Assembly: GCA_028282785.1 (NCBI GenBank)
Contig: JANQHE010000027.1
Coordinates: 54,587 to 118,586 of the forward strand
Length of the DNA: 64,000 nt
From: Bacteroidales bacterium
GTDB taxonomy: Bacteria; Bacteroidota; Bacteroidia; Bacteroidales; UBA12077
Direction of reading: 5' to 3'
The translations under genes were made by a program, and so were the position numbers. A model generated the notes under the pieces. That model was not told the origin of the DNA and did no database searches. It saw nothing but the letters and a program-made list of their open reading frames with translations. Positions 1 through 64,000 of this stretch are shown here, piece after piece; position 1 is the stretch's first letter, and each line of letters opens with the position of its first letter.

Positions 1-82
1 TTATTGATCATTCTTATTTTTAATTTTGAACAAGAATAAATTATACAAATAAATCTTTTATAACATTAAATACATCAAAAAT

Positions 83-2977
83 ATGGCTCTAGATAATTTT
101 ATTCAACGTCATAATGGTCCCAGAGATCATGAAATCAGTAAAATGGTTGAGAAAATCGGCGTTTCAAGTTTAGATGAATTAATTGATAAAACAGTTCCTC
201 CTGCGATTAGGCTGAAAGAACCAATGGCAGTTGGAAAAGCTATGAGTGAATATGAGTATTCTAACAAATTAAGAAGAATTGCTGCAAAAAATAAGTTGTA
301 CAAATCTTTCATTGGTTTAGGTTACTATGATACTATTACTCCGGCAGTTATCCAACGTAATATTTTAGAAAATCCAAGTTGGTATACCTCTTACACTCCT
401 TATCAAGCAGAGATCTCTCAAGGAAGATTAGAAGCCTTGTTAAACTTCCAAACTGTTATTTCGGATCTAACAGGTATGCAATTAGCTAATGCATCTTTGT
501 TAGATGAATCAACAGCAGCATCGGAAGCAATGATTATGCTTTATAATGCACGTCCGAGAAAACAAGCAAAGGCAGGAGCTAATGTTTTCTTTATTGATGA
601 AAACATGTTCCCTCAAAATATTGATGTAATTGAAGCTCGTGCAGTTCCTCTTGGAATTGAAGTTGTTAAAGGAAGCTTCAAATCTGTTGAGCTAAATGAT
701 AAAATATTTGGAGCAATTGTTCAGTATCCAGCTGTCGACGGAAAGGTTGAAGATTATAAAGAATTTGTTGAAAAAGCTCATGCTAATGAAACGGCAGTTG
801 CAGTTGCTGCAGATATAATGAGTTTGGTTCTATTAACTCCTCCGGGAGAATGGGGAGCTGATGTTGTTGTTGGTTCAACACAACGATTTGGCATACCTAT
901 GGGGTATGGTGGGCCACACGCTGGCTATTTTGCTACTTCCGAGAAATATAAAAGAAATATTCCCGGGAGAATTATTGGTGTTTCAAAAGACGCACAAAAT
1001 AAGTTAGCTCTTCGTATGGCTCTTCAAACTCGTGAACAACATATTAAACGTGAACGCGCCACTTCAAATATTTGTACTGCACAAGCTTTATTAGCTACCA
1101 TGGCAGGTATGTACGCGGTGTATCATGGTGCCGAAGGTTTAAAGCGCATAGCTTTGCATATACACTATATGGCGGTAACTCTTAATGAAAAGTTACAGGC
1201 CCTTGGATTTGAACAAGAGAATAAAGACTTCTTCGATACATTAAAAGTTAAGCTTGGAAATGTAAAATTGGCTGATATACAAAAGCTAGCTTTACAGAGG
1301 GAGATCAATCTAAATTATATTGATGATAATACAATTGGAATCAGTACGGACGAAACTACATTATTGACTGACTTAAATGATGTAATTGAAGTTTTTGCGC
1401 AGGCGGCAGAAAAAAAGGCAGATGTTGCGTGCCATATTAATGAAAAAATTGGTTTAAACAGTAAATTTAAGCGTACATCAGAATTCCTAACACTTGAAAT
1501 CTTCAGTAGATATCGTTCTGAAACTGAAATGATGCGTTATATTAAGAAGTTGGAGAGAAAAGATTTTTCATTAACGCATTCGATGATTTCATTAGGTTCT
1601 TGTACCATGAAGTTAAATGCAGCAAATGAGATGTTTGCAATGAGTTGGCCCGAATTTGGAGGATTACACCCATTTGTTCCTGCAGATCAGGCGGAAGGAT
1701 ATCATCAGCTATTTAAAGAATTAGAGGAAGACTTAAAAGTTATCACAGGATTTGATGCTATTTCATTCCAACCTAATTCCGGTGCTGCAGGTGAGTATAC
1801 CGGTTTAATGGTTATTCGTGAATATCATATTGAGAATGGACAGGAGCATAGAGATGTTGCGTTAATACCTTCTTCAGCACACGGAACAAATCCGGCAAGT
1901 GCTGTTATGGCCGGAATGAAAGTTGTTGTGGTAGAGTGTGATGAAAATGGTAACATTGATATTGAAGATTTAAAAAAGAAAGCAGAAGAGCATAAAGAAA
2001 ACTTAGCAGCCTGGATGGTAACTTACCCATCAACTCATGGAGTTTTTGAAAGCCAAATCCGAGAAATGAACCAAATAGTTCATGATAATGGCGGTTTGGT
2101 TTATATGGATGGTGCAAATATGAATGCTCAGCTGGGATTAACAAATCCGGCAAGTATTGGAGCTGATGTTTGCCACTTGAACCTACATAAAACATTTGCT
2201 ATACCTCATGGTGGAGGTGGACCAGGTGTTGGACCAATTGGTGTTAATGAAAAATTATTACCATACTTACCTTCTCACCCGGTTGTAAAAACTGGCGGAG
2301 AAAAAGCAATAAAAGCAGTTTCTGCAGCTCCTTGGGGAAGTGCTCATGTCCTTACCATTTCACATGCTTTTATTAAAATGATGGGTGGAGAAGGATTAAC
2401 AAGCGTTGGTAAAATAGCAATCCTTAATGCTAACTATTTAGCAGCTTCATTAAAAGGGTATTATGATATCCTTTATACAGGAGAAACAGGGTATGTAGCG
2501 CATGAAATGATTGTTGAATGCCGTAATTTTAAACCAATGGCAAATATAACAGAAGCTGATATTGCCAAGCGATTAATGGATTATGGATTCCATGCTCCAA
2601 CATTATCATTCCCTGTTCATGGAACACTAATGGTTGAACCAACCGAAAGTGAATCATTACAGGAATTAGATCGTTTTATCGAATCTATGATAGCTATTTA
2701 TAATGAAATTATTGAGGTTAAAGATGGAAAAGTTGATGCTGAGAATAATGTAGTAAGAAATGCCCCTCATACACAGGATGTAGTTGTTGCTAATGATTGG
2801 GATCGCCCATATGAAAGAGAAAAAGCCGCATTCCCATTAAATTGGATTCGTGAGAATAAATTCTGGCCTACAGTAAGCAGAATAGATGATGGCTTTGGTG
2901 ATAGAAACTTGATTTGTTCTTGTGCTCCGATCGAGGAATATAGAGAGGGAAAGTTTTCCTTTGAAAATTTAAAATAA
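83..2977 (+). CDS. gcvP: Glycine dehydrogenase (aminomethyl-transferring), P protein of the glycine cleavage system
   Basis: This cytoplasmic PLP enzyme decarboxylates glycine and passes the aminomethyl group to the lipoyl H protein. The 964 residues match the long single-chain bacterial GcvP, which fuses the two halves that are separate in other taxa. The C-terminal half carries the PLP-lysine motif LNLHKTFAIPHGGGGPG, with Lys703 as the predicted Schiff-base residue. The N-terminal half begins with the family-typical RHNGP segment near residue 9. Only 82 bases precede the start, and no gcvT or gcvH is nearby, so the system is dispersed here, as is usual in Bacteroidota. A strong hairpin follows the stop. 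Confidence 0.98.
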   Translation: MALDNFIQRHNGPRDHEISKMVEKIGVSSLDELIDKTVPPAIRLKEPMAVGKAMSEYEYSNKLRRIAAKNKLYKSFIGLGYYDTITPAVIQRNILENPSWYTSYTPYQAEISQGRLEALLNFQTVISDLTGMQLANASLLDESTAASEAMIMLYNARPRKQAKAGANVFFIDENMFPQNIDVIEARAVPLGIEVVKGSFKSVELNDKIFGAIVQYPAVDGKVEDYKEFVEKAHANETAVAVAADIMSLVLLTPPGEWGADVVVGSTQRFGIPMGYGGPHAGYFATSEKYKRNIPGRIIGVSKDAQNKLALRMALQTREQHIKRERATSNICTAQALLATMAGMYAVYHGAEGLKRIALHIHYMAVTLNEKLQALGFEQENKDFFDTLKVKLGNVKLADIQKLALQREINLNYIDDNTIGISTDETTLLTDLNDVIEVFAQAAEKKADVACHINEKIGLNSKFKRTSEFLTLEIFSRYRSETEMMRYIKKLERKDFSLTHSMISLGSCTMKLNAANEMFAMSWPEFGGLHPFVPADQAEGYHQLFKELEEDLKVITGFDAISFQPNSGAAGEYTGLMVIREYHIENGQEHRDVALIPSSAHGTNPASAVMAGMKVVVVECDENGNIDIEDLKKKAEEHKENLAAWMVTYPSTHGVFESQIREMNQIVHDNGGLVYMDGANMNAQLGLTNPASIGADVCHLNLHKTFAIPHGGGGPGVGPIGVNEKLLPYLPSHPVVKTGGEKAIKAVSAAPWGSAHVLTISHAFIKMMGGEGLTSVGKIAILNANYLAASLKGYYDILYTGETGYVAHEMIVECRNFKPMANITEADIAKRLMDYGFHAPTLSFPVHGTLMVEPTESESLQELDRFIESMIAIYNEIIEVKDGKVDAENNVVRNAPHTQDVVVANDWDRPYEREKAAFPLNWIRENKFWPTVSRIDDGFGDRNLICSCAPIEEYREGKFSFENLK

Positions 2978-2985
2978 ATTTGATA

Positions 2986-3016
2986 AAAGACCCGGATTTT
3001 AATCCGGGTCTTTGTT
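2986..3016. terminator. Bidirectional intrinsic terminator between gcvP and the convergent barrel gene
   Basis: A 13-bp perfect stem (arms 2986-2998 and 3001-3013) with core GACCCGG/CCGGGTC has A residues on one side and T residues on the other. It lies between convergent genes and can serve both. Confidence 0.85.
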
Positions 3017-3018
3017 TG

Positions 3019-3618
3019 TTAAAACCTATATATCAGGGATAACCTAGCTGAGGAATTTGATAAACCATAGCTGAAACCTGAAACGTCTTTCTCTGTTAGA
3101 TATTCATCCCAGAAATTTTTTCCTTTTTCTGTCCCGGTTTTATAGCTTATGGATGGAAGAAGTTCTGCACCAAGAATAAAATGGTCGTTTATTTTGTAAT
3201 TTAAACCTACTACGAAATTGAAGCCTGGCTCATAAATTGAACGTTCAGAGATTTGATCATGATTATCAATAGTTTTATCGTCGTAATCATACTCTGAGCT
3301 ATTATAGGTAAAAGATAAGTCTGCACCATACCTGAATTCAAGGTTGTCGGAAATGTTGGTTCTAAATTCATGACCCACTTGTATACTAAAGCCAAACCCT
3401 TTACTTTCAGTTTCTAAACTATCAGTTATTTCAATTTTATTGCTTCCGTTTAAAAGTAAAGTATTAAAACGCCACATTGATTTATTTGTACCCGTTTTAT
3501 AAGTTAGCCCAAAATTATCAAGGTTAGAAAATAACAAACCAACTTCTTTTTGTTTTACCTGGGCATTTAAGAAAAGAGGAAGGGTTAATGATAAAGTAAT
3601 AATTAGTAATTTTTTCAT
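3019..3618 (-). CDS. Secreted outer-membrane beta-barrel-like protein
   Basis: The 199 residues start with a clear signal peptide (MKKLLIITLSLTLPLFLNAQ, cleavage near residue 20). Alternating hydrophobic/polar strands follow, ending in the aromatic C-terminus LSLIYRF typical of outer-membrane barrels. The pattern suggests an 8-10 strand OmpX/OmpW-like porin-fold protein. I do not recognise a specific family and infer no substrate. It is convergent with gcvP and shares the hairpin between them. About 150 bp of AT-rich DNA upstream should contain its promoter. Confidence 0.7.
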   Translation of the reverse strand: MKKLLIITLSLTLPLFLNAQVKQKEVGLLFSNLDNFGLTYKTGTNKSMWRFNTLLLNGSNKIEITDSLETESKGFGFSIQVGHEFRTNISDNLEFRYGADLSFTYNSSEYDYDDKTIDNHDQISERSIYEPGFNFVVGLNYKINDHFILGAELLPSISYKTGTEKGKNFWDEYLTEKDVSGFSYGLSNSSARLSLIYRF

Positions 3619-3771
3619 TTTAATAAATTTTAATTAATAATAAGGATAATTATCGGAGGAAGCATCAACTTATATGCCGAAAAAGCTTATAAATCCAGCA
3701 TTACATGTTATTAGATGTTAAAAGAAATTAATAAAAGTATATTCAGAAGAAAAATCTAAGAAACTTATATA

Positions 3772-4014
3772 CTAAATCTTTTTGTTATTTAAGTTGAATA
3801 ACCCTAATATAGATATGAAAGCCCATATTCCTTCTAATATTATAAACGGTACATACTTGAGTAAAATAGAGGCGTAACAAGCAGTTGCAGCTCCTACGAA
3901 GTTGAGTAAAATGTAAAGTAGGCTTTTATTAGTAACAACATTAACCAGGTTAAGAAAAAAAGCTATTAAGATTAAGGATACTCCAACAAATCCAATCAGG
4001 TCAATTGTATTCAT
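3772..4014 (-). CDS. Small integral membrane protein, CBU_0592-like
   Basis: The protein has 80 residues and three hydrophobic segments (about 5-24, 29-50 and 54-72). The pattern DLIGFVGVSLILIAFFLN followed by a second helix with NFVGAATACYAS resembles the small CBU_0592-type membrane proteins found across bacteria. No biochemical role is established for these. It stands alone, and the upstream 180 bp to the divergent gene at 4193 contains no other reading frame. Confidence 0.6.
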   Translation of the reverse strand: MNTIDLIGFVGVSLILIAFFLNLVNVVTNKSLLYILLNFVGAATACYASILLKYVPFIILEGIWAFISILGLFNLNNKKI

Positions 4015-4192
4015 AAATATACATTTAAAGCTAAATTAGTATTAATTTGCAATATTAATATTATAAACTTTTACACGGGACTTATTTTGGGTTAGATTAT
4101 AAATGTTCTTAAAAATTTAAACCAGGTATATTTTTATTATTTTTAATTCCTGATATAATTGCCAACTTTATTAATCAAAACCTTAGAAGAAA

Positions 4193-4816
4193 GTGAAATC
4201 ACATCTTATTTTAATAACAATTATTCTCGGATTAAGCCTTAATTTAAAGGCAAAAGAACCTAAATTAATTGAAGTTTTATTGATTAAAAATAACAACGAT
4301 ACTATACTTGTAAAGTCTAAAGCTAAATACCAAGAAGAATATAGTTTTAATAGTTTTGGATACTATAATGAGGATGGGAGCCGTGGAAGAGCTGATGCTA
4401 GTGAATATAAATTGATAATTATAAGTGATAAAAGACTAGAGTCAGTTAAATTAAAATCAACGGTTAAGAAAGGTTGTGATAAGCAAGTATTTCTAGAAAG
4501 AATTATTGATGGGCCAATGATCATGTACATTTTTCATTATGTAAAAGAAATGGTTTATACATCGAAATGTATTGATGAAGTTTATATTAGAAAATCTGAT
4601 GAAGAATGTGCTTATCCTATCTATAAGGAATTATGTGAACATGAAAGAGCTAATCTTACAATGATTAAACAGCCAAGTAACAGTGAAGATATGTTAAGAC
4701 TTTTTTCAGATGTTCCTGAAATTATCGAAGGAATAAAGTCTGGATACTATATTAGGTCAGATTTTGAAGAAATGATCTTAAAATATAATGAATATATGAA
4801 AGGTAAAGAAATCTAA
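4193..4816 (+). CDS. Secreted protein of unknown function
   Basis: I do not recognise this 207-residue protein. It starts at GTG (4193), preceded by an A/G-rich stretch. The GTG directly opens a signal peptide (KSHLILITIILGLSLNLKAK) and no ATG lies upstream in frame. The mature part is charged with four scattered cysteines (near 92, 122, 137 and 147) that could form disulfides in the periplasm. It converges on the response-regulator gene with an 8-bp gap. Confidence 0.55.
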   Translation: MKSHLILITIILGLSLNLKAKEPKLIEVLLIKNNNDTILVKSKAKYQEEYSFNSFGYYNEDGSRGRADASEYKLIIISDKRLESVKLKSTVKKGCDKQVFLERIIDGPMIMYIFHYVKEMVYTSKCIDEVYIRKSDEECAYPIYKELCEHERANLTMIKQPSNSEDMLRLFSDVPEIIEGIKSGYYIRSDFEEMILKYNEYMKGKEI

Positions 4817-4824
4817 TTATAATA

Positions 4825-5523
4825 TCAATCTTCTATACTTAATATTACTCCAACGGTAGGGATTGTTTCAATTTTAATTCTCGGTTCGGCTTGCAGGTAT
4901 TTACGAATTTTCGATATAAATACATCAAGGCTTCTACCAATGAAATAATCAGTTTCGCCCCATACCTGGATCATCAAATCTTCACGCTTTACTATATTAT
5001 TTTTTGATTTAGCAAGAATTAATAAAATTTTGGTTTCTTTTGATGTAAGCCTTTTAGATTCTTTATCAATTTTCAGTTCCTGGTTTTCGGAATCAAATTT
5101 AATTTTTCCAAGCTCAAACACATTCGTTACTTCTTCTTTTGGTTTATTGTTAACTCTTTTTAAAATAGATTGGATTCGAAATAAAAGTTCATCTTCATCG
5201 AAAGGTTTTGTAATATAATCATCAATTCCGATTTGAAAACCGCGCATTTTGTCTTCCTTCATCGATCGTGCCGTTAAAAATATAATTGGGATGGATTTAT
5301 TTTGGTTCCTGATTTTTTCTGCAAGAGTAAAGCCATCCATAAATGGCATCATAACATCCAGTATACAAAAATCAAAATCATAAGAATGAAATCCTTTTAA
5401 ACCGGATTTTCCATCGCGATATAACTTTACATCAAATCCATTGGCTTCAAGAAATTCTAATAATAGAAACCCTAGGTTTGTGTCGTCTTCAGCCAGTAAT
5501 ATTTTAAGTTTATTATTGCTCAT
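4825..5523 (-). CDS. OmpR-family response regulator, RprY-like
   Basis: The N-terminal receiver domain shows the acidic pair in AEDD, phospho-acceptor Asp56 in CILDVMMP, Thr84 in FLTARS and Lys106 in TKPFD. The C-terminal winged helix (about 135-230) has the OmpR-type segment SLDVFISKIRKYL. It starts 2 bp after the stop of the histidine kinase, so the two are cotranscribed kinase first. That order is typical of Bacteroidota RprX/RprY pairs. It should act as a phosphorylation-dependent transcription factor. The target genes cannot be read from the sequence. Confidence 0.92.
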   Translation of the reverse strand: MSNNKLKILLAEDDTNLGFLLLEFLEANGFDVKLYRDGKSGLKGFHSYDFDFCILDVMMPFMDGFTLAEKIRNQNKSIPIIFLTARSMKEDKMRGFQIGIDDYITKPFDEDELLFRIQSILKRVNNKPKEEVTNVFELGKIKFDSENQELKIDKESKRLTSKETKILLILAKSKNNIVKREDLMIQVWGETDYFIGRSLDVFISKIRKYLQAEPRIKIETIPTVGVILSIED

Positions 5524-5525
5524 TT

Positions 5526-6788
5526 TTATTGTTTACTGCAATAAGGTAATTTAATAATAAATTTAGATCCTTCGCCAGGAGTACTTTGAACACTAATTTC
5601 TCCATTAATTGATTCAATAATAGTTTTTACGGTTGATAATCCTATACCAAATCCTTTGACATTATGCACGTCACCTGTTGGTACACGAAAGTACTTTTCA
5701 AATATCTGATTGATATATTCTTTTTTTATTCCAATTCCATTATCTTCAACCTCAATTATGACGGAATTGTTTTTATCGAAAGAACGAATGATAATTTTAG
5801 GTTCCTTTTCACAATACTTAATGGCATTATCAATTAAGTTTGAGATAACAGTCTGAAAATCATCCTTATTAGCGCTTGTTGTGCATTTTTGAGATAATTG
5901 TTCATAGATTATCTCGCCTTTTAATTCCTGTATTTGAACTTTGTATGAATCAACTGTACATTTAATAAAATTACAGATATCAATTGTTTCACATTGATTT
6001 CCTACGCCATTTTCAATTCTGGCGATATCTAATAATCCTTCAACCCGGTTTTTAAGTTTACTATGCTCTACCTTTATAATACCTGAATAATGTTTAAGCT
6101 TTTTATCTTGAGATATTGTTTTGTTTTTTGATAACATGCTGTTGGCCAGAGCTATATTTGTTAATGGTGTTTTAAATTCGTGTGTAATGTTATTAATGAA
6201 GTCCCTGGTGCTTTTATAAAGTGCTTGCTCCCGCTTAAAGAATTTTAGAATAAAAAGAAATGAAAAAGCAATTAATGCTATTAGAATTATAGATGTTATA
6301 AACATAATACTTATTTGAGCGGCAATAAACTCTCTTTTTCTAGGAAATATGATCTTTAATTCAATGGCATTTTGTAAAAGAACGCTTTCGAGATTATTAG
6401 AAAAATAGGATTTTTTACAAACATTAAAATCGCTATCGGTTCTTGTATCAACAATATCGAATTCATAATCCGTTTTTATATGATAATAGTTTAACGCGCA
6501 TCTTACGATTGAATCAACCCGTTCCCATTCAACCTGATCATACATACTTTTATAGCAGGAAGATGTGCCGGCTTTTACAATGCAGTTAGCTACCTCTTTG
6601 CAAAGAGATTCGTCCTCGGCTATATCTTTTACGATTTGTTTCATAGCGAATTTAACGCTACGGCTAAACTGCTTTTCCTGCATATTGGCGGCTTTAACAA
6701 TCCATGTAATTTGAATTACTATTAAAGCAACTAAGCTTACAAAAGTAAGAGTTATTAATAATATTTGAGGTTTTCGATTTTTCATCAT
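5526..6788 (-). CDS. Two-component sensor histidine kinase, RprX-like
   Basis: The 420 residues contain a membrane helix at about 10-32, a periplasmic sensor domain of about 125 residues, and a second helix at about 158-182. The dimerisation/phosphotransfer H-box follows with His203 (THEFKTPLTN). The ATPase domain shows the N-box DNAIKYC, G1 VEDNGIGI and G2 GFGIGLS. The sensor domain has five cysteines (63, 69, 78, 97 and 124), which could make it redox-responsive. That is inference. It is the first gene of an operon with the regulator at 4825-5523. Confidence 0.92.
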   Translation of the reverse strand: MMKNRKPQILLITLTFVSLVALIVIQITWIVKAANMQEKQFSRSVKFAMKQIVKDIAEDESLCKEVANCIVKAGTSSCYKSMYDQVEWERVDSIVRCALNYYHIKTDYEFDIVDTRTDSDFNVCKKSYFSNNLESVLLQNAIELKIIFPRKREFIAAQISIMFITSIILIALIAFSFLFILKFFKREQALYKSTRDFINNITHEFKTPLTNIALANSMLSKNKTISQDKKLKHYSGIIKVEHSKLKNRVEGLLDIARIENGVGNQCETIDICNFIKCTVDSYKVQIQELKGEIIYEQLSQKCTTSANKDDFQTVISNLIDNAIKYCEKEPKIIIRSFDKNNSVIIEVEDNGIGIKKEYINQIFEKYFRVPTGDVHNVKGFGIGLSTVKTIIESINGEISVQSTPGEGSKFIIKLPYCSKQ

Positions 6789-6922
6789 ACAAATTTAACC
6801 AGAATATAAATCATTCATTTGAATTTTAACATCGTATTAACATGAATTAACTTTACAATAACCCCGTTAAAATTAATGTATTCATATATTTGATTAGAAT
6901 TTACAAACAAAAATTAACAGTT

Positions 6923-7144
6923 ATGAAAAAATTTCTAGTAGTACTATCCAGTATAGCTTTTATTGCGGTTATTTCTTTGGCTACAGTTAATGCTCAGGAA
7001 CCGGAAAAGAAAGCTGAAAAAGCTAAAACCGAGAAGTGTTCGAGCGAAAAATCAAAGAAATGCCCAAGTACTTGCGAAAAGAAAGCAAAAACTGCAGAAG
7101 CTAAGGCAGCTGAAGAAAAGAAAAAAGAAGAAAAGAAAAGGTAG
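6923..7144 (+). CDS. Small secreted Lys/Glu/Ala/Cys-rich protein
   Basis: The chosen ATG at 6923 opens a good signal peptide (MKKFLVVLSSIAFIAVISLA, cleavage after VNAQ). An earlier in-frame ATG at 6890 would bury it behind charged residues. The mature part of about 50 residues is low-complexity and highly charged (repeated EKKAEKAK blocks) with four cysteines in the middle. It is probably periplasmic and disordered. The function is unknown. It lies divergently upstream of the two-component operon and may belong to that regulon (inference). A terminator hairpin follows. Confidence 0.6.
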   Translation: MKKFLVVLSSIAFIAVISLATVNAQEPEKKAEKAKTEKCSSEKSKKCPSTCEKKAKTAEAKAAEEKKKEEKKR

Positions 7145-7166
7145 TTTTTTTCATGTATTGATTATG

Positions 7167-7199
7167 AGAGTTGATCTTGTTGAGGTCAACTCTTTTTTG
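7167..7199 (+). terminator. Intrinsic terminator after the small secreted gene
   Basis: A 10-bp stem (7167-7176 with 7184-7193, one G-T pair) is followed by TTTTTT. It overlaps the 3' end of the convergent ferredoxin/anchor gene. Confidence 0.75.
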
Positions 7200-8490
7200 T
7201 TATGGTCAAATGAAACTCTTCTTTTGGATCCGGAACTCCCAGTTCATTATAAAACTGTACTCTATCAATTATCTCTCCAATTATTAATAACAGTATTGAA
7301 AGAATTAATTCTTGGTAGAGTAAAACTCCAAAAGCAATACATGGAAGTAATATTCTTAAAACCGGCAAAATAAGATTTGTATTTGATGAAATAAAAGCTC
7401 TAAAAATATAAATAGTTAGCCTGAAAGTAAGGATAAATGCAAGTAAATAAATAGAATTAACTAAAATCAGATAAATGGTTATTCCAATAAAAACCGATTG
7501 TGCCGAGTGTATTTTTATTGGCCAGCGCCATGTTGCCAAACTATAAAGCATATCAATTGATATAAGTAAAATTACACCTAAGAAAACAACAATTACATTG
7601 GGTATATCAATTAAAAAGAAATCCATTAATACACCTACAAAAAACAAGGCAAAGCTTAAAATTTCTTTACTTAACCAGGAACTTTTTTGATTTAATACAG
7701 AACGCCAAACTCTGAATTTCTTGCCAAGATGGAACATACTTAATAAAGCTGATACTGCTCCGAGTCCGAGATAAAATAATTTGTTATTAGGTTGAAATAA
7801 TTCGGTTCTGTTCGAAGCGTATAAACTTACAAGAATAGCAGACAATAAAGTGAAAATAACCAGGGGCCATTCTTTTATAGCTGATATCTTCTCATATTTC
7901 TTAGTTTCTTTTTTATGGTATTGCTGATTTTCAAATATATCTAAATCAATTTCAGGCCCTGAATTATTTCTTCGTTTGTTAATTTTAATATTTGACCCTA
8001 CTTCAACAGGAACAGGCGTTGAGGCTTTTGACTCTTCAGATGTAAATACGGTATTGGAAAAATCTAAAGCGCCAACCGGACAAAGATCGGCACATGCTGG
8101 CTTTAGCTCTTCTTCAATTCTATGGTTACAAAATGTACATTTTTCAACTATTCCTGATTTGGGATTATATTTTGGAGCATCATAAGGACAGGCCCAGGTA
8201 CAATATTTACATCCGATACATTTTTCCGGATAATGAATTACAGCGCCCGTTTTTTTATCTCGGGAATAAGCAAGTGCAGGGCAGTTCTTCATGCATGGTG
8301 CATCATCACAATGATTACAAGCTATGGAAAGATAAAACAATGGTAAATCAGGAAAATGATGATCCTGGGATTTGTGAACATTTCTCCATTGTTCGGGAGA
8401 TTGAAAGCCATTTTCATTAATACATGCAATAACGCAAGCATGACATCCAACACATTTATTCTGATCAAAAATGAAAATGTTTTTGTTCAT
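7186..8490 (-). CDS. Fused 4Fe-4S ferredoxin and DmsC-type membrane anchor subunit
   Basis: Residues 1-150 hold four cysteine clusters of the DmsB/PhsB type (CVGCHACVIAC, CNHCDDAPCMKNC, CIGCKYCTWAC and a final CTFC...CADLC), enough for four 4Fe-4S centres. A linker follows, then about eight hydrophobic helices resembling the DmsC/NrfD quinone-interacting anchor. In DMSO reductase-type complexes these are usually two proteins; here they are one 434-residue chain. Its ATG overlaps the stop of the catalytic subunit gene as TAATG, implying translational coupling. It should carry electrons between the quinone pool and the molybdenum subunit. Confidence 0.9.
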   Translation of the reverse strand: MNKNIFIFDQNKCVGCHACVIACINENGFQSPEQWRNVHKSQDHHFPDLPLFYLSIACNHCDDAPCMKNCPALAYSRDKKTGAVIHYPEKCIGCKYCTWACPYDAPKYNPKSGIVEKCTFCNHRIEEELKPACADLCPVGALDFSNTVFTSEESKASTPVPVEVGSNIKINKRRNNSGPEIDLDIFENQQYHKKETKKYEKISAIKEWPLVIFTLLSAILVSLYASNRTELFQPNNKLFYLGLGAVSALLSMFHLGKKFRVWRSVLNQKSSWLSKEILSFALFFVGVLMDFFLIDIPNVIVVFLGVILLISIDMLYSLATWRWPIKIHSAQSVFIGITIYLILVNSIYLLAFILTFRLTIYIFRAFISSNTNLILPVLRILLPCIAFGVLLYQELILSILLLIIGEIIDRVQFYNELGVPDPKEEFHLTITKKS

Positions 8491-10535
8491 TAATTTTTAA
8501 TTTTCTCGTAATCAACCATATTATCATGAAATGCTGTTCCATGTCCCATATCCGTCTCGCGGCCTTTTGATAATATATTGGGACAAGCTCCTTCTTCGTG
8601 CCAGTAACCATTCACAATAACAATATTTCCCGGACGAAGGCTTGCATCAATTTTAACCTTTATGTTGAGTTCTCCTCGATCGTTAAAAACGCGGATAAAA
8701 TCATCTTCTTTGATCCCCTTCTTTTCGGCATCTCCTAAATTAATAGTTGCAAAAGGTTCAGGATCTACAAGTTTTATGCTTTCCAGGTTACCAAACTGTG
8801 AATGTATCCGGTTTTTAGTATTAGGCGACATTAAATTGAACGGATAATTTTCTACGGTATCTTTCCGTTCAGCTGTTTTTTCATAGCTTGGTAAAGGGTT
8901 CACTCTCCATTTTTCCTGAGCAGTTTCCGAATATAACTCAATTTTACAGGAAGGTGTAGTAAACTTGAAATCAGAAAATGCGATTTCTTGCAGAACAGGA
9001 GTTAAAACAGGGCCTTCTTTTAATTTTTCGATTGAAATTTCGGGCCATGGCTTAATTTGTTCACTTAACCAATTCTCAATTGATTCATCGGAAGGAGAAG
9101 GAATATTCTTTTCAATTTCAGAATCTGAAAAACCCATTTTTTTTGCAAGCAAATAATAAATCTCCGTTTCAGGTTTTACTTCGCCAATCGGATCAATTAC
9201 CTTTTGACGTAATTGAACATATGGATTCCAATATGATGAAATAATATCGCTTTGTTCGAACATGGTTTTAGCGGGTAGTACGATGTCTGCTTCACGTGCT
9301 GTATCGGTCATGAACTGCTCAACCACTACACTATAATCTAATTTTTGAAAAGCTTCTTTAATTTTATTGCTATCCGGATTTTGTGATAATGGATTTCCAC
9401 GTTCTACCCAGGCCATTTTTAGTTCAGGTTTATTCATTCTGAGCATATCCTCACCTAAACGAGCCGTAGCAATTTCTCGACGAAAAATACCGTCAGGTTT
9501 TTCAGGAGGAAAATAACTTAACGGTTCTTTTATTTTGCTAAAAATATCACCCTGTAAATCGGCGTAATGCCAACAAGCACCTGGTTTTCCAATATTTCCA
9601 GTAATAATGGAAAGTACAAGTAAACACCTCGTCGTCTGTCCTCCATTTGTATATCGCTGCATTCCGTAACCAGGAATTAAAGTCATTGGTTTAACTGTAC
9701 CAACCAGGTTAGCCAATTTATTAATAAATTCGATAGAAACACCACATTCTTTGCTTGCTTCGTTTATGTTTATTTTAAGAACGGATTCCTTGAATTGATC
9801 AAATCCTAAAACATACTTATTAATGAAATCACGATCTATTAAATCTTTTTCGATCAATATTTTTGCAAGCGCAAGCGCAAGAATTCCATCAGTACCAGGA
9901 ACTGGCTGAACAAGTAAGTTGGCTCTTTCTGAGGAATCTGTTCTTCTTGGATCAATAAAAACCAATTTAGCACCTTTTTGTTGTGCTTTTTCTATTGGGA
10001 TCATTTGCTGAATATTTGATTCTGCAGGATTTTTACCCCAAACCAATATAAGTTTAGCATTTTTGAGATCCCAAGGGACATTATGTTTATTTTCTCCTAA
10101 AGTTAGTCGTGTTGCTTCCAAGCCGGCTGGCCAACATAAATTGCCATAAACAGTAGTTGCGCCTCCAAACATTTTCCAAAAATTAGTACTAACCGAATTT
10201 AGCAGGCCAGACATACCACTGGCATAGTAGAACAGAATACTTTGAGGACCATATTTTTGTTTATGGTGATTTAATTTTTCAGATATCTCATTTAGTGCAT
10301 TTTCCCAGGATATTTGTTTAAATTTTCCATTGATCTTTCTTAATGGATACAGAATTCTTCTTGGAGAGTTTACGCGTTCAACATAGCTTAATCCTTTTAA
10401 ACAGATTCCTTCGGGTGTTGCTTTATTTAAAGGTTGAGGGTCGATGTTTATAACTTTCCCATCTTCGGTCCAAACCTTAAAGGAGCAAGTACTGTAACAA
10501 TTTCGTGGACAAGCTGTGTTGTGTACCTTTTTCAT
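8490..10535 (-). CDS. Molybdopterin-dependent oxidoreductase catalytic subunit (DMSO reductase superfamily)
   Basis: The 681 residues have the N-terminal 4Fe-4S site C9-X3-C13-X3-C17-X27-C45, then the molybdopterin-guanine-dinucleotide binding domains, including the segment LILVWGKNPAESN, and a C-terminal dinucleotide-binding barrel. There is no twin-arginine signal peptide, since the FeS motif starts at residue 9. The subunit therefore probably faces the cytoplasm. The substrate is not determinable; relatives reduce DMSO, polysulfide or thiosulfate. It lies between ddl and the FeS/anchor gene, with TAATG overlaps at both ends. Confidence 0.93.
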   Translation of the reverse strand: MKKVHNTACPRNCYSTCSFKVWTEDGKVINIDPQPLNKATPEGICLKGLSYVERVNSPRRILYPLRKINGKFKQISWENALNEISEKLNHHKQKYGPQSILFYYASGMSGLLNSVSTNFWKMFGGATTVYGNLCWPAGLEATRLTLGENKHNVPWDLKNAKLILVWGKNPAESNIQQMIPIEKAQQKGAKLVFIDPRRTDSSERANLLVQPVPGTDGILALALAKILIEKDLIDRDFINKYVLGFDQFKESVLKININEASKECGVSIEFINKLANLVGTVKPMTLIPGYGMQRYTNGGQTTRCLLVLSIITGNIGKPGACWHYADLQGDIFSKIKEPLSYFPPEKPDGIFRREIATARLGEDMLRMNKPELKMAWVERGNPLSQNPDSNKIKEAFQKLDYSVVVEQFMTDTAREADIVLPAKTMFEQSDIISSYWNPYVQLRQKVIDPIGEVKPETEIYYLLAKKMGFSDSEIEKNIPSPSDESIENWLSEQIKPWPEISIEKLKEGPVLTPVLQEIAFSDFKFTTPSCKIELYSETAQEKWRVNPLPSYEKTAERKDTVENYPFNLMSPNTKNRIHSQFGNLESIKLVDPEPFATINLGDAEKKGIKEDDFIRVFNDRGELNIKVKIDASLRPGNIVIVNGYWHEEGACPNILSKGRETDMGHGTAFHDNMVDYEKIKN

Positions 10536-11521
10536 TAATTACTTCTTTCTATTGCATCCTCAATGGCAAGTCCAAATATATCTTTTGGATCAAAACCCGC
10601 AGCTTCTATTTGTTTAGGTACAATACTTGCAGCACTCATGCCCGGAATAGTATTTACCTCAAGAAAATAAAGCTGATTTTTAACATATATATAATCAACC
10701 CTTACAATTCCGTTTAATTGAAAAATATCATAGATCTGTGAAGATAAGTTTTGGATTTCCTTTGTCAGTTCGGTTGAAATTCTTGCCGGTGTAATTTCAT
10801 CAGCCATTCCATCCGTATATTTGGCTTCATAGTCAAAGAATTCATTTTTGCTGATTATCTCTGTGGGAGGGAAGATAAATGATTTTTCATTTGTTTTAAA
10901 AACACCACAAGCTAATTCCATCCCATCCAGGAATTCTTCAATAATAACTTCATTGTCTTCTTTAAAGGCTTCTTCAATTGCTTCGTATAATTTTTCTTTT
11001 TCTTTAACTTTTGTTACACCAAAACTTGAACCACTGCAATTTGGCTTTACAAAGCAAGGTAAACCTGTTATTTCGAAAATTTTATTCGCATCAATAGTGT
11101 CGCCCTTATTAACTACAAAATATTTAGCGATTGGAATGTTAAAGGGTTTCAGGTAGTTTTTGCTAAATATCTTATTAAAAGTAATTGCAGATGCTAATAT
11201 GTTAGCAGTTGTATATGGGATGTGAAGTGTATCAAAATACCCTTGTAGTTTGCCATCTTCACCAGGTGTACCATGGATTAAAATTAAGGCACAATCAAAC
11301 TTGGTTTTCTGATTATTTAAATTAAAACTAAAATCGTCTTTATTTACAATAAGATCATTTATAGTTTCGTCTTTAGCAACCCATTCGGTTCCTTTTACCA
11401 CTACAGTGAAAACGTTATATTTTTCTTTATCTATCCATTTTGAAACTTGTTCGGCACTATTAATGGATACAACATATTCTGAAGAATCACCTCCTGCTAC
11501 AATTGCAATGTTTTTTTTCAT
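10535..11521 (-). CDS. ddl: D-alanine--D-alanine ligase
   Basis: This cytoplasmic ATP-grasp enzyme makes the D-Ala-D-Ala dipeptide for peptidoglycan. The 328 residues show the family marks: EEFLDGMELACGVF in the ATP-grasp core and the C-terminal magnesium/substrate segment FLEVNTIPGMSAASIVPK. It is the first gene of a coupled run into the molybdoenzyme: its TAA stop overlaps the next ATG as TAATG. In many Bacteroidota ddl sits beside the PASTA and RluD-type genes. Here those lie 3.5 kb away with other genes in between. Confidence 0.97.
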   Translation of the reverse strand: MKKNIAIVAGGDSSEYVVSINSAEQVSKWIDKEKYNVFTVVVKGTEWVAKDETINDLIVNKDDFSFNLNNQKTKFDCALILIHGTPGEDGKLQGYFDTLHIPYTTANILASAITFNKIFSKNYLKPFNIPIAKYFVVNKGDTIDANKIFEITGLPCFVKPNCSGSSFGVTKVKEKEKLYEAIEEAFKEDNEVIIEEFLDGMELACGVFKTNEKSFIFPPTEIISKNEFFDYEAKYTDGMADEITPARISTELTKEIQNLSSQIYDIFQLNGIVRVDYIYVKNQLYFLEVNTIPGMSAASIVPKQIEAAGFDPKDIFGLAIEDAIERSN

Positions 11522-11679
11522 TATAAAAGTCTAATTAATTATTATCAAAAATAAGATTTATAGCTGATAATGCGATAAGAAGTAAACGAAAATATAGATT
11601 ACTCTGAATATTAGTAAACAAAAAAGGAGCCTTTACAAGCTGATTTCGGTTTATTATGAAATTTAGCTGCAAAAATATA

Positions 11680-12285
11680 TTAATTAAACCATCCGAATTT
11701 AAAACTTACAAAAGCTCCAAAATCGGAAAAATCATTGTCGTTATAATCAATAAATTTATCCACATCAAATGTAAATCGATAATTAGCACCAACTCCAACA
11801 CGCAAGAATTTAGCAACGTTAAATTCAGCTTCTAAACTTGGTGTCAGAACAAAGATGAAGTCGTCTTCAACCCATTCATTAAGGAAATCATCGTAAAGTT
11901 CCAGATCACCTTTACCTAACATTACATTCGTATTGAAGTGGATAATTCTTTTAGGCATAAAGATATACCCTAACCAAATACCTTTATGATTAAAATCTAT
12001 TGTTGATTCAAAATAATTTGTGTTATCTGATTTTATATCATTTTCAATATTAAGATTGTAGAAACCCAATATAAAATGGTCATTAAAAATACCTGCAACG
12101 TTTACACCTGTCATGTAAGCAACTTCACCATCGACCGTAGTAATGTCGGTTAATGACCCAACATAACCTCTTATTTTAGAAGGTTTTTCAAAAAATGTTT
12201 CAATATTATCAATTTCTTCTTCGTCTTGAGCGAATAAATATCCTGTAGAAGTAATAAGAAGTATTAGTATAAATATCTTTTTCAT
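11680..12285 (-). CDS. Outer-membrane beta-barrel-like protein
   Basis: The 201 residues have a signal peptide (MKKIFILILLITSTGYLFAQ) and then an acidic stretch. A series of amphipathic strands ends in the aromatic terminus FVSFKFGWFN, as expected for a small outer-membrane barrel. I do not recognise a specific family. It stands alone between ddl and the NUMOD4 gene, with about 150 bp on each side. Confidence 0.65.
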   Translation of the reverse strand: MKKIFILILLITSTGYLFAQDEEEIDNIETFFEKPSKIRGYVGSLTDITTVDGEVAYMTGVNVAGIFNDHFILGFYNLNIENDIKSDNTNYFESTIDFNHKGIWLGYIFMPKRIIHFNTNVMLGKGDLELYDDFLNEWVEDDFIFVLTPSLEAEFNVAKFLRVGVGANYRFTFDVDKFIDYNDNDFSDFGAFVSFKFGWFN

Positions 12286-12393
12286 ATTTCAAATTTTTGT
12301 AATTTCTATTTTAGCATAACAAATAGTTTGCCAAAATCATAAATTATAAAAACAAAAGAAATAAGTGTTTGATTTGTAAAAGAATATAAAATA

Positions 12394-12423
12394 AAATTGC
12401 TACACCCGGCGATGTAGCAATTT
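12394..12423 (-). terminator. Intrinsic terminator after the NUMOD4 gene
   Basis: A perfect 10-bp inverted repeat (12394-12403 and 12414-12423) with a 10-nt loop is followed, in the minus direction, by a T-rich tract. It lies 14 bp after the stop of the 12437-12997 gene. Confidence 0.75.
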
Positions 12424-12436
12424 AAAATGGTTGTGT

Positions 12437-12997
12437 TTAATTCTCGGTAGGAGCTTTAATTTTACTCCAATTTTCCCCCCTTTTAATTCTGGTAACCTGC
12501 ATTTCACTAATTGAAAAAAGTTTTGCAATAACGTTTTGTTTAATACCTTTTTCCAGCATCCCTTTTAGGATCTCAACATCTTCAGGTTTTAATTTGGAAT
12601 TTCTGATAATACCTTTATTTTTTATTTTATTGATTTCTTGAAGTCTTGGCATAATCCTGGCGTATGCCTCATCCTTTGTTACCCATTTTAAGTTCTTGAA
12701 ATGATTGTTTCTTTTATTCCAATCCAAATGAATAGCAATGGTTTGATTTTCATCTTCTTTTGGGACAAAAACCAATGCAACCAACTTGTGAACCAGGAAA
12801 GTTTTCTTTTTTCCTTCTGTTTTAAATGTAACTGTATGAAATCCTTTAGTTAATCCTGGTTTTAAGACTTTTCCCTTTACTTTATCGTAGCAATAGCTTT
12901 TAACCCTTCCATAATTGCTTATTTCATATTTTTTATCCGCAAAAGGAATTTCTTTCCAAATTTCATCATCCAGTTTTCTGAGTTTTCTATCAGTCAT
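12437..12997 (-). CDS. NUMOD4/HNH-type DNA-binding or homing-endonuclease-like protein
   Basis: Residues about 12-50 form a NUMOD4 module (IWKEIPFADKKYEISNYGRV). An HNH-like core follows around residue 95 (IHLDWNKRNNHFKNLKWVT), in which the usual NHIDG start is changed to AIHLDW. A C-terminal helix-turn-helix (about 130-175) could bind DNA. Such proteins are phage- or intron-associated nucleases, and some are domesticated regulators. The altered HNH core makes nuclease activity uncertain. It is free-standing, with no intron or phage genes around it. Confidence 0.75.
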   Translation of the reverse strand: MTDRKLRKLDDEIWKEIPFADKKYEISNYGRVKSYCYDKVKGKVLKPGLTKGFHTVTFKTEGKKKTFLVHKLVALVFVPKEDENQTIAIHLDWNKRNNHFKNLKWVTKDEAYARIMPRLQEINKIKNKGIIRNSKLKPEDVEILKGMLEKGIKQNVIAKLFSISEMQVTRIKRGENWSKIKAPTEN

Positions 12998-13212
12998 TTT
13001 TTAATAATGTTCTGTAATGGTGTTTCTATGCTAAGTTACGGAAGGATAATAGAATAGTTTAAACGTTATGATGAACGTTTTCTTTTTGATGATTAATGTA
13101 CATTTAATTCATATTAATTTAAGCTGTGTATATATGAACTTCGCTATTTTTAAAGCGAAATAATTGAACTATAACAGGTATTTTATTATCTTTTGGCGCT
13201 AAACGGCATATT

Positions 13213-14136
13213 ATGAGTAGAAAAGAGTTGAGTTTTTTGTTGACGGTGTATCTTCAGGAGTTTGAAAAAGAATATATAAATACGGTTAATACCGATGAGA
13301 AAGAGGCAATACACGAACTACGGGTTTCAATCAAAAGATTAAGAGCATTGCTTAATTTATTTGAAGAATCCAGGATATGTACTAAAAAAGAACTAAAACC
13401 TTTTAAACGGGTAAAATATATTTTCGGAATTTCCGGTAATTTAAGGGAATATCAGATTAAGACCGGATTATTGGAGGTCTATAAAGAAAAACTAAATCAG
13501 AATTTTGAGAATTTCAGGAAGAGTATTTTACGTCAATCAGGTCAAGCTAAAGCGGATTATTGGAGTGAAATGAAAAAATTTTCGTTTATCGAGATTTTTA
13601 AAAGTGTGGAATATTTAAAAGAAAAAATTGCAAAAAAGAGTAATGATACAATAAATAAGAATATCAAGAAGTTTGTCGATTCAAGGGTAGAACAATCTTA
13701 TAATTGGCTTGGAAAAGCAAATTTTAGAGATTATCTGCATGAAGTAAGGAAATATTTAAAGCACATAAGATTTACAACAGAACAACTTGAAGTAACATCA
13801 AGTAAACTTTTTAAGGGAAAATTCAAATTTAAGAATATTAAAAAAGCTGAAGATATGCTTGGTGAATGGCATGATCTGGATTTGTTCTTAATTGACGTGC
13901 AAGAATACAAGGCAAGAAAAACCGGGTATACTGTTGGTGTTTATGATAATTTAATTGAAATTATTAAAGCTGATCTATTAAAAATGGAGATAGAAATGCG
14001 TCCTGTTTTATTGGAGTTATTTGAAGCATATCTAAAATTAATAGGTAAGAAAACCAAAATAAATAAAGCCTGGGTTTTTCCAAGAATAGAAAATCACGAA
14101 GAACTAATAAAAAAAGAAAACGGATCTATTCAATAA
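13213..14136 (+). CDS. CHAD domain protein
   Basis: The 307 residues are almost all alpha-helical with the CHAD signature near the N-terminus (HELRVSIKRLRALLNLFEE) and a second matching half with HEVRKYLKHIRF. CHAD domains bind inorganic polyphosphate through conserved basic residues, so this protein probably associates with polyP granules. No CYTH phosphatase domain is attached. Its last 11 bp overlap the convergent cyanophycinase gene. That is compatible with a shared storage-granule theme, but adjacency is the only evidence. Confidence 0.85.
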   Translation: MSRKELSFLLTVYLQEFEKEYINTVNTDEKEAIHELRVSIKRLRALLNLFEESRICTKKELKPFKRVKYIFGISGNLREYQIKTGLLEVYKEKLNQNFENFRKSILRQSGQAKADYWSEMKKFSFIEIFKSVEYLKEKIAKKSNDTINKNIKKFVDSRVEQSYNWLGKANFRDYLHEVRKYLKHIRFTTEQLEVTSSKLFKGKFKFKNIKKAEDMLGEWHDLDLFLIDVQEYKARKTGYTVGVYDNLIEIIKADLLKMEIEMRPVLLELFEAYLKLIGKKTKINKAWVFPRIENHEELIKKENGSIQ

Positions 14137-14983
14137 CTTTCCTGTTTAACATATCATATTTATCTCCGGATTTAAGGAAATAGAATTCTTTTCTTCCGTT
14201 ATCTAATTTTATAACTGTGTCTCTTTCTGCTGACCATCTGGTTCTATCATAAATAGCAATGTAATGATCACCAACGACTTCGAAGTTATTTCCTTGCACG
14301 ATAATCCCGGTATTTTCATCCAAGCCGATTCCTAATAACTCTTTTTTGTTGTTTATTATTTCGAACATATCAAAATGTCTGTTTCGAGCTAACAAGTGCT
14401 GATCAATTGCTATATTTTTTATAAGAGATAATCCTTCTTCATGATCTCCCATCATTATAGTGTTTGCTTTTGTATCACCTCTGGCAAGGTATGAACCTTG
14501 AATTGTGGCTCCTGCAGACGTTCCGGCAACAACACCTCCCCGGTGTAAAACGCCATAAATTTCTAAATGCGTTAAGGTATTTAAATATGAGTCGGCTAAT
14601 CGCCATTGTCTGCCACCCTGCAACCATATTCCGGTTGCTGTTTTTAAAGATTCCACAAATTCGGGAGAATTTGCTTCTTCAGGGTTTCGAGTATGCAGAA
14701 TCGTTATTTTTTTGAAATTATATTTTTCAAACCTGCTAATTAATTTGCTAAAATCAGGATCATTAGATAAGTTTTCTTCACTTCTTGCCGTAGGTATAAT
14801 AACTATTTCTGCCTGATCACCACCCGCCAGATCTTTAAATATCGGTAAAAAGAAAGTGTCCTTTGCGTTACCTCCAATAATTAATAAGGTCCCGGATTCA
14901 GGTCCGGTTGTTTGAGAATAAGATATAATTGTAGTTCCTGTAATTACCAAAAGAGAAACCAAGCCTATTAAGATTCGTTTCAT
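14126..14983 (-). CDS. Secreted cyanophycinase-like serine peptidase (S51 family)
   Basis: The 285 residues begin with a signal peptide or anchor (about 1-23). The S51 nucleophile motif GTSAGAT places the catalytic serine at 156, and the upstream motif WLQGGRQ is also typical. Cyanophycinases cleave multi-L-arginyl-poly-aspartate to beta-Asp-Arg dipeptides, and the length fits that family. No cyanophycin synthetase is in the window. With an export signal the enzyme may act on external polymer. Other S51 relatives cleave N-terminal Asp dipeptides, so the exact substrate is open. Confidence 0.85.
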   Translation of the reverse strand: MKRILIGLVSLLVITGTTIISYSQTTGPESGTLLIIGGNAKDTFFLPIFKDLAGGDQAEIVIIPTARSEENLSNDPDFSKLISRFEKYNFKKITILHTRNPEEANSPEFVESLKTATGIWLQGGRQWRLADSYLNTLTHLEIYGVLHRGGVVAGTSAGATIQGSYLARGDTKANTIMMGDHEEGLSLIKNIAIDQHLLARNRHFDMFEIINNKKELLGIGLDENTGIIVQGNNFEVVGDHYIAIYDRTRWSAERDTVIKLDNGRKEFYFLKSGDKYDMLNRKVIE

Positions 14984-15035
14984 AATGTAAGTTATTTGAT
15001 GGTTTTGTCAAAAAGTTGACTCTAAAGGTAAAAAA

Positions 15036-16073
15036 TTATTCGAATGATTCGCGACCGGAAAGATACCTTCTCCATTTTTCAATAACCTTAGTCATATCTT
15101 CAGGAATTTCCGAATCAAAACGCATAAGTTCTCCTGTTGAAGGATGCGTAAAGCCTAGCGTTTTAGCATGGAGTGCCTGACGGGGTAAGATGTCGAAGCA
15201 GTTCTGAACAAATTGCCTGTACTTTGTGAAAGTTGTGCCTTTTAAAATTTGATCACCCCCATACTCAAAATCGTTAAATAACGGATGACCAATATGTTGA
15301 AAATGAACCCGGATCTGATGTGTTCTACCGGTTTCTAATTTACACTCAACAAGGGTAATATATCCTAGTTCCTCTAAAACTTTATAATGAGTAACTGCGT
15401 GTTTTCCTTGTGATCCGTCAGGAAAAACCTGCATTACTTTCCTGTTTTTTATATTTCTTCCTATATGACCGGTTATAGTGCCCTCTTTCTCTTGAAATGT
15501 CCCCCACACTAAAGCATGATACCTACGCTCGGTAGTTTTATCAAAAAATTGTTTTGCAAGTTTATTAAGAGCTTGCTCGGTTTTGGCTAAAACAAGTAAC
15601 CCGGAAGTATTTTTGTCTATTCTATGAACAAGGCCGGGACGCATATCCCCGCTATTAAAAAGAGGTAAATCTTTAAGGTGATGCATCATTGCATTGACTA
15701 ATGTTCCTGTATAATGGCCATACGAAGGATGTACAACCATTCCGGGATCTTTATTTACAATAACCAGATCATTATCTTCGTAAACAATGTTTAATGGAAT
15801 ATCTTCGGGGATCAATTCAATTTCGCGAGGAGGGTAGGCCATAACAATGGAAATGACATCATTGGGCTTTACCTTATAATTTGATTTTACAGGTTTTTGA
15901 TTCACAAGTATATTATCTGCATCAGCAGCACTCTGAATTTTACTTCTGGATGCATTCTCAATTCGGTTAACTAAAAACTTATCTATTCGTAAAGGTTTTT
16001 GTCCGGGATCTACCTCAATTCTATAGTGTTCGAATAACTCATTTTCTTCGTTTTCGATGATTTCTTCTTTCAT
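15036..16073 (-). CDS. RluA/RluD-family 23S rRNA pseudouridine synthase
   Basis: An S4 RNA-binding domain (about 28-90) precedes the pseudouridine synthase domain. The catalytic motif GLVHRIDKNTSGLLV has Asp153 as the nucleophile. The 345-residue length and S4 domain match RluD, which modifies helix 69 of 23S rRNA. The exact uridine target is inference. It follows the T9SS protein (10-bp gap) and the PASTA protein in one leftward operon. PASTA-RluD adjacency is common in Bacteroidota. Confidence 0.93.
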   Translation of the reverse strand: MKEEIIENEENELFEHYRIEVDPGQKPLRIDKFLVNRIENASRSKIQSAADADNILVNQKPVKSNYKVKPNDVISIVMAYPPREIELIPEDIPLNIVYEDNDLVIVNKDPGMVVHPSYGHYTGTLVNAMMHHLKDLPLFNSGDMRPGLVHRIDKNTSGLLVLAKTEQALNKLAKQFFDKTTERRYHALVWGTFQEKEGTITGHIGRNIKNRKVMQVFPDGSQGKHAVTHYKVLEELGYITLVECKLETGRTHQIRVHFQHIGHPLFNDFEYGGDQILKGTTFTKYRQFVQNCFDILPRQALHAKTLGFTHPSTGELMRFDSEIPEDMTKVIEKWRRYLSGRESFE

Positions 16074-16083
16074 AATTCCTAAG

Positions 16084-18054
16084 TTAACGAACTACGATAA
16101 ACTTTTTAGTTGTAAAATTCTGATTCGAATTTGAGAATCGAATGAAATATATACCTGAATTTAAGTTGGAAATATCAATAGTTGATTGATTATAGTATTC
16201 GTTTTTATAGACTTTACCGTAGGCATCGAATATGGTGTATGAAATATTTTGCTTTGAATTGTTTAGCTCCACATTTAAATAATCGTTTGCCGGGTTTGGG
16301 TAAATTTTAAAATCAATAATTTCACTTATTGGAGATGTTGCTCCGGATGTTACATTTAGGTCTTCTCCAAACAAAGGACGGATCATAATAGTACCTTCAA
16401 ATTTTGATTTTGCCCAGTTTCCGGTAAAATTATAATACAGTTTGTCGTTATTTATACGATTTACATCAAAACCGACATTGAGCATTTCTGATGTATTGTT
16501 TTTTTGCCAACCAATAAAGAAATTTCCATCCAAAGCTATTGCAGTATCTAAAACAAAGGTTGTAAACTTATTTAACTCATCTTCATTTTGTGGTTTCAGG
16601 CTTTCAATGGTGTGAATAATATTTCCGGGTTCTCCTGCTGATTCTTTCCAAATATGAAGTCTGAATGTGTTAGTCTGAGTTGCATTATTTAAGACCGGAT
16701 TAAAAAAGATTTGAACAGCTCTTAATGTATCTTCTTTATACGTGTTAAACTTCATTGCTACCATAGCCCTTTCCGTTCCCTCACCTATTAGTCCATAACC
16801 ATTCTCTGCAGTTCCATCATCATAGGCATAATAGTTATAAAATTTCTGAAAGAAGCGTACAGTATCGTTCCACCTATATGATTCTTCAACAATGTTAGTT
16901 CCAAGATCGAAAAAACTTCTAATCTCAAATAGTGCTGAATCTGTCAAAGGATCGTAAGGGAAAATGTAATCTATATATCTTTTATATGTTTCTTCTGTAA
17001 AAGGGGGGATATTATCTCCCGATTCGCCCGTAAATGGATAAATTCCGGTAGCTCCCATTAAATCTTCAATTTCAAATTCGCGATCAACATTCTTTACATC
17101 ATTGTTTAGATTCCGATATGTAATTGAAATGGAATCTTCCATTTCATAGGCTAAAGCGCGGTTGTAATGAGACCAGGGAATGGCATCGTAATTTTTCAAT
17201 AACGAAGCCATAGGTTTAGAAAATGCAATATCATTTATAACAGTATCATTAATATTTCTGTCCTTATCTAAAATTATAAAATCTAAATGCCAATGGTCGG
17301 AGTTACCAGCCTTACTTTCGATACTTGAACTTGTTGATAAACTGGCATAATTTCTAAATCTAAACTGAAAATTCTCATGTAAAAATTTATTATCATCAAC
17401 AGGAAGTATAACTTGCTGAAAAACAGTTCTCAAATCAGTTAAAGTGTCACCATTTGTAATTTTTATTGTTGTATCTACGTTACCAAAATATTCTTCGGTT
17501 AAAACAGAATCAGTTGCATTAAAAATTGCGTGCCATTTTTTTACCCAAACAGTATCCGAGGCAAGAAATTCCAGTAGTAAAGAATCCTTAGTTTCCGGAG
17601 TATCACCCAATCCACCAGGCTGAAAGTAAAAACTTATGTAAATTGTATTATCTCCAGGATAATCAAGATTTATAACATTTGAAGTTAACGTATCTGCTCC
17701 AAAAGATGAAGTACTTGCATTAGAATGAATGTTCCCTGTTCCATCGATAGCATCTAAGGTAGCAACTCCAATACTTAATGGATCGCTGGCATAAGTTTGA
17801 TTTACAAATATGTAGTCATCCAGCCATAAAGAGTCATCTGCATAGCCAATAGATTTTGCAAAATCATCAATAAAGGGTAATTCAATTTTTGATTTTAATG
17901 ATTTAGTCTTTCTATAAGATTCTATTTTTGGTTTTTTTAGATAAAGAGACTTAATTTTTGGGTTTTGCTGTAAACCGGTTAAAGTTTCCTGAGCTTTTAT
18001 TGGAATGACAAAAACTAAAAAAAGAGGAATAATATATAAATAATATTTTTTCAA
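16084..18054 (-). CDS. Secreted protein with type IX secretion (type A) C-terminal sorting domain
   Basis: The 656 residues have an N-terminal signal peptide (about 1-21) and a large beta-rich region of unknown function. The last 80 or so residues form a type A sorting domain (KIYPNPANDYLNVELNN ... GIYFIRF ... KKFIVV). Such domains direct export across the outer membrane by the type IX system, followed by anchoring. The middle contains a segment resembling extracellular beta-sandwich modules, but I cannot name it. It sits 5 bp after the PASTA gene and 10 bp before the pseudouridine synthase gene. Confidence 0.88.
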   Translation of the reverse strand: MKKYYLYIIPLFLVFVIPIKAQETLTGLQQNPKIKSLYLKKPKIESYRKTKSLKSKIELPFIDDFAKSIGYADDSLWLDDYIFVNQTYASDPLSIGVATLDAIDGTGNIHSNASTSSFGADTLTSNVINLDYPGDNTIYISFYFQPGGLGDTPETKDSLLLEFLASDTVWVKKWHAIFNATDSVLTEEYFGNVDTTIKITNGDTLTDLRTVFQQVILPVDDNKFLHENFQFRFRNYASLSTSSSIESKAGNSDHWHLDFIILDKDRNINDTVINDIAFSKPMASLLKNYDAIPWSHYNRALAYEMEDSISITYRNLNNDVKNVDREFEIEDLMGATGIYPFTGESGDNIPPFTEETYKRYIDYIFPYDPLTDSALFEIRSFFDLGTNIVEESYRWNDTVRFFQKFYNYYAYDDGTAENGYGLIGEGTERAMVAMKFNTYKEDTLRAVQIFFNPVLNNATQTNTFRLHIWKESAGEPGNIIHTIESLKPQNEDELNKFTTFVLDTAIALDGNFFIGWQKNNTSEMLNVGFDVNRINNDKLYYNFTGNWAKSKFEGTIMIRPLFGEDLNVTSGATSPISEIIDFKIYPNPANDYLNVELNNSKQNISYTIFDAYGKVYKNEYYNQSTIDISNLNSGIYFIRFSNSNQNFTTKKFIVVR

Positions 18055-18059
18055 TGTAA

Positions 18060-18887
18060 TTACTCGTTAATAATGATAATGGTTGTGTCTATCTCCACTT
18101 CAGGGTAAAGTATTGCAGAATCAACGGTTAACCATAAATCAATAGTTGATCCCAATCTGATCATTTTATTTTCTCTGTACGAAGGATATTGGCGCCACAC
18201 TTTAGCTTCAATACTATCTGTGCCATCAACAATAGATTCATCATAAATAATGGCACCTAAATTCAAAGCTGATCTCAGAATTCTGTTTTTAGCGTTTTCA
18301 AGAGTGTACAGATTTAAATCGGGAACTTGGGTTTTCTGGTTACTTAATCCCATTCCTAATACTAAATCAATCTTTGACCCCTTTGGTACTAATGTGCCTT
18401 CTTTAATTTCTTCTCCATTATATTTTTGATTCAGTACATTGTTTATGGCTATATCAGGAACATGAATTAACCTGCCTATTTCAAGACCGGCATTTTTTAA
18501 TACAGCTTCTGCTTGCCTGTGTGAAACGCCAATGATATTTGGCATCTTAACTTTTTCAGGATTTGAAGCATTCATAATTAAGAATATTCTTCTATTCTTT
18601 TTTACCTTGAATCCTGGGTTTGGATTTTGCTCAATAACAGTGCCCTTAGGTCTGTTATTATTAAAAACGGAATCAGCTACTTCAATTCGGAGTTTATTCT
18701 TTTTAGCTTTCTTGTTTACTTCTTCTAAAGTCATGCCGGTAAAGTCAGGAACTTCCAATGCCTTTCCATGATGTGTATAGAACCTCAAAATCTGAAATGT
18801 GAAAAATAAAAGTAATATAACTCCTCCAACAGCAAATCCTAAATGTTTAAAGAATGTTTTGCTTGCTATAAATTTGAATAGGGTCAT
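18060..18887 (-). CDS. Membrane-anchored PASTA domain protein
   Basis: A short cytoplasmic tail and one membrane helix (about 15-34) are followed by three PASTA repeats (about 44-110, 112-180 and 183-255). Each has the typical VPDLxG-like opening (VPDFTGMTLEEV, MPNIIGVSHRQA, VPDLNLYTLENA). PASTA domains bind peptidoglycan precursors and elsewhere occur on kinases or penicillin-binding proteins. Here there is no catalytic domain. The protein probably sits in the inner membrane facing the periplasm as a wall-associated factor. It is the first gene of the operon with the T9SS and RluD-type genes. Confidence 0.88.
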   Translation of the reverse strand: MTLFKFIASKTFFKHLGFAVGGVILLLFFTFQILRFYTHHGKALEVPDFTGMTLEEVNKKAKKNKLRIEVADSVFNNNRPKGTVIEQNPNPGFKVKKNRRIFLIMNASNPEKVKMPNIIGVSHRQAEAVLKNAGLEIGRLIHVPDIAINNVLNQKYNGEEIKEGTLVPKGSKIDLVLGMGLSNQKTQVPDLNLYTLENAKNRILRSALNLGAIIYDESIVDGTDSIEAKVWRQYPSYRENKMIRLGSTIDLWLTVDSAILYPEVEIDTTIIIINE

Positions 18888-18980
18888 TATCTGTTGCGCA
18901 ATTTATATAATATAGTTAACGGTGAGACAAATATAAAATTATGTGAGCACAAACTAAAATTAATTCAAAGCAAAATGAAT

Positions 18981-20093
18981 CTAATGTTCCTTAACAACAT
19001 TATAAACAGTGTCTCGTTCAACAGGCTTTTTACCGGCAGTTTTTATTAACTCAATAAGTTCTTTGGTTGTCATAGTAGGTTTTTGATCTTTAGCACCTGC
19101 CATAGAGTAAATCTTTGTTGAGTCATCAATTGTTCCGTCAATATCGTCAACACCAAAAGATAATGAGATTTGAGATACGTCTTTTCCAAGCATAGGCCAA
19201 TATGCTTTAATATGATCGAAATTATCCAGAAATATTCTCGAAATAGCAAACATTTTTAGATCTTCAAGAGTGTTTACCTCGCCCAAATAGGAAAGCGGAT
19301 TATTAGCCATTTTAAATTTTAAAGGAATGAATGTATTAAAGCCATCTGTTTTATCCTGGAGTTCTCTTAATTTATCCAAGTGCTCGATCCTATGCCGATG
19401 ATTTTCCAAGTGGCCATATAACATAGTTGCATTGGATGGTATACCTACACCATGGGCTGCTTCATGAATCCCAAGCCATTGTTTAGCAGTTGATTTTTCA
19501 TGACAAACTTTTTTTCTGATTTCAGGCTCAAAAATCTCTGCCCCACCTCCCGGGATACTATCCAATCCATATTCCTTAAGTTTTATTAAACCTTCTTTTA
19601 GATCAAGTTTAGCTTTTTTTATCATAAAATCAAGTTCAACGGCAGTAAATGCTTTAATGTGGATATTTGGCAAAATTTCTTTTATTTTTTGCATCATCTC
19701 ACCGTAATAATGTATATCACGGTTTGGATGAACACCACCAACAATGTGAATCTCTGTAACTTCGGAATTTCTATATGGTTCAACTTTTTCTAAAATATCA
19801 CTAATAGAATATTCCCAACTACCTTCCTGGTTAATTTTTCTATGGTACGAGCAAAATGTACAATCGTAAATGCAAATATTGGTTGGCTCAATATGAAAGT
19901 TCTTATTGAAATATACCTTATTTTGATTTTTTAAATTATTGAGGTAAGATGCCAAAATTCCTAAAACACCTAAATCAAATTTAAAAAGTTCGATCCCTTC
20001 ATCGATATTTAGTCTTTCCTTATTTTGAATTTTACTTAATATTCCCGTTTGGAACTCAGTTAAGTTTTCTGATGAAATTATATCTTGTATCAA
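18981..20093 (-). CDS. mqnE: Aminofutalosine synthase (radical SAM), menaquinone biosynthesis
   Basis: MqnE joins SAM with 3-[(1-carboxyvinyl)oxy]benzoate to form aminofutalosine in the futalosine route to menaquinone. The radical-SAM cluster motif is C74-X3-C78-X2-C81 (CIYDCTFC). The family marks EIHIVGGVHP and DSIPGGGAEIF are also present. The 370-residue length fits MqnE. The related MqnC is the main alternative, but the EIHIVGG segment favours MqnE. It is monocistronic here, with rpmH upstream in the same direction. Confidence 0.92.
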   Translation of the reverse strand: MIQDIISSENLTEFQTGILSKIQNKERLNIDEGIELFKFDLGVLGILASYLNNLKNQNKVYFNKNFHIEPTNICIYDCTFCSYHRKINQEGSWEYSISDILEKVEPYRNSEVTEIHIVGGVHPNRDIHYYGEMMQKIKEILPNIHIKAFTAVELDFMIKKAKLDLKEGLIKLKEYGLDSIPGGGAEIFEPEIRKKVCHEKSTAKQWLGIHEAAHGVGIPSNATMLYGHLENHRHRIEHLDKLRELQDKTDGFNTFIPLKFKMANNPLSYLGEVNTLEDLKMFAISRIFLDNFDHIKAYWPMLGKDVSQISLSFGVDDIDGTIDDSTKIYSMAGAKDQKPTMTTKELIELIKTAGKKPVERDTVYNVVKEH

Positions 20094-20205
20094 AACGAAT
20101 ATTTTTTAGTGCAAAAATAGAAGAATTTTATTTGATATAAGATGAAAACAAGTAATAAGAGGAGTTTGTTGAGATAAAAACCAGATGTGGAGCATATAAA
20201 TAAAA

Positions 20206-20234
20206 AAGTAAGGAATAAAATACTATTCCTTACT
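20206..20234 (-). terminator. rpmH terminator
   Basis: Perfect 11-bp arms (20206-20216 and 20224-20234) are followed on the minus strand by a run of T (20197-20206 complement). The hairpin lies 27 bp after the rpmH stop. Confidence 0.8.
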
Positions 20235-20260
20235 TTACTTTTTATTATGAGAGTATTAAA

Positions 20261-20419
20261 TTACTTCTTTGAGTTGAATTCGTCAGATACACTTAATTTC
20301 TTTCTTCCTTTTGCTCTACGATTAGCAAGTACTTTTCTTCCATTCACAGATGCCATTCTTTCTCTGAATCCGTGCTTGTTTTTTCTCTTTCTGTTCGAAG
20401 GTTGAAATGTTCTTTTCAT
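20261..20419 (-). CDS. rpmH: Ribosomal protein L34
   Basis: This is a 52-residue gene that is easily missed. Reading the minus strand gives [18 protein letters not shown], then [17 protein letters not shown] and [16 protein letters not shown]. This is the full L34 pattern with a Bacteroidota-type acidic tail. L34 is a basic protein of the large ribosomal subunit. It has its own promoter upstream (20464-20493) and a terminator downstream, so it is expressed as a single gene. The usual rnpA and dnaA neighbours of other phyla are absent. Confidence 0.97.
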
Positions 20420-20463
20420 CTCGAAATATTTTTACAATGTTTTTACTTTTTCTTTTGGAACTG

Positions 20464-20493
20464 CAAAAGTAATATTTTTTTCTTTCCTGCAAA
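20464..20493 (-). promoter_or_regulatory. rpmH promoter of the Bacteroidota type
   Basis: On the minus strand a TTTG (-33 element, 20490-20493) is followed after 18 bp by TACTTTTG (-7 element, 20464-20471). This matches the TTTG/TAnnTTTG consensus. The leader to the rpmH start is about 40 nt. Confidence 0.65.
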
Positions 20494-20703
20494 AAGAATT
20501 TTGAAATATTATTGATATCAATTCAGAATTTTATCTTTTGTACAAATTTATAAGTGATAGGCTAGTTGATTATCGGATTGTTGGAATAATAATGATGGGT
20601 TATTGGAAAAAGTAAATAGACTGCCTTTCATTAATCCGATATTCCTGTAATCTGAACCTTAGCTAACAGGTATACTCGATTCCGGATATAAATTGTATAT
20701 AAT

Positions 20704-21345
20704 TTAATCAGAATTAATTTGCTTTGAAACCGGTAAGTAAATCACTTTTTTAGTTTCAAAAAAAGATTCGCTAAAGAATTTGGAGATTTCATAAGTAGTA
20801 ATTCGAGCTTCAAATTTCTTCAACTCATCCTTTAAATCACCACCTTTCAAATATAAAATTCCATTTTTTAAATCATTAAAAGAATCCTTTTTTACTTTAT
20901 TTCCTACCCAGTTATAGAACACCGGAAATGCTGTTACAGCACGGCTTATTATAAAATCATACTGTTCTTTAGTCTTTTCTGCTCTTTGCTGTTCGTAGGA
21001 TGTATTATTTAATTGAATTGAGTTTACAACTCCTTCCACAACTTTTATCTTTTTTCCAATTGAGTCTACCAAATGAAAATTGCAATCAGGAAACATAATA
21101 GCGAGTGGAATTCCCGGAAATCCACCACCGGTTCCAACATCAAGAATGCTTGTGCCTTTTTTAAACCGAATTACTTTGGCAATTGCTAAAGAATGAAGTA
21201 TATGCCTTTCATACAGTTGCTCAATATCTTTACGTGAAATAACATTTATTTTATTATTCCATTCCTCATACAGTGTTTTAAGCAATTGAAATTGCAATAT
21301 CTGCTTTTCCGTTAAATCGGGAAAGTATTTTTTTACAATTTCCAT
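20704..21345 (-). CDS. rsmG: 16S rRNA (guanine527-N7)-methyltransferase
   Basis: This cytoplasmic SAM-dependent enzyme methylates G527 in the 530 loop of 16S rRNA. The 213 residues contain the SAM-binding motif ILDVGTGGGFPGIPLAI and the family segment ERHILHSLA before it. The C-terminal KSKQ-type tail is degenerate. It lies 7 bp after the ECF sigma gene in a leftward run. The 280 bp between its stop and rpmH contain only the rpmH promoter. Confidence 0.95.
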   Translation of the reverse strand: MEIVKKYFPDLTEKQILQFQLLKTLYEEWNNKINVISRKDIEQLYERHILHSLAIAKVIRFKKGTSILDVGTGGGFPGIPLAIMFPDCNFHLVDSIGKKIKVVEGVVNSIQLNNTSYEQQRAEKTKEQYDFIISRAVTAFPVFYNWVGNKVKKDSFNDLKNGILYLKGGDLKDELKKFEARITTYEISKFFSESFFETKKVIYLPVSKQINSD

Positions 21346-21352
21346 TTCGAAC

Positions 21353-21955
21353 TTATTTTATATTTGGATTGGAACTTTTTAATATGTTGAAAAGTAATTC
21401 TCTTGCTCTAAATAGTTGAGCTTTAACTGTTCCTATTGGAAGATCAAGCTCTGTTGCAATTTCTTCGTAAGAATATTCTTTAAAATATCTTAACTCAACC
21501 AAGGTTCTGTATCGGGGCTTTAACTTTTCCACCACATCCCTCATTAATGCCATCCTTTGATTTTTAATCATATCTTCTTCAGGATCAGGGGTGTCTGCCT
21601 GTAGAGGTGTGCCAATAGTTTCTTGTTCATCAGTTGTTTGATCAAGAGAAACCACATTTGCTTTCTTTTTTCTTATGAAATCGATACAATTGTTTGTAGC
21701 GATTTTAAAAAGCCATGTACTAAAAGCATAGTTTGGAGTGTACTGGGCAATATTTTTAAATGCTTTTCCAAAAGCCTCAATGGTTAAATCCTCCGCATCA
21801 CTTTTATTATTAACCATTTTAAGAAGCATATAATAAATGGCATCTTTATACCTGTCCAAAAGCTCTGCATAGGCTTTCTCATCACCAGCTATAGCTAGTT
21901 TAACAAGTTTATAGTCTTGTTTTGCTTTATCAGATAGGTTTGGATTTATTTCCAT
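21353..21955 (-). CDS. ECF-type RNA polymerase sigma factor
   Basis: The 200 residues contain a sigma-70 region 2 (YMLLKMVNNKSDAEDLTIEAFGKAFKN, followed by FSTWLFKIATNNCIDFIRKKK). A region 4 helix-turn-helix follows (YEEIATELDLPIGTVKAQLFRARELL). No anti-sigma factor gene is adjacent, so control is probably at transcription or by a distant partner. It overlaps the upstream glycosyltransferase gene by 10 bp and precedes rsmG by 7 bp. Stand-alone ECF sigma genes beside rsmG recur in Bacteroidota. Confidence 0.92.
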   Translation of the reverse strand: MEINPNLSDKAKQDYKLVKLAIAGDEKAYAELLDRYKDAIYYMLLKMVNNKSDAEDLTIEAFGKAFKNIAQYTPNYAFSTWLFKIATNNCIDFIRKKKANVVSLDQTTDEQETIGTPLQADTPDPEEDMIKNQRMALMRDVVEKLKPRYRTLVELRYFKEYSYEEIATELDLPIGTVKAQLFRARELLFNILKSSNPNIK

Positions 21956-23088
21956 TTACGTTTTCTTGTAGTGAAATAATTTGCTAAAATAAATGAAAAA
22001 CTTAAAAATGGCATTATTAAATCGTAAAGAAGTGACGGAATTAATAAATTCTTTTCTTCTAATCGATTCATAGCTGTCTTATATATTGTAAGTTGTAAAA
22101 TCATTCTAAAGCCAAAAGCAGCTAATATATAAATATAAAACTGTTTAAAAAAGATTAATGATAATACAAATAAAATATAAAATGTTACTCTGCTTGTATT
22201 TTCCAGAAAGAGCCTCCATTTTGTTCCAAACTTATAAAGCTTACCAGTAGTCGTATGTCTTTTCTTTTGTTTAAACCAACTGGAAAAAGTCTTTTCAGCC
22301 TCGGATCTTGTAAAAGATTCCTTTGAAATTTCGATTATCGTATTTTTTTTGGTTGCAGCTTCGTTTACAAATAAGTCATCATCACCTGATTCAATATGAT
22401 TATGACTCGCAAATCCTTTGTGTTTAAAGAATAATGATTTTTTGTATGCCAGGTTTCTGCCAACTCCCATGTACGGTTTTCTAGCTATAGCAAATGTTAA
22501 GTATTGTAATGCAATAAATAACGTATCAAATCGAATCAAATTGTTGATAAGTTTTTTTTCTTTTTTATATCCACCATAACCAATGATAAGTTCTTTTTTG
22601 TTGGTGAAGTTTTTCTGCATTTTTTCAACCCATTTGTTACTTTCGGCAACACAATCCGCATCAGTCAAAAGAAGTAATTCGTTTTTTGCAGCCTTTATTC
22701 CGATAGTTAAAGCAAGTTTTTTGCTATGAAAAAACTTCTCGTCTTGCTTTATGGTTGTTGTTTTTAAATGTTTATATTTTTTTTGAAATCGTTCTAACAC
22801 AAATTCGGAGTCATCTTCAGAACAGTCATTTACAACAATTACTTCATATTCAGGATAATCCTGGGTTAAAATTGAAGGGAGGTTTTTCTCGAGATTTTCT
22901 TCTTCGTTACGTGCACAAATAATAACAGAAACAGGTTCTTTTAGTGATTCTTTCTGTTGTTTATTTCTGTAAAGCAAGATACGGGAATAATAAACCAGGT
23001 AAAAATATAATTGAATTAATAAGGTTAGGCCAAATGCTACAAGTATAATATAAATCGGATTTTCTAATACAAAATTAATGTACTCCAC
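21946..23088 (-). CDS. Membrane-associated family 2 glycosyltransferase
   Basis: I place the start at GTG 23088 (VEYINFVLENP), giving 380 residues. The longest frame starts at 23256, but that would run through the tgt start and promoter. An N-terminal helix (about 8-28) precedes a GT2 catalytic domain with PVSVIICARNEEENL, the DCSEDD motif and the metal-binding LLTDADC. The C-terminus has two or three more helices. It probably transfers sugar to a lipid or envelope glycan on the cytoplasmic face. The acceptor is unknown. It is divergent from tgt and heads the operon with the sigma factor and rsmG. Confidence 0.88.
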   Translation of the reverse strand: MEYINFVLENPIYIILVAFGLTLLIQLYFYLVYYSRILLYRNKQQKESLKEPVSVIICARNEEENLEKNLPSILTQDYPEYEVIVVNDCSEDDSEFVLERFQKKYKHLKTTTIKQDEKFFHSKKLALTIGIKAAKNELLLLTDADCVAESNKWVEKMQKNFTNKKELIIGYGGYKKEKKLINNLIRFDTLFIALQYLTFAIARKPYMGVGRNLAYKKSLFFKHKGFASHNHIESGDDDLFVNEAATKKNTIIEISKESFTRSEAEKTFSSWFKQKKRHTTTGKLYKFGTKWRLFLENTSRVTFYILFVLSLIFFKQFYIYILAAFGFRMILQLTIYKTAMNRLEEKNLLIPSLLYDLIMPFLSFSFILANYFTTRKRKWK

Positions 23089-23187
23089 TTTAACGGGATT
23101 TAGTTTATTAAAAAGCAATTTTATTAAACATTTTTGGGTTAAACAAGAATTGTGTTTCGAATAAATGAATATTTTATTCACATTTTT

Positions 23188-23195
23188 TATCTTTG
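23188..23195 (+). promoter_or_regulatory. Probable -7 element for tgt-lptG
   Basis: TATCTTTG matches TAnnTTTG and lies 18 bp before the tgt ATG. No good TTTG is seen at the -33 position. Confidence 0.5.
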
Positions 23196-23213
23196 CCACG
23201 AAATTTAACCCAT

Positions 23214-24344
23214 ATGAAGTTTGAAATATTCGCAAAAGAGCCAAAAACAAAGGCAAGGGCAGGGGAGATAACTACTGATCACGGAAAAATACAAACACCA
23301 ATATTCATGCCTGTTGGCACTGTAGGTAGCGTGAAAGGTGTCAACCAAAAGGATTTAATTGAAGATGTTAGGGCCCAAATTATTTTAGGGAATACATATC
23401 ATTTGTATTTACGTCCGGGGATGGAGACTATGAAAATGGCCGGAGGTTTGCATCAATTTATAAGTTGGGAACGTCCTATTTTAACTGATAGCGGAGGTTA
23501 CCAGGTTTTTTCCTTGGCAGAGAACAGGAAACTGAAAGAAGAGGGAGCACATTTCAGATCGCATATTGATGGTTCAAAACATATTTTTACGCCTGAAAAT
23601 ATTGTTGATATCCAAAGAATAATCGGAGCAGATATCATAATGGCTTTCGATGAGTGTACACCTTATCCTTGTGATTATGATTATGCAAAAAAATCCATGC
23701 AATTAACACATCGCTGGTTGGAAAGGGGCCTTAAGAGATTTGATGAAACCAAACCTTTATATGGTCACAATCAAACTTTTTTCCCAATTGTTCAGGGAAG
23801 TGTGTTTAAGGATCTTCGAATTGAATCTGCCAAAACGATTGCTTCACAAGAACGGGACGGATATGCTATTGGAGGATTATCAGTTGGTGAACCTGTGGAA
23901 GATATGTACGATATGATAGAAGTGGTTAACGAAGTTTTACCGGAAGATAAGCCTCGATATCTAATGGGGGTTGGAACACCTGTAAATATTCTTGAAGCTA
24001 TATCTCGTGGAATAGATATGTTCGATTGTGTTATGCCAACCAGAAATGGCCGAAATGGAATGCTTTTTACTAAGGAAGGTATAATAAACATAAAAAATGT
24101 TAAATGGAAGAACGATTTCTCGGCAATTGAAGAAAATGGTGCTTCCTTTGTAGATACTAAATTTTCGAAAGCTTACTTAAGGCATTTGGTAATTTCCGGC
24201 GAAATGTTAGGTGCACAAATTGCAAGTTTACATAATTTAAGTTTTTATCTTTGGCTGGTTAATGAAGCAAGGCAAAAAATTGTAGAAGGAACTTTCCATT
24301 CATGGAAAAATGAAATGGTTCAAAAATTATCGGTAAGATTATGA
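23214..24344 (+). CDS. tgt: tRNA-guanine(34) transglycosylase, queuosine pathway
   Basis: Tgt swaps guanine-34 of GUN-anticodon tRNAs for preQ1. I start it at ATG 23214 (MKFEIFAKEPKTKARAGEI); the upstream in-frame codons overlap the promoter. Catalytic motifs are present: DSGGYQVFSLAENRK and FDCVMPTRNGRNG. The zinc site is not. Where other bacterial Tgts have CxCxxC, this protein reads GASFVD, although the later zinc histidine position (SLHNL) is kept. Loss of these cysteines seems usual in this phylum. The TGA stop overlaps the lptG-like ATG by 4 bp (ATGA). Confidence 0.95.
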   Translation: MKFEIFAKEPKTKARAGEITTDHGKIQTPIFMPVGTVGSVKGVNQKDLIEDVRAQIILGNTYHLYLRPGMETMKMAGGLHQFISWERPILTDSGGYQVFSLAENRKLKEEGAHFRSHIDGSKHIFTPENIVDIQRIIGADIIMAFDECTPYPCDYDYAKKSMQLTHRWLERGLKRFDETKPLYGHNQTFFPIVQGSVFKDLRIESAKTIASQERDGYAIGGLSVGEPVEDMYDMIEVVNEVLPEDKPRYLMGVGTPVNILEAISRGIDMFDCVMPTRNGRNGMLFTKEGIINIKNVKWKNDFSAIEENGASFVDTKFSKAYLRHLVISGEMLGAQIASLHNLSFYLWLVNEARQKIVEGTFHSWKNEMVQKLSVRL

Positions 24345-25435
24345 GTTTTTTAGGACTTAAAAAGATTGATTTCTACATAATAAAGAAGTTTCTTGGGACT
24401 TACTTTTTTGCTATTGTTATCATTATTAGCATAGCCGTTGTTTTCGATGTGGCAGAGAAGGTAGAAGATTTTATCGAAAAAGAAGCTCCTCTAAGTGCCA
24501 TAGTGTTTGATTACTATATAAATTTCATACCTTATTTTGCCAATCTCTTTAGTTCGTTATTTACATTTATTGCTGTAATCTTTTTTACATCAAAAATGGC
24601 TTACAATACTGAAATAATTGCAATTCTTAGTTCCGGTGTAAGTTTTAGAAGAATGATGTATCCTTATTTTGTGTCGGCCCTGATCATTGCAATTTTTTCG
24701 TTTATTCTGATGGCGTATATCATTCCACCGGCTAATGAGGAAAGAATTGTATTTGAATATACCTATGTGAAGAAACCTGTTCGAAATACAGACAAGGATA
24801 TTCACCGTCAGATTGAGCCGGGTTTATTTGTATATATGAAAAGTTATAATGTTACAAACGATATTGGATATAAGTTTGCCATGGAGAAATTCGAAAATGG
24901 CATTTTAAGATCTAAACTTATTTCCGATTACGCTAAATACGATACTACGTTATCTAAATGGATCATCAGGAATTACTTTATACGCGATATTGATAGTTTA
25001 GGGAATGAAACAATTTCAACCGGAACAAGAATAGATACTACATTGAATATGCTTCCGGAAGAATTTGAAAGGATGGAGAACTTTACAGAGATGATGAATC
25101 TTCCTGAGCTAAATGAATTTATTGATCATCAGCGTATGCAGGGAGCCGATAATATAACGGAGTTGCTTATTAATAAATACGGGCGTTTTGCATATCCGTT
25201 TTCTACATTTATTTTAACACTTATAGGAGTTTCCTTATCATCAAGAAAGGTAAGGGGAGGAATAGGTATGCACATTGGATTCGGATTGTTACTAAGTTTT
25301 TCATATATATTATTTATGCGTTTTACAACAATGTTTGCCATTAACGGAACAATGAATGCTTTATTTGCAGTTTGGTTTCCAAATTTAATTTATGCAATAA
25401 TTGCAGTTTTCTTATATCGATTAGCTCCAAAATAA
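24341..25435 (+). CDS. LptF/LptG-family lipopolysaccharide export permease
   Basis: The 364 residues form the YjgP/YjgQ pattern: three N-terminal helices (about 12-32, 55-75 and 98-120), a periplasmic beta-jellyroll of about 150 residues, and three C-terminal helices. With LptB and a second permease it would extract LPS from the inner membrane and pass it to LptC. Bacteroidota encode LptF and LptG in separate loci, and I cannot tell which one this is. It is translationally coupled to tgt through an ATGA overlap, a frequent pairing in this phylum. Confidence 0.9.
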   Translation: MSFLGLKKIDFYIIKKFLGTYFFAIVIIISIAVVFDVAEKVEDFIEKEAPLSAIVFDYYINFIPYFANLFSSLFTFIAVIFFTSKMAYNTEIIAILSSGVSFRRMMYPYFVSALIIAIFSFILMAYIIPPANEERIVFEYTYVKKPVRNTDKDIHRQIEPGLFVYMKSYNVTNDIGYKFAMEKFENGILRSKLISDYAKYDTTLSKWIIRNYFIRDIDSLGNETISTGTRIDTTLNMLPEEFERMENFTEMMNLPELNEFIDHQRMQGADNITELLINKYGRFAYPFSTFILTLIGVSLSSRKVRGGIGMHIGFGLLLSFSYILFMRFTTMFAINGTMNALFAVWFPNLIYAIIAVFLYRLAPK

Positions 25436-25660
25436 TCTGTATTGTATAACTTATTTCATAACTTTATCACTGAAATCTTAATAAATACTGAATAAATTAT
25501 AGGTCTGGATATTAGTAATTTGGCCTTCTGAGTGCAATATAAAACATGATTAAATTTTCATAAATAAGATGGATTTTGTAATGTTGCACTTATTTTTTTA
25601 AAAGAATGCTTATGAAGAAGCTAACACATCATAAGTAATTATTAACTAAATGAACAATTT

Positions 25661-27208
25661 ATGTCTTTGAAAAGAAAAATTCTTGAACTTCAAAAGAAAC
25701 GGGAAAAAGTTCTTCAGGGTGGTGGTGAGAAAGCCATTGAGAAACAAGTAGCCATGGGGAAAATGACTGCCCGTGAAAGAATTATTACGCTTTTGGATGA
25801 GAATTCATTCCATGAGTATGATTTGTTTGTTGAGCACGAAGCTCGTGACTTCGGTATGGCAACAAAAGTACTTCATGGTGATGGTGTTATAACTGGTACG
25901 GGTACCATTTTTGGAGCACCAATCTGTATTTACGCTCAGGATTTTACTGTTGCAGGTGGATCTTTGGGCTTGATGCATGCAAGAAAAATTACGAAAATCA
26001 TGGATCACGCTATGAAAATGAGAGTTCCTATTATTGGAATTAACGATTCTGGTGGTGCAAGAATCCAGGAAGGAGTTAACTCTTTAGCAGGTTATGGTGA
26101 AATTTTTTATAGAAATACTACCGCCTCCGGAGTTATTCCTCAAATCTCTGTAATCCTTGGTCCTTGCGCAGGCGGTGCAGTATATTCGCCGGCTTTGACA
26201 GATTTTGTTTTTGTTGTTGACAAGATATCAAAAATGTTTATTACCGGGCCAGAGGTAATTAAAACGGTTCTTGGCGAAGAAATTTCAATGGAAGATTTAG
26301 GAGGAGCAAGGGTACATAGCGAGACAACCGGTAATGCCCACTTCTATGCTGAGAGCGAGATTGAATGTTTCGACCAGATTAAAGAACTTATCACATATAT
26401 ACCTTGGAACAATAGTAAAAAAGCTCAACCTTTCGAGGCTAAAGAACCTAAAATCGATCGATATAAAATTGATGAAATTGTTCCGGGAAATCCAAAGGAA
26501 CCTTATGATGTAAGAGATGTGGTTCGTGCGATTACCGATGATTCTGATTTCTTGGAGATCCAGGAATTATGGGCTTCCAATATGGTGATAGGTTTTGGAC
26601 GAATTGATGGACAAACCGTTGGTTTCGTTTGTAATCAACCTCTTGTTTTAGCTGGTGTTCTTGATGTTGACTCATCATGTAAAGCGGCTAGATTTATTCG
26701 TTATTGCGATTCATTTAATATTCCGATTATAACACTGGTTGACCTTCCGGGTTATCTTCCGGGTGTCGACCAGGAGCATGCAGGTGTAATTCGCCACGGT
26801 GCTAAAGTATTATATGCTTACTCTGAAGCTACAGTTCCAAAAATCACCGTAATTTTAAGAAAAGCTTATGGTGGAGGTTATATAGCTATGAACTCACGAC
26901 ACTTAAATGCAGATTTTGTATTTGCATGGCCAGGAGCAGAGATCGCGGTTATGGGACCTGAAGGGGCAGCAAATATTATCTTTAGAAAAGAGATTATGGC
27001 TGCTGAAGATCCTGAAAAAATCAGAAAGCAAAAGGTTAAGGAATATAAAGAGAAATTTGCAAATCCTTATGTTGCTGCGGCTAAAGGTTATGTTGATTCG
27101 GTTATTGAACCGGAAGAAACCAGAAAAATGCTTCTTCATGCATTAGAAGTGTCTCAAAATAAAGTTGATAGGAAACCTATTAAGAAACATGGAATTCCTC
27201 CATTTTAA
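25661..27208 (+). CDS. Acyl-CoA carboxylase/decarboxylase carboxyltransferase subunit (MmdA/PccB type)
   Basis: The 515 residues contain two crotonase-fold halves typical of propionyl-CoA carboxylase beta or methylmalonyl-CoA decarboxylase alpha subunits. Examples are GGARIQEGVNSLAGYGEIF and, in the C-terminal half, VDLPGYLPGVDQEHAG. It transfers CO2 between carboxybiotin and an acyl-CoA, probably propionyl-/methylmalonyl-CoA. The biotin carrier follows 12 bp later. No biotin carboxylase and no membrane MmdB/OadB is adjacent, so the partner that decides between carboxylase and sodium-pumping decarboxylase is elsewhere. Confidence 0.9.
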   Translation: MSLKRKILELQKKREKVLQGGGEKAIEKQVAMGKMTARERIITLLDENSFHEYDLFVEHEARDFGMATKVLHGDGVITGTGTIFGAPICIYAQDFTVAGGSLGLMHARKITKIMDHAMKMRVPIIGINDSGGARIQEGVNSLAGYGEIFYRNTTASGVIPQISVILGPCAGGAVYSPALTDFVFVVDKISKMFITGPEVIKTVLGEEISMEDLGGARVHSETTGNAHFYAESEIECFDQIKELITYIPWNNSKKAQPFEAKEPKIDRYKIDEIVPGNPKEPYDVRDVVRAITDDSDFLEIQELWASNMVIGFGRIDGQTVGFVCNQPLVLAGVLDVDSSCKAARFIRYCDSFNIPIITLVDLPGYLPGVDQEHAGVIRHGAKVLYAYSEATVPKITVILRKAYGGGYIAMNSRHLNADFVFAWPGAEIAVMGPEGAANIIFRKEIMAAEDPEKIRKQKVKEYKEKFANPYVAAAKGYVDSVIEPEETRKMLLHALEVSQNKVDRKPIKKHGIPPF

Positions 27209-27220
27209 ACCTGATAGCTT

Positions 27221-27595
27221 ATGGCAACAAAAGAAAATGCTGAAAATAATGCCTCAAAGTCAAATAAAGAGGAGGCTCAAAAACCTCGTTTTAGTAGCCT
27301 GGTAATTCAGGAGCAAGGTGCCAAGTATAAAACACTTTTGACCGAGAAGTATAAAAACAGGAAGATATGGGAACAACCTGATGTAAGAAAAATTAAATCG
27401 CTGATCCCCGGAACTGTTATTAAGGTGTATGTCGAAGAAGGGCAAAAGGTAAAGGAAGGTGACCTAATGATGATTTTGGAGGCTATGAAAATGAAGAATA
27501 AGATTTATTTTCCAATGGATGGAACAGTAAAGAAGATTTATGTTTCTGAAGAAGAAAAAGTTCCAAAAGATCATTTAATGATCGAATTAGAATAA
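27221..27595 (+). CDS. Biotin carboxyl carrier (biotin/lipoyl attachment) protein
   Basis: The 124 residues end in a biotinyl domain (about 55-124) with the biotinylation motif EAMKMKN, Lys90 being the acceptor. The N-terminal 50 residues are charged and probably form a flexible linker and a docking segment. It would shuttle carboxybiotin between the carboxyltransferase at 25661-27208 and a biotin carboxylase or a membrane decarboxylase encoded elsewhere. It is the last gene of a two-gene operon ended by a hairpin. Confidence 0.92.
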
Positions 27596-27607
27596 ACTCA
27601 CAGAAAG

Positions 27608-27639
27608 CATCCGAAGCAATTTGTTTCGGATGTTTTTTT
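27608..27639 (+). terminator. Terminator of the carboxyltransferase operon
   Basis: Eight-bp arms CATCCGAA and TTCGGATG (27608-27615, 27625-27632) are followed by seven T. The hairpin also abuts the stop of the convergent ispE. Confidence 0.8.
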
Positions 27640-28447
27640 ATAACCATTCCGACCAAACAAAATGCCTGTTAAATATTTGCTTCAAGTTTATTTCATCTTT
27701 AAATATTCCATAAACCGCAGAACCACTGCCAGACATAGAAGCATAAAGAGCTCCCCGGGCATATAATTCTTCCTTTATACCTTTTAACTCAGGGTGATTT
27801 TTAAATACCGATTTTTCAAAATCATTAACTACTTTACCTTTCCATTTTTCGATGGGCGTGTTAATAAGCTCTATTAGTTTTTTTTCCGGTTGCTTTGGAG
27901 TAACATTGGAATAAGCTATAGCGGTATTTACATGAATCCCCGGATGTATTAGCACCAGAAAATATCCGTTTAGATTTAGATCAATTTCGTTTAATATATT
28001 TCCTTTCTCAGTAGCAAAGGCAGGTTTATTTAATATAAAGAAGGAGCAATCACTTCCAATTCTTTCAGCATATTGCTGCAATTGAGGATTGCTTAATTTT
28101 AAATCAAACAAAGAATTTAAAAGTTTGAGAGTAAATGTAGCATCTGCAGATCCTCCACCAATTCCAGCTCCAAAGGGAATGATCTTATGCAAATGGATAT
28201 TGATCGGTCCCAGGTCATAATCATCATTTAATATTTGATAGGCTTTATAGCAGAGATTTAAATCAGGCTTTTTATTCTCAACTATTAAGCCGGTATTTTT
28301 AAAATCAAGTTTATTTGATTTATTGACCTCTAAAATATCTGATAATCCAATAGGATAAAAAAGTGTTTCAATATTATGAAAACCATCAGGTCTTTTTTCA
28401 ATGATGTTTAGGCCAATATTTATTTTAGCATTTGGAAATAGGATCAT
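27638..28447 (-). CDS. ispE: 4-diphosphocytidyl-2-C-methyl-D-erythritol kinase
   Basis: This GHMP kinase phosphorylates CDP-methylerythritol in the non-mevalonate isoprenoid pathway. The 269 residues show the N-terminal NAKINIGLNI motif, the ATP-binding glycine loop PFGAGIGGGSADAT and the C-terminal MSGSGSAVYGIF. The first Met at 28447 directly precedes the expected N-terminal strand, which supports this start. It is monocistronic, convergent with the biotin carrier gene and divergent from dnaB. Confidence 0.96.
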   Translation of the reverse strand: MILFPNAKINIGLNIIEKRPDGFHNIETLFYPIGLSDILEVNKSNKLDFKNTGLIVENKKPDLNLCYKAYQILNDDYDLGPINIHLHKIIPFGAGIGGGSADATFTLKLLNSLFDLKLSNPQLQQYAERIGSDCSFFILNKPAFATEKGNILNEIDLNLNGYFLVLIHPGIHVNTAIAYSNVTPKQPEKKLIELINTPIEKWKGKVVNDFEKSVFKNHPELKGIKEELYARGALYASMSGSGSAVYGIFKDEINLKQIFNRHFVWSEWL

Positions 28448-28655
28448 CTCAGTAATTTTAAATCAAAAACAAAAGTAGTAATTTAACCTGACGTATTCAT
28501 AAATTTTAAAATTTCCAGTATTTATGAATAATACAGATTACAGGTTAGAATCAAACTAAATTGCCAAAAAGAAATTAACAATTGTTAATAACTTCGGTTA
28601 AAAAAATCACGGAAAGAAAAAGCGATATTTTAATTCATTTTGGGAAAGGTATGCT

Positions 28656-28663
28656 TACCTTTG
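28656..28663 (+). promoter_or_regulatory. Probable -7 element for dnaB
   Basis: TACCTTTG matches TAnnTTTG and lies 29 bp before the dnaB ATG. A TTTG at 28639-28642 is nearby, but its spacing (13 bp) is shorter than the usual 18-21. Confidence 0.5.
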
Positions 28664-28692
28664 ATTTTCCAAAAATTTAAGGACAGAATACA

Positions 28693-30243
28693 ATGGCTGG
28701 AACGAATAAAAACTCTCCAAGAAAGGCAAATATTGACCAAATGCTGGATTACGGGAAATTACCTCCACAGGCAATTGATTTGGAAGAGGCAGTATTGGGT
28801 GCGATCATGCTTGAAAAAGATGCAATTATCGCCGTAATGGATATTATTCGTCCGGAAAGTTTTTATAAAGAAGCGCATCAAAAAATATTTAAAGTTGTAC
28901 TTGATTTATCCCAGGAACTTCAACCTATTGATATTTTAACAGTTACAGAAGAGCTGAGAAAGAGAAATGATCTGGATCTGGTTGGAGGCCCGTTTTATAT
29001 AACCCAACTGGCAAGTAAAGTATCTTCTGCAGCGCATATAGAATATCATGCCAGAATAATTGCACAAAAACATATACAACGCGAACTAATTCGTGTTTCT
29101 ACTGAAATACAAGGGAAAGCCTACGATGACAGTATTGATGTAAATGATCTGATAGATTTTTCTGAATCTGAACTATTCAAGGTTGCGGAAGGAAATATTA
29201 AAAAGGAAACTACCAAGATAAACCTGATTATTCAGGAGGCAATTAGCCAAATTGAAGAAGCAGGAAAGCGTGAAGACGGTTTAAGCGGTGTGCCTTCCGG
29301 TTATACAAAATTGGATCGTGTAACTTCGGGTTGGCAACGTTCCGATTTGGTAATTATCGCTGCTCGTCCTTCGATGGGTAAAACAGCATTTGTTTTATCG
29401 ATGACAAGGAACATGGCCATTGAGCATAAACAGGGGGTTGCAATTTTTTCATTAGAGATGGCTTCGGTACAGTTGGTAAACCGTTTAATTGTTAGTGAAA
29501 CCGAGTTGTCTTCAGATAAGATCAGAAACGGACGACTGGAACCATTCGAATGGGAACAGCTTGAGTACAAGATCAAACGTATGGTCGAAGCTGACATATT
29601 TATTGATGATACTCCGGCAATTTCGGTGTTTGAACTACGTGCCAAGTGTCGTAGATTAATGAGTCAGCATAAAGTAGATATTATAATTATTGACTACCTT
29701 CAGTTAATGACAGGTCCGCCTGAAACAAAGGGTAATCGTGAGCAGGAGGTTAGTATGATTTCACGATCTTTGAAAGGAATTGCGAAAGAACTGAATGTAC
29801 CAATTATTGCATTATCGCAGTTGAACCGTTCGGTTGAAATGCGATCCGGAACGAAACGGCCACAGCTTTCCGATTTACGTGAATCGGGAGCAATTGAGCA
29901 GGATGCTGATATGGTACTATTTATACACCGACCTGAAAAATATGGATTTATTGAGGATGAAGAAGGAAACTCATTACTGGGTATGGCTGAGATAATCCTG
30001 GCAAAACATAGAAATGGTGCATTGGCCGATATAAAACTAAGATTCAGAGGCGAACTGGCAAAATTTGAGGATCTTGAGGAAGATTTTATTGGTGATCTTC
30101 CTGTTGAGAATGAGACGGGTGGAGGTGCAAAAACTTTTGGCTCGAAAATGAATGAAGAACCAAATTCAGGGCATCAAAAATCCGATGACGATATTTTTGA
30201 TCTGGGAAGTAATAAGAATTTTGATAACGAAGCTCCTTTTTAA
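28693..30243 (+). CDS. dnaB: Replicative DNA helicase DnaB
   Basis: This hexameric helicase unwinds DNA at the replication fork. The 516 residues comprise an N-terminal primase-binding helical domain (about 20-125), a linker, and a RecA-like ATPase. Walker A is ARPSMGKTAF near residue 230, Walker B is IIIIDYLQLM, and the arginine finger region follows. The acidic C-terminal tail of about 40 residues (DDDIFDLGSNKNF) is a Bacteroidota-style extension. No intein interrupts it. It is monocistronic, with a terminator overlapping its stop codon. Confidence 0.97.
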   Translation: MAGTNKNSPRKANIDQMLDYGKLPPQAIDLEEAVLGAIMLEKDAIIAVMDIIRPESFYKEAHQKIFKVVLDLSQELQPIDILTVTEELRKRNDLDLVGGPFYITQLASKVSSAAHIEYHARIIAQKHIQRELIRVSTEIQGKAYDDSIDVNDLIDFSESELFKVAEGNIKKETTKINLIIQEAISQIEEAGKREDGLSGVPSGYTKLDRVTSGWQRSDLVIIAARPSMGKTAFVLSMTRNMAIEHKQGVAIFSLEMASVQLVNRLIVSETELSSDKIRNGRLEPFEWEQLEYKIKRMVEADIFIDDTPAISVFELRAKCRRLMSQHKVDIIIIDYLQLMTGPPETKGNREQEVSMISRSLKGIAKELNVPIIALSQLNRSVEMRSGTKRPQLSDLRESGAIEQDADMVLFIHRPEKYGFIEDEEGNSLLGMAEIILAKHRNGALADIKLRFRGELAKFEDLEEDFIGDLPVENETGGGAKTFGSKMNEEPNSGHQKSDDDIFDLGSNKNFDNEAPF

Positions 30244-30256
30244 GGAGCTTTTTTTA
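30230..30256 (+). terminator. dnaB terminator overlapping the stop codon
   Basis: Arms AAGCTCCTT and AAGGAGCTT (30230-30238, 30242-30250) are followed by T residues. The TAA stop is inside the hairpin. Confidence 0.8.
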
Positions 30257-30948
30257 TATAATTTTTTCAGAAGTGGATTTTATAGCTGTAATGATTTATT
30301 TCTTAAAACCTTTTTATACCCTTTGTTCTGCCTTATAGAAGAGTAGTAGAACGAGTTTTGTTTTAATAAAGCGGGAGAGCCATGCAAAATTGCGCGCCAT
30401 GCGGTGGAGTGAATGAAGGAATTTGTAGAAATCCAATAAAGGGGCTTGCCTATTTTTTTAGGATTTCTCGAATTCCTTTAGAGAGGGAAGAAGCATAATT
30501 TTGCAAAGATTTTTTTATTCGTTACACTCATGAGAACGCTTCGCTTAGTTGTAACTTTTTTGATCTTTCAAAAAAGTATAAAAATCAATTGATTTTGGAG
30601 CTTTATTCATTGAATGAACTTTCCATTCTAACATAGAAATTTTTACCCTTACTTTCTTTGTCATTGCCACAAAGAAAGTAACAAAGAAAAGCCTAGGCCA
30701 GAAAAGCTTTTAAGATAAATTGTTTCATTCAATTTCCCTGCCTGCCTGTCGATAGACAGGCTTCGCACAATTCGCAAAGCGAATTCGAAGCTCAGCACGC
30801 CCCAACCCATAAATTTTCATGAAAATTTATTTCTTAAAATCTTTTAATGCCCCTTATTCTGCCTATGTTAGAATTGGATAATGTTGATTTTCATAAATTT
30901 AGCTAAATGTGCTAATGAATGAAGCAAATTACAAAGAAAAGGACATGT
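30257..30948. repeat. Gene-free repeat region with direct and inverted repeats
   Basis: This stretch of about 690 bp has no convincing gene. A 47-49-bp imperfect direct repeat (30294-30340 and 30825-30873, both with TTATTTCTTAAAA and TTCTGCCT) bounds it. Inside are an inverted repeat AGGAATT/AATTCCT around 30417-30484, a 12-bp-arm inverted repeat TTACTTTCTTTG/CAAAGAAAGTAA near 30650-30680, and a GCCTGTC/GACAGGC palindrome near 30745. A segment with CTCATGAGAACGCT (30528-30550) recurs inverted at about 39184-39206. It looks like the remnant of a non-autonomous repeated element. Confidence 0.6.
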
Positions 30949-31584
30949 TTAGTTTTTGGAAGGAATTACCTGAAACCTCAAAACAGTTTTTAGTTTTTCA
31001 GGAACTACTTTACGGGCATCTGACAAATATATTTCCCTGTGAACCTTTGATATTCTTTGAAAACCTTCATTTGCAGAAAATTCTTCCATTTGTTTGAAAC
31101 TTTCAGGTTCATTATCATAACTTCCTAAATGCATCATTTGGATGCATAAGCCATCACTAATTGTTTCAAATTTAACTTTATCCAATAACTCATGGGGTTT
31201 TTTTACTTTAGTTATTTCGAGAATCTTTTGAGCGAATTCTTCTGTAACAAAACCAGGTTGCCGGATCATTAGTTTAAAAATCAGATCATCTTTGTTTAGT
31301 GTACCATTATAATTCTTCTTGGCTTCCTCGTTTAAATCCCATATACCCTCCAAAGGATAAACGGTGTAATCAAAATACCCTTTAGGTTCGATTCCCTTTT
31401 TGGGACTCATTTTTATTGCATATGAAAGTGAATATAAAACACCTATGTACTCAGGAAAGGAATTATTATTTGGATTTCCTTCGCCCTCAATAGTGAAAAA
31501 TTTAAATTCAGGGATTTCTATCAATTCGGGTTTGTTTTTGGGTAGGTAAACCACCTTTTCCTTTTTTCTCCATTCGTGTTTCAT
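30949..31584 (-). CDS. GyrI-like small-molecule-binding domain protein
   Basis: The 211 residues match the stand-alone GyrI/AraC effector-binding-like family (COG4832 type). Typical features are FKFFTIEGEGNPN, YSLSYAIKM, YPLEGIWDL and, near the C-terminus, MHLGSYDNEPESFKQMEEF. These proteins bind small hydrophobic or cationic ligands, and some hydrolyse thioester-like toxins. No DNA-binding domain is present. It stands alone next to the repeat region. The 40-residue overlapping frame on the plus strand is a shadow. Confidence 0.85.
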   Translation of the reverse strand: MKHEWRKKEKVVYLPKNKPELIEIPEFKFFTIEGEGNPNNNSFPEYIGVLYSLSYAIKMSPKKGIEPKGYFDYTVYPLEGIWDLNEEAKKNYNGTLNKDDLIFKLMIRQPGFVTEEFAQKILEITKVKKPHELLDKVKFETISDGLCIQMMHLGSYDNEPESFKQMEEFSANEGFQRISKVHREIYLSDARKVVPEKLKTVLRFQVIPSKN

Positions 31585-31668
31585 TGGCTAAAGTATTTAA
31601 CTGATCAAAAATACCGAAAAGAAAAAAGTAGTATTTGATTAATCTTGCTATAATTAAAAGTGGTTAGA

Positions 31669-32379
31669 TTAAATTTCTGCAAAGTCTATATGGTAATGAT
31701 CATCATGTAACTCATCAATTTTTTTTGGTAATGATTTGACAAAGTAGATTTTTCGTTTGTTTAATTCGTTACCATACTTTGTTTTAAATAACTCATCTTT
31801 TAGATTTGTTTCAAGTATTACTTTTCGAATTCTAAATCCATTTTTTTGAGCTGTTTTATCCAGTATCAGGATATGTTGCGCCATCGCTTCAAAATCAATT
31901 TTGACATTCTTATTGATGCGGCTTTCTCCATTATGATTAAATTTCATTAGATATCGAAGTGAGCCTATTTTATCATAAATCGTAATTTGTTTTCCATTCT
32001 TAATTAGGGGAGTCATAAAATCAACACTTGTTCCGTTTTGATGAGTTTTATGGGGAAATTGTCTGCCTCCTTTTCTTTTGGTACAGTCCATTATTCGGTA
32101 TGAATAATCCGGATTTTCTTTTTCCAGGATGGAATAAGTTTCTATTATTGATTTATATATTAATGAATGAATATAACACCTTCCTAAAATATAATAACTG
32201 AAATAACTGTAATATTTAAAATTCTTTCCTTTTCGGGGAAGCTTATAAGCATTATGTATTTTACCATTATTAACCTTTCCAATAATTTTACTTTCGCCGT
32301 TGTTTGTGTAGAAAATTTGCGGAAGAGAAGTTAATACCAGAGAAAGTAAAATGATGGTAAGTATTGTTTTCTTTTTCAT
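31669..32379 (-). CDS. Secreted penicillin-insensitive murein endopeptidase-like protein (LAS/M74 fold)
   Basis: The 236 residues start with a signal peptide (MKKKTILTIILLSLVLTSLP). Zinc-binding motifs of the LAS metallopeptidase group are present: H113-x6-D120 in THQNGTSVDF and the C-terminal HDDHYHIDF with His228/His230. In E. coli MepA the equivalent residues ligate zinc for D-Ala-mesoDAP cross-link cleavage. The spacing fits M74/M15 enzymes. It probably trims or remodels peptidoglycan in the periplasm. It is monocistronic. Confidence 0.78.
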   Translation of the reverse strand: MKKKTILTIILLSLVLTSLPQIFYTNNGESKIIGKVNNGKIHNAYKLPRKGKNFKYYSYFSYYILGRCYIHSLIYKSIIETYSILEKENPDYSYRIMDCTKRKGGRQFPHKTHQNGTSVDFMTPLIKNGKQITIYDKIGSLRYLMKFNHNGESRINKNVKIDFEAMAQHILILDKTAQKNGFRIRKVILETNLKDELFKTKYGNELNKRKIYFVKSLPKKIDELHDDHYHIDFAEI

Positions 32380-32687
32380 TTTATTGAAGTTTAAATATTT
32401 TGTGCGTAATTAATAATATTGAATATAAAACGAGTTAATAGAATTTTTATCAATTTTTTCATAGTTTCAGAATATTAATAAGGGATTATAAATTAGTTCA
32501 ACCTTGTAATATTTGATATTAATTTAAAATTTTATTTTGTTTAAACCAATCGCATGCTTCAATAATGGCCGGATCTATTTTGCTGAAATTTATGTTAAGA
32601 TCATTTTTTGCTTTTTATTTGAATAATAATTTGTTGTGCTGCTTTTACTTTTTTTATCTTTATAGCTATTAACCCAAATTAAATATA
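32380..32687. other. Intergenic region, possible gene remnant
   Basis: This AT-rich gap lies between divergent genes. On the minus strand a 29-codon open stretch ending at 32519-32521 (reading ...IIEACDWFKQNKILN) looks like the 3' end of a lost coding sequence, but it has no start. A TATCTTTA near 32655 could be the -7 element of the gene at 32688. Confidence 0.3.
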
Positions 32688-34388
32688 ATGAAATCCAAAT
32701 CTTTGAAGAAGGTAGTCAAATCAATATCCATGGCCTCTGTTCTTTTTTTATCAGTTACCTCTCTTTTTGTGAGTTTTATTTTTTTTAAATCGGATATAAC
32801 AGATATAGATATAAAAGTAGCATCCTATGTTTACCTGGTTGGGGGGCTGCTTTTTATTCCTTTTGTCTTTATTATAAGCATCATAACAGGTAAAAGAGAA
32901 TCTAAGGCTTTACACTATATGAAAGGAGGTTTTTTTGTTCTTCGTTTGATTGTGCTTGTTGTATTGGTATTCTTTTTTATCGACGCTTTTTCCGATTTCA
33001 ACCGTAGTTTTCATAATATGTTCCCTACATCATCATTTCATGAAAAAAATATATTGATATTAGAAAACATGATCAAAGATGATAAACGCGATGAAATATC
33101 TCTCAAAATATTCAGAATGTATGGTAAGGATCCGAATATCGACTATACGCGTTTAACTTGTTTTAGCCTTAAGCAAACTTTAATCCAAACCCAAAACGAT
33201 TTAAATAATTTTGATAAAGACGAAGTAGCAAGGAGTTTTACCAGGCGTTTAAAAGCTTTAAATGACTATGACACTCTATTGCGTACTGATTTTGTTAATT
33301 ATACAAAAACTTCAATGGCGGATTATATACCTGCCGAAGAAATGAGCGATTTACTTTCCGAGTACATGAACTTATCGTTAATACTAGAGATGCCCGAATT
33401 AAGCGACTTTTTCTTTCGAATTTCAACTGCTACAAATCCGGATAACCCCAAACCTTACTTGTTTAAAGGTAAAACAATATATGATCAAAATAAGTTAAAA
33501 GAAGCAGCTAATTGGTATGGGCTGTATATGGAGAAGATGAAAAAGGAAGGTAAAGAAAAACACATTTCCAAAGAAATTAAACGTTTTATGGAATTGGAGT
33601 TATATGGCGATTCTCTGCATAAAAAGCTTTATGAGAAATGGTTTTATGACCAACCTCAAGAAATGTTTGAATATGGTTATTGGGATGAAGAAAATCAGGA
33701 TAGCCTTTTAATTGATGGTAAAATAATTCAATGGTATGTAGGTTATAGTTACGAGGCGTTATTTGGGTCAGGATCATATGATAATAGTTATGGCCTGAGC
33801 GGATGTGTTGCAGAAATACTTGATCTTGCGAAAGTGAAAAAAGATACCGCACCATTTAAGCAATTGTCCGGAATAATGCCTTACAGCTATTGGTCAGAAG
33901 CTTTTAAATATATTAACCCGGAATTTGTTAAGTGGGTTCGTTTGAATTTAATCCCTTCACCGGATTTAACAATTCATGGTTATACTTGCCAAAAGATATA
34001 TGATGTTTTATTGGAATTCCAGGTGCGTACATTGAAAACAGCACAAATGATTCTTGAATTAAATACAGGTGTATATGGTGAAGCCAAAGAGTATGAAATA
34101 AGAATGTCTGATCATGATTTCTATGGCCCTGGTTATTTAAACGAGCATTATTCGGAACTCGTAAATGATTATTCATTGAGAGGATTTTATGTACACCCCG
34201 AAGATATAGGGTTCTGGTTACGAAGAGCTATTGACGGATCATATGAGGAGTGCCTAGCTACCATTGATGAAATATTGAAACGTTATGATCCTGACTTTAC
34301 AGAATCATTTTATACAGTATTTCAGGATGAGATTTATCCTGAAGAGGAATACTATGACGAGGAAGAAGATTATTATGAAGGAGATTAA
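32688..34388 (+). CDS. Membrane protein with a large helical (TPR-like) domain, unknown function
   Basis: I do not recognise this 566-residue protein. Three hydrophobic segments lie at about 13-33, 43-65 and 82-103. The remaining 450 residues are mostly helical. A segment around 250-290 (PKPYLFKGKTIYDQNKLKEAANWYGLYMEKM) resembles a TPR hairpin. The C-terminus is a run of Asp, Glu and Tyr. The protein probably sits in the inner membrane with the helical domain on one side. It is monocistronic and has no informative neighbours. Confidence 0.65.
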   Translation: MKSKSLKKVVKSISMASVLFLSVTSLFVSFIFFKSDITDIDIKVASYVYLVGGLLFIPFVFIISIITGKRESKALHYMKGGFFVLRLIVLVVLVFFFIDAFSDFNRSFHNMFPTSSFHEKNILILENMIKDDKRDEISLKIFRMYGKDPNIDYTRLTCFSLKQTLIQTQNDLNNFDKDEVARSFTRRLKALNDYDTLLRTDFVNYTKTSMADYIPAEEMSDLLSEYMNLSLILEMPELSDFFFRISTATNPDNPKPYLFKGKTIYDQNKLKEAANWYGLYMEKMKKEGKEKHISKEIKRFMELELYGDSLHKKLYEKWFYDQPQEMFEYGYWDEENQDSLLIDGKIIQWYVGYSYEALFGSGSYDNSYGLSGCVAEILDLAKVKKDTAPFKQLSGIMPYSYWSEAFKYINPEFVKWVRLNLIPSPDLTIHGYTCQKIYDVLLEFQVRTLKTAQMILELNTGVYGEAKEYEIRMSDHDFYGPGYLNEHYSELVNDYSLRGFYVHPEDIGFWLRRAIDGSYEECLATIDEILKRYDPDFTESFYTVFQDEIYPEEEYYDEEEDYYEGD

Positions 34389-34681
34389 GTGTTTTATTAG
34401 CATTTTCGATTGACCTTATTATTTTAGTTGTTTTTTGTTAAAGATAATTTTTTACTTAAGATTATATATACTTTTCTGCAGGTGCAAACGAAAGCATATT
34501 CGGAGATACTTTGCAATATATTCCAATACATATTATAAGTTCATAAAAATGAAACCTTTTCAACATATTTTTTATGTTAATTTTTTTTCTAATTTTGTAA
34601 CAGACGGTAATTGCAACTTTGTTGCTCACTTATTTTCTAACGTAAGGAAGAAATTGGGATAATAAGTGATATCGATATGGG

Positions 34682-34738
34682 AAATCTCCATATACCTTAA
34701 TCATGTTAAACAGATTAGGTGTATGGAGATTTTTTTAT
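34682..34738 (+). terminator. Terminator-like hairpin in the leader of the dehydratase operon
   Basis: Eighteen-nt arms (34682-34699 and 34715-34732, about 16 paired positions including wobble) around a 15-nt loop are followed by TTTTTT. The hairpin ends 26 bp before the start at 34764. It could end read-through from the left or act as an attenuator of the operon. The remaining 300 bp after the 34388 stop hold no supportable gene. Confidence 0.6.
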
Positions 34739-34763
34739 GCGCCTGATCATAAAACAACGTATT

Positions 34764-35735
34764 ATGACTAAGCGTATTATTTCGCAAGAAATTGCAGATG
34801 CTTATCTTAGTATTAAGAGTAATATTCTGAAAACGCCACTGGAATATTCTCCAAAGTTAAGCAAGATTTCAAAAGCCCGGGTTTTTCTAAAAATGGAACA
34901 TCAGCAACACATGGGCTCGTTTAAACTTAGAGGTGTACTTGCCAAAATGAAAAGCCTAAAAAAAAGCGATTTCAAAAAAACCTTTGTTGCAGCTTCCACA
35001 GGTAACCATGCAGCTGCATTTGCCTATGCATCAAAAACATTTGGCTTTGATGCCATCCTTTTTATGCCCGAAAATGTAAGCCGTGAAAAAAGAGATGCAC
35101 TCGAGCCATATGGAATTAGACAATATCTGTTTGGCAAAAACTGTATGGAAACAGAAGAGAAAGCAAGAAAATATGCCGAAGAAAACGGTTGTATTTTAAT
35201 CCATCCTTACAACGACAGAGACATTATTAAAGGCCAGGGAACTATTGGTATTGAAATTCAGGACCAATTGCCGGAAGTAGATACAGTGCTGGCTCCTATT
35301 GGCGGCGGTGGTTTGGTATCGGGGCTGTGTTCTTATTTTGGTGATGACAAGGTTCATGTAATTGGCTGCCAACCAGTGAATGCATCTGAGATGTATGAAT
35401 CAGTACAATGTGGAACAATTGTATCGCCCAGTAACCTTACAACCATTGCTGACGCTACAGCGGGAGGTATAGAAAAAGATTCCCTAACATTTGATATCTG
35501 TAAAAACCAACTCGATGGCTTTGAATTGATCTACGAAAATGAAATAAAAGAAGCAATAGCTTTTATTGTTCAGAACCATAAAACTATTATTGAGCCAGGA
35601 GCCGCCCTTCCTGTAGCTGCACTTTTACGTGGCCAAAAATATCAGGGCCGAAATGTAGTGCTTGTGCTTAGCGGTAAAAAAATCAATCATCAATTGTTAA
35701 CCGAAATCATAGATAATTATGGCGATAGTAATTAA
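34764..35735 (+). CDS. PLP-dependent threonine/serine (or hydroxyaspartate) dehydratase
   Basis: The 323 residues (start MTKRIISQEI; an earlier ATG at 34719 lies inside the leader hairpin) form a fold-type II PLP enzyme. The PLP lysine is Lys54 in GSFKLRG, the substrate loop is STGNHAAA, and the phosphate-binding loop is PIGGGGLVSG. There is no C-terminal ACT regulatory domain, unlike biosynthetic IlvA. Relatives include catabolic threonine dehydratase, serine racemase, EutB and beta-hydroxyaspartate dehydratase BhcB. The next gene (ornithine cyclodeaminase family) overlaps by 17 bp, favouring EutB- or BhcB-like roles. Confidence 0.85.
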   Translation: MTKRIISQEIADAYLSIKSNILKTPLEYSPKLSKISKARVFLKMEHQQHMGSFKLRGVLAKMKSLKKSDFKKTFVAASTGNHAAAFAYASKTFGFDAILFMPENVSREKRDALEPYGIRQYLFGKNCMETEEKARKYAEENGCILIHPYNDRDIIKGQGTIGIEIQDQLPEVDTVLAPIGGGGLVSGLCSYFGDDKVHVIGCQPVNASEMYESVQCGTIVSPSNLTTIADATAGGIEKDSLTFDICKNQLDGFELIYENEIKEAIAFIVQNHKTIIEPGAALPVAALLRGQKYQGRNVVLVLSGKKINHQLLTEIIDNYGDSN

Positions 35736-36693
35736 TAAAGACGAAATATTGTCTATTGTAAAGGATATTGATGTTGTGGCTGCAATGGAAAAAGGTTTTG
35801 TAGCATACAGCAACAAAAATTGTATTGTTCCGCCTGTAGGTGAGTTCTTGTTCGAAAAGAATAATGGCGAAACACATATCAAATACGGATATATAAAAGG
35901 TGAGCCATATTATGTAATTAAGATAGCTTCGGGGTTTTACAACAATCCGCAATTGGGTATTCCTTCAAGTCAGGGATTAATGTTGGTTTTTAACCAGAAA
36001 ACAGGTGTAACCGAAGCTGTTTTATTAGATGAAGGCAATTTAACCAATATAAGAACAGCTGCAGCCGGAGCCGTAGCTGCAAAGTATTTTGCACCTAAAA
36101 ACATTAAAGCAACAGGTATCATAGGAGCCGGAACTCAAGGAAAACTGCAATTGCAATATCTTCAAAAGTATAATCCTTGTAAAGAAGTGTGGGTTTGGGA
36201 TATTAAAAAGGAAAATGCTTTGAAATATCAATCGCAATTGGGTACTGATTTCAATATTCACATTGCAGAAACAACAACTGAGTTGGCGAAACATTGCAAT
36301 TTAATAGTTACCAGTACGCCTTCGCAAAGTGCTTTGCTAAAAACTGAAGATATTCAGGCAGGAACGCATATTACAGCAGTTGGGTCTGACACACCGGAAA
36401 AACAGGAACTGGAAAGCGATATCCTGGTAAAGGCAGATATGATTATATCTGATAGTATACAGCAAAGTAAAAGTCGCGGCGAAATATACAAAGCCACACA
36501 AAATGGTGCTATTTTTCATGATAAAGTGATTGAACTTGGTGTGGCTATTCAGCAAAAACAATTGCAACGAACATCAGATAATCAAATAAGTGTGACTGAC
36601 CTTACCGGCGTTGCCGTGCAGGATATTATGATAGCACAGTCGGTATATTTAAATTACAAATCTATTTTTTCGACAAACAAGCCAAAAAGTTAA
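35719..36693 (+). CDS. Ornithine cyclodeaminase/mu-crystallin family protein, possible imino-acid reductase
   Basis: The 324 residues show the family NAD(P)-binding Rossmann segment (TGIIGAGTQGKLQLQYL) and the upstream LTNIRTAAAGAVAAKYF. Family members cyclodeaminate ornithine, or reduce imines with NAD(P)H, as alanine dehydrogenase, EutC and iminosuccinate reductase BhcD do. It overlaps the dehydratase gene by 17 bp. An imine-releasing dehydratase followed by an imine reductase is chemically coherent. That pairing is inference from context. The next gene starts 4 bp after its stop. Confidence 0.85.
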   Translation: MAIVINKDEILSIVKDIDVVAAMEKGFVAYSNKNCIVPPVGEFLFEKNNGETHIKYGYIKGEPYYVIKIASGFYNNPQLGIPSSQGLMLVFNQKTGVTEAVLLDEGNLTNIRTAAAGAVAAKYFAPKNIKATGIIGAGTQGKLQLQYLQKYNPCKEVWVWDIKKENALKYQSQLGTDFNIHIAETTTELAKHCNLIVTSTPSQSALLKTEDIQAGTHITAVGSDTPEKQELESDILVKADMIISDSIQQSKSRGEIYKATQNGAIFHDKVIELGVAIQQKQLQRTSDNQISVTDLTGVAVQDIMIAQSVYLNYKSIFSTNKPKS

Positions 36694-36697
36694 CGAT

Positions 36698-37771
36698 ATG
36701 AAAAGTATTAAGTTAATAGCATTAGCAGTAATAGCTTTGCCATTTATTGGAATGGCTCAGCATAAGCAAACAACAGATTTCGATATTCTGGACAATAATC
36801 AGGACGGATTCATAAATCCTTATGAAGCTTTTGATATTCTTTTAATGATGAACAAAGGTAAAAAGAAAGATATCCGCTTAAACGATATTCCCAACATTGC
36901 CTCAAAAATAAGAAACGAACAAAAACAGGAAGTTCTGGATTTGCTTAAAGATGTGGATAAAAATAAGAATGGAGTTATTGAATTTACTGAAGCAGACGAC
37001 GAAATATTGTGGATGTTAAAATTCATGGATACGGATAAAAGCGAATCGGTTACAAAACAGGAATTGTTTGATTTTAATTTCGAAAACGCTTTTTTTCTAA
37101 GTGACAAGGATATTAAAAAAGAAGTTGAGCAACTATTTAAAGAATTTACTAAAACAGGTAACATTCTATTAAAAGAATTAAATGATACACTTTACTCTGA
37201 ATTTGAAGAGTGGGACCTGGATCGAAATGGGCAAGTGAGTAAACAGGAAGCTTATGATTATATGAAGGCCGATAATACTCCGGTTGCATTCACTGTGAAA
37301 GGCAATGTAGCCTATATGAAAGGAGTTATTACAGCCTGTACCCCGGCAAAGGTTTTAGAACTTATATTTGAGCATCCTAATGTAAAAACCATTGAAATGG
37401 TTCATGTACCCGGATCTATCGACGATGTTTCGAATTTAAGAGCATCCTTGTACGTTCATCAATTTGGATTAAACATACAATTAAATGAAAGAAGTATAAT
37501 TGCATCGGGCGGAACAGATTTTTTCCTTGCCGGTAAAGAAAGAACTGTGGCAAAAGGTGCAAAAATTGGAGTACACTCATGGAGTGGTGGCGCAAAGCCT
37601 GCTACCGAACTGCCCAAAAGTCACAAATCGCACAAAAAATATCTCGATTACTACAGAATTGTAAATATTCCCGATGAATTTTATTGGTACACTTTAGAAG
37701 CAGCTCCGGCTCATGACATTCATTTTATGACAGAACAGGAGATAGAACGATACAATATCAGAACAAAATAA
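36698..37771 (+). CDS. Secreted protein with four EF-hands and a ClpP-like domain
   Basis: The 357 residues begin with a signal peptide (about 1-20, ending GMAQ). Four EF-hand loops follow: 32-43 (DNNQDGFINPYE), 87-98 (DKNKNGVIEFTE), 111-122 (DTDKSESVTKQE) and 173-184 (DLDRNGQVSKQE). The part from about 195 on resembles ClpP/COG3904-type serine-protease folds. Ser270 in IASGGTDFFLAG aligns with the ClpP nucleophile segment and His293 in GVHSW with the ClpP histidine. A calcium-regulated periplasmic hydrolase is plausible but unproven. It is embedded in an amino-acid operon. Confidence 0.7.
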   Translation: MKSIKLIALAVIALPFIGMAQHKQTTDFDILDNNQDGFINPYEAFDILLMMNKGKKKDIRLNDIPNIASKIRNEQKQEVLDLLKDVDKNKNGVIEFTEADDEILWMLKFMDTDKSESVTKQELFDFNFENAFFLSDKDIKKEVEQLFKEFTKTGNILLKELNDTLYSEFEEWDLDRNGQVSKQEAYDYMKADNTPVAFTVKGNVAYMKGVITACTPAKVLELIFEHPNVKTIEMVHVPGSIDDVSNLRASLYVHQFGLNIQLNERSIIASGGTDFFLAGKERTVAKGAKIGVHSWSGGAKPATELPKSHKSHKKYLDYYRIVNIPDEFYWYTLEAAPAHDIHFMTEQEIERYNIRTK

Positions 37772-37789
37772 TTAGAAAGGAGCTACATT

Positions 37790-38908
37790 ATGAATATAAA
37801 AATATTTGAACTGGAAAGAATACAATCGTTATTCGAAAATACCGTAGATTTTAACCTTACTGAAAGTGGATTTCATCCGTATACCATGTCGGAACTATTG
37901 AATCCTGAACAAATTGAACAATTGGCCGGCAAAGTTATAGGCTACGGACAAACCAACGGGTCTGTTCAACTGCGAAAAAACATAAGTGCCATGTACTCTA
38001 ATACCAATGAAGATAATGTTTTAGTAACGAACGGATCTTCAGAAGCTAACTTTATTGCCTGTCATACGCTGCTCGAAAAAGGCGATGAAGTACTTATGAT
38101 GGTTCCAAATTACATGCAAATTTGGGGTATAGCCGAAGAAATGGGTTGTGTAATGAAAGCTTTTCATCTGGATGAAAAAAACCAATGGAGACCCAATTTA
38201 GCGGAACTAAAATCGCAGGTTACAAGTAAAACAAAAATGATTGCTTTGTGCAATCCTGATAATCCCACTGGTTATACCTTCACACATGAAGAAATGCAGG
38301 AGATTGTTAAGATAGCAAAGAGTGTTGATGCCTGGATCTATTGCGACGAAGTATATCGAGGTGCAGAATTAGATGGTGTAACTATTGAAAGTTTTGTAGG
38401 CCTGTACGATAAAGTAATGGTGAATGGCGGTTTATCGAAAGCTTATGCCCTGCCTGGCTTACGCTTAGGCTGGTTAGTTGGGCCCAAAGAACTCATTGCC
38501 GATACCTGGGCATATCACGATTACACTTCCATTGCAGCAGGAATGGTGAGTCAGTATATTGGTGAAATTGCATTACAATCCGAAAAAAGACAGGAAATTC
38601 TGACCCGCAACCGAAATATGCTCAATGAAAATTTGAAAGTAGTTACCCAATGGCTTGATCAATATGGTGACCTTTTTGAATACCATGTCCCCAAAGCCGG
38701 AGGAATGCTTTTTATAAAATACAACTTAGGCATTAACTCTACGGAACTTGCAGAATGGCTTCGCACTGAAAAAAGTGTATTCATTTTGGCAGGTGATGTG
38801 TATGGAATGGATCATCATTTTAGAATTGGCATTGGCGAACGAAAAGATTATATCCTAAATGGACTGGATAGAATTAAAGAAGCTTTAAAAGAACGGTTTG
38901 GTTTGTAG
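37790..38908 (+). CDS. Class I/II PLP-dependent aminotransferase
   Basis: The 372-residue fold-type I enzyme has the PLP lysine Lys217 in GGLSKAYALPGLRLGW, the cofactor-ring aspartate in YCDEVYRG, and NPDNPTGY. It most resembles the aspartate/capreomycidine-synthase-like group. The substrate is unknown. A strong Shine-Dalgarno sequence (AGAAAGGAG, 37774-37782) is unusual for this phylum and may set high expression. It is the last gene of the four-gene operon starting at 34764 and the last core gene before the cassette region. Confidence 0.88.
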   Translation: MNIKIFELERIQSLFENTVDFNLTESGFHPYTMSELLNPEQIEQLAGKVIGYGQTNGSVQLRKNISAMYSNTNEDNVLVTNGSSEANFIACHTLLEKGDEVLMMVPNYMQIWGIAEEMGCVMKAFHLDEKNQWRPNLAELKSQVTSKTKMIALCNPDNPTGYTFTHEEMQEIVKIAKSVDAWIYCDEVYRGAELDGVTIESFVGLYDKVMVNGGLSKAYALPGLRLGWLVGPKELIADTWAYHDYTSIAAGMVSQYIGEIALQSEKRQEILTRNRNMLNENLKVVTQWLDQYGDLFEYHVPKAGGMLFIKYNLGINSTELAEWLRTEKSVFILAGDVYGMDHHFRIGIGERKDYILNGLDRIKEALKERFGL

Positions 38909-39469
38909 TTTATAATAAGGTTGTCCAAAAAGTCCCGGATTCGTCATTATTCCCTAAGGTCATGAGAATAGTTCTGAACTCGTTTCAGGATCTATAATTA
39001 TCTGGTTATGAGATCTTGATATTTATTGGGACGCTCTGCTTAGTTTCCGCCTTGCATATCAACCTGACTGTCATGCCTTCGGCAGATGAATCGGCAGACA
39101 GGTCCACTGTGAGCAACATTACTAAGATAAAACTTTGTCAGCAAGGTACAAACTTAGCGAAGCGATTTCACGAATTTTGTGAGTAACTGAGCGCAGCGTT
39201 CTCATGAGGCTCGTTTTAACGAGACGAGTAAACCCCACATGGAGTTTGAGCAAGGCGTCTTACAAATTGGGTGCAAAAAGACAAACCATGTCTAATTAGT
39301 AATTAGACTGCTATAAAAACTAAAAACATTTTTTAAGGAGGGATTTATTACTTCTTTAATAACGATTTAGACTATGAGTTTGGCACTTAACTTAGCAAGT
39401 AGACACCAAGCTGAAAATCCTCACGGATTTTCAGAAGTAGGCGAGAACAAGCAATTACTTATAGCCATT
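38909..39469. repeat. Left boundary of the cassette array: degenerate attC-like repeats
   Basis: No gene is visible. A degenerate imperfect palindrome spans about 39030-39170: GCTTAGTTTCCGCCTTGC on the left mirrors GGTACAAACTTAGC on the right. Its TACTAAGATAAAACTTTGTCAGCAA recurs in the site at 62883-63006. A segment at 39184-39206 matches 30528-30550 in inverted orientation. A perfect 9-bp-arm palindrome GTCTAATTA-G-TAATTAGAC lies at 39290-39308. Confidence 0.55.
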
Positions 39470-39472
39470 GTT
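39357..39472 (-). repeat. attC-like site 1
   Basis: It runs from TAATAACG to GTT at 39470. The left half ACTATGAGTTTGGC mirrors GAACAAGCAATTACTTATAGCC on the right. An internal hairpin AAAATCC/GGATTTT lies at 39415-39432. The right core opens the cassette GTTGTAGCAC. Confidence 0.55.
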
Positions 39473-39484
39473 GTAGCACGTTTT

Positions 39485-39961
39485 TTACTTTTTTGAATAT
39501 CTAAAGTCACAATAGTCTGCATCCTCCATTATTGTTTGTGTTCTTTCCAATTTAATTTCAGGATTAAACCCTTCATTGAATGGGAAATCCCTGTCGCACG
39601 AAAGACATTTACCAAGCTCTTGAACATTCAACTTTTTGTATACTTCTGCATAACGACATTTAGTTACGTTAAAGTGAAATTCATTTTCCGTCTCTTTTAG
39701 AACGTCAATTAACATTGCTCCTTCATTACACCAAATGTCCCTAATCAACTGGGACAGTTCTGATATTCCGTTACCTTTAAATTCAATTGCTAGATTTCGA
39801 CCAGAATCAATTGCATCTTCTTCAATTATTTTAGACAAGATTTCAAGTGTCCTTTCTTTTCCTAGTTCCTTAATAAATCCATTGACTATGGCCGAAACTA
39901 TAGGAGCTTGAATCTCTCTACGTTTTATGTGACTAATTTTCATGTCTTTTTTACTTTCCAT
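39485..39961 (-). CDS. L-2-amino-thiazoline-4-carboxylic acid hydrolase-like protein
   Basis: The 158 residues match the ATC hydrolase-like family, which includes the enzyme opening L-2-amino-thiazoline-4-carboxylate in cysteine salvage. Features are the central CRYAEVYKKLNVQELG, LSCDRDFPFNEGFNP and the C-terminal TIMEDADYCDFRY. Conserved cysteines and aspartates suggest a metal- or thiol-dependent active site. It is the sole gene of the cassette 39470-39987. Its ATG lies 24 bp from the right core and its stop 15 bp from the left core. That is the compact fit expected of an integron cassette. Confidence 0.8.
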   Translation of the reverse strand: MESKKDMKISHIKRREIQAPIVSAIVNGFIKELGKERTLEILSKIIEEDAIDSGRNLAIEFKGNGISELSQLIRDIWCNEGAMLIDVLKETENEFHFNVTKCRYAEVYKKLNVQELGKCLSCDRDFPFNEGFNPEIKLERTQTIMEDADYCDFRYSKK

Positions 39962-39984
39962 GCAGTGATTTTTAAATGTGCTAC

Positions 39985-40103
39985 AACGGTTCTAATATGC
40001 GTAGTGGGGGATTTCAATGTTCCAAACTATCCGCTATACTGTCTAATAAATGTTATAAGTTTCAAATTAATCGAATCACTCCGCATTACGTATATTTTTT
40101 GTT
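39985..40103 (-). repeat. attC-like site 2
   Basis: It runs from AACGGTTCTAATATGCGTAGTGG to ATTACGTATATTTTTTGTT. The halves are imperfectly complementary, with a spacer of about 60 bp. It shares GCGTAGTG-GGATTTCA and TATATTTTTTGTTG with the site at 53951. Confidence 0.7.
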
Positions 40104-40112
40104 GGGCGTAGA

Positions 40113-40535
40113 TTACTTATCAGCAAGACTCTTTAGATATTCGTCCGGAGTCATTACCGGAATATCAGAACCTTTGAAGTCTTTCTCATTTCGGGTTATC
40201 AAAATATTGCAATCTAGTTTTATTGCACAATGATACTGTAATGCATCCTCAAAATCAGTAAACTTTGATGAAAGTCCCTTATTAATAATCCTGTCAGTTA
40301 AATCAGAAGTCTCTACAATCACCTTGAACTTGCGCAATTTTTCTTTTACAGCTTCACTATCCTCAAATTTTGATAACAAATAAAAAATAGTCGAGTAAGA
40401 TAAAGCAGATACAATCAGGTTTACGTTTCCTTTATCAGCCAGTGTCGCAATCTTTGCTGCGGAAGCATAAAAAGGCTCTCGCTCTCCTAGTAGATCTAAT
40501 ACAACATTAGTGTCTAAGAATAGCCTATCAATCAT
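40113..40535 (-). CDS. PIN-domain ribonuclease toxin (VapC-like)
   Basis: The 140-residue PIN domain has the acidic metal-binding residues Asp8 (FLDTNVVLDLL), a central glutamate and aspartates in DFEDALQYHCA and NILITRNEKDF. VapC toxins cleave tRNA or rRNA. The ATG overlaps the antitoxin stop by 4 bp (ATGA), so synthesis is coupled to the antitoxin. The pair fills the cassette 40101-40876. Toxin-antitoxin cassettes are common in large integrons, where they are thought to stabilise the array. Confidence 0.88.
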   Translation of the reverse strand: MIDRLFLDTNVVLDLLGEREPFYASAAKIATLADKGNVNLIVSALSYSTIFYLLSKFEDSEAVKEKLRKFKVIVETSDLTDRIINKGLSSKFTDFEDALQYHCAIKLDCNILITRNEKDFKGSDIPVMTPDEYLKSLADK

Positions 40536-40789
40536 TTATATTTCTCCATTAAATAGTCCGTATATGTTTTTTTGTAATCGAAATCAGCAGGTATCTTGAC
40601 ACCTGTCTGCATACTCTTAACAAAGGGAGAAATCTCAAAATTATCATCTGGCTCTTTAGAATCTTTATCGATCAATGACTTTAAATAAGCCTCAATCATC
40701 CTGGAAAGACTCTTTTTATGTGATGAAGCATACTCTTTTGCTTTATCAATCACCAATTTATCCAGTTTCAATGTCAACTTAGCATCCAT
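40532..40789 (-). CDS. DUF6364-like antitoxin of the PIN toxin
   Basis: The 85 residues begin with an RHH-type DNA-binding segment (AKLTLKLDKLVIDKAKEYASSHKKSLSRMIEAYL). The acidic C-terminal region (EISPFVKSMQTGVKIP...YLMEKYK) probably wraps the toxin. It is the first gene of the pair, overlapping the toxin gene by 4 bp. A promoter with an internal palindrome lies at 40815-40845, 26 bp upstream, which fits autorepression by the antitoxin. Confidence 0.85.
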   Translation of the reverse strand: MDAKLTLKLDKLVIDKAKEYASSHKKSLSRMIEAYLKSLIDKDSKEPDDNFEISPFVKSMQTGVKIPADFDYKKTYTDYLMEKYK

Positions 40790-40814
40790 AATTGCAAAAT
40801 TTATAATATACGTA

Positions 40815-40845
40815 CAAATATACGATAATTATCCGTACTTGTCAA
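40815..40845 (-). promoter_or_regulatory. Promoter and operator of the toxin-antitoxin cassette
   Basis: On the minus strand TTG (40843-40845) and TATATTTG (40815-40822) are 20 bp apart and match the -33/-7 consensus. Between them lies the perfect palindrome GATAATTATC (40824-40833), flanked by GTAC on both sides. This is well placed for repression by the RHH antitoxin. Confidence 0.65.
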
Positions 40846-40873
40846 GTTGCAGTACGATCAATAATTTACGCCC

Positions 40874-40996
40874 AACGGCTCGAATATGGGGCATTGGGCA
40901 ATTCAAAGCACCTCCGTTTCAAACCGCTTTTAGCTTATTAAATTGTACTCACTTTCCAAATTTGAACAATCCGTCCAATAATCTATATTTATTGTT
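40874..40996 (-). repeat. attC-like site 3
   Basis: It runs from GCCCAACGGCTCGAATATGG (a perfect RYYYAAC core) to TATATTTATTGTTAGGGC. It shares the interior CAAACCGCT...TTATTAAA with the site at 53951. Confidence 0.7.
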
Positions 40997-41051
40997 AGGG
41001 CAAATTTAACAGTTCAATTATATAGTATTTCTTTTCAATTATGTTAAGATA

Positions 41052-41513
41052 TTACTTTATAAGCTTTTCCAAATTTCCACGTTCACTTTTAACTATAGGG
41101 ACACCAGAACCATATATTGTATATTCTACTTTAAAATCATTATTATTAAGCCATATTACAAATCGACCTCCTGAAAAAACACCTTCTTCTAGTTCATATA
41201 TTAAAGATTCTTTACTGCCATTTATATATTTTGCATGAACAGGACCAGGTTCTATTGCTACCGTTTGACCATTTTCTGAGAATGAAATATCATAATAGAT
41301 ATCACCACTTGTATCTTCATAATCACTTTCCTGAAGATTGTCATTCGGAAATTGAACATCTGGATGATTTGAAACTCTGTCAATTTTAAGTATAAAATTA
41401 TTTCCGTTTAACAATGAAAACTCCGAAGTATCATTGTTATATGTTTCTTTATCGCACATAGTAAAAAATACAGAAACAACACTTAGACTTAGATAAATAA
41501 GTATTTTCTTCAT
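41052..41513 (-). CDS. Cassette-borne lipoprotein of unknown function
   Basis: About 153 residues starting at the second Met (MKKILIYLSLSVV). The signal ends in a lipobox-like FFTMC followed by DKE, so the mature protein is probably a lipoprotein starting at that cysteine. The rest is beta-rich with no recognised domain. It is the only gene in the cassette 40994-41630, whose ends are a 13/13 inverted match. I cannot assign a function. Confidence 0.65.
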   Translation of the reverse strand: MKKILIYLSLSVVSVFFTMCDKETYNNDTSEFSLLNGNNFILKIDRVSNHPDVQFPNDNLQESDYEDTSGDIYYDISFSENGQTVAIEPGPVHAKYINGSKESLIYELEEGVFSGGRFVIWLNNNDFKVEYTIYGSGVPIVKSERGNLEKLIK

Positions 41514-41627
41514 AACCATACAATTTTAATTATTAATAAATAAAATTTCCTCTCAAGTTTTTAGTATAGATTTCTAATAGTCTAAAGATGTATTTATTTG
41601 TTTAAAGGTTGTGTAATAATTTGCCCT

Positions 41628-41750
41628 AACGGTATTGTATATGAAAAGTAGCTGGTTTGAGAGTCACTATTTTTTCGGATAGCATAAATGTAAAAAAAGC
41701 GCAAGCTATAATAACTTGCGCTAAATTAGCTATTTTTTATATACGTTGTT
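41628..41750 (-). repeat. attC-like site 4, near-identical twin of the site at 52657
   Basis: It runs from AACGGTATTGTATATG to TATATACGTTGTT. Positions 41631-41751 match 52657-52777 with about six differences in 121 bp. A GCGCAAG/CTTGCGC hairpin sits in the spacer. Confidence 0.75.
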
Positions 41751-41872
41751 GTGCAGGCTTTTTTTGTTTTTTTGATCCGCTCTAATAGATGTATATACCT
41801 AACTGTTAGTAATGGCAGAACAGTTATAAATACTGAAATTATAAAACCTAAAAAATATGGCTTCGAACCTGT
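41726..41872 (-). pseudogene. Fragment of a membrane-protein gene abutting the attC-like site
   Basis: A 48-codon open stretch without a start codon encodes a membrane segment (SKPYFLGFIISVFITVLPLL) followed by basic residues. Its last dozen codons lie inside the attC-like site. It looks like the truncated 3' end of a lost cassette gene. The rest of the gap 41751-41961 shows nothing else. Confidence 0.35.
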
Positions 41873-41961
41873 TTATTTACCGGCCCAAGGAAAAGTCAAG
41901 AAACTCTCATTGGCAGTAATTAGCTGAGTGACTCATATTTTCATGACTAGATAATACTTGA

Positions 41962-43074
41962 TTATTTATATCTTTTATTTAGTATTTCAGCTAATTCTAT
42001 CGCTGTAATATTCCGGGCAATTATTTTTCCTTTTTCATCTATTAAGAAATTTGTCGGAAGTGCCACAACTTTGTACATGTTTTCTACAGTATCATCTTCC
42101 AATCTTGAGTGTACCCAGGGTAGATCATATTTTTTTATAGCTTTTTCCCAAAGGTTTTCTTTTTTATCCATGCTAATGCCCCAGATATTAAAACCCTTAT
42201 TTTTAAAAGTTGCATAGATATCCCTGAATTCAATATTTTCCTTAATACAAGGAAGACACCATGAGGCCCAAAAGTCTATCAGGACAATTCCACCTCTAAA
42301 ATCAGACAGACTTTGAGACTGATTATTGTCGTATCGATTCAGTGTGAAAACAGGAGCTACCCCACCAACCTGAATTTTCTTAGCCTCTTCAATCATATTA
42401 TGCAGTTTGATGGTAAAAGGAAAAGATGGCCGTTCTGTAATAAATGGTTTTTCCAATTCTTCAATATAAGGCAAGTATTTATTAAAATCTAAAGTTCTAA
42501 TAATTGCAAATAGTGCTAATGAAGAACCCATCGTAGACATTTGTTCATAAAGAGTTGTGGCAAATATTTTTAAATTCTCCTGATGTTCCTGTTCAACCGC
42601 ATTAATGCGTTGTTGATCGCCAGACTCTAATGCTGCTTTCATTTTAGATTCAAGAGGGTAAAGATATTTGTTTTGTAGATCTGCAACATTCAACAGATAA
42701 TCTTTGTATTGATTGGTAGCTTTGGATCCTTTTACTGTTATTGGGGGGAAAACATTAGTCTTAAAATCGATTTCGATTTCGATGCTATTACTATTATCAT
42801 TTATAAACTCAATGCCTTTATTCCCTAATTTAATCTTATAGAGATTTGGGCTATTGGGTATTTCAAATTCTACTGATCCCTGCTTGTTTAGAGCGAGATT
42901 TTCTTTGAATTTGTAGGTGTCAGAATTTAAGTGATACTCCCATAGTTCCAGGGGATATTGCTTGCCTGGCTTGGTTTCAAGTTTAACAGTTGTTTTTTGT
43001 GCTACTGTTGCATTAAAACTAAAAATGAAGGCTATTATCAGGCCTGTTAAAATTGCTGTTCTTTGTGTTTTCAT
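41962..43074 (-). CDS. TlpA/ResA-like periplasmic thioredoxin with N-terminal DUF4369-type domain
   Basis: The 370 residues have a signal peptide (about 1-25, ending VAQ). An N-terminal beta domain (about 28-120) and a helical linker lead to a thioredoxin domain (about 235-368) with the redox motif WCLPC and a cis-proline in ALPTNF. Such proteins reduce disulfides in the periplasm of Bacteroidota and are often linked to transport or stress responses. It follows the membrane AraC regulator by 133 bp in the cassette 41748-44416, which suggests that regulator controls it. Confidence 0.88.
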   Translation of the reverse strand: MKTQRTAILTGLIIAFIFSFNATVAQKTTVKLETKPGKQYPLELWEYHLNSDTYKFKENLALNKQGSVEFEIPNSPNLYKIKLGNKGIEFINDNSNSIEIEIDFKTNVFPPITVKGSKATNQYKDYLLNVADLQNKYLYPLESKMKAALESGDQQRINAVEQEHQENLKIFATTLYEQMSTMGSSLALFAIIRTLDFNKYLPYIEELEKPFITERPSFPFTIKLHNMIEEAKKIQVGGVAPVFTLNRYDNNQSQSLSDFRGGIVLIDFWASWCLPCIKENIEFRDIYATFKNKGFNIWGISMDKKENLWEKAIKKYDLPWVHSRLEDDTVENMYKVVALPTNFLIDEKGKIIARNITAIELAEILNKRYK

Positions 43075-43207
43075 GATCGTTTTTTTTGATACTATTTAAT
43101 ATTGTTTTTGGTTTCCAAGGCCAAAACTAAATAGTTCCAATGTTTCATAGTGCCAGAATTATGATTTGGTAATTCCTAAATAATCATTCAGGAATTGTTA
43201 ACGGAAA

Positions 43208-44308
43208 TCATAACTGGTTTTTGGATTGCTTATAGAATTCTGATGGGCTTTTGCCTGTAAATTTCTTAAATGCACTATTAAATGTGGAAGTTGATTGAAA
43301 GCCACTTTCATACATGACTTCTTTAATTAGCCAATCTTTTTGTTCCCGGATTAGAGATTTTGCGTTTTCAACTCTATAACTATTAATAAAATCGTTAAAA
43401 TTCATGTTTGAATTTTCATTAATAATCTGTGATAGTTCTGCTGATGTTATCTTTGACAAATTGGCTAATTGACTTAGTGAAAGCCTATACTCTATATAAG
43501 GCTTTTCATTTTCCATCAATTCAATTAGGCTCTCAAATAGAATTTTACTTTTTTCGGAAGAAATTTTAGACCTTCCGTATTTTATTTTTTTAGCATTAAA
43601 AACACCATCTTCTTCTTTTGAAATACCGGCAACTTGAATAGGAGCCAGAAGACTTTTAAAAGTGAGAATATTAATAAAGAGTAGTATGCTTATAAAAGAA
43701 AACAAGACGACCACAACATAATAATCTCCAAAATCAATAAACAAATACAAACTTTCAACATTAATTGTTATAAAAAAAGCACTTAACATGATGAGTTCTA
43801 TTTTCAACCATTTTAAATTATATAGATTGAAATTTGAACGCGTGAGCAAAATTGTTTTATGAAAATTACTAATAGTTCTAAAACTAAAGATGAGGTAAAC
43901 AAAAAGATATATAAATAATGGGAGGAAAAATAATTTTTCAAAATCAGAATCAATTATTTCAATGAAATTAGACTGTATCAACAATCTGGAAATAAAAAGA
44001 AGCAGAACGCCTAAAAAGTGAATAGAATCTTTGAATGACAAATTGAATTCTTTGTTAACCAGAGATTTGGTGTATAAAAATTGTAGAGGAGCTATAATAG
44101 CAATAAACTCATAATAGTAATATGGAAAACCTTCAATCCAATGAAATCTAATAAATAAATTTGTAAACAATAAAACTAATACACCAAGCAGGGCAGCGAG
44201 AATAACATTAGACTTTGAAGGAGTTCTATATAATAGAAAAGTTATATATAAACAGGTCTGAATAAAAAATGTCACCCCTAAAACCTCGAAGATGTTATAA
44301 ACTTCCAT
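43208..44308 (-). CDS. Membrane-spanning AraC-family transcriptional regulator
   Basis: The first 225 or so residues contain about seven hydrophobic helices. Residues about 260-362 form an AraC helix-turn-helix pair (SLSQLANLSKITSAELSQIINE and EVMYESGFQSTSTFNSAFKKFTGKSPSEFYK). The architecture implies signal sensing in the membrane with a cytoplasmic DNA-binding domain. It shares this layout with the regulator at 51015-52061. It lies directly upstream of the TlpA-like gene in the same cassette. Confidence 0.88.
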   Translation of the reverse strand: MEVYNIFEVLGVTFFIQTCLYITFLLYRTPSKSNVILAALLGVLVLLFTNLFIRFHWIEGFPYYYYEFIAIIAPLQFLYTKSLVNKEFNLSFKDSIHFLGVLLLFISRLLIQSNFIEIIDSDFEKLFFLPLFIYLFVYLIFSFRTISNFHKTILLTRSNFNLYNLKWLKIELIMLSAFFITINVESLYLFIDFGDYYVVVVLFSFISILLFINILTFKSLLAPIQVAGISKEEDGVFNAKKIKYGRSKISSEKSKILFESLIELMENEKPYIEYRLSLSQLANLSKITSAELSQIINENSNMNFNDFINSYRVENAKSLIREQKDWLIKEVMYESGFQSTSTFNSAFKKFTGKSPSEFYKQSKNQL

Positions 44309-44413
44309 TTATTAATTTTTAAAAATAAATAAGAGAAACTCCATAAATAGTAAAATCGAAATTAATATGAAAATCAGTTTTCTCAATTATTACCGATTTT
44401 TCAGCTTGCACAC

Positions 44414-44536
44414 AACGGCTAAGTATATGAAAAGTTGCCGACTACGATGTTCAAATCTTTCAATTAGCGATAGAGCTGAAACGAGCTGTAAATATTGAAT
44501 TTACTAATGTCTCGGCAATTTTGTGTATACATTGTT
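44414..44536 (-). repeat. attC-like site 5
   Basis: It runs from AACGGCTAAGTATATGAAAAG to TGTGTATACATTGTTACC. Left AGTTGCCGA mirrors right TCTCGGCAATT. An internal GAGCTGAAACGAGCT hairpin is visible. Confidence 0.65.
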
Positions 44537-44591
44537 ACCTGCTGGCATTTGCTATATAGATTTTCATTCCTTAAAAATAGTGTTTAATTCG

Positions 44592-44599
44592 TACATTTG
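44592..44599 (+). promoter_or_regulatory. Probable -7 element of the HNH endonuclease gene
   Basis: TACATTTG matches TAnnTTTG. With a start at 44627 the leader is about 20 nt. The upstream candidate ATG at 44606 would be nearly leaderless. Confidence 0.45.
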
Positions 44600-44626
44600 T
44601 TTTTTATGATTCGAAAAATATTCAGA

Positions 44627-45601
44627 ATGTCAAGGCGAAAAACAGTTAATAAAACAGGTATCACCAGAATGGAAGGTATTCCTTACCATGATGCGTGGGT
44701 TGCTTTTAAATGTGTGAGCTGTAAAGAAATGAATTATATACGTGTTGGTCAAGAATTACTTAGTCCCAAAGAAGCTGTTGATACTGCTGTATGGAAATGT
44801 GAACATTGTGGTTTTATACATTCAAAAGAATCTGATTTACCATTTGAGAATTGGGAGGAAGAATATAACAGCTCAGACTCAACAACTGCTTTAAGTTTTT
44901 GGGAAGGATTTTTTCGTATAGCTACTGAAAATAAAGAAGCATACTGGAAGCAATGTAATGTATGTTCTCGTATTTTACCTAACAGTGCATTCAGTAAGCA
45001 TTCAGGTTGGGGACCTTTAGAAAAACAAATGGAATGTAGAAGTTGTAAAGGTGCTATTAATGCAATATTAAACCCAAAACGTAGCAAAGAACAGTTGCAT
45101 GAATCTGCTGTTAGGAGGCGAATTGCAGATTTATTTATTGAAGATGAAAATGAAAATATAGATTTTGAAGATTTGTTTAATAGATTTGATTCTAAATGCT
45201 TTAAAACTAAAGAACCTTTAGATATTAATGAAAGAAGTACTTGGTCAATTGACCACATTTTGCCTTCAAAATTCTTATATCCTTTAAAAATTGAAAATGC
45301 TGCATTATTGTCAAAAGGAGCTAATGAAAATAAAAGAGATATGTGGCCAAGCAAATTTTATACAAATAATGAACTCATTGAATTAGCAAAAATTACAGGG
45401 GCTAGTATTGATTTGATATCAAGCACCAAGCCAATAATGAACCACAATATTGATGTCAATAAAGGGGTAGAACGTTACCTTCAAGTTAGGGAACAATCTG
45501 ATTTGCCTAAAAGAATTAAGGAAATAAAGAAAATTCTTCAGGTTTATGAATTGATTCCACAACTGAGTGATGAAAATAAAAAACTATTAGGTTTTGAATA
45601 A
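44627..45601 (+). CDS. HNH restriction endonuclease with zinc-ribbon domains
   Basis: I start it at ATG 44627 (MSRRKTVNKTG), 324 residues; in-frame ATG 44606 is the alternative. Two zinc-knuckle modules (C29-x2-C32...C58-x2-C61 and C110-x2-C113...C137-x2-C140) precede an HNH nuclease core at about 206-240 (WSIDHILPSKFLYP, KIENAALLSK, ANENK). This matches HNH-type II restriction enzymes. It is convergent with a large DNA methyltransferase gene 12 bp away. The two fill the cassette 44534-48413. It is one of the few genes reading against the array direction. Confidence 0.85.
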   Translation: MSRRKTVNKTGITRMEGIPYHDAWVAFKCVSCKEMNYIRVGQELLSPKEAVDTAVWKCEHCGFIHSKESDLPFENWEEEYNSSDSTTALSFWEGFFRIATENKEAYWKQCNVCSRILPNSAFSKHSGWGPLEKQMECRSCKGAINAILNPKRSKEQLHESAVRRRIADLFIEDENENIDFEDLFNRFDSKCFKTKEPLDINERSTWSIDHILPSKFLYPLKIENAALLSKGANENKRDMWPSKFYTNNELIELAKITGASIDLISSTKPIMNHNIDVNKGVERYLQVREQSDLPKRIKEIKKILQVYELIPQLSDENKKLLGFE

Positions 45602-45613
45602 TAATCACTTTTG

Positions 45614-48283
45614 TTATACTAGAACAAGATATTGATGTGATGTAACAGTACCTTTATCTTTAAACCCATGAGACTCACAATGAGCAACACTCTCATCAAA
45701 CAAATCGACTGTTCTAAACCACCTTTTACTAACTTTTATAAGTTCTTGTGCCATGTCGCACTTTACACTTTTACCAAGATGAAGAACAAATACACCGTCT
45801 TTTTTTAATCGTTCTTTTGCTTGACGAAAAATTGGCTCATAAATACTAAAGTCTTTTTTCTGTTTTTCATCTACAAAAGATTTTGGTTGATGTTTGAAAT
45901 CAATGTCTGACCATCCCGTAAACCAAATTCTAATCCAATTTGCTAAGTAAAATCTTGTACTATCATAGAATGGCGGTGATGTAATTATAGCATCCAAATC
46001 AGTAATTTCTTGAGGCCAGATTGAAGTAGTATCCTGGTGATAGATTTTTCCATTTTTAAAATCGATTGGAATTTCTTCCTTCAATACTCTATTTATTTTT
46101 TCATTAATTTTTGTAATAAGGCTTTTGTATTCAAATTCTCCACTAGGTGCATATGGCACAATTGGATGTGACCTTCTACTTAGTGCGTAAGGTCTATTAC
46201 CATGTAAAATGTGTAATAAGGATGATATTACAAGCATTTCACTCGAGTTTACTGGTAAGTTTTCTTTAAAAAATCTGCGTGCCAATAAAATCTCCTTTAA
46301 AGTTTGTTCTTCATAGTATTCTGCAAGAGTTTTGTTAAAACCAAATGTTCTAGTCTCCATTAACTCAGTCTCAGTACAACTATTTCTTTGAATAAAATTC
46401 TCTAATTCTGAAACATATTTGTTGCAAACAGATAGTTTTGGACTTCCAACTTTTGCAGATGAAATATAATATGCAGGAAGGCTTATGTCAATTCCATAAG
46501 ATTTTCGACCAGTTAAAGCTGCCTCGAATGGAATAGTGCCAACACCTGAGAAGGGGTCTAAAATTGAACCATTTTGAGGGACAAAAGTATTAACTAAATG
46601 ATGTGAAATAGCAGGTTTTAATTTACCTTGATATGAACATAAAGAATGATTATTATGGCCCCAGTTTCGGCTTGAATAAGGACTTTGTTGATGTGGAATG
46701 TCTTTTTTGAAATTATCCCAATTTTCATTCCAAGCAAATTTTCTTTTTACCCCTGTTTTTCTTGCTACTTTATTTGCTGACTCAAAGATTAACAAAGTTT
46801 GAGTTAGAATTTCTTTATTTCTTGAACGTCTCTTTCTTAGGACTTTATTATCTATTAAGGAATAACCAATACCAGTTAAAATCTCAATTAGAATTTCATC
46901 TGTTCTAATATGTACATTCCCAAAAATTGAATCACCAATATCAATTAAAACTTTAGATTTTGATTGTAACGATGGACGTACATCATTGAATACATGATAC
47001 ATTTCTTCAAAATAGCTTTTGGCCATAATAGGGATTCTGGAATCATAGCTATTTTTATTTAGCTCGACTAATGTAGACTTAAGAATCTCGCTCTTTAAAG
47101 AAATATTAATACCATTTATCTTTGCATATTCTTTCTTAACATCGTTTATTCCACTAGTTAAGGCTTGGTCTCTGAAAAATCTTAAATCAGATTCGGTTTG
47201 TAAGTATCTTAGAAACCACAATTCTACCTTAGTATTTCTGAAATAATTTGTTCCATTCAAATAGGGTGGGCTAGTGACAATTGCACCTACTTTTAAATCA
47301 TTTATTCTGCCAATATTTTTTGCATTTGAAAGTATATGTTCATGATTTTTTTTTAATGAGAAATCAAAATTTATTACATCTTCTGCAATCTCAATTAGCT
47401 TTGCTGGTAAAAGGTCATTTAATGTAGGAATACCTTTTTCAATATCTTTTTTTGTTTTAAACCTTACATCTCCAGCTTTCTTCAAGAATGATATTGGCAG
47501 CAGTACAGATAATGTAGCAACCGTTAATAAATCTGCTAGTAATTCATTATCTAGTTTTATAACATCTATATATGACCTTAATTTCAGTATTTCAATTAAA
47601 TTTTCTTCAGGAAAATATTTGCTGTCAGAAAAAACATTTAGATAAGAAGATTTTAAATCTTCATCTTCAGTAAAATTATCTAAAACACTTGAAAAGTTTT
47701 TGTGAATATCTAACAATAGAGAATTTAATTTTTTACGCTCTGTTTTGTTAGATTTCAAAACTTTTATCTTAGTGCTGATTAAAAATTGAAGTAATGGATT
47801 AACTTCTGAATACACAGTTGATAATCTTTTATTATCAGCGGCTATTAATGTTGTTCCTGTGCCAGCAAATGGTTCATAAATTACTGTGTTTTCTATTTGA
47901 TAGTTGTCAATAATTGATTTAACAAAATCAGGTGCATACCCTTCAATATATGGATACCATCTTTGAAAAGGTATATTTTTACTTTTTACGAAAGTTACAT
48001 CTGATTTTGTCATTCCTTCCGTTTCATCAATGTCCGAAAGATTTTGTTTGATAAGCCTTTTTACAGATTGATTAATTGACCGTTCTTCTTTTTCTGCAAA
48101 TAGAGCTAGTTGTTTATAAGTTTTAATACCTATTAACTCTTTTATCTCTTGAGTTGAAAAGTCTTTAATTTTCTTGTAATAAGGAGCTTCAGGCTCACTA
48201 AATGCAAGTGTAACAGATTTTTCTTTCGCTTCATCAGAAGGATAGTCACTAAAATATATTGCTTTGAAATATTGCTTCGTCAT
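45614..48283 (-). CDS. Two-domain DNA methyltransferase, cognate of the HNH endonuclease
   Basis: The 889 residues contain two complete amino-methyltransferase units. The first has SAM motif FAGTGTTLIAA near 136 and catalytic motif TSPPYLNGTNYF near 333. The second has DPFSGVGTIPFEAA near 572 and TSPPFYDSTRF near 767. TSPPY-type motifs indicate N4-cytosine or N6-adenine methylation. Two units in one chain can methylate the two strands of an asymmetric site. The convergent HNH gene is the expected restriction partner. Its own promoter (48322-48352) lies just upstream. Confidence 0.9.
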   Translation of the reverse strand: MTKQYFKAIYFSDYPSDEAKEKSVTLAFSEPEAPYYKKIKDFSTQEIKELIGIKTYKQLALFAEKEERSINQSVKRLIKQNLSDIDETEGMTKSDVTFVKSKNIPFQRWYPYIEGYAPDFVKSIIDNYQIENTVIYEPFAGTGTTLIAADNKRLSTVYSEVNPLLQFLISTKIKVLKSNKTERKKLNSLLLDIHKNFSSVLDNFTEDEDLKSSYLNVFSDSKYFPEENLIEILKLRSYIDVIKLDNELLADLLTVATLSVLLPISFLKKAGDVRFKTKKDIEKGIPTLNDLLPAKLIEIAEDVINFDFSLKKNHEHILSNAKNIGRINDLKVGAIVTSPPYLNGTNYFRNTKVELWFLRYLQTESDLRFFRDQALTSGINDVKKEYAKINGINISLKSEILKSTLVELNKNSYDSRIPIMAKSYFEEMYHVFNDVRPSLQSKSKVLIDIGDSIFGNVHIRTDEILIEILTGIGYSLIDNKVLRKRRSRNKEILTQTLLIFESANKVARKTGVKRKFAWNENWDNFKKDIPHQQSPYSSRNWGHNNHSLCSYQGKLKPAISHHLVNTFVPQNGSILDPFSGVGTIPFEAALTGRKSYGIDISLPAYYISSAKVGSPKLSVCNKYVSELENFIQRNSCTETELMETRTFGFNKTLAEYYEEQTLKEILLARRFFKENLPVNSSEMLVISSLLHILHGNRPYALSRRSHPIVPYAPSGEFEYKSLITKINEKINRVLKEEIPIDFKNGKIYHQDTTSIWPQEITDLDAIITSPPFYDSTRFYLANWIRIWFTGWSDIDFKHQPKSFVDEKQKKDFSIYEPIFRQAKERLKKDGVFVLHLGKSVKCDMAQELIKVSKRWFRTVDLFDESVAHCESHGFKDKGTVTSHQYLVLV

Positions 48284-48321
48284 ATTTATGAAATAAGTAT
48301 CAATTTATGATAGTTACTTCA

Positions 48322-48352
48322 CAAAAGTATTTCTTTTAATTTTTGTATGCAA
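48322..48352 (-). promoter_or_regulatory. Promoter of the DNA methyltransferase gene
   Basis: On the minus strand TTG (48350-48352) is followed after 20 bp by TACTTTTG (48322-48329), fitting the -33/-7 consensus. The cassette thus brings its own promoter, as restriction-modification cassettes must. Confidence 0.6.
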
Positions 48353-48370
48353 TTTTATTAGGAAAGTTTT

Positions 48371-49012
48371 TCAGTTTTTTATTGGTAGGAGGTTTCTTAT
48401 GCTTGCAGGTAATGTTCCGGCTAATATGGCGAGTAGTAAAGAAATTGCAAATAGTAATGTTGTGGCAGCTGTTCCAAAATGTGATAACACTATTAAAATA
48501 AAAAGAATAGTAAGGATTGCTATTCTAACAAGTTTAGGTCTGTATAATGCTAATTTAGATTGCCAAATGAATAAGGAAAACAAAAGTAACCCAAACGTAT
48601 TTTTTTGTAGGAACTCAGGCATGTGTAAAATACTTAATGGATAGAATGCACAAGCAAAGAGAAATACCCAAACCCATTTTGGAGTTGGTTTACCTTTAAG
48701 AATGTCCTTGATTGTTAAAAAAAACGGAATGGGCAATAATGCAGGAATTAGGCTCATTCAAAACCTTGAGGACATGACAATGGCACCGTTTAGCTCTATT
48801 CCGAACCAGCCCAAAAGTTTACTTGTTCCTGCATACAGGTAAAACAACAAAGACATATCGGCAAAGGGTAAATGACCATTTTCCAGTATGCCTTCCGTTT
48901 GTACGTAATATTGATAGGTATGTTTAAACCATCCCACAAATTCAGGTCTGTATATCCACAATATCAATATGCGGACAGCGAAAGCAATAAAAACTAAAAC
49001 AAAGAGTATATT
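48371..49012 (-). pseudogene. Broken polytopic membrane-protein gene with an in-frame TGA
   Basis: One minus-strand frame stays open from 49012 to 48371 except for TGA at 48758-48760. It reads ...LWIYRPEFVGWFKHTYQYY..., then ...IVMSSRF-stop-MSLIPALLP, and on through hydrophobic helices. It has no start codon (upstream TGA at 49013) and its last codons (AGTLPASI) are encoded by an attC-like core. Both ends therefore look truncated. It resembles the N-terminal part of glycosyltransferase-like polytopic membrane proteins, but I am not sure of the family. Confidence 0.65.
48411..48434 (-). repeat. Remnant attC-like half-site
   Basis: GCAGGTAATGTTCCGGCTAATATGGCGAGT contains, at 48414-48434, a 21-bp string that recurs at 52252-52272 with one mismatch. 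GCAGGTAA mirrors TTACCTGC at the cassette start (44535). The right half is missing. Confidence 0.5.
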
Positions 49013-49082
49013 TCATTCTTGTTTCAAATTCTTTGCTTAAAGGTTGTATTTGTAAAGGCACATATCTTACAATAGTTAAAGA

Positions 49083-49292
49083 TTAGGGTTTACACCATAT
49101 TTTAAACAGCCTTATTGAGACATGTTTATTATTTATATTCTTTTCATCGAAGAATCCATCTGTTTCAATTACGATTTCATTCCAAAAAAAGCAGTTAACT
49201 TTATCTTTTCCATAAGTAATACTTACATCGTCTATCTTAATATCAATTACGTGAAAAAATTCTAAGTCTGTCTCCTTCAATTCAATAATCAT
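49083..49292 (-). CDS. Small hypothetical protein
   Basis: The 69 residues (MIIELKETDLEFFHV...) are without signal peptide or membrane helix, rich in acidic residues and aromatics, and end in WCKP. No family is recognised. It may be a small cassette gene or the remnant of a longer one. Coding status is uncertain. Confidence 0.35.
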   Translation of the reverse strand: MIIELKETDLEFFHVIDIKIDDVSITYGKDKVNCFFWNEIVIETDGFFDEKNINNKHVSIRLFKIWCKP

Positions 49293-49358
49293 TAAACTAA
49301 TGATAAGATTTCTAACTCATAATATGCTCATATTTTGTTAAAAGGTCATCGTTATAAC

Positions 49359-50921
49359 CTATTTTGCAGCGAATGCTTTTCTATCTTTCAATTTACCTCC
49401 AATAATCACTTTTTCTATTTGGTTATAAGCCTTCACGGTTTCTAACGGATTGGTTTCTAAAACCAATAAGTTTGCTCTTTTCCCAGTTTCGATAGTACCA
49501 AGTGATTCTAACAATCCAAAAGCTTTTGCATTATTATAAGTAGCTGCTTTAAATATTTTATCTAACTCTATTCCTGCTTCAACCCAATGGTTCATTTCTA
49601 AAAAGCCATTATACCCTGGAACACTGGCATACATATTCATAGCACCAGTATCTGTAGAGAAAAGTAAATTAGCATTATGATCAGCAAGAAACTTAATTAT
49701 TATTTTAATTTTCTTTTCAATGGATTTATATCCTGCACTTGTCATTGCTTCATCACTGTCAAATTGATTCCTTATAGGGTAGAAAAATTCTGGATTGACT
49801 GCTCTTAGATATTTTGGTCTCCTTAAAATTCTTTTCTTTATCCATCTGGCCTCTTCTGTTTGTAGCCAGCTTAAATAATTTTTAGGATATACATATTTTA
49901 GCATACTATCTTTTTTGTACATATCATTCAAAATATCCACTTCTGCTAAAACAGCTCTTGTTGTTGGTTGATAACCAATTCCTTTTGTGGCAATTTCTTT
50001 TAACAAATCTTTGTGGGTTTGTGGTAAATCAGTATTGAAGTATTCTATAGGATTTGATGTCCAATTCCACATTGTGTGAGCTATAATATCAATTCCAACG
50101 TCTTTTGCAAACATTTGGGCTTCGTATGAAGGAGCATGCATGACAACAGGCATTCCATTTTTATGAGCTTCATCAACCACTTCCTTCATAATTTCTTTTG
50201 AAGGATTCTCCCAAGTTTTTTTTAAACCATTTGACGGATCTTCATAAAGTGTTTTCACACCAATATTTCTTCCTTCAGCTACTTTTTTAACTAAATATTC
50301 AGCACTATGTTTTTCGAGATCAATAGAATCAGGGATGATGACATTTTTATTGAATTTATCATACAGAAATGGAAGTTGTAGGCGAACGTTTATTGGTAAT
50401 TCAGCCATTTCCATTTCGAAATTGTCCATCACATTAATTTTTGCACCACAGGAATAAATATCAGGCGTAATCTCCATGGCTTTGAGCTTGTTCATTAATT
50501 CTGGATTATAATTATCTGCATCAATTACTGTGGTATATCCAAAATATAAATAGCTTTTAGGAAGTTGATTATAATATTCTTTAACTAAGTCCGGATATTT
50601 TTTTTGAAGTTTCCAGTTAAATCCGGCCATATTTAGCAAATGAAGATGACTATCGATCAATCCTGGTATAGTATATTTGCCTTTTCCATTGACTGTTTGA
50701 TAGTTTCCTGTTACTTTTGGTTTTTCCTTTCCAGAGTAAACAATAAAACCTTTATCGATCACAATATGCCCTGCATATTGTATTATCTTACCATCAGTAT
50801 CAGTGGTAATTATGTTTGTGTTTTCTATTAGAACACCTTCTTTTAAATTGATGCTATTTACTTCCAGGTTTTTACAATGGATAATTAATGAAAGAGTCAG
50901 TAAAATATATGTTTTTAGCAT
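49359..50921 (-). CDS. Secreted amidohydrolase-family protein (probable lipoprotein)
   Basis: The 520 residues begin with a short signal ending in a lipobox-like LIIHC. The amidohydrolase metal ligands are visible: DSHLHLL near 94, Lys in GVKTLYED, HAPS and AHTMWN histidines, and the catalytic aspartate in LFSTDTGA. The C-terminal composite beta domain ends in GGKLKDRKA. Relatives are imidazolonepropionase- and prolidase-like metal hydrolases of cyclic amides or dipeptides; the substrate is unknown. It lies 93 bp downstream of the membrane AraC regulator, which probably controls it. Confidence 0.85.
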   Translation of the reverse strand: MLKTYILLTLSLIIHCKNLEVNSINLKEGVLIENTNIITTDTDGKIIQYAGHIVIDKGFIVYSGKEKPKVTGNYQTVNGKGKYTIPGLIDSHLHLLNMAGFNWKLQKKYPDLVKEYYNQLPKSYLYFGYTTVIDADNYNPELMNKLKAMEITPDIYSCGAKINVMDNFEMEMAELPINVRLQLPFLYDKFNKNVIIPDSIDLEKHSAEYLVKKVAEGRNIGVKTLYEDPSNGLKKTWENPSKEIMKEVVDEAHKNGMPVVMHAPSYEAQMFAKDVGIDIIAHTMWNWTSNPIEYFNTDLPQTHKDLLKEIATKGIGYQPTTRAVLAEVDILNDMYKKDSMLKYVYPKNYLSWLQTEEARWIKKRILRRPKYLRAVNPEFFYPIRNQFDSDEAMTSAGYKSIEKKIKIIIKFLADHNANLLFSTDTGAMNMYASVPGYNGFLEMNHWVEAGIELDKIFKAATYNNAKAFGLLESLGTIETGKRANLLVLETNPLETVKAYNQIEKVIIGGKLKDRKAFAAK

Positions 50922-51014
50922 AATCTACGTTTTAAGTTTTATGCAAACCTAAATCGAAATAGTTGAATAGTTGACCTAAAAGAAGATTTAGGACATCATT
51001 TTAGTTGAAAAGCT

Positions 51015-52061
51015 CTATTTTCTTCTATAAGAAGTAGGGGACATGCCAGTAGCCTTTTTGAAAGCTAAATTGAATGTGGATTTAGAGTTAAAACCACAGT
51101 CAAAAGCAATGGCTAGCATTTTTAGATGAGCGTATTCTTTTTGTGTTAATCTTTTTTTAACTTCTTTGATCCTCCATTCGTTAATATAATTGTTGAAGTT
51201 TTTTTGAATGTGCTCATTTATTAAAAAGGATAACGTTTTTGGATTCACCTCTAATAACTTGGCAAGACTGTTTAGAGAAAGTTCGCCATCTAAGAAAGGC
51301 TTTTGAATTTCCATTAATGAGTTTAACCTTTCCAAAAGGATTTTAATTTGTGAATTGTCAAAATCATGTTTTTTCCTTTTGTATATGGAACTGCTATCAA
51401 AAACAACTAATTTGTTATTAATTACATAAAAACTTTTATAATACAGACTCAAAGATAAAATGATCATAATAGGGTAGTATACATTCATTTCAATGTCCTG
51501 AGTAAAAGTAATTATATATACCAACCATATTGATAAAAAAGAAGAATTGATAAATAAAAGTGTCTTTAACCACTTTACTTGTTTAGGCTTAAATTCTTCT
51601 TTGTTTCTTTTGAGTAATAAAGAAGATAAAAAGAGATAGATTGTAAAATAAGTAAAACTAACAATATCATCGACTACAATTAATATCTCAATGATCTTCA
51701 AATAGTACCGAATGTTATCAGAAAATAAGAATAAAACAAAATAAATAAGGTTAATGATTACAAAGGGATAGAAATGAAAAAAAACATTTCTAAAAGAATA
51801 ATTGTTTTTTTTCAATGTTTTAACATATAAGTATAAAGAAGGAGCAACTAGATAAATAAAGTTAAGATACAACTTTGGAAACCCATTACCTCCGAGTATA
51901 TCAACAAGTGTGACTTTAGTTAGAACAGCAGAAAAACCAATTAAAAGCAATGCTAAATACAATTGAGGTAGTTTGAACCTGTGATTTTTAATGAGTAACA
52001 AACCTACTATGTACCCCTGCAATGCTCCTATTAAGATAATTACATTGAATATATTAAACAT
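51015..52061 (-). CDS. Membrane-spanning AraC-family transcriptional regulator
   Basis: The 348 residues have about seven hydrophobic helices in the first 215 and an AraC helix-turn-helix domain at about 245-347 (SLNSLAKLLEVNPKTLSFLINE and AIAFDCGFNSKSTFNLAFKKATGMSPTSY). The layout and HTH are clearly like those of the regulator at 43208-44308, so the two may be distant paralogues brought in on separate cassettes. Position suggests control of the amidohydrolase gene downstream. Sensing would occur in the membrane. Confidence 0.88.
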   Translation of the reverse strand: MFNIFNVIILIGALQGYIVGLLLIKNHRFKLPQLYLALLLIGFSAVLTKVTLVDILGGNGFPKLYLNFIYLVAPSLYLYVKTLKKNNYSFRNVFFHFYPFVIINLIYFVLFLFSDNIRYYLKIIEILIVVDDIVSFTYFTIYLFLSSLLLKRNKEEFKPKQVKWLKTLLFINSSFLSIWLVYIITFTQDIEMNVYYPIMIILSLSLYYKSFYVINNKLVVFDSSSIYKRKKHDFDNSQIKILLERLNSLMEIQKPFLDGELSLNSLAKLLEVNPKTLSFLINEHIQKNFNNYINEWRIKEVKKRLTQKEYAHLKMLAIAFDCGFNSKSTFNLAFKKATGMSPTSYRRK

Positions 52062-52248
52062 TTTATAAAAGTAAACAAAGCCAGTTATTTAGAGATATTT
52101 TTATTGTCTTCAAGTCATTGGTCAACCACTAATGCATACAATCTTTTCGAAAATATCATCATTGATATCACAGTCAAAGATAGAATCAATTTCCATAAAA
52201 TTCTCTTCATGTTATCTTATGGATGTAGTGATATTTTTAATGACACAC

Positions 52249-52272
52249 AACGTTCCGGCTGATATGGCGAGT
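52249..52272 (-). repeat. attC-like half-site, partner of 48414
   Basis: ACACACAACGTTCCGGCTGATATGGCGAGT begins here with an AAC core. No matching right half is found within 150 bp. Confidence 0.45.
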
Positions 52273-52656
52273 GCGTTTAACGGAGTTAATCGCATAATAG
52301 TCATTCATTCCTGAGCATTCTTTATATCAGTCTGTTTGCACATGTGCCGCAAGCATAAAGATAAACTTTAAATTGAAAAGATTACCTGAAAATTTTCATT
52401 TTATTCTTTTTTCAAAGCTGTTTATGTTAACCAGGTACTTGATTATTTAAAGGTAAATAAAATAAAATTTTCGATGCTCAGGATGAAAGCCGGAACGTTT
52501 ACAAAAATGAGAAGGCAAATGAGTTTATAGGTTTACCCATGAATTTATCCAATAATTTAAAAGAAAAATACTTAAGGTTCAATTATTTACAGTTTTAATC
52601 AATGGTTTGGTAAACCTAAACGGTTGACTTCGTCCGCTTGCGGCATTTTTGTAAAG

Positions 52657-52777
52657 GGTATTGTATATGAAAAGTGGCTGGTTTGAGAGTCGCTATTTTT
52701 TCGGATAGCATAAATGTAATAAAAGCGCAAGCTATAATAACTTGCGCTAAATTACCTATTTTTTATACACGTTGTTG
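52657..52777 (-). repeat. attC-like site 6, twin of the site at 41628
   Basis: It is almost identical to 41631-41751. The left AAC core is degraded to AAAGG. The right core GTTGAGT (52774) is a perfect GTTRRRY and opens the RidA/MarR cassette. Confidence 0.75.
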
Positions 52778-52803
52778 AGTGTAGTTTTTACAAAAACATC
52801 AAT

Positions 52804-53307
52804 TTAATCCATTAAAGTAGCTTCAATCTCCACAACACAACCGGGTCGTGCCAATGCGGCAACTCCAATTAAACTTGTTGCTGGTTTACAATTGTTTTCT
52901 TTTAATCGGTTTGCTAAAACAGCAAGGTTCGCTTCTGCAAAAGCATTTATATCAGTCGTGTAGTATGTAAACCTGACGACATCAGAAAGCTCAAAATTTG
53001 CTTGTTCAAGTAATATCTCCATGTTATCCAGAATTTGGTTGAGTTGTTTCTCCATATCACCAGGATGAAGTAATTCCCCATTTTCATCAACAGATATCTG
53101 TCCGGCACAAAACAACATCCGTTGTGCTCCGGTAACTTCATTTGCCTGAACAAAACCCCATTTATCCTGCCATGTCCATGGATTAACGATTTTCTTTTTA
53201 AAAGTGGTAACCTCTTTTTTTTGATTTGCATTATGACCGTCTTGGCAACCCATAAATAGAGTTAATGCTGCAAGTGTTAAAAACACTAAAATAAAATTTG
53301 TTTTCAT
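52804..53307 (-). CDS. RidA-family protein exported as a lipoprotein
   Basis: A signal peptide with lipobox LFMGC (Cys21) precedes a RidA/YjgF domain (about 40-167). The conserved arginine-containing C-terminal motif ARPGCVVEIEATL is present. Cytosolic RidA deaminates reactive enamine/imine intermediates; export of a RidA is unusual, and the periplasmic substrate is unknown. It lies 21 bp downstream of the MarR-type gene, so the operator at 53805-53850 should control both. Confidence 0.85.
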   Translation of the reverse strand: MKTNFILVFLTLAALTLFMGCQDGHNANQKKEVTTFKKKIVNPWTWQDKWGFVQANEVTGAQRMLFCAGQISVDENGELLHPGDMEKQLNQILDNMEILLEQANFELSDVVRFTYYTTDINAFAEANLAVLANRLKENNCKPATSLIGVAALARPGCVVEIEATLMD

Positions 53308-53328
53308 ATGCTAGTCTTCATTAGTAAA

Positions 53329-53778
53329 TTATTTGATTCCAAAAATTTTGTTTTTAAATAATGTTTGGAGCAGAGTTAGATTATCCAACATAGATTGGAG
53401 TTGTTTTTGGTCATATGCAGCAATCCACTCCTTGTTCCATTTTTCAATGATTTCCATAATGTTGTGTAGGAGTTGTTCACCCTTTGGGGTAGTTGATAAC
53501 CAGGATGAACGTTTATCTTCATTAGATGGAGCGATGATAATAAGCTCCATTTTTTCCAGTTTTTTTACAACTTTTGATACATGAGCCCTTTCAAGCAAAA
53601 GTCGATTGACCATCTCCTTCTGATTTAACTTCCCGGCTTTTGCTATTTCAAAAAATATAGAAAATTGCTGTTGATTTAGGTTGAATGGCAATAGCAGTTT
53701 ATTTGCATTACGTTGAAGCATTGCTCCTATATTTAATAATTTCCCAATAATTATTGGCGCTATTTGTAAATTATCCAT
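53329..53778 (-). CDS. MarR-family transcriptional repressor
   Basis: The 149 residues have the winged helix typical of MarR (LNQQQFSIFFEIAKAGKLNQKEMVNRLLLERAHVSKVVKKLEKMELI, wing with DKRSSWLSTTPKG). The terminal helices form the dimer. It heads the operon with the lipoprotein RidA. A 46-bp inverted repeat overlapping the -7 box upstream fits negative autoregulation. The start codon itself lies in a third CCATGG copy. Confidence 0.9.
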   Translation of the reverse strand: MDNLQIAPIIIGKLLNIGAMLQRNANKLLLPFNLNQQQFSIFFEIAKAGKLNQKEMVNRLLLERAHVSKVVKKLEKMELIIIAPSNEDKRSSWLSTTPKGEQLLHNIMEIIEKWNKEWIAAYDQKQLQSMLDNLTLLQTLFKNKIFGIK

Positions 53779-53804
53779 GGTCTACTTCAATTAAATTCAA
53801 TTTT

Positions 53805-53850
53805 GTTTCCATGGATACAAATATACAACATTATTTGTATCCATGGAAAC
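53805..53850 (-). promoter_or_regulatory. Large palindromic operator and promoter of marR-ridA
   Basis: Perfect 19-bp arms (53805-53823 and 53832-53850) surround an 8-bp centre. Each arm contains the palindrome TCCATGGA. The -7 box TATATTTG (minus strand, 53818-53825) is inside the operator. A third TCCATGG overlaps the marR start codon (53774-53780). Confidence 0.75.
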
Positions 53851-53950
53851 AATTACGGAAAAAACCATATTTATTATTGTAACTCTATAAAATAATTAGT
53901 TATATATAATCAAATTCCTTTGGGAAATCAAGGTTGAAAATTACGGGGGT

Positions 53951-54073
53951 GACGGCTCGAATAAGCGTAGTGCGGGATTTCAGAGCACATCACTATCAAA
54001 CCGCTACATTGTTTATTAAATGTTACCATGCTTAAAATTAGCACTATCCGCCAAATGACTTATATTTTTTGTT
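53951..54073 (-). repeat. attC-like site 7
   Basis: It runs from GACGGCTCGAATAAGCGTAGTGCGG (core AAC changed to GAC) to GACTTATATTTTTTGTTG. It shares blocks with the sites at 39985 and 40874. Confidence 0.7.
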
Positions 54074-54707
54074 GTGTGCCGTATTTTTTTATTTCTCTTA
54101 TCAATTTCTTGGATTTAGTACTGTTTAAAATATCATTAAGAAAATCATTCACAACAATTTTGTCGATTACATCATTGTTAATTGAAAACAAAAGCTTTAG
54201 AAATGCAGATATAAGGAAATTTTGATGTTTTTCAGTATTATCATTTACTCTCAGTGAAGCAATAATCCTGAAAATAATATTTGTTGCAAGCTTAGGTTTC
54301 GCTTTAATAATTGTAGCCGAATTGCTGATACAATATTTAATCGTCGATATCTTTTCGTCAGCAAGTTGTTTGTAATAATCATCAATGATTTGCTCAAAAA
54401 GATTTTCCTTGTCCACAATTACTATGTTTGCTATCAACTCCATTCCATAATTTCTATGGTAAGAATTTTCGTAACTAAGTAAAGATGAGAAGTTATCCCA
54501 ATAATGATAAAATAGAGAAGGCTCTGTCTTTGTTACTTTATTAAGAATCAAATATGAGTGATAATAAACATTAATAGAATCGGTATTCAAAAGATGTTTA
54601 ACTAAAATGTCTCTGAAATCTTCTTGATTTATCGCTAAATTGAAATATGGAGAAATATCAGCGTTGGTCTCTGATACAATTTGCAAATATTTATTTTCAT
54701 CAGTCAT
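54060..54707 (-). CDS. Helical (HEAT-like) protein of unknown function
   Basis: The 215 residues are predicted all-alpha with repeated helix pairs, suggesting HEAT/ARM-like folding. No catalytic motif is seen. It is the only gene of the cassette 54071-54760, whose ends match 10/10. The final residues (GTQQKI) are encoded inside the attC-like core GTTGTGTGCC, so the stop lies 11 bp within the neighbouring site. Insertion of the cassette elsewhere would change the protein tail. Confidence 0.6.
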   Translation of the reverse strand: MTDENKYLQIVSETNADISPYFNLAINQEDFRDILVKHLLNTDSINVYYHSYLILNKVTKTEPSLFYHYWDNFSSLLSYENSYHRNYGMELIANIVIVDKENLFEQIIDDYYKQLADEKISTIKYCISNSATIIKAKPKLATNIIFRIIASLRVNDNTEKHQNFLISAFLKLLFSINNDVIDKIVVNDFLNDILNSTKSKKLIREIKKYGTQQKI

Positions 54708-54757
54708 ATTTGTTTAATAATATTAAAATTTAGCAGTATTGCTCTGATATGGCACAC

Positions 54758-54881
54758 AACTTTGTGTATGAATCTGTGCGGGAGTGCTGCCTTTTTTCAG
54801 TGTCCGCCGTGACGCTGAAACAAATATATTAATTATTTGTCAGACCGCCACAAACACCCGCCTTAAGTTTGTAAAAGTGTT
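54758..54881 (-). repeat. attC-like site 8
   Basis: It runs from AACTTTGTGTATGAATCTGTGCGGGAG to CACCCGCCTTAAGTTTG and core GTTAGGT (perfect GTTRRRY). The interior carries GTCCGCC and GACCGCC blocks. Confidence 0.65.
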
Positions 54882-54950
54882 AGGTTTTGTTTGAAGATTT
54901 AAGGAATAAATAATACATTCACATAATTGTTTTAGAAGAGATATATCATA

Positions 54951-55733
54951 ATGCTTGATTTTATTAAACCAACAGGAATTTTAAGTAAATACGTACAAAA
55001 CTATTTCATTGTTGAAACGAACAATCCAATGGAATTCTTACCTAAACAAAGAGTCTTTCCTTGTGGAAATGCAACAATGGTTTTTCATTATGGTTCTTCT
55101 TCAAAATTCCAAAAAAAGAATTCAAGCGAATATATTGAACCAAGTTTGGTAATATGTGGTCAACAAACCAATTTCTATGACTTATCATTATCCGGTAAGA
55201 CTGGAATGATTCTTATTGTTTTCAAACCACATGGAGTTAAGTCCTTTTTTAATTTTCCAATTACTGAATTATTAAATGAGAATATTTCACTACAAGACTT
55301 AATTAAAAGTGAAGCTATGGAATTAGAGGACAAATTACTTAACTCTGAAAACAACAAGCAAAGAATTATTCATATAGAAAACTTTTTTTTTAAAAGACTT
55401 ACTCAAAATAGCGACTTTGAAAGAATTGAACATGCTGTAAAATTTATAGAGAACTCTAATGGACAAATTAAGGCTCAAGATATTGCACAAAAAGTATGTT
55501 TGGGAATTAAACAGTTTGAAAGAAACTTCTCTAAATATGTTGGCTTAAATCCTAAAAAGTTTGCAAGTATCGTCAGGTTTCAAAAGGTATTACAAATGAA
55601 AAGAAAGTTTAAAAATGCAAGTATGTATCAATTGGCTTTTGATAATGGATATTATGACCAGTCTCATTTCAATCATGATTTCAAAAGCTTAACCGGTCTT
55701 TCGCCAAAGATTTTTTTTGATAAAATGAAATAA
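54951..55733 (+). CDS. AraC-family transcriptional regulator
   Basis: The soluble 260-residue protein has an N-terminal cupin-like/DUF6597 sensing domain (about 1-140) and a C-terminal AraC HTH (about 160-258; IKAQDIAQKVCLGIKQFERNF and LAFDNGYYDQSHFNHDFKSLTGLSP). It has no membrane helix, unlike the other two AraC proteins of the array. It is followed by the AlkD-like gene after 62 bp, in the same direction, and may activate it. This three-gene block reads against the general array direction. Confidence 0.88.
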   Translation: MLDFIKPTGILSKYVQNYFIVETNNPMEFLPKQRVFPCGNATMVFHYGSSSKFQKKNSSEYIEPSLVICGQQTNFYDLSLSGKTGMILIVFKPHGVKSFFNFPITELLNENISLQDLIKSEAMELEDKLLNSENNKQRIIHIENFFFKRLTQNSDFERIEHAVKFIENSNGQIKAQDIAQKVCLGIKQFERNFSKYVGLNPKKFASIVRFQKVLQMKRKFKNASMYQLAFDNGYYDQSHFNHDFKSLTGLSPKIFFDKMK

Positions 55734-55795
55734 AGACCATTTTTTACAACTTTTATATTTTAATGCCTATTATTTTTACAACAAAAACGGTAATT

Positions 55796-56521
55796 ATGGA
55801 TAAGTTAAAATTAAAGCACAAGGAAATAGTTGATTTCTGCCTAAATAATTCAGACGATTCGGTCATAAAAAAATATTCAAGATATTTTAAAGAGGGCTAT
55901 GATGGTTATGGTATAGATACTAAAATATTCGAATTGCAGAAAACAAAATGGTTGGATTCTTGGAAAAATGAAATGACAATTGCTGACTATTTGAATTTTG
56001 GAGATTTACTAATATCTACTGGAAAGTTTGAAGAAGCAAGTTTTGCAATTTCTTTTATTGCTTCATTTAAAGAAGAATTTACAACTGAAACATTTGATAG
56101 AATTGGAAAGTGGTTAGAAAATGGTATTAATAATTGGGCGAATACTGATGTATTATGTATGTTGGTATTATGCGAATTTGTTTTCAATGAGATTATTCAA
56201 CCTAAAGACTTTATAAGTTGGACAACTTCTGAGTCGAAATGGAAAAGAAGGGCTGTTCCTGTCACATTTGTTGAAACGATAAAAAAAGGATACAAACCTG
56301 AACCTATACTATCTGTAATTGCTAATTTAATGGAAGATAAGGAAGAAGATGTTCAAAAAGGTTTAGGTACGCTTTTACGGGAAATTTGGAAGAAACAACC
56401 TGAAACGGCAGAAACATTTCTTTTAAAATGGAAAGATAAATGCGGAAGAAAAATTATTCAATATGCTACAGAAAAAATGGATAAGGAAACTAAAGCAAAA
56501 TTCAAAAAGACAAAAAAATAA
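55796..56521 (+). CDS. DNA alkylation repair (AlkD-like) HEAT-repeat protein
   Basis: I start it at the second Met (55796, MDKLKLKHKEI); the upstream ATG at 55763 adds only 11 poorly conserved residues. The 241 residues form ALK-type HEAT repeats with the family segment SKWKRRAVPVTFVE and the C-terminal GRKIIQYATEKMDKE. AlkD-family glycosylases excise cationic alkylated bases such as N7-methylguanine. Some members are inactive DNA-binding relatives. It is between the AraC gene and the DUF3795 gene (5-bp gap). Confidence 0.82.
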   Translation: MDKLKLKHKEIVDFCLNNSDDSVIKKYSRYFKEGYDGYGIDTKIFELQKTKWLDSWKNEMTIADYLNFGDLLISTGKFEEASFAISFIASFKEEFTTETFDRIGKWLENGINNWANTDVLCMLVLCEFVFNEIIQPKDFISWTTSESKWKRRAVPVTFVETIKKGYKPEPILSVIANLMEDKEEDVQKGLGTLLREIWKKQPETAETFLLKWKDKCGRKIIQYATEKMDKETKAKFKKTKK

Positions 56522-56526
56522 AAGAG

Positions 56527-56889
56527 ATGGAGCAAATTAATACTAATCTGGTTTCGTATTGCGGATTTTACTGTGGTGCTTGTCCAACTTATATAAAAGG
56601 GAAGTGCGAAAGCTGTAAAGGAAATAGTCCAAAATGTGCTGTAGGTTACAAAGGATGCAAAGTCAGACCTTGTTGTATTGAAAAAGAAATAAGTTCTTGT
56701 GCGCATTGTAATGAATTCGATTCAGTAAAAGATTGTAATATTTATAATCCGTTCATGATAAGATTCGGTCAATTCATAACAAGAACGAATCGGAGAAAAG
56801 GAATTGAAATGATTAAGAAGAAAGGAGAAGTTGAATTTGTCAAGTTTATGACTTCTAAAAATTGGGTAACAATTAAAAATAAAGGTTAA
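56527..56889 (+). CDS. DUF3795 cysteine-rich protein
   Basis: The 120 residues carry the DUF3795 cysteine pattern (YCGFYCGACPTYIKGKCESCKGN, CAVGYKGCKVRPCCIEK, CAHCNEF) with about a dozen cysteines likely binding zinc or an iron-sulfur centre. The function is unknown. It starts 5 bp after the AlkD-like gene, and the two are almost certainly cotranscribed. Confidence 0.85.
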   Translation: MEQINTNLVSYCGFYCGACPTYIKGKCESCKGNSPKCAVGYKGCKVRPCCIEKEISSCAHCNEFDSVKDCNIYNPFMIRFGQFITRTNRRKGIEMIKKKGEVEFVKFMTSKNWVTIKNKG

Positions 56890-57172
56890 TTTGCTTTAGT
56901 AAAACACAAATGCAGCTGAAAGCCTGCCTAGCCGTCAGGCAGGTTGCAAAAAGCGGGCGGGCAAAAAATGTTTTACTATCAAACTTACAAAACCATTCAA
57001 TATAAATACCTTTCCAACTGCTAAGAATTAGAAATAAATACTATTATAGTCAGACCGTAATATATTTTACTATTTGCAAAAAACTGTCAAACTGTTAATT
57101 AAGATTTTTGATTTTAAAACACTGAAAAAATGAGTAGCAGTTTACCATTTCTGAAAAAATCGCTTTATTTGT
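56890..57172. other. Gap with a REP-like palindrome
   Basis: There is no gene. GCCTGCC...GGCAGG (about 56925-56942) forms a GC-rich palindrome akin to the one near 30745. Confidence 0.4.
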
Positions 57173-57303
57173 AACGGTCTTTGGGCATGAAGCTGTGCGG
57201 GAGTTACTTTACTACTTTATCAGTCAACCCGCCAAAAACCTTAACGAATATAATACTTAGTCAGTAAACTAACAAGAACCTGTATGCTTTATGACGCCAT
57301 TTT
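57173..57303 (-). repeat. attC-like site 9
   Basis: It runs from AACGGTCTTTGGGCATGAAG to TATGACGCCATTTT (core GTT changed to TTT). The block CCTTAACGAATATAATACTTAGTCAG is shared with the sites at 59134 and 59913. Confidence 0.7.
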
Positions 57304-58114
57304 AATGTGCGTTTTTATGCTTATAAATAAAATTAAGACCTTCTTCAATTCCACCAGTTGGAACATGTCCTTTATCTTTTAAACCTTTAATTTCCATTGT
57401 CAAATTATCCCCAAACTGTTCTTTTAATAAGTTATAATAATCAGGGAGAAAATCTAAAACCTGTTTAAAATGGTCTTTCATTCCATAATGAATATATAAA
57501 TATGTACCATTCAATGAACTTTTAGGCTTAAAATCAATTGCTTTCTTTTCCAAAAATTCAGGACAATGACCAATCATTGTACTACTTGAAATGTATCCAA
57601 AAAATGAATTTGAGTGTTCAAGCATTGCATAAACTGTAAATAAGCCTGCAGTTGAAGCTCCATATAATATATTATCTCCATTAGTTTTGAAGTTTTTATC
57701 AATATACGGTTGCAACTCTGTAACCAAAAATTGCAAAAACTTATCTGCTCCGCCTGCTTCGGGTCTTGAAACCATTTTAACAGGAATCATATCTCTATTT
57801 CGATTTTTAACAGTTTGAATTCCAACAATGATATGTTGACCAACTTCCTTATTGGTTTGAACACAATTTAAGGCTTCTCCATATAGATCTATTCTTTCAC
57901 CATCTAAAATATAAAGGACAGGATAACTTGTATTCTCGGACTTTTTATCCGGAACGTAAATAAATAGTATTCTAGTTTCATTTAAGATTTCTGAATCAAA
58001 AAGTTCTAAATTAACATGTTCAAACCTATCTGATGGCAATTTACTTTGAGAAAATAGCTTTTCATTACCAGATAATAAGAAAACTGTAATTAATAGTAAA
58101 ATTAGATTCTTCAT
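57302..58114 (-). CDS. Secreted esterase-D-like alpha/beta hydrolase
   Basis: The 270 residues have a signal peptide (about 1-23, ending LFSQ). The esterase-D/Fes fold follows, with the nucleophile motif YGASTAGLF, a strand-rich N-terminal part containing YPVLYILDGER, and the C-terminal catalytic histidine in GHVPTGG. Relatives cleave enterobactin esters, acyl groups or S-formylglutathione; the substrate here is not inferable. Its stop codon lies at the decayed attC core. It is the only gene in the cassette 57301-58154. Confidence 0.82.
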   Translation of the reverse strand: MKNLILLLITVFLLSGNEKLFSQSKLPSDRFEHVNLELFDSEILNETRILFIYVPDKKSENTSYPVLYILDGERIDLYGEALNCVQTNKEVGQHIIVGIQTVKNRNRDMIPVKMVSRPEAGGADKFLQFLVTELQPYIDKNFKTNGDNILYGASTAGLFTVYAMLEHSNSFFGYISSSTMIGHCPEFLEKKAIDFKPKSSLNGTYLYIHYGMKDHFKQVLDFLPDYYNLLKEQFGDNLTMEIKGLKDKGHVPTGGIEEGLNFIYKHKNAH

Positions 58115-58151
58115 GTTTATAAATTTTAAAAGTGATGCAATAATGCACAGT

Positions 58152-58282
58152 AAAGATCCTTGTTTACCCTATCGTTTGGGAGTCACATCAATTTTGCTAT
58201 CAGATCGTTTTTAATCAAACTCGAAGATACCAAAACTTTGTCAAACCGCAAAGTACGTCCAAATGTAGGGTGAAACAATGTT
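58152..58282 (-). repeat. attC-like site 10
   Basis: It runs from AAAGATCCTTGTTTACCC (core AAC decayed to AAA) to GGGTGAAACAATGTTACC. Left GTTTACCCTAT mirrors right GTAGGGTGAAAC. GCACAGTAAA pairs 9/10 with the cassette start TTTAATGTGC. Confidence 0.55.
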
Positions 58283-58297
58283 ACCTGTTGTGCCTAT

Positions 58298-59110
58298 TTA
58301 CTGTAGCCAATCAGAACGCCATTGTGAAAAATCTATTTCCTTATCAATATTATACGAAGAAGTTAATGTATTTACCATATCAATTATCATTTGCTTTAAA
58401 TCTTCCATAACATGCCCACCAGTCATTGTAGAAACAATTGTCCCGCCAGTCCCAGCTCCATCAGGCTCTAATGCTAATCTATACCATTCGAATTTAGATG
58501 ATATAATCTCATTAAAATATTCATTAGGTAACTGATTTCCAAAGTGTCCTTTAGGATAAAAAGACGATAATTCAATTAAAACTTCTTCATAAAAATCAAT
58601 CATATCATAGCTACCACCATTCACCTTTACTGTTATCCCTGTATCCCACTTTTCTTGAGCTACAACTAATTGTTTTTGATGAATTGTCAAAATATTTCGA
58701 ATATAATCTTTGAGCAAATCTGGGTCATCATTAGTTTTATAAGCTACAATATTATCAACCAATTTGTCAGTAGCAATTATTGTCTTTGTAGAACCAGTTA
58801 CTGTCTCAATAGAAGCTATTTCATCAGCTTTTTTTTTCCTTTTCTTTACTCGCTCAATCCATTCCTTTCGATATTTGATAATCTGATTAGCGTTAAGTTT
58901 TCTCCCAAATCCGCCATTAATCATTGTTTCATTATGACATTCCAAACATAATACAGCTAAATTATCTATGGAGTTATTTGAAGGATTCTCGTCAATATGG
59001 TGTATCTGAACAGCTTTTCCCCTTGTAGAACAAATACAACATGTCCTATCTGAAAGAAATAATATTTCAGCTGCAATATCATCTGGTATTTCTACTCTTT
59101 TTTTTGGCAT
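58298..59110 (-). CDS. HNH endonuclease domain protein
   Basis: The 270 residues have an N-terminal HNH domain (about 20-65; CCICSTRGKAVQIHHIDENP, NSIDNLAVLCLECHNE) with the two zinc CxxC pairs and the catalytic HH. The C-terminal 190 residues are helical and unassigned. It could be a restriction or anti-phage nuclease, but there is no methyltransferase in its cassette (58280-59136). The stop is 15 bp from the left core. Confidence 0.8.
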   Translation of the reverse strand: MPKKRVEIPDDIAAEILFLSDRTCCICSTRGKAVQIHHIDENPSNNSIDNLAVLCLECHNETMINGGFGRKLNANQIIKYRKEWIERVKKRKKKADEIASIETVTGSTKTIIATDKLVDNIVAYKTNDDPDLLKDYIRNILTIHQKQLVVAQEKWDTGITVKVNGGSYDMIDFYEEVLIELSSFYPKGHFGNQLPNEYFNEIISSKFEWYRLALEPDGAGTGGTIVSTMTGGHVMEDLKQMIIDMVNTLTSSYNIDKEIDFSQWRSDWLQ

Positions 59111-59133
59111 TTTCGTTTCTTGGCATTACTTAT

Positions 59134-59262
59134 AACGATTTTTGGGTATGAAGCTGTGTGGGAACTATTCTCTCACTTTGTCAGTCAAACCGTAAAACCT
59201 TAACGAATATAATACTTAGTCAGGATACAACCAAACACCCGCATGCTTTATGACCCAATGTT
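59134..59262 (-). repeat. attC-like site 11
   Basis: It runs from AACGATTTTTGGGTATGAAG to TATGACCCAATGTTATAA. It shares CCTTAACGAATATAATACTTAGTCAG with its neighbours. Confidence 0.72.
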
Positions 59263-59277
59263 ATAAATTGTAGGCTT

Positions 59278-59886
59278 TTATTTACTTGTCAAATTATTCA
59301 ATGTAATTTCAAAGTAATAGGCAAAACTATCTGTCGTATCAATTACTCCACTTTTATATCCCTTAAAATAAATTCTATCCTTATTAGGTAGATATAAAAC
59401 TTTTTTTGGAATAAAGTCATTACTATAAGGTTCAATAGAAAAAAATAAAGTATCATTTTTGATTTGATATCCTCCAGTTTTGCTTTCTTGATAAAAAAAC
59501 ATGCCAGTTGATGTCATTTCAAATGAATTATTTTCTCTAAGTATTAAATCAATTCGACTTAAGTCATCAATCAATTCAGCTTTTAAAACTATTTCAGATT
59601 TAAATAACTCAGAATTTATCATGATAGACATACCTGTCAGTAAAATTACCAGTCCATGAGTTATTAGTTCTGCTTTAGATTTAACAAAACCTTTTCGTAT
59701 CCAATTGCTGATTGAAATAATCAAGGTGATGACAAACCCCGAATTAAGAGGAAGTAAAATTCACCGAAAGACAATTATAAAAACCCACAAACTGGGAAAG
59801 TATTCAGTCATAGTCCATAAAAGAATACTTAGAGAAAATAAAATTGAAAATAGCAAAAAGAAGGTTTTTTTCTTTGAAAGTATCAT
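59278..59886 (-). pseudogene. Cassette membrane-protein gene with an in-frame TGA
   Basis: One frame runs from ATG 59886 (MILSKKKTFFLLFSILFS) to the stop at 59278, interrupted only by TGA at 59761-59763 (codon 42). Downstream of it the longest frame begins with TTG at 59724. The full product would be about 200 residues with three hydrophobic segments and a beta-rich C-terminal half. A nonsense mutation is the simplest reading. The family is unknown. Confidence 0.6.
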
Positions 59887-59912
59887 ATTGTGTTTTTAAA
59901 AGCGCTATTATT

Positions 59913-60043
59913 AACGGTCCTGGCGTATGAATGCGTAGGGGAGTTACTTTCCTACCTTGTCAGTCAGCCCGCCAAAAACCTTAACGAATATAATATTTAG
60001 TCAGCATACAACCAAACGCCAGCATGCTTTATGACGCCATGTT
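59913..60043 (-). repeat. attC-like site 12
   Basis: It runs from AACGGTCCTGGCGTATGAATG to TATGACGCCATGTTAGCGG. It shares CGCCAAAAACCTTAACGAATATAAT with the site at 57173. Confidence 0.72.
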
Positions 60044-60114
60044 AGCGGTTGAATTATACAAAAAAGCTCATTCAAATGATGAACGAGCAATTAAAAATAT
60101 GCACTATTTTTTTA

Positions 60115-60552
60115 CTATTTTTTAGCTGGTAACCAAAGAGGACCGACAAAAGATAATAAAACTAGTATGTTCCATAATGCATTAGAAGCATGTCCACCTG
60201 CTATCGATCCTAAACTGTCAAGTACGAACCATGAGCACAAGCCTATCAAGACGGCTCTTCTTACCATTTCAGGTGCTTTGTCATAAACCAAAGAAGATAG
60301 AGACCAAATAGTTGCTCCGTATCCTAATAGGAAACCGCCAAGCAGAGCGGAAAGGAATCTAGAAGTAGAATCATTGAGAGTTTCTTGACCGTCTAATGGC
60401 CAACTAAGAATATCTAAAGTCCAGCGTCCTGGTTCAGCGAATTCAGGCATTGTGGCTAAAAAGCAAATAGGACCAAAACAGGCAACTAAGAATCCTGTTA
60501 CTTTTAGGTATTTTTTGTGAAATTTTTGTGTTCTATAAAAAGGTATTTGCAT
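60115..60552 (-). CDS. Small membrane protein, unknown family
   Basis: The 145 residues have four hydrophobic segments (about 18-36, 65-85, 100-118 and 123-141). No family is recognised beyond a general resemblance to small DUF4267/DUF4345-type membrane proteins. It is the last of three genes in the cassette 60041-61580, 13 bp after the next membrane-protein gene, so it probably belongs to the TetR operon. Confidence 0.6.
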   Translation of the reverse strand: MQIPFYRTQKFHKKYLKVTGFLVACFGPICFLATMPEFAEPGRWTLDILSWPLDGQETLNDSTSRFLSALLGGFLLGYGATIWSLSSLVYDKAPEMVRRAVLIGLCSWFVLDSLGSIAGGHASNALWNILVLLSFVGPLWLPAKK

Positions 60553-60565
60553 AGTTATTGTAAAA

Positions 60566-60925
60566 TTAATGGTTTACTCTATCCCCAAGTAAAATTGCTT
60601 TCCAGTCTTCCTTTTCTTTATAACTCAATATCAACAAGTATGGAGCAAAAAACAAGATTCCAAAAATTAAAGCAATTACACCTAAAAGCATCCCTTGCAA
60701 TGAGAAATTCTTTCTCCATGCTACCCAAAGTCCCGAAAGGATCAAGTATGTTTGGAAGTCAAAAATAAACTGTCCGCTCCAAGTGAAACTAAGCATTCCA
60801 CCAAAAAAAGGAGTGACTAAATCATAACCGTAGTTAGCAATGGTTGATACTGTATATGCACATATTCCAATAAAAAATAAAACCAAAAGAGTTCTAAATG
60901 CATTCATTCTTTCTAATATTTTCAT
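60566..60925 (-). CDS. Small membrane protein, unknown family
   Basis: The 119 residues have four hydrophobic segments with SYKEKEDWKAILLGDRVNH at the end. It lies 76 bp downstream of the TetR-type gene and 13 bp upstream of another small membrane-protein gene. The pair may form one membrane unit repressed by the TetR protein (inference). Confidence 0.6.
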   Translation of the reverse strand: MKILERMNAFRTLLVLFFIGICAYTVSTIANYGYDLVTPFFGGMLSFTWSGQFIFDFQTYLILSGLWVAWRKNFSLQGMLLGVIALIFGILFFAPYLLILSYKEKEDWKAILLGDRVNH

Positions 60926-61001
60926 TTTATGGCAAAATTACCATTACAAACATCTTGAAAAAATGAGATAGATTTTAGACGGTTCCGTACAATGTAGAAC
61001 T

Positions 61002-61547
61002 TTAATCGGTTTTCTTAATACCTGAAACCATTAACTGAATTTCTTTGAAGTAATTTAAAAGCCAATCAAAAGTCAACGTTTTTTTGGTTATTTGAAGATA
61101 AAAATTTTCCAAAACCAGTCCTAAAACAACTTGAGCGATACTTAAATTATCAGAAAGTCCTATTTCCTTTGCCCAAAGCATTAAAATTGCTTCTCCAACT
61201 AGTTTATTGGACTTTTCAAAACAATTATTAAATGACTCTACTGATCTATTTATTCTTAGTTGCCTGTTGAAAAGCAAATCTTGCTTAACATCAATAAGAA
61301 CATTGATTAACTCTGGATTAATATTTTTGCAGGAACCTTCACGCTGAGCTATAATTTTTGCTCTTTCCAGATGATAGTCAAGTAAATGTCCTGTAAAAAC
61401 TTCCAAATCAGCAAAGTGATGATAAAATGACGATTTGCTTTTCTTTACTTTTCTGGAAATAACTTCAACTTTTAATCCTTGTGGTCCGTCATCGGCAAAT
61501 AATTCATATCCAGCTAAAATCCATGGTTGCATATTTTCGTTTTTCAT
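61002..61547 (-). CDS. TetR-family transcriptional regulator
   Basis: The 181 residues begin with the TetR HTH (PWILAGYELFADDGPQGLKVEVISRKVKKSKSSFYHHFADLE). The ligand-binding helical core that follows is poorly conserved. The start is 31 bp from the right cassette core (61578-61580). It heads the operon with the two membrane-protein genes. Confidence 0.88.
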   Translation of the reverse strand: MKNENMQPWILAGYELFADDGPQGLKVEVISRKVKKSKSSFYHHFADLEVFTGHLLDYHLERAKIIAQREGSCKNINPELINVLIDVKQDLLFNRQLRINRSVESFNNCFEKSNKLVGEAILMLWAKEIGLSDNLSIAQVVLGLVLENFYLQITKKTLTFDWLLNYFKEIQLMVSGIKKTD

Positions 61548-61618
61548 AATCTTTCAGATTTGGATAATATTACCGCTAACCTTTAGATTAGCTATCTAAA
61601 GATTTTGTTATTAAACTT

Positions 61619-61691
61619 AAAGATCTCTGGGGTGCACTATGCGTTAACAAAGCTATTGGCTTAAGGAGCGATTAAGACCCCAGAAATCTTT
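61619..61691 (+). ncRNA. Candidate bridge-RNA hairpin of the IS110 element
   Basis: Fifteen-nt arms (61619-61633, 61677-61691; 14 of 15 pair) enclose a 43-nt loop that contains GCGTTAAC, resembling the GTT/AAC attC core. IS110 elements encode a structured guide RNA in this upstream position. Assignment is by position and structure only. Confidence 0.4.
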
Positions 61692-61785
61692 ATACCCAGC
61701 GAATCAGTTCAAATAGATATTAAAGCATAAGGCTTATTATTAAGGTTTTGAAAAGTTCGCTCATTATTAACTTACAAGTAAAATT

Positions 61786-62806
61786 ATGAAAAAAACTCCA
61801 CAATCCGCTTCCCTGTTTATAGGAATTGATTTTTCCAAGCTAACTCTTGATATCACATGGATTAATTCTCAATCAAACTCAAAGAAGTATCTGCAAGTAG
61901 CAAATAATAGTAGTGGCTTGGAACAAATGAATAATTGGTTAATAAAATCTAAAGATTTTCAATATGCCAGAACAATTTTCTGTTTTGAACATACTGGCAT
62001 GTATACAAGAATTTTATTAGATTATTTACTGACAAAATCTGCTCATATTTGGATGGAATCTTCCTTGCATATAAAAAATAGTCTCGGCTTAAATCGAGGT
62101 AAAAATGATAAAATAGATTCATATCGAATTGCAGAATATGCTTATAGATTCTCAGATAAAGCATCTTTTGTTGAAAACAATTCTTCAGAAATAATTTTAT
62201 TAAAAGATTTGCTAAGCGCCAGAAACAGACTTAAGAAGTCCTTGCAACAGATTCACGTAACCATCAAAGAACTGACAAAGATTGATCAGCAACAAGGTAA
62301 ACACTTAGAACTACTCAATCTTCAAGCTATAAGAGGACTAAAAGCTAGCATCCAACAAATAGAAGAAAAAATTCATCAGGTTATAGAGGCAAGTGCACAG
62401 CTCAAGGAGGTATATAACTTGATGATTAGTATTCCTGGTTCCTGGTGTGGGATTTATTCTAGCTACTAAATTATTAGTCTATACGAAAGTTTTTACTTGT
62501 TTTGGTAATGTTCGTCAATTAGCCTGTTACTGTGGAGTAGCACCATTTGAATATCGATCAGGAACCTCGATTAAAGGTAAAACCGGGGTCTCAAAATTTG
62601 CCAACATGGACTTGAAAGCCACACTACATCTGGCTGCAATATCAGCTATTCAACACAATGTTGAATTAAAGAAATACTATCAACGCAAAGTTGAAGAAGG
62701 TAAAAGCAAAATGTCAGTAATTAATGCTGTCAGGAACAAATTATTAGCAAGAATAGTAGCTGTTGTAAACAGGAATACTCCATATGTACAATTGGCAAAT
62801 GCTTAA
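61786..62806 (+). pseudogene. IS110-family DEDD transposase split by a 7-bp duplication
   Basis: The N-terminal part (to 62469) has the RuvC-like DEDD residues (GIDFSKLTLDI, FEHTG, KNDKIDSYRIAEYA). The C-terminal part (frame from 62447) has the Tnp_20 serine region (GVAPFEYRSGTSIKGK). They are in different frames because TTCCTGG is present twice in tandem (62432-62438, 62439-62445). Removing one copy joins SIPG to VGFILATKL and gives about 337 residues. Confidence 0.85.
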
Positions 62807-62882
62807 AAAAATATAGAAATTATATAATTCCCTAATTAATTATATAATTTCTAATAAATAAATTTGGATTTATCATAGATAT

Positions 62883-63006
62883 CGGTCCGCGGTTTTGTTA
62901 CGTGCGGGTTTTTCGCTCCGTTTCATCATCCACCGCTGAACACTTTACTAAGATAAAACTTAGTCAACAAACCACCAAAACCCCTCATGTAATAAGAACC
63001 GCTGTT
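62883..63006 (-). repeat. attC-like site 13 (interrupted by the IS)
   Basis: The part right of the IS runs from CGGTCCGCGGTTTTGTTACG to AATAAGAACCGCTGTTAGC. TAAGATAAAACTTAGTCAACAA is also found, slightly changed, near 39140. Its left core AAC is at 61578-61580. Confidence 0.7.
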
Positions 63007-63017
63007 AGCAGTTGTAT

Positions 63018-63455
63018 TTATGAAATTCGTTTTTCAATTATTCCAACAATTTTGTCAATCGCTTTCTTAGTACCAGTCAACAAAGTAATTTTATATTTAT
63101 TATTTATTTCAATAATTAATTGATAATTTTTTACAGAAGTATCATAAGAACCAACAGGTAAAGAGTAATTAGACTTTACTTTCTTCGATTTTATATCATA
63201 TCCAGAAATATCTGTAAGTTTAATTCTTCTCTTAACTTTATAAAGTATCTTGAAACCAGAATAAATAATAAATTCATTATCAGACTTCTTATACTTTATC
63301 CCAAAGTGATGTCCAATCAAAATAAGAATTAAAACTGAACCAATCACCCCATACAAGAATTCCAAAGATAAAAACTGAACTATTGTTGGAATTACCAGAA
63401 GCATTGCTAAAAAGAAGGTATAAACTGTATTTCTTTTATAAATAGTCTTTTGCAC
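63018..63455 (-). CDS. Membrane protein with a PH-like domain, unknown function
   Basis: The 145 residues have two N-terminal membrane helices (about 10-30 and 33-50) followed by a beta-rich domain of about 90 residues (YKKSDNEFIIYSGFKILYKVKRRIKLTDISGYDI) resembling bacterial PH domains of the YdbS/YcxB group. It is 11 bp downstream of the secreted-protein gene at 63467 in the cassette 63004-63905. Confidence 0.6.
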   Translation of the reverse strand: MQKTIYKRNTVYTFFLAMLLVIPTIVQFLSLEFLYGVIGSVLILILIGHHFGIKYKKSDNEFIIYSGFKILYKVKRRIKLTDISGYDIKSKKVKSNYSLPVGSYDTSVKNYQLIIEINNKYKITLLTGTKKAIDKIVGIIEKRIS

Positions 63456-63466
63456 AATTACAAAAT

Positions 63467-63889
63467 TTATTTCTTTAATTTATATTTCTGTTCACGCACA
63501 AGTTGTTCTTTATAAACTGGCAAAATCTTATTCTTTTTCTTTACAAATTTATCAAAACGGTCATACTGTGTCCATGTGGAATCTGATTCAGGTATAATAA
63601 ATTTATTCATATGTAAAATTAAAGAGTCTTTATTTTCACTCCATGAACCCTTCTCTTCATATGAAATCCACAATCCATCTGTACCAAATATTCTTCTATA
63701 ATAAGAACTATCTGAATAAAGAACAACCTTATCAGTATAGTTATATACTTTCTTAAATGTCAGTTTATACCTAATTTTTTTGAGTGTACTTGCATCCAAT
63801 TTCATGTAGTTATATTCTCGGTCAATTTCTTGCCCAGATAAGTCAATTAAACTGAAAGCAATGATTATAATTAGTGCGATTTTTTTCAT
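63467..63889 (-). CDS. Secreted protein of unknown function
   Basis: The 140 residues have a signal peptide (about 1-19, ending LSGQ) and a short beta-rich mature domain reminiscent of lipocalin-like folds (LWISYEEKGSWSENKDSLILHM). No family is recognised. It is the first gene of its cassette, 14 bp from the right core ACTGGTAAC (63897-63905), which pairs 8/9 with the cassette start GTTAGCAGT. Confidence 0.6.
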   Translation of the reverse strand: MKKIALIIIIAFSLIDLSGQEIDREYNYMKLDASTLKKIRYKLTFKKVYNYTDKVVLYSDSSYYRRIFGTDGLWISYEEKGSWSENKDSLILHMNKFIIPESDSTWTQYDRFDKFVKKKNKILPVYKEQLVREQKYKLKK

Positions 63890-63902
63890 AAATATTACTG
63901 GT

Positions 63903-64000
63903 AACGGCAGTCTGTCTAAAAAGCTTTTATAAAAGTAATATTTTTGAACAACAAAGCGCCAATGTAGCGTGGTATTTAAGTAAACAATAATCTATCAGTT
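63903..64000 (-). repeat. attC-like site 14, running off the window
   Basis: It starts AACGGCAGTCTGTCTAAAAAGC. The array continues beyond the right edge. Confidence 0.55.

What the first reader, a model, noticed from the sequence alone, without database searches (positions are those of the whole stretch)
39030..64000. Integron-like cassette array of at least 25 kb without a visible integrase
About fourteen palindromic sites of 120-130 bp bounded by AAC and GTT alternate with one-to-three-gene modules. The decisive sign is module-specific complementarity between the two ends of the same module: 13/13 at 40994-41630, 10/10 at 39470-39987, 40101-40876 and 54071-54760, 9/9 at 60041-61580, 8/9 at 63004-63905. 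In integron cassettes the R' core piece and the R'' core piece of one attC sit at opposite ends of the linear cassette, which gives just this pattern. A family of palindromic repeats inserted at random would instead pair its own two ends. Bacteroidota cassette arrays are poorly described, so this may be a little-known integron lineage or another recombinase using attC-like hairpins.
Basis: partly seen in the sequence, partly recalled or inferred. Interest (0 to 1): 0.93.

Follow-up and report, generated by a model that had tools for sequence, protein, structure and literature searches.

The report
Integrons run by a different integrase
This bacterium, likely one of the Bacteroidota, carries long rows of gene cassettes whose hairpin sites also follow, here and in relatives, the gene of a Xer-like recombinase that lacks the extra domain marking integron enzymes, so it is likely an overlooked second kind of integron, a system that would let these bacteria swap genes.

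Summary
The stated end matches are exact, and 7 of 13 modules have complementary ends against 1 of 156 mismatched pairs. A covariance model built only from other genomes finds 13 sites in the window, all on one strand at 39353-63015.

The window has no integrase, but contig C53 of the same genome has a 364-aa tyrosine recombinase followed by an array of the same site family. In 25 loci of relatives, 62 of 63 sites found lie downstream of this recombinase on its strand.

An attI-like motif follows the gene in 16 of 22 loci with sites; in 14 of these 16 its GTT flank pairs with the far end of the first cassette (mismatched 11 of 240). Two Chryseobacterium plasmids are near-identical up to this GTT and unrelated after it.

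The recombinase lacks the roughly 42-residue IntI domain (51 of 51 proteins; present in 32 of 32 IntI).

So it is built like an integron, but its enzyme fails the defining IntI test. Recombination itself, and use of a folded single strand, are inferred. Nine open-access searches showed no description of such arrays.

The parts
39353..39481 (-). site S0 (degenerate attC-like site; distal end of the array)
   Evidence: R2 21.1 bits, E 0.059; GTT end pairs 10/10 with the far end of the next module
39485..39961 (-). cassette ORF, ATC_hydrolase family (PF14196)
   Evidence: stop 12 nt from the site
39977..40112 (-). site S1
   Evidence: R2 45.7 bits
40113..40789 (-). cassette with a PIN-domain toxin-like gene and a DUF6364 partner (toxin-antitoxin-like pair)
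   Evidence: ends 10/10
40866..41005 (-). site S2
   Evidence: by eye; ends of both neighbouring modules pair 10/10 and 13/13; not reported by R2
41052..41519 (-). cassette ORF, no Pfam family
41620..41759 (-). site S3
   Evidence: R2 34.0 bits; the most stable single fold (plus strand z -3.4)
44406..44545 (-). site S4
   Evidence: R2 34.7 bits
52241..52345 (-). site S6 (degenerate)
   Evidence: R2 25.2 bits, E 0.008
52646..52785 (-). site S7, 95% identical to S3
   Evidence: R2 25.8 bits; repeat D4
53943..54082 (-). site S8
   Evidence: R2 30.8 bits
54060..54707 (-). cassette ORF, no Pfam family
   Evidence: ends 10/10
54750..54890 (-). site S9
   Evidence: R2 55.6 bits
57165..57312 (-). site S10
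   Evidence: R2 77.2 bits
57302..58114 (-). cassette ORF, putative esterase (PF00756)
   Evidence: ends 9 of 10
58144..58291 (-). site S11
   Evidence: R2 58.5 bits
58298..59110 (-). cassette ORF, HNH-type
59126..59271 (-). site S12
   Evidence: R2 97.8 bits
59905..60052 (-). site S13
   Evidence: R2 85.7 bits
60115..61547 (-). three-gene cassette (two ORFs without a Pfam family and a TetR-type regulator)
   Evidence: ends 9 of 10
62873..63015 (-). site S14, main part; its last bases (GTT flank) lie at 61578-61580, split off by the insertion
   Evidence: R2 111.9 bits
61581..62877 (+). IS110-family element inserted at the proposed crossover point (ACCG|GTT) of S14; transposase at 61786-62806 in two overlapping frames; element ends placed by eye
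63018..63889 (-). two-ORF cassette, no Pfam family
   Evidence: ends 8 of 10
63903..64000 (-). site S15, interrupted by a repeat at the contig end (63902-64000 identical to C40:1-99 reversed)

Best explanation
The window holds a cassette array of what is likely a Bacteroidota integron, whose attC-like sites are likely recombined at G|TT by a Xer-like tyrosine recombinase that lacks the IntI additional domain and is encoded on another contig of the same genome, directly before an attI-like site and a second array of the same site family. Shown: the recombinase gene, the attI-like sequence behind it, the shared site family, the complementary ends of modules, covarying hairpin arms, one main gene direction, and a natural breakpoint at the GTT of the attI-like site in two plasmids. 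Inferred: that this recombinase performs the recombination; that excised modules are circles in which the two ends meet and form the outer stem of the hairpin; that the substrate is one folded strand; and that an N-terminal domain of about 70 residues replaces the missing IntI domain in holding the hairpin. Not resolved: whether the window's array and the array on C53 are one array, because both contigs end in or next to arrays.
For: Recombinase and array: L010:6756-7850 is followed on its own strand by sites from L010:8449 on. In same-genus G601 the recombinase gene is followed by 17 sites on its strand. Model R1 (own sites) on 20 recombinase loci of the order: 32 hits in 9 loci, all downstream and on the recombinase's strand. 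Model R2 on 25 loci: 62 of 63 hits downstream and on the same strand, in 15 of 19 loci with at least 1.5 kb downstream. Seven of those 15 helped train R2; of the other 12 loci, 8 have sites.

attI: a motif ending in AGTT lies behind the gene in 19 of 45 loci (2.15 expected from shuffles), against 0 of 49 upstream and 1 of 31 IntI loci. It was read from 12 of those 45 (9 have it); of the 33 others 10 have it. In 22 recombinase loci with a site downstream, 16 have the motif, and in 14 of the 16 its GTT flank matches the end of the first cassette in 8 or 9 of 9 positions; mismatched pairs do so in 11 of 240.

Breakpoint: the two Chryseobacterium plasmids. Module ends: 21 of 41 modules in this genome against 80 of 1640 mismatched pairs and 2 of 52 sites' own two ends; in other genomes 55 of 62 against 215 of 3782 and 6 of 76; 0 of 20000 permutations in both.

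Arms: 93.6% of cells paired, covariation 0.763 against 0.135 shuffled, slid versions 29-42% paired. Genes: in six array loci 46 of 52 modules under 2.5 kb have their longest ORF in the array direction, 38 of those ending beside the next site. Positions R220, K245, H309, R312, H335 and Y344 are invariant in 50 proteins.
Against: The IntI domain said to be needed for integron recombination is absent. Most single sites do not fold better than shuffles. The attC bodies of two cassettes shared between genomes are no more alike than random site pairs (0.637 against 0.62; 0.655 against 0.70), although classical cassettes carry their attC along. In the order, 14 of 28 genomes with R1 sites have no recombinase at the cut-off used. 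Six of 22 loci lack the attI motif (L098, L101, L102, L105, L153, L165), and L164 and L172 fail the end test unless a 38-bp first module is counted. Four of 19 loci show no R2 site on the expected side (L088, L100, L103, L173), and in L103 the one site is upstream on the other strand. Recombinases of this broad family also occur on Acinetobacter and Klebsiella plasmids, matching only from residue 113-116 on, there perhaps in another role.
Confidence: 0.85

Rival explanations
1. An ordinary cluster of attC sites left behind by a lost classical integron (CALIN), formerly or still served in trans by a classical IntI.
For: The genome has no IntI over the curated cut-off. Classical IntI occurs in the phylum (105 of 395 genomes) and rarely in the order (2 of 198); G578 has both a classical IntI and one site of this family.
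Against: The same site family sits behind another recombinase with its own attI-like site in many genomes. Models R1 and R2 find nothing in ten loci around classical IntI genes of the phylum, although a training-free scan finds site-like pairs in 6 of those ten (20 pairs in all, 3 in shuffles).
Confidence: 0.08
2. Modules moved by the host Xer system or as small transposon-like units with their own terminal inverted repeats; the hairpins between them are only spacers or terminators.
For: Many modules are flanked by an inverted repeat of about 7-13 bp, and the site bodies do not travel with shared genes in two cases.
Against: The repeats differ from module to module but sit at fixed points of the covarying hairpin, and the attI-like site behind the recombinase pairs with the first module in the same way. 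A transposon would not predict this.
Confidence: 0.05
3. A repeat family (REP or MITE-like hairpins) scattered between genes, with no cassette behaviour.
For: Sites are palindromic and repeated; S3 and S7 are 95% identical.
Against: A palindromic repeat should pair its own two ends; that happens in 2 of 52 and 6 of 76 sites, while module ends pair in 21 of 41 and 55 of 62.
Confidence: 0.02

Closest known systems
Integrons with IntI integrase (mobile and sedentary chromosomal integrons)
   Same: Tyrosine recombinase gene beside an attachment site with a GTT core; array of cassettes with attC-like hairpins; complementary cassette ends; genes mostly in one direction with the stop beside the site; found on chromosomal contigs and on plasmids.
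   Different: The recombinase has 70-71 residues where IntI has 112-113 and usually an extra N-terminal domain. Its gene points the same way as the cassettes (in class 1 integrons it points away; recalled). Of 77 sites, AACA is in 77, CGT in 77 and CGTT in 75; a one-base bulge is in 56. By eye the spacer next to the core is uneven, about 1 against 5 nt.
CALIN elements (clusters of attC sites lacking IntI; term from PMC9024848, passages read)
   Same: The window alone would be filed as one if its sites were recognised: many sites, no IntI.
   Different: The genome has a recombinase with an attI-like site and the same sites; a CALIN is defined by absence.
Xer recombinases (XerD, XerC, archaeal XerA)
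   Same: Close by sequence and fold: archaeal Xer 4a8e, IntI4 2a3v and XerA 5hxy lead both searches; no IntI domain.
   Different: Below the curated cut-offs: XerA 198.7 of 220 bits, XerD 173.1 of 329.6, XerC 164.8 of 335.15. The genome's own XerD is a separate gene (350.3 bits).
'Integron-like' subgroup of tyrosine recombinases (PMC8138268, passages read)
   Different: The passages read describe no cassette arrays, attI or attC sites for proteins without the insertion.

Membership tests
Integron (IntI type) | Integrase with the IntI-specific additional domain | tested here: not met
   70-71 residues in 51 of 51 proteins of the new family against 112-113 in 32 of 32 IntI; TIGR02249 score 193.3 against a cut-off of 265
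Integron (IntI type) | Tyrosine recombinase with intact catalytic residues | tested here: met
   R220, K245, H309, R312, H335, Y344 invariant in 50 aligned proteins; that these are the catalytic positions is recalled. Some relatives are broken
Integron (IntI type) | attI site beside the integrase gene with a GTT insertion point | tested here: met
   by sequence only, motif in 16 of 22 loci with sites
Integron (IntI type) | attC sites: AAC/GTT cores and a structure-conserved hairpin | tested here: met
   AAC in 77 of 77, GTT in 75 of 77 (alignment fitted to model R1); covariation
Integron (IntI type) | Two extrahelical bases on one arm | tested here: inconclusive
   one single-base bulge in 56 of 77 sites on the R'' arm; a second one was not established
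Integron (IntI type) | Cassette: module ends complementary, so that a circle restores the site | tested here: met
Integron (IntI type) | Cassettes move as units with junctions at G|TT | tested here: met
   one natural attI breakpoint and one shared cassette starting at GTT; but site bodies are not shared
Integron (IntI type) | Recombination of the folded bottom strand | not testable with these tools
   needs an experiment
Integron (IntI type) | Promoter Pc and SOS control of the integrase | not tested
   not examined
attC as defined by the IntegronFinder covariance model | Score above that model's threshold | not testable with these tools
   the model is not held here; Rfam has no match in the array
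CALIN | attC cluster with no IntI | tested here: met
   no IntI over the cut-off in the genome; but another recombinase with the same sites is present
XerC/XerD/XerA | Score above the curated cut-off | tested here: not met

The most novel reading that the evidence does not exclude
A second class of integrons, common in Bacteroidota on chromosomes and plasmids, evolved or kept without the IntI domain: a Xer-type recombinase captures gene cassettes through attC-like hairpins, with an N-terminal domain resembling the junction-binding HARP and XPB domains doing the work of the missing IntI helix. It would be either the state from which IntI arose or an independent invention of the integron.
Probability: 0.6. 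Interest if true: 0.95.

Novelty: new variant of a known kind. Interest (0 to 1): 0.9.

Why it matters
Integrons are defined, and searched for, by IntI with its additional domain. In the passages I read, IntegronFinder 2.0 reports for Bacteroidetes only cassette-less In0 elements in its earlier survey and now one complete integron, in Salinibacter, beside those in Chlorobi and Ignavibacteriae (PMC9024848). If the arrays here are active, a large bacterial phylum has a cassette-capture system that current tools would likely miss or file as integrase-less remnants. It also makes an open question testable: whether the IntI domain is needed to recombine a folded strand, or whether a Xer-type enzyme can do it in another way, which bears on how integrons arose.

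Tried and rejected

Literature: nine searches of the held open-access library, judged by their listings, showed no paper on cassette arrays with such a recombinase in Bacteroidota; one search lists 25 of 60. Subscription papers and preprints are not held. For PMC9024848, PMC8618304, PMC2426708, PMC7784347, PMC9668308, PMC4792948, PMC8138268 and PMC3053210 I saw passages found by search terms, not the whole text; of the others, listings and abstract beginnings only.

Full report
What is there. The window is G000:C57:54587-118586 and ends exactly at the contig end. From about 39.35 kb to the end, sites of about 120-150 bp alternate with modules of one to a few genes, most on the minus strand with their stop codons next to a site: of 12 minus-strand ORFs that I picked, 8 end within 30 nt of a GTT end. 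Model R2, built from 78 sites of other genomes, finds 13 sites in the window, all minus strand, none in the first 39 kb, and none in ten loci around classical IntI genes.

The recombinase. The genome (5.5 Mb, 81 contigs, completeness 100) has no IntI over the curated cut-off. Its best match to the IntI family is a 364-aa tyrosine recombinase on C53 (L010:6756-7850), followed on the same strand by sites of the window's family. Model R1 (five C53 and four window sites) finds 47 matches in the genome at E up to 1, with 150 of 909 candidates scored, clustered on C53 (56.4-76.6 kb, behind the recombinase), C57, C55, C37, C40, C1 and others; several clusters lie at contig ends. Assembly therefore seems to break in these arrays, and whether the window's array continues the one on C53 is open. 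The window's last 99 bases equal the reversed start of C40.

Same layout in relatives. Homologues at E up to 1e-60 are in 46 of 198 genomes of the order and 13 of 25 of the family. On 20 recombinase loci, R1 gives 32 hits in 9 loci, all downstream and on the recombinase's strand. On 25 loci, R2 gives 63 hits, 62 of them downstream and on the same strand, with 199 kb held downstream and 108 kb upstream; 15 of 19 loci with at least 1.5 kb downstream have sites. Seven of the 15 helped train R2; of the other 12 loci, 8 have sites. In G601 the recombinase is followed by 17 sites in about 17 kb, with mostly one gene between sites. Named carriers of the recombinase with sites behind it are Flavobacterium xueshanense, F. 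macacae and the plasmid of Chryseobacterium sp. SNU WT5; in the C. oryzae plasmid R2 found no site within 9 kb. R1 sites at E up to 1e-4 occur in 28 of 198 genomes of the order, with 15 candidates scored per genome; 14 of these are among the 46 with the recombinase, 14 are not (overlap counted by hand).

attI. In six same-genus genomes the sequence behind the stop codon is conserved up to AAAC(A/T)AGTTA; in the five that go on it is variable after that, and the sixth ends there. A motif of this kind occurs downstream in 19 of 45 loci (shuffle expectation 2.15; four loci too short were left out), upstream in 0 of 49, and behind IntI in 1 of 31. Twelve of the 45 were among the loci from which I read the motif (9 have it); of the other 33, 10 have it. 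Of 22 recombinase loci with a known downstream site, 16 have a motif, and in 14 of these the nine bases from its GTT on match the reverse complement of the first cassette's far end in 8 or 9 positions; mismatched pairs do so in 11 of 240. The two failures, F. macacae (L164) and the SNU WT5 plasmid (L172), share a first module that is a 38-bp hairpin without a gene; the next module's flank then matches in 8 and 9 of 9. In the two Chryseobacterium plasmids the recombinase gene is 96.2% identical and identity runs on to CATATAAACAAGTT, where it stops; beyond lie different genes.

Cassette ends. In this genome 21 of 41 modules match at 5 or more of 6 positions outside the core, against 80 of 1640 mismatched pairs and 2 of 52 sites' own two ends; one site is listed twice among the 52. 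In other genomes it is 55 of 62 against 215 of 3782 and 6 of 76, after two cut sites were dropped. No permutation of 20000 reached either value. This is what a cassette model needs: in the excised circle the two ends meet and form the outer stem of the site. That step is inferred.

Site structure. In nine sites, 12 of 17 predicted pairs have compensatory changes. In 78 sites of other genomes 93.6% of cells pair, covariation is 0.763 against 0.135 in shuffles, and slid versions pair 29-42%; this alignment was fitted to the structure of R1, so the slid and shuffled controls matter. Of 77 sites read, AACA is in 77, CGT in 77, the second T of GTT in 75. A single base (C in 55, T in 1, absent in 21) bulges on the R'' arm between an invariant pair and one that is always A-T or T-A. 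In classical attC two extrahelical bases lie on one side of the folded strand (PMC3053210, passages); a second one was not established here. Single folds are weak.

Not an IntI. Between the conserved DR and RHSYATH motifs, 51 of 51 proteins of the new family have 70-71 residues and 32 of 32 IntI have 112-113. Passages I read call this domain specific to integron integrases and involved in single-strand binding (PMC7784347) and necessary for integron-mediated recombination (PMC9668308). They also name the residues that hold the extrahelical bases in the V. cholerae enzyme (PMC3053210); that most of these lie in or near the missing stretch is inferred, as that protein was not aligned here. The recombinase is below the cut-offs of IntI, XerA, XerD and XerC. 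PMC8138268 (passages) noted an integron-like subgroup whose insertion is not fully conserved. The tree leaves open whether the new family is sister or ancestral to IntI.

N-terminal domain. A W-S...W pattern marks a domain of about 70 residues in 43 of 52 proteins in frame; in two of the nine others that I looked at (L093, L105) it lies in another frame, so those genes look broken. AlphaFold2 gives a confident small domain (mean pLDDT 87.7). The best fold matches are archaeal XPB and SMARCAL1 HARP, both weak. I take this as a lead: a junction-binding domain would explain how an enzyme without the IntI helix could hold a hairpin.

Movement of cassettes. A two-ORF module that by eye looks like a toxin-antitoxin pair is shared between G000 (L133:10254-10931) and G597 at 81% and starts exactly at GTT in both. 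Another is shared by G598 and G597 at 79%, up to the R'' end. The site bodies behind the two shared modules are no more alike than random pairs, which the classical picture does not predict; gene conversion among sites is one possible reason.

Verdict. On the features that sequence could test, it looks like an integron except for the enzyme's defining domain and a second extrahelical base that was not established. I therefore call it a new variant of a known kind and not a member of the IntI integrons.

Noticed in passing
window 61581-62877: An IS110-family element sits at the proposed crossover point (ACCG|GTT) of site S14. IS110-family elements that target attC sites are known (IS1111-attC group; recalled, not looked up).
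   Followed up: partly
window 63902-64000; L128:16550-17277; L099:6116-6138: Elements with an end like CAGNCTGTCTAAAAA start directly behind CCG or AACGG of sites in this genome and in G563; the C53 copy has a transposase-like frame that looks like IS1182 (recalled).
   Followed up: partly
L133:10864-11022 and L153:15062-15205; L150:9176-9318 and L153:13133-13275: attC bodies behind shared cassettes are no more alike than random site pairs, while the genes are about 80% identical.
   Followed up: partly
window 56888-57202; L128:7976-8363; L149:9389-9811 and 11850-12233; L153:6441-6871; L154:17109-17539: A site followed by about 220-290 bases of shared sequence recurs in several genomes at 67-87% identity; perhaps a gene-less cassette or a promoter part.
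   Followed up: no
L172 and L164, directly behind attI: First module is a 38-bp hairpin without a gene, like an empty cassette.
   Followed up: partly
L163, L164, L093, L105: Recombinase genes with broken frames: in F. xueshanense a stop falls at the position of the catalytic tyrosine; in F. macacae the end is out of frame; in L093 and L105 the N-terminal part lies in another frame. Described only.
   Followed up: partly
L172:15738-17437: A group II intron with maturase lies in the cassette region of the Chryseobacterium sp. SNU WT5 plasmid.
   Followed up: no
G578:C389 and G401:C50: The only two classical IntI genes over the cut-off among 198 genomes of the order examined; G578 also has one site of the new family.
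   Followed up: no
plasmid hits H6-H20: Relatives matching only from residue about 88-116 on, mostly on Acinetobacter, Klebsiella and Aeromonas plasmids, one named TnpF; their role was not examined.
   Followed up: no
order-level hits: By eye, many recombinase genes lie a few hundred bases from a contig end with the 3' side towards it, as expected if assembly breaks in the repeats behind them.
   Followed up: no
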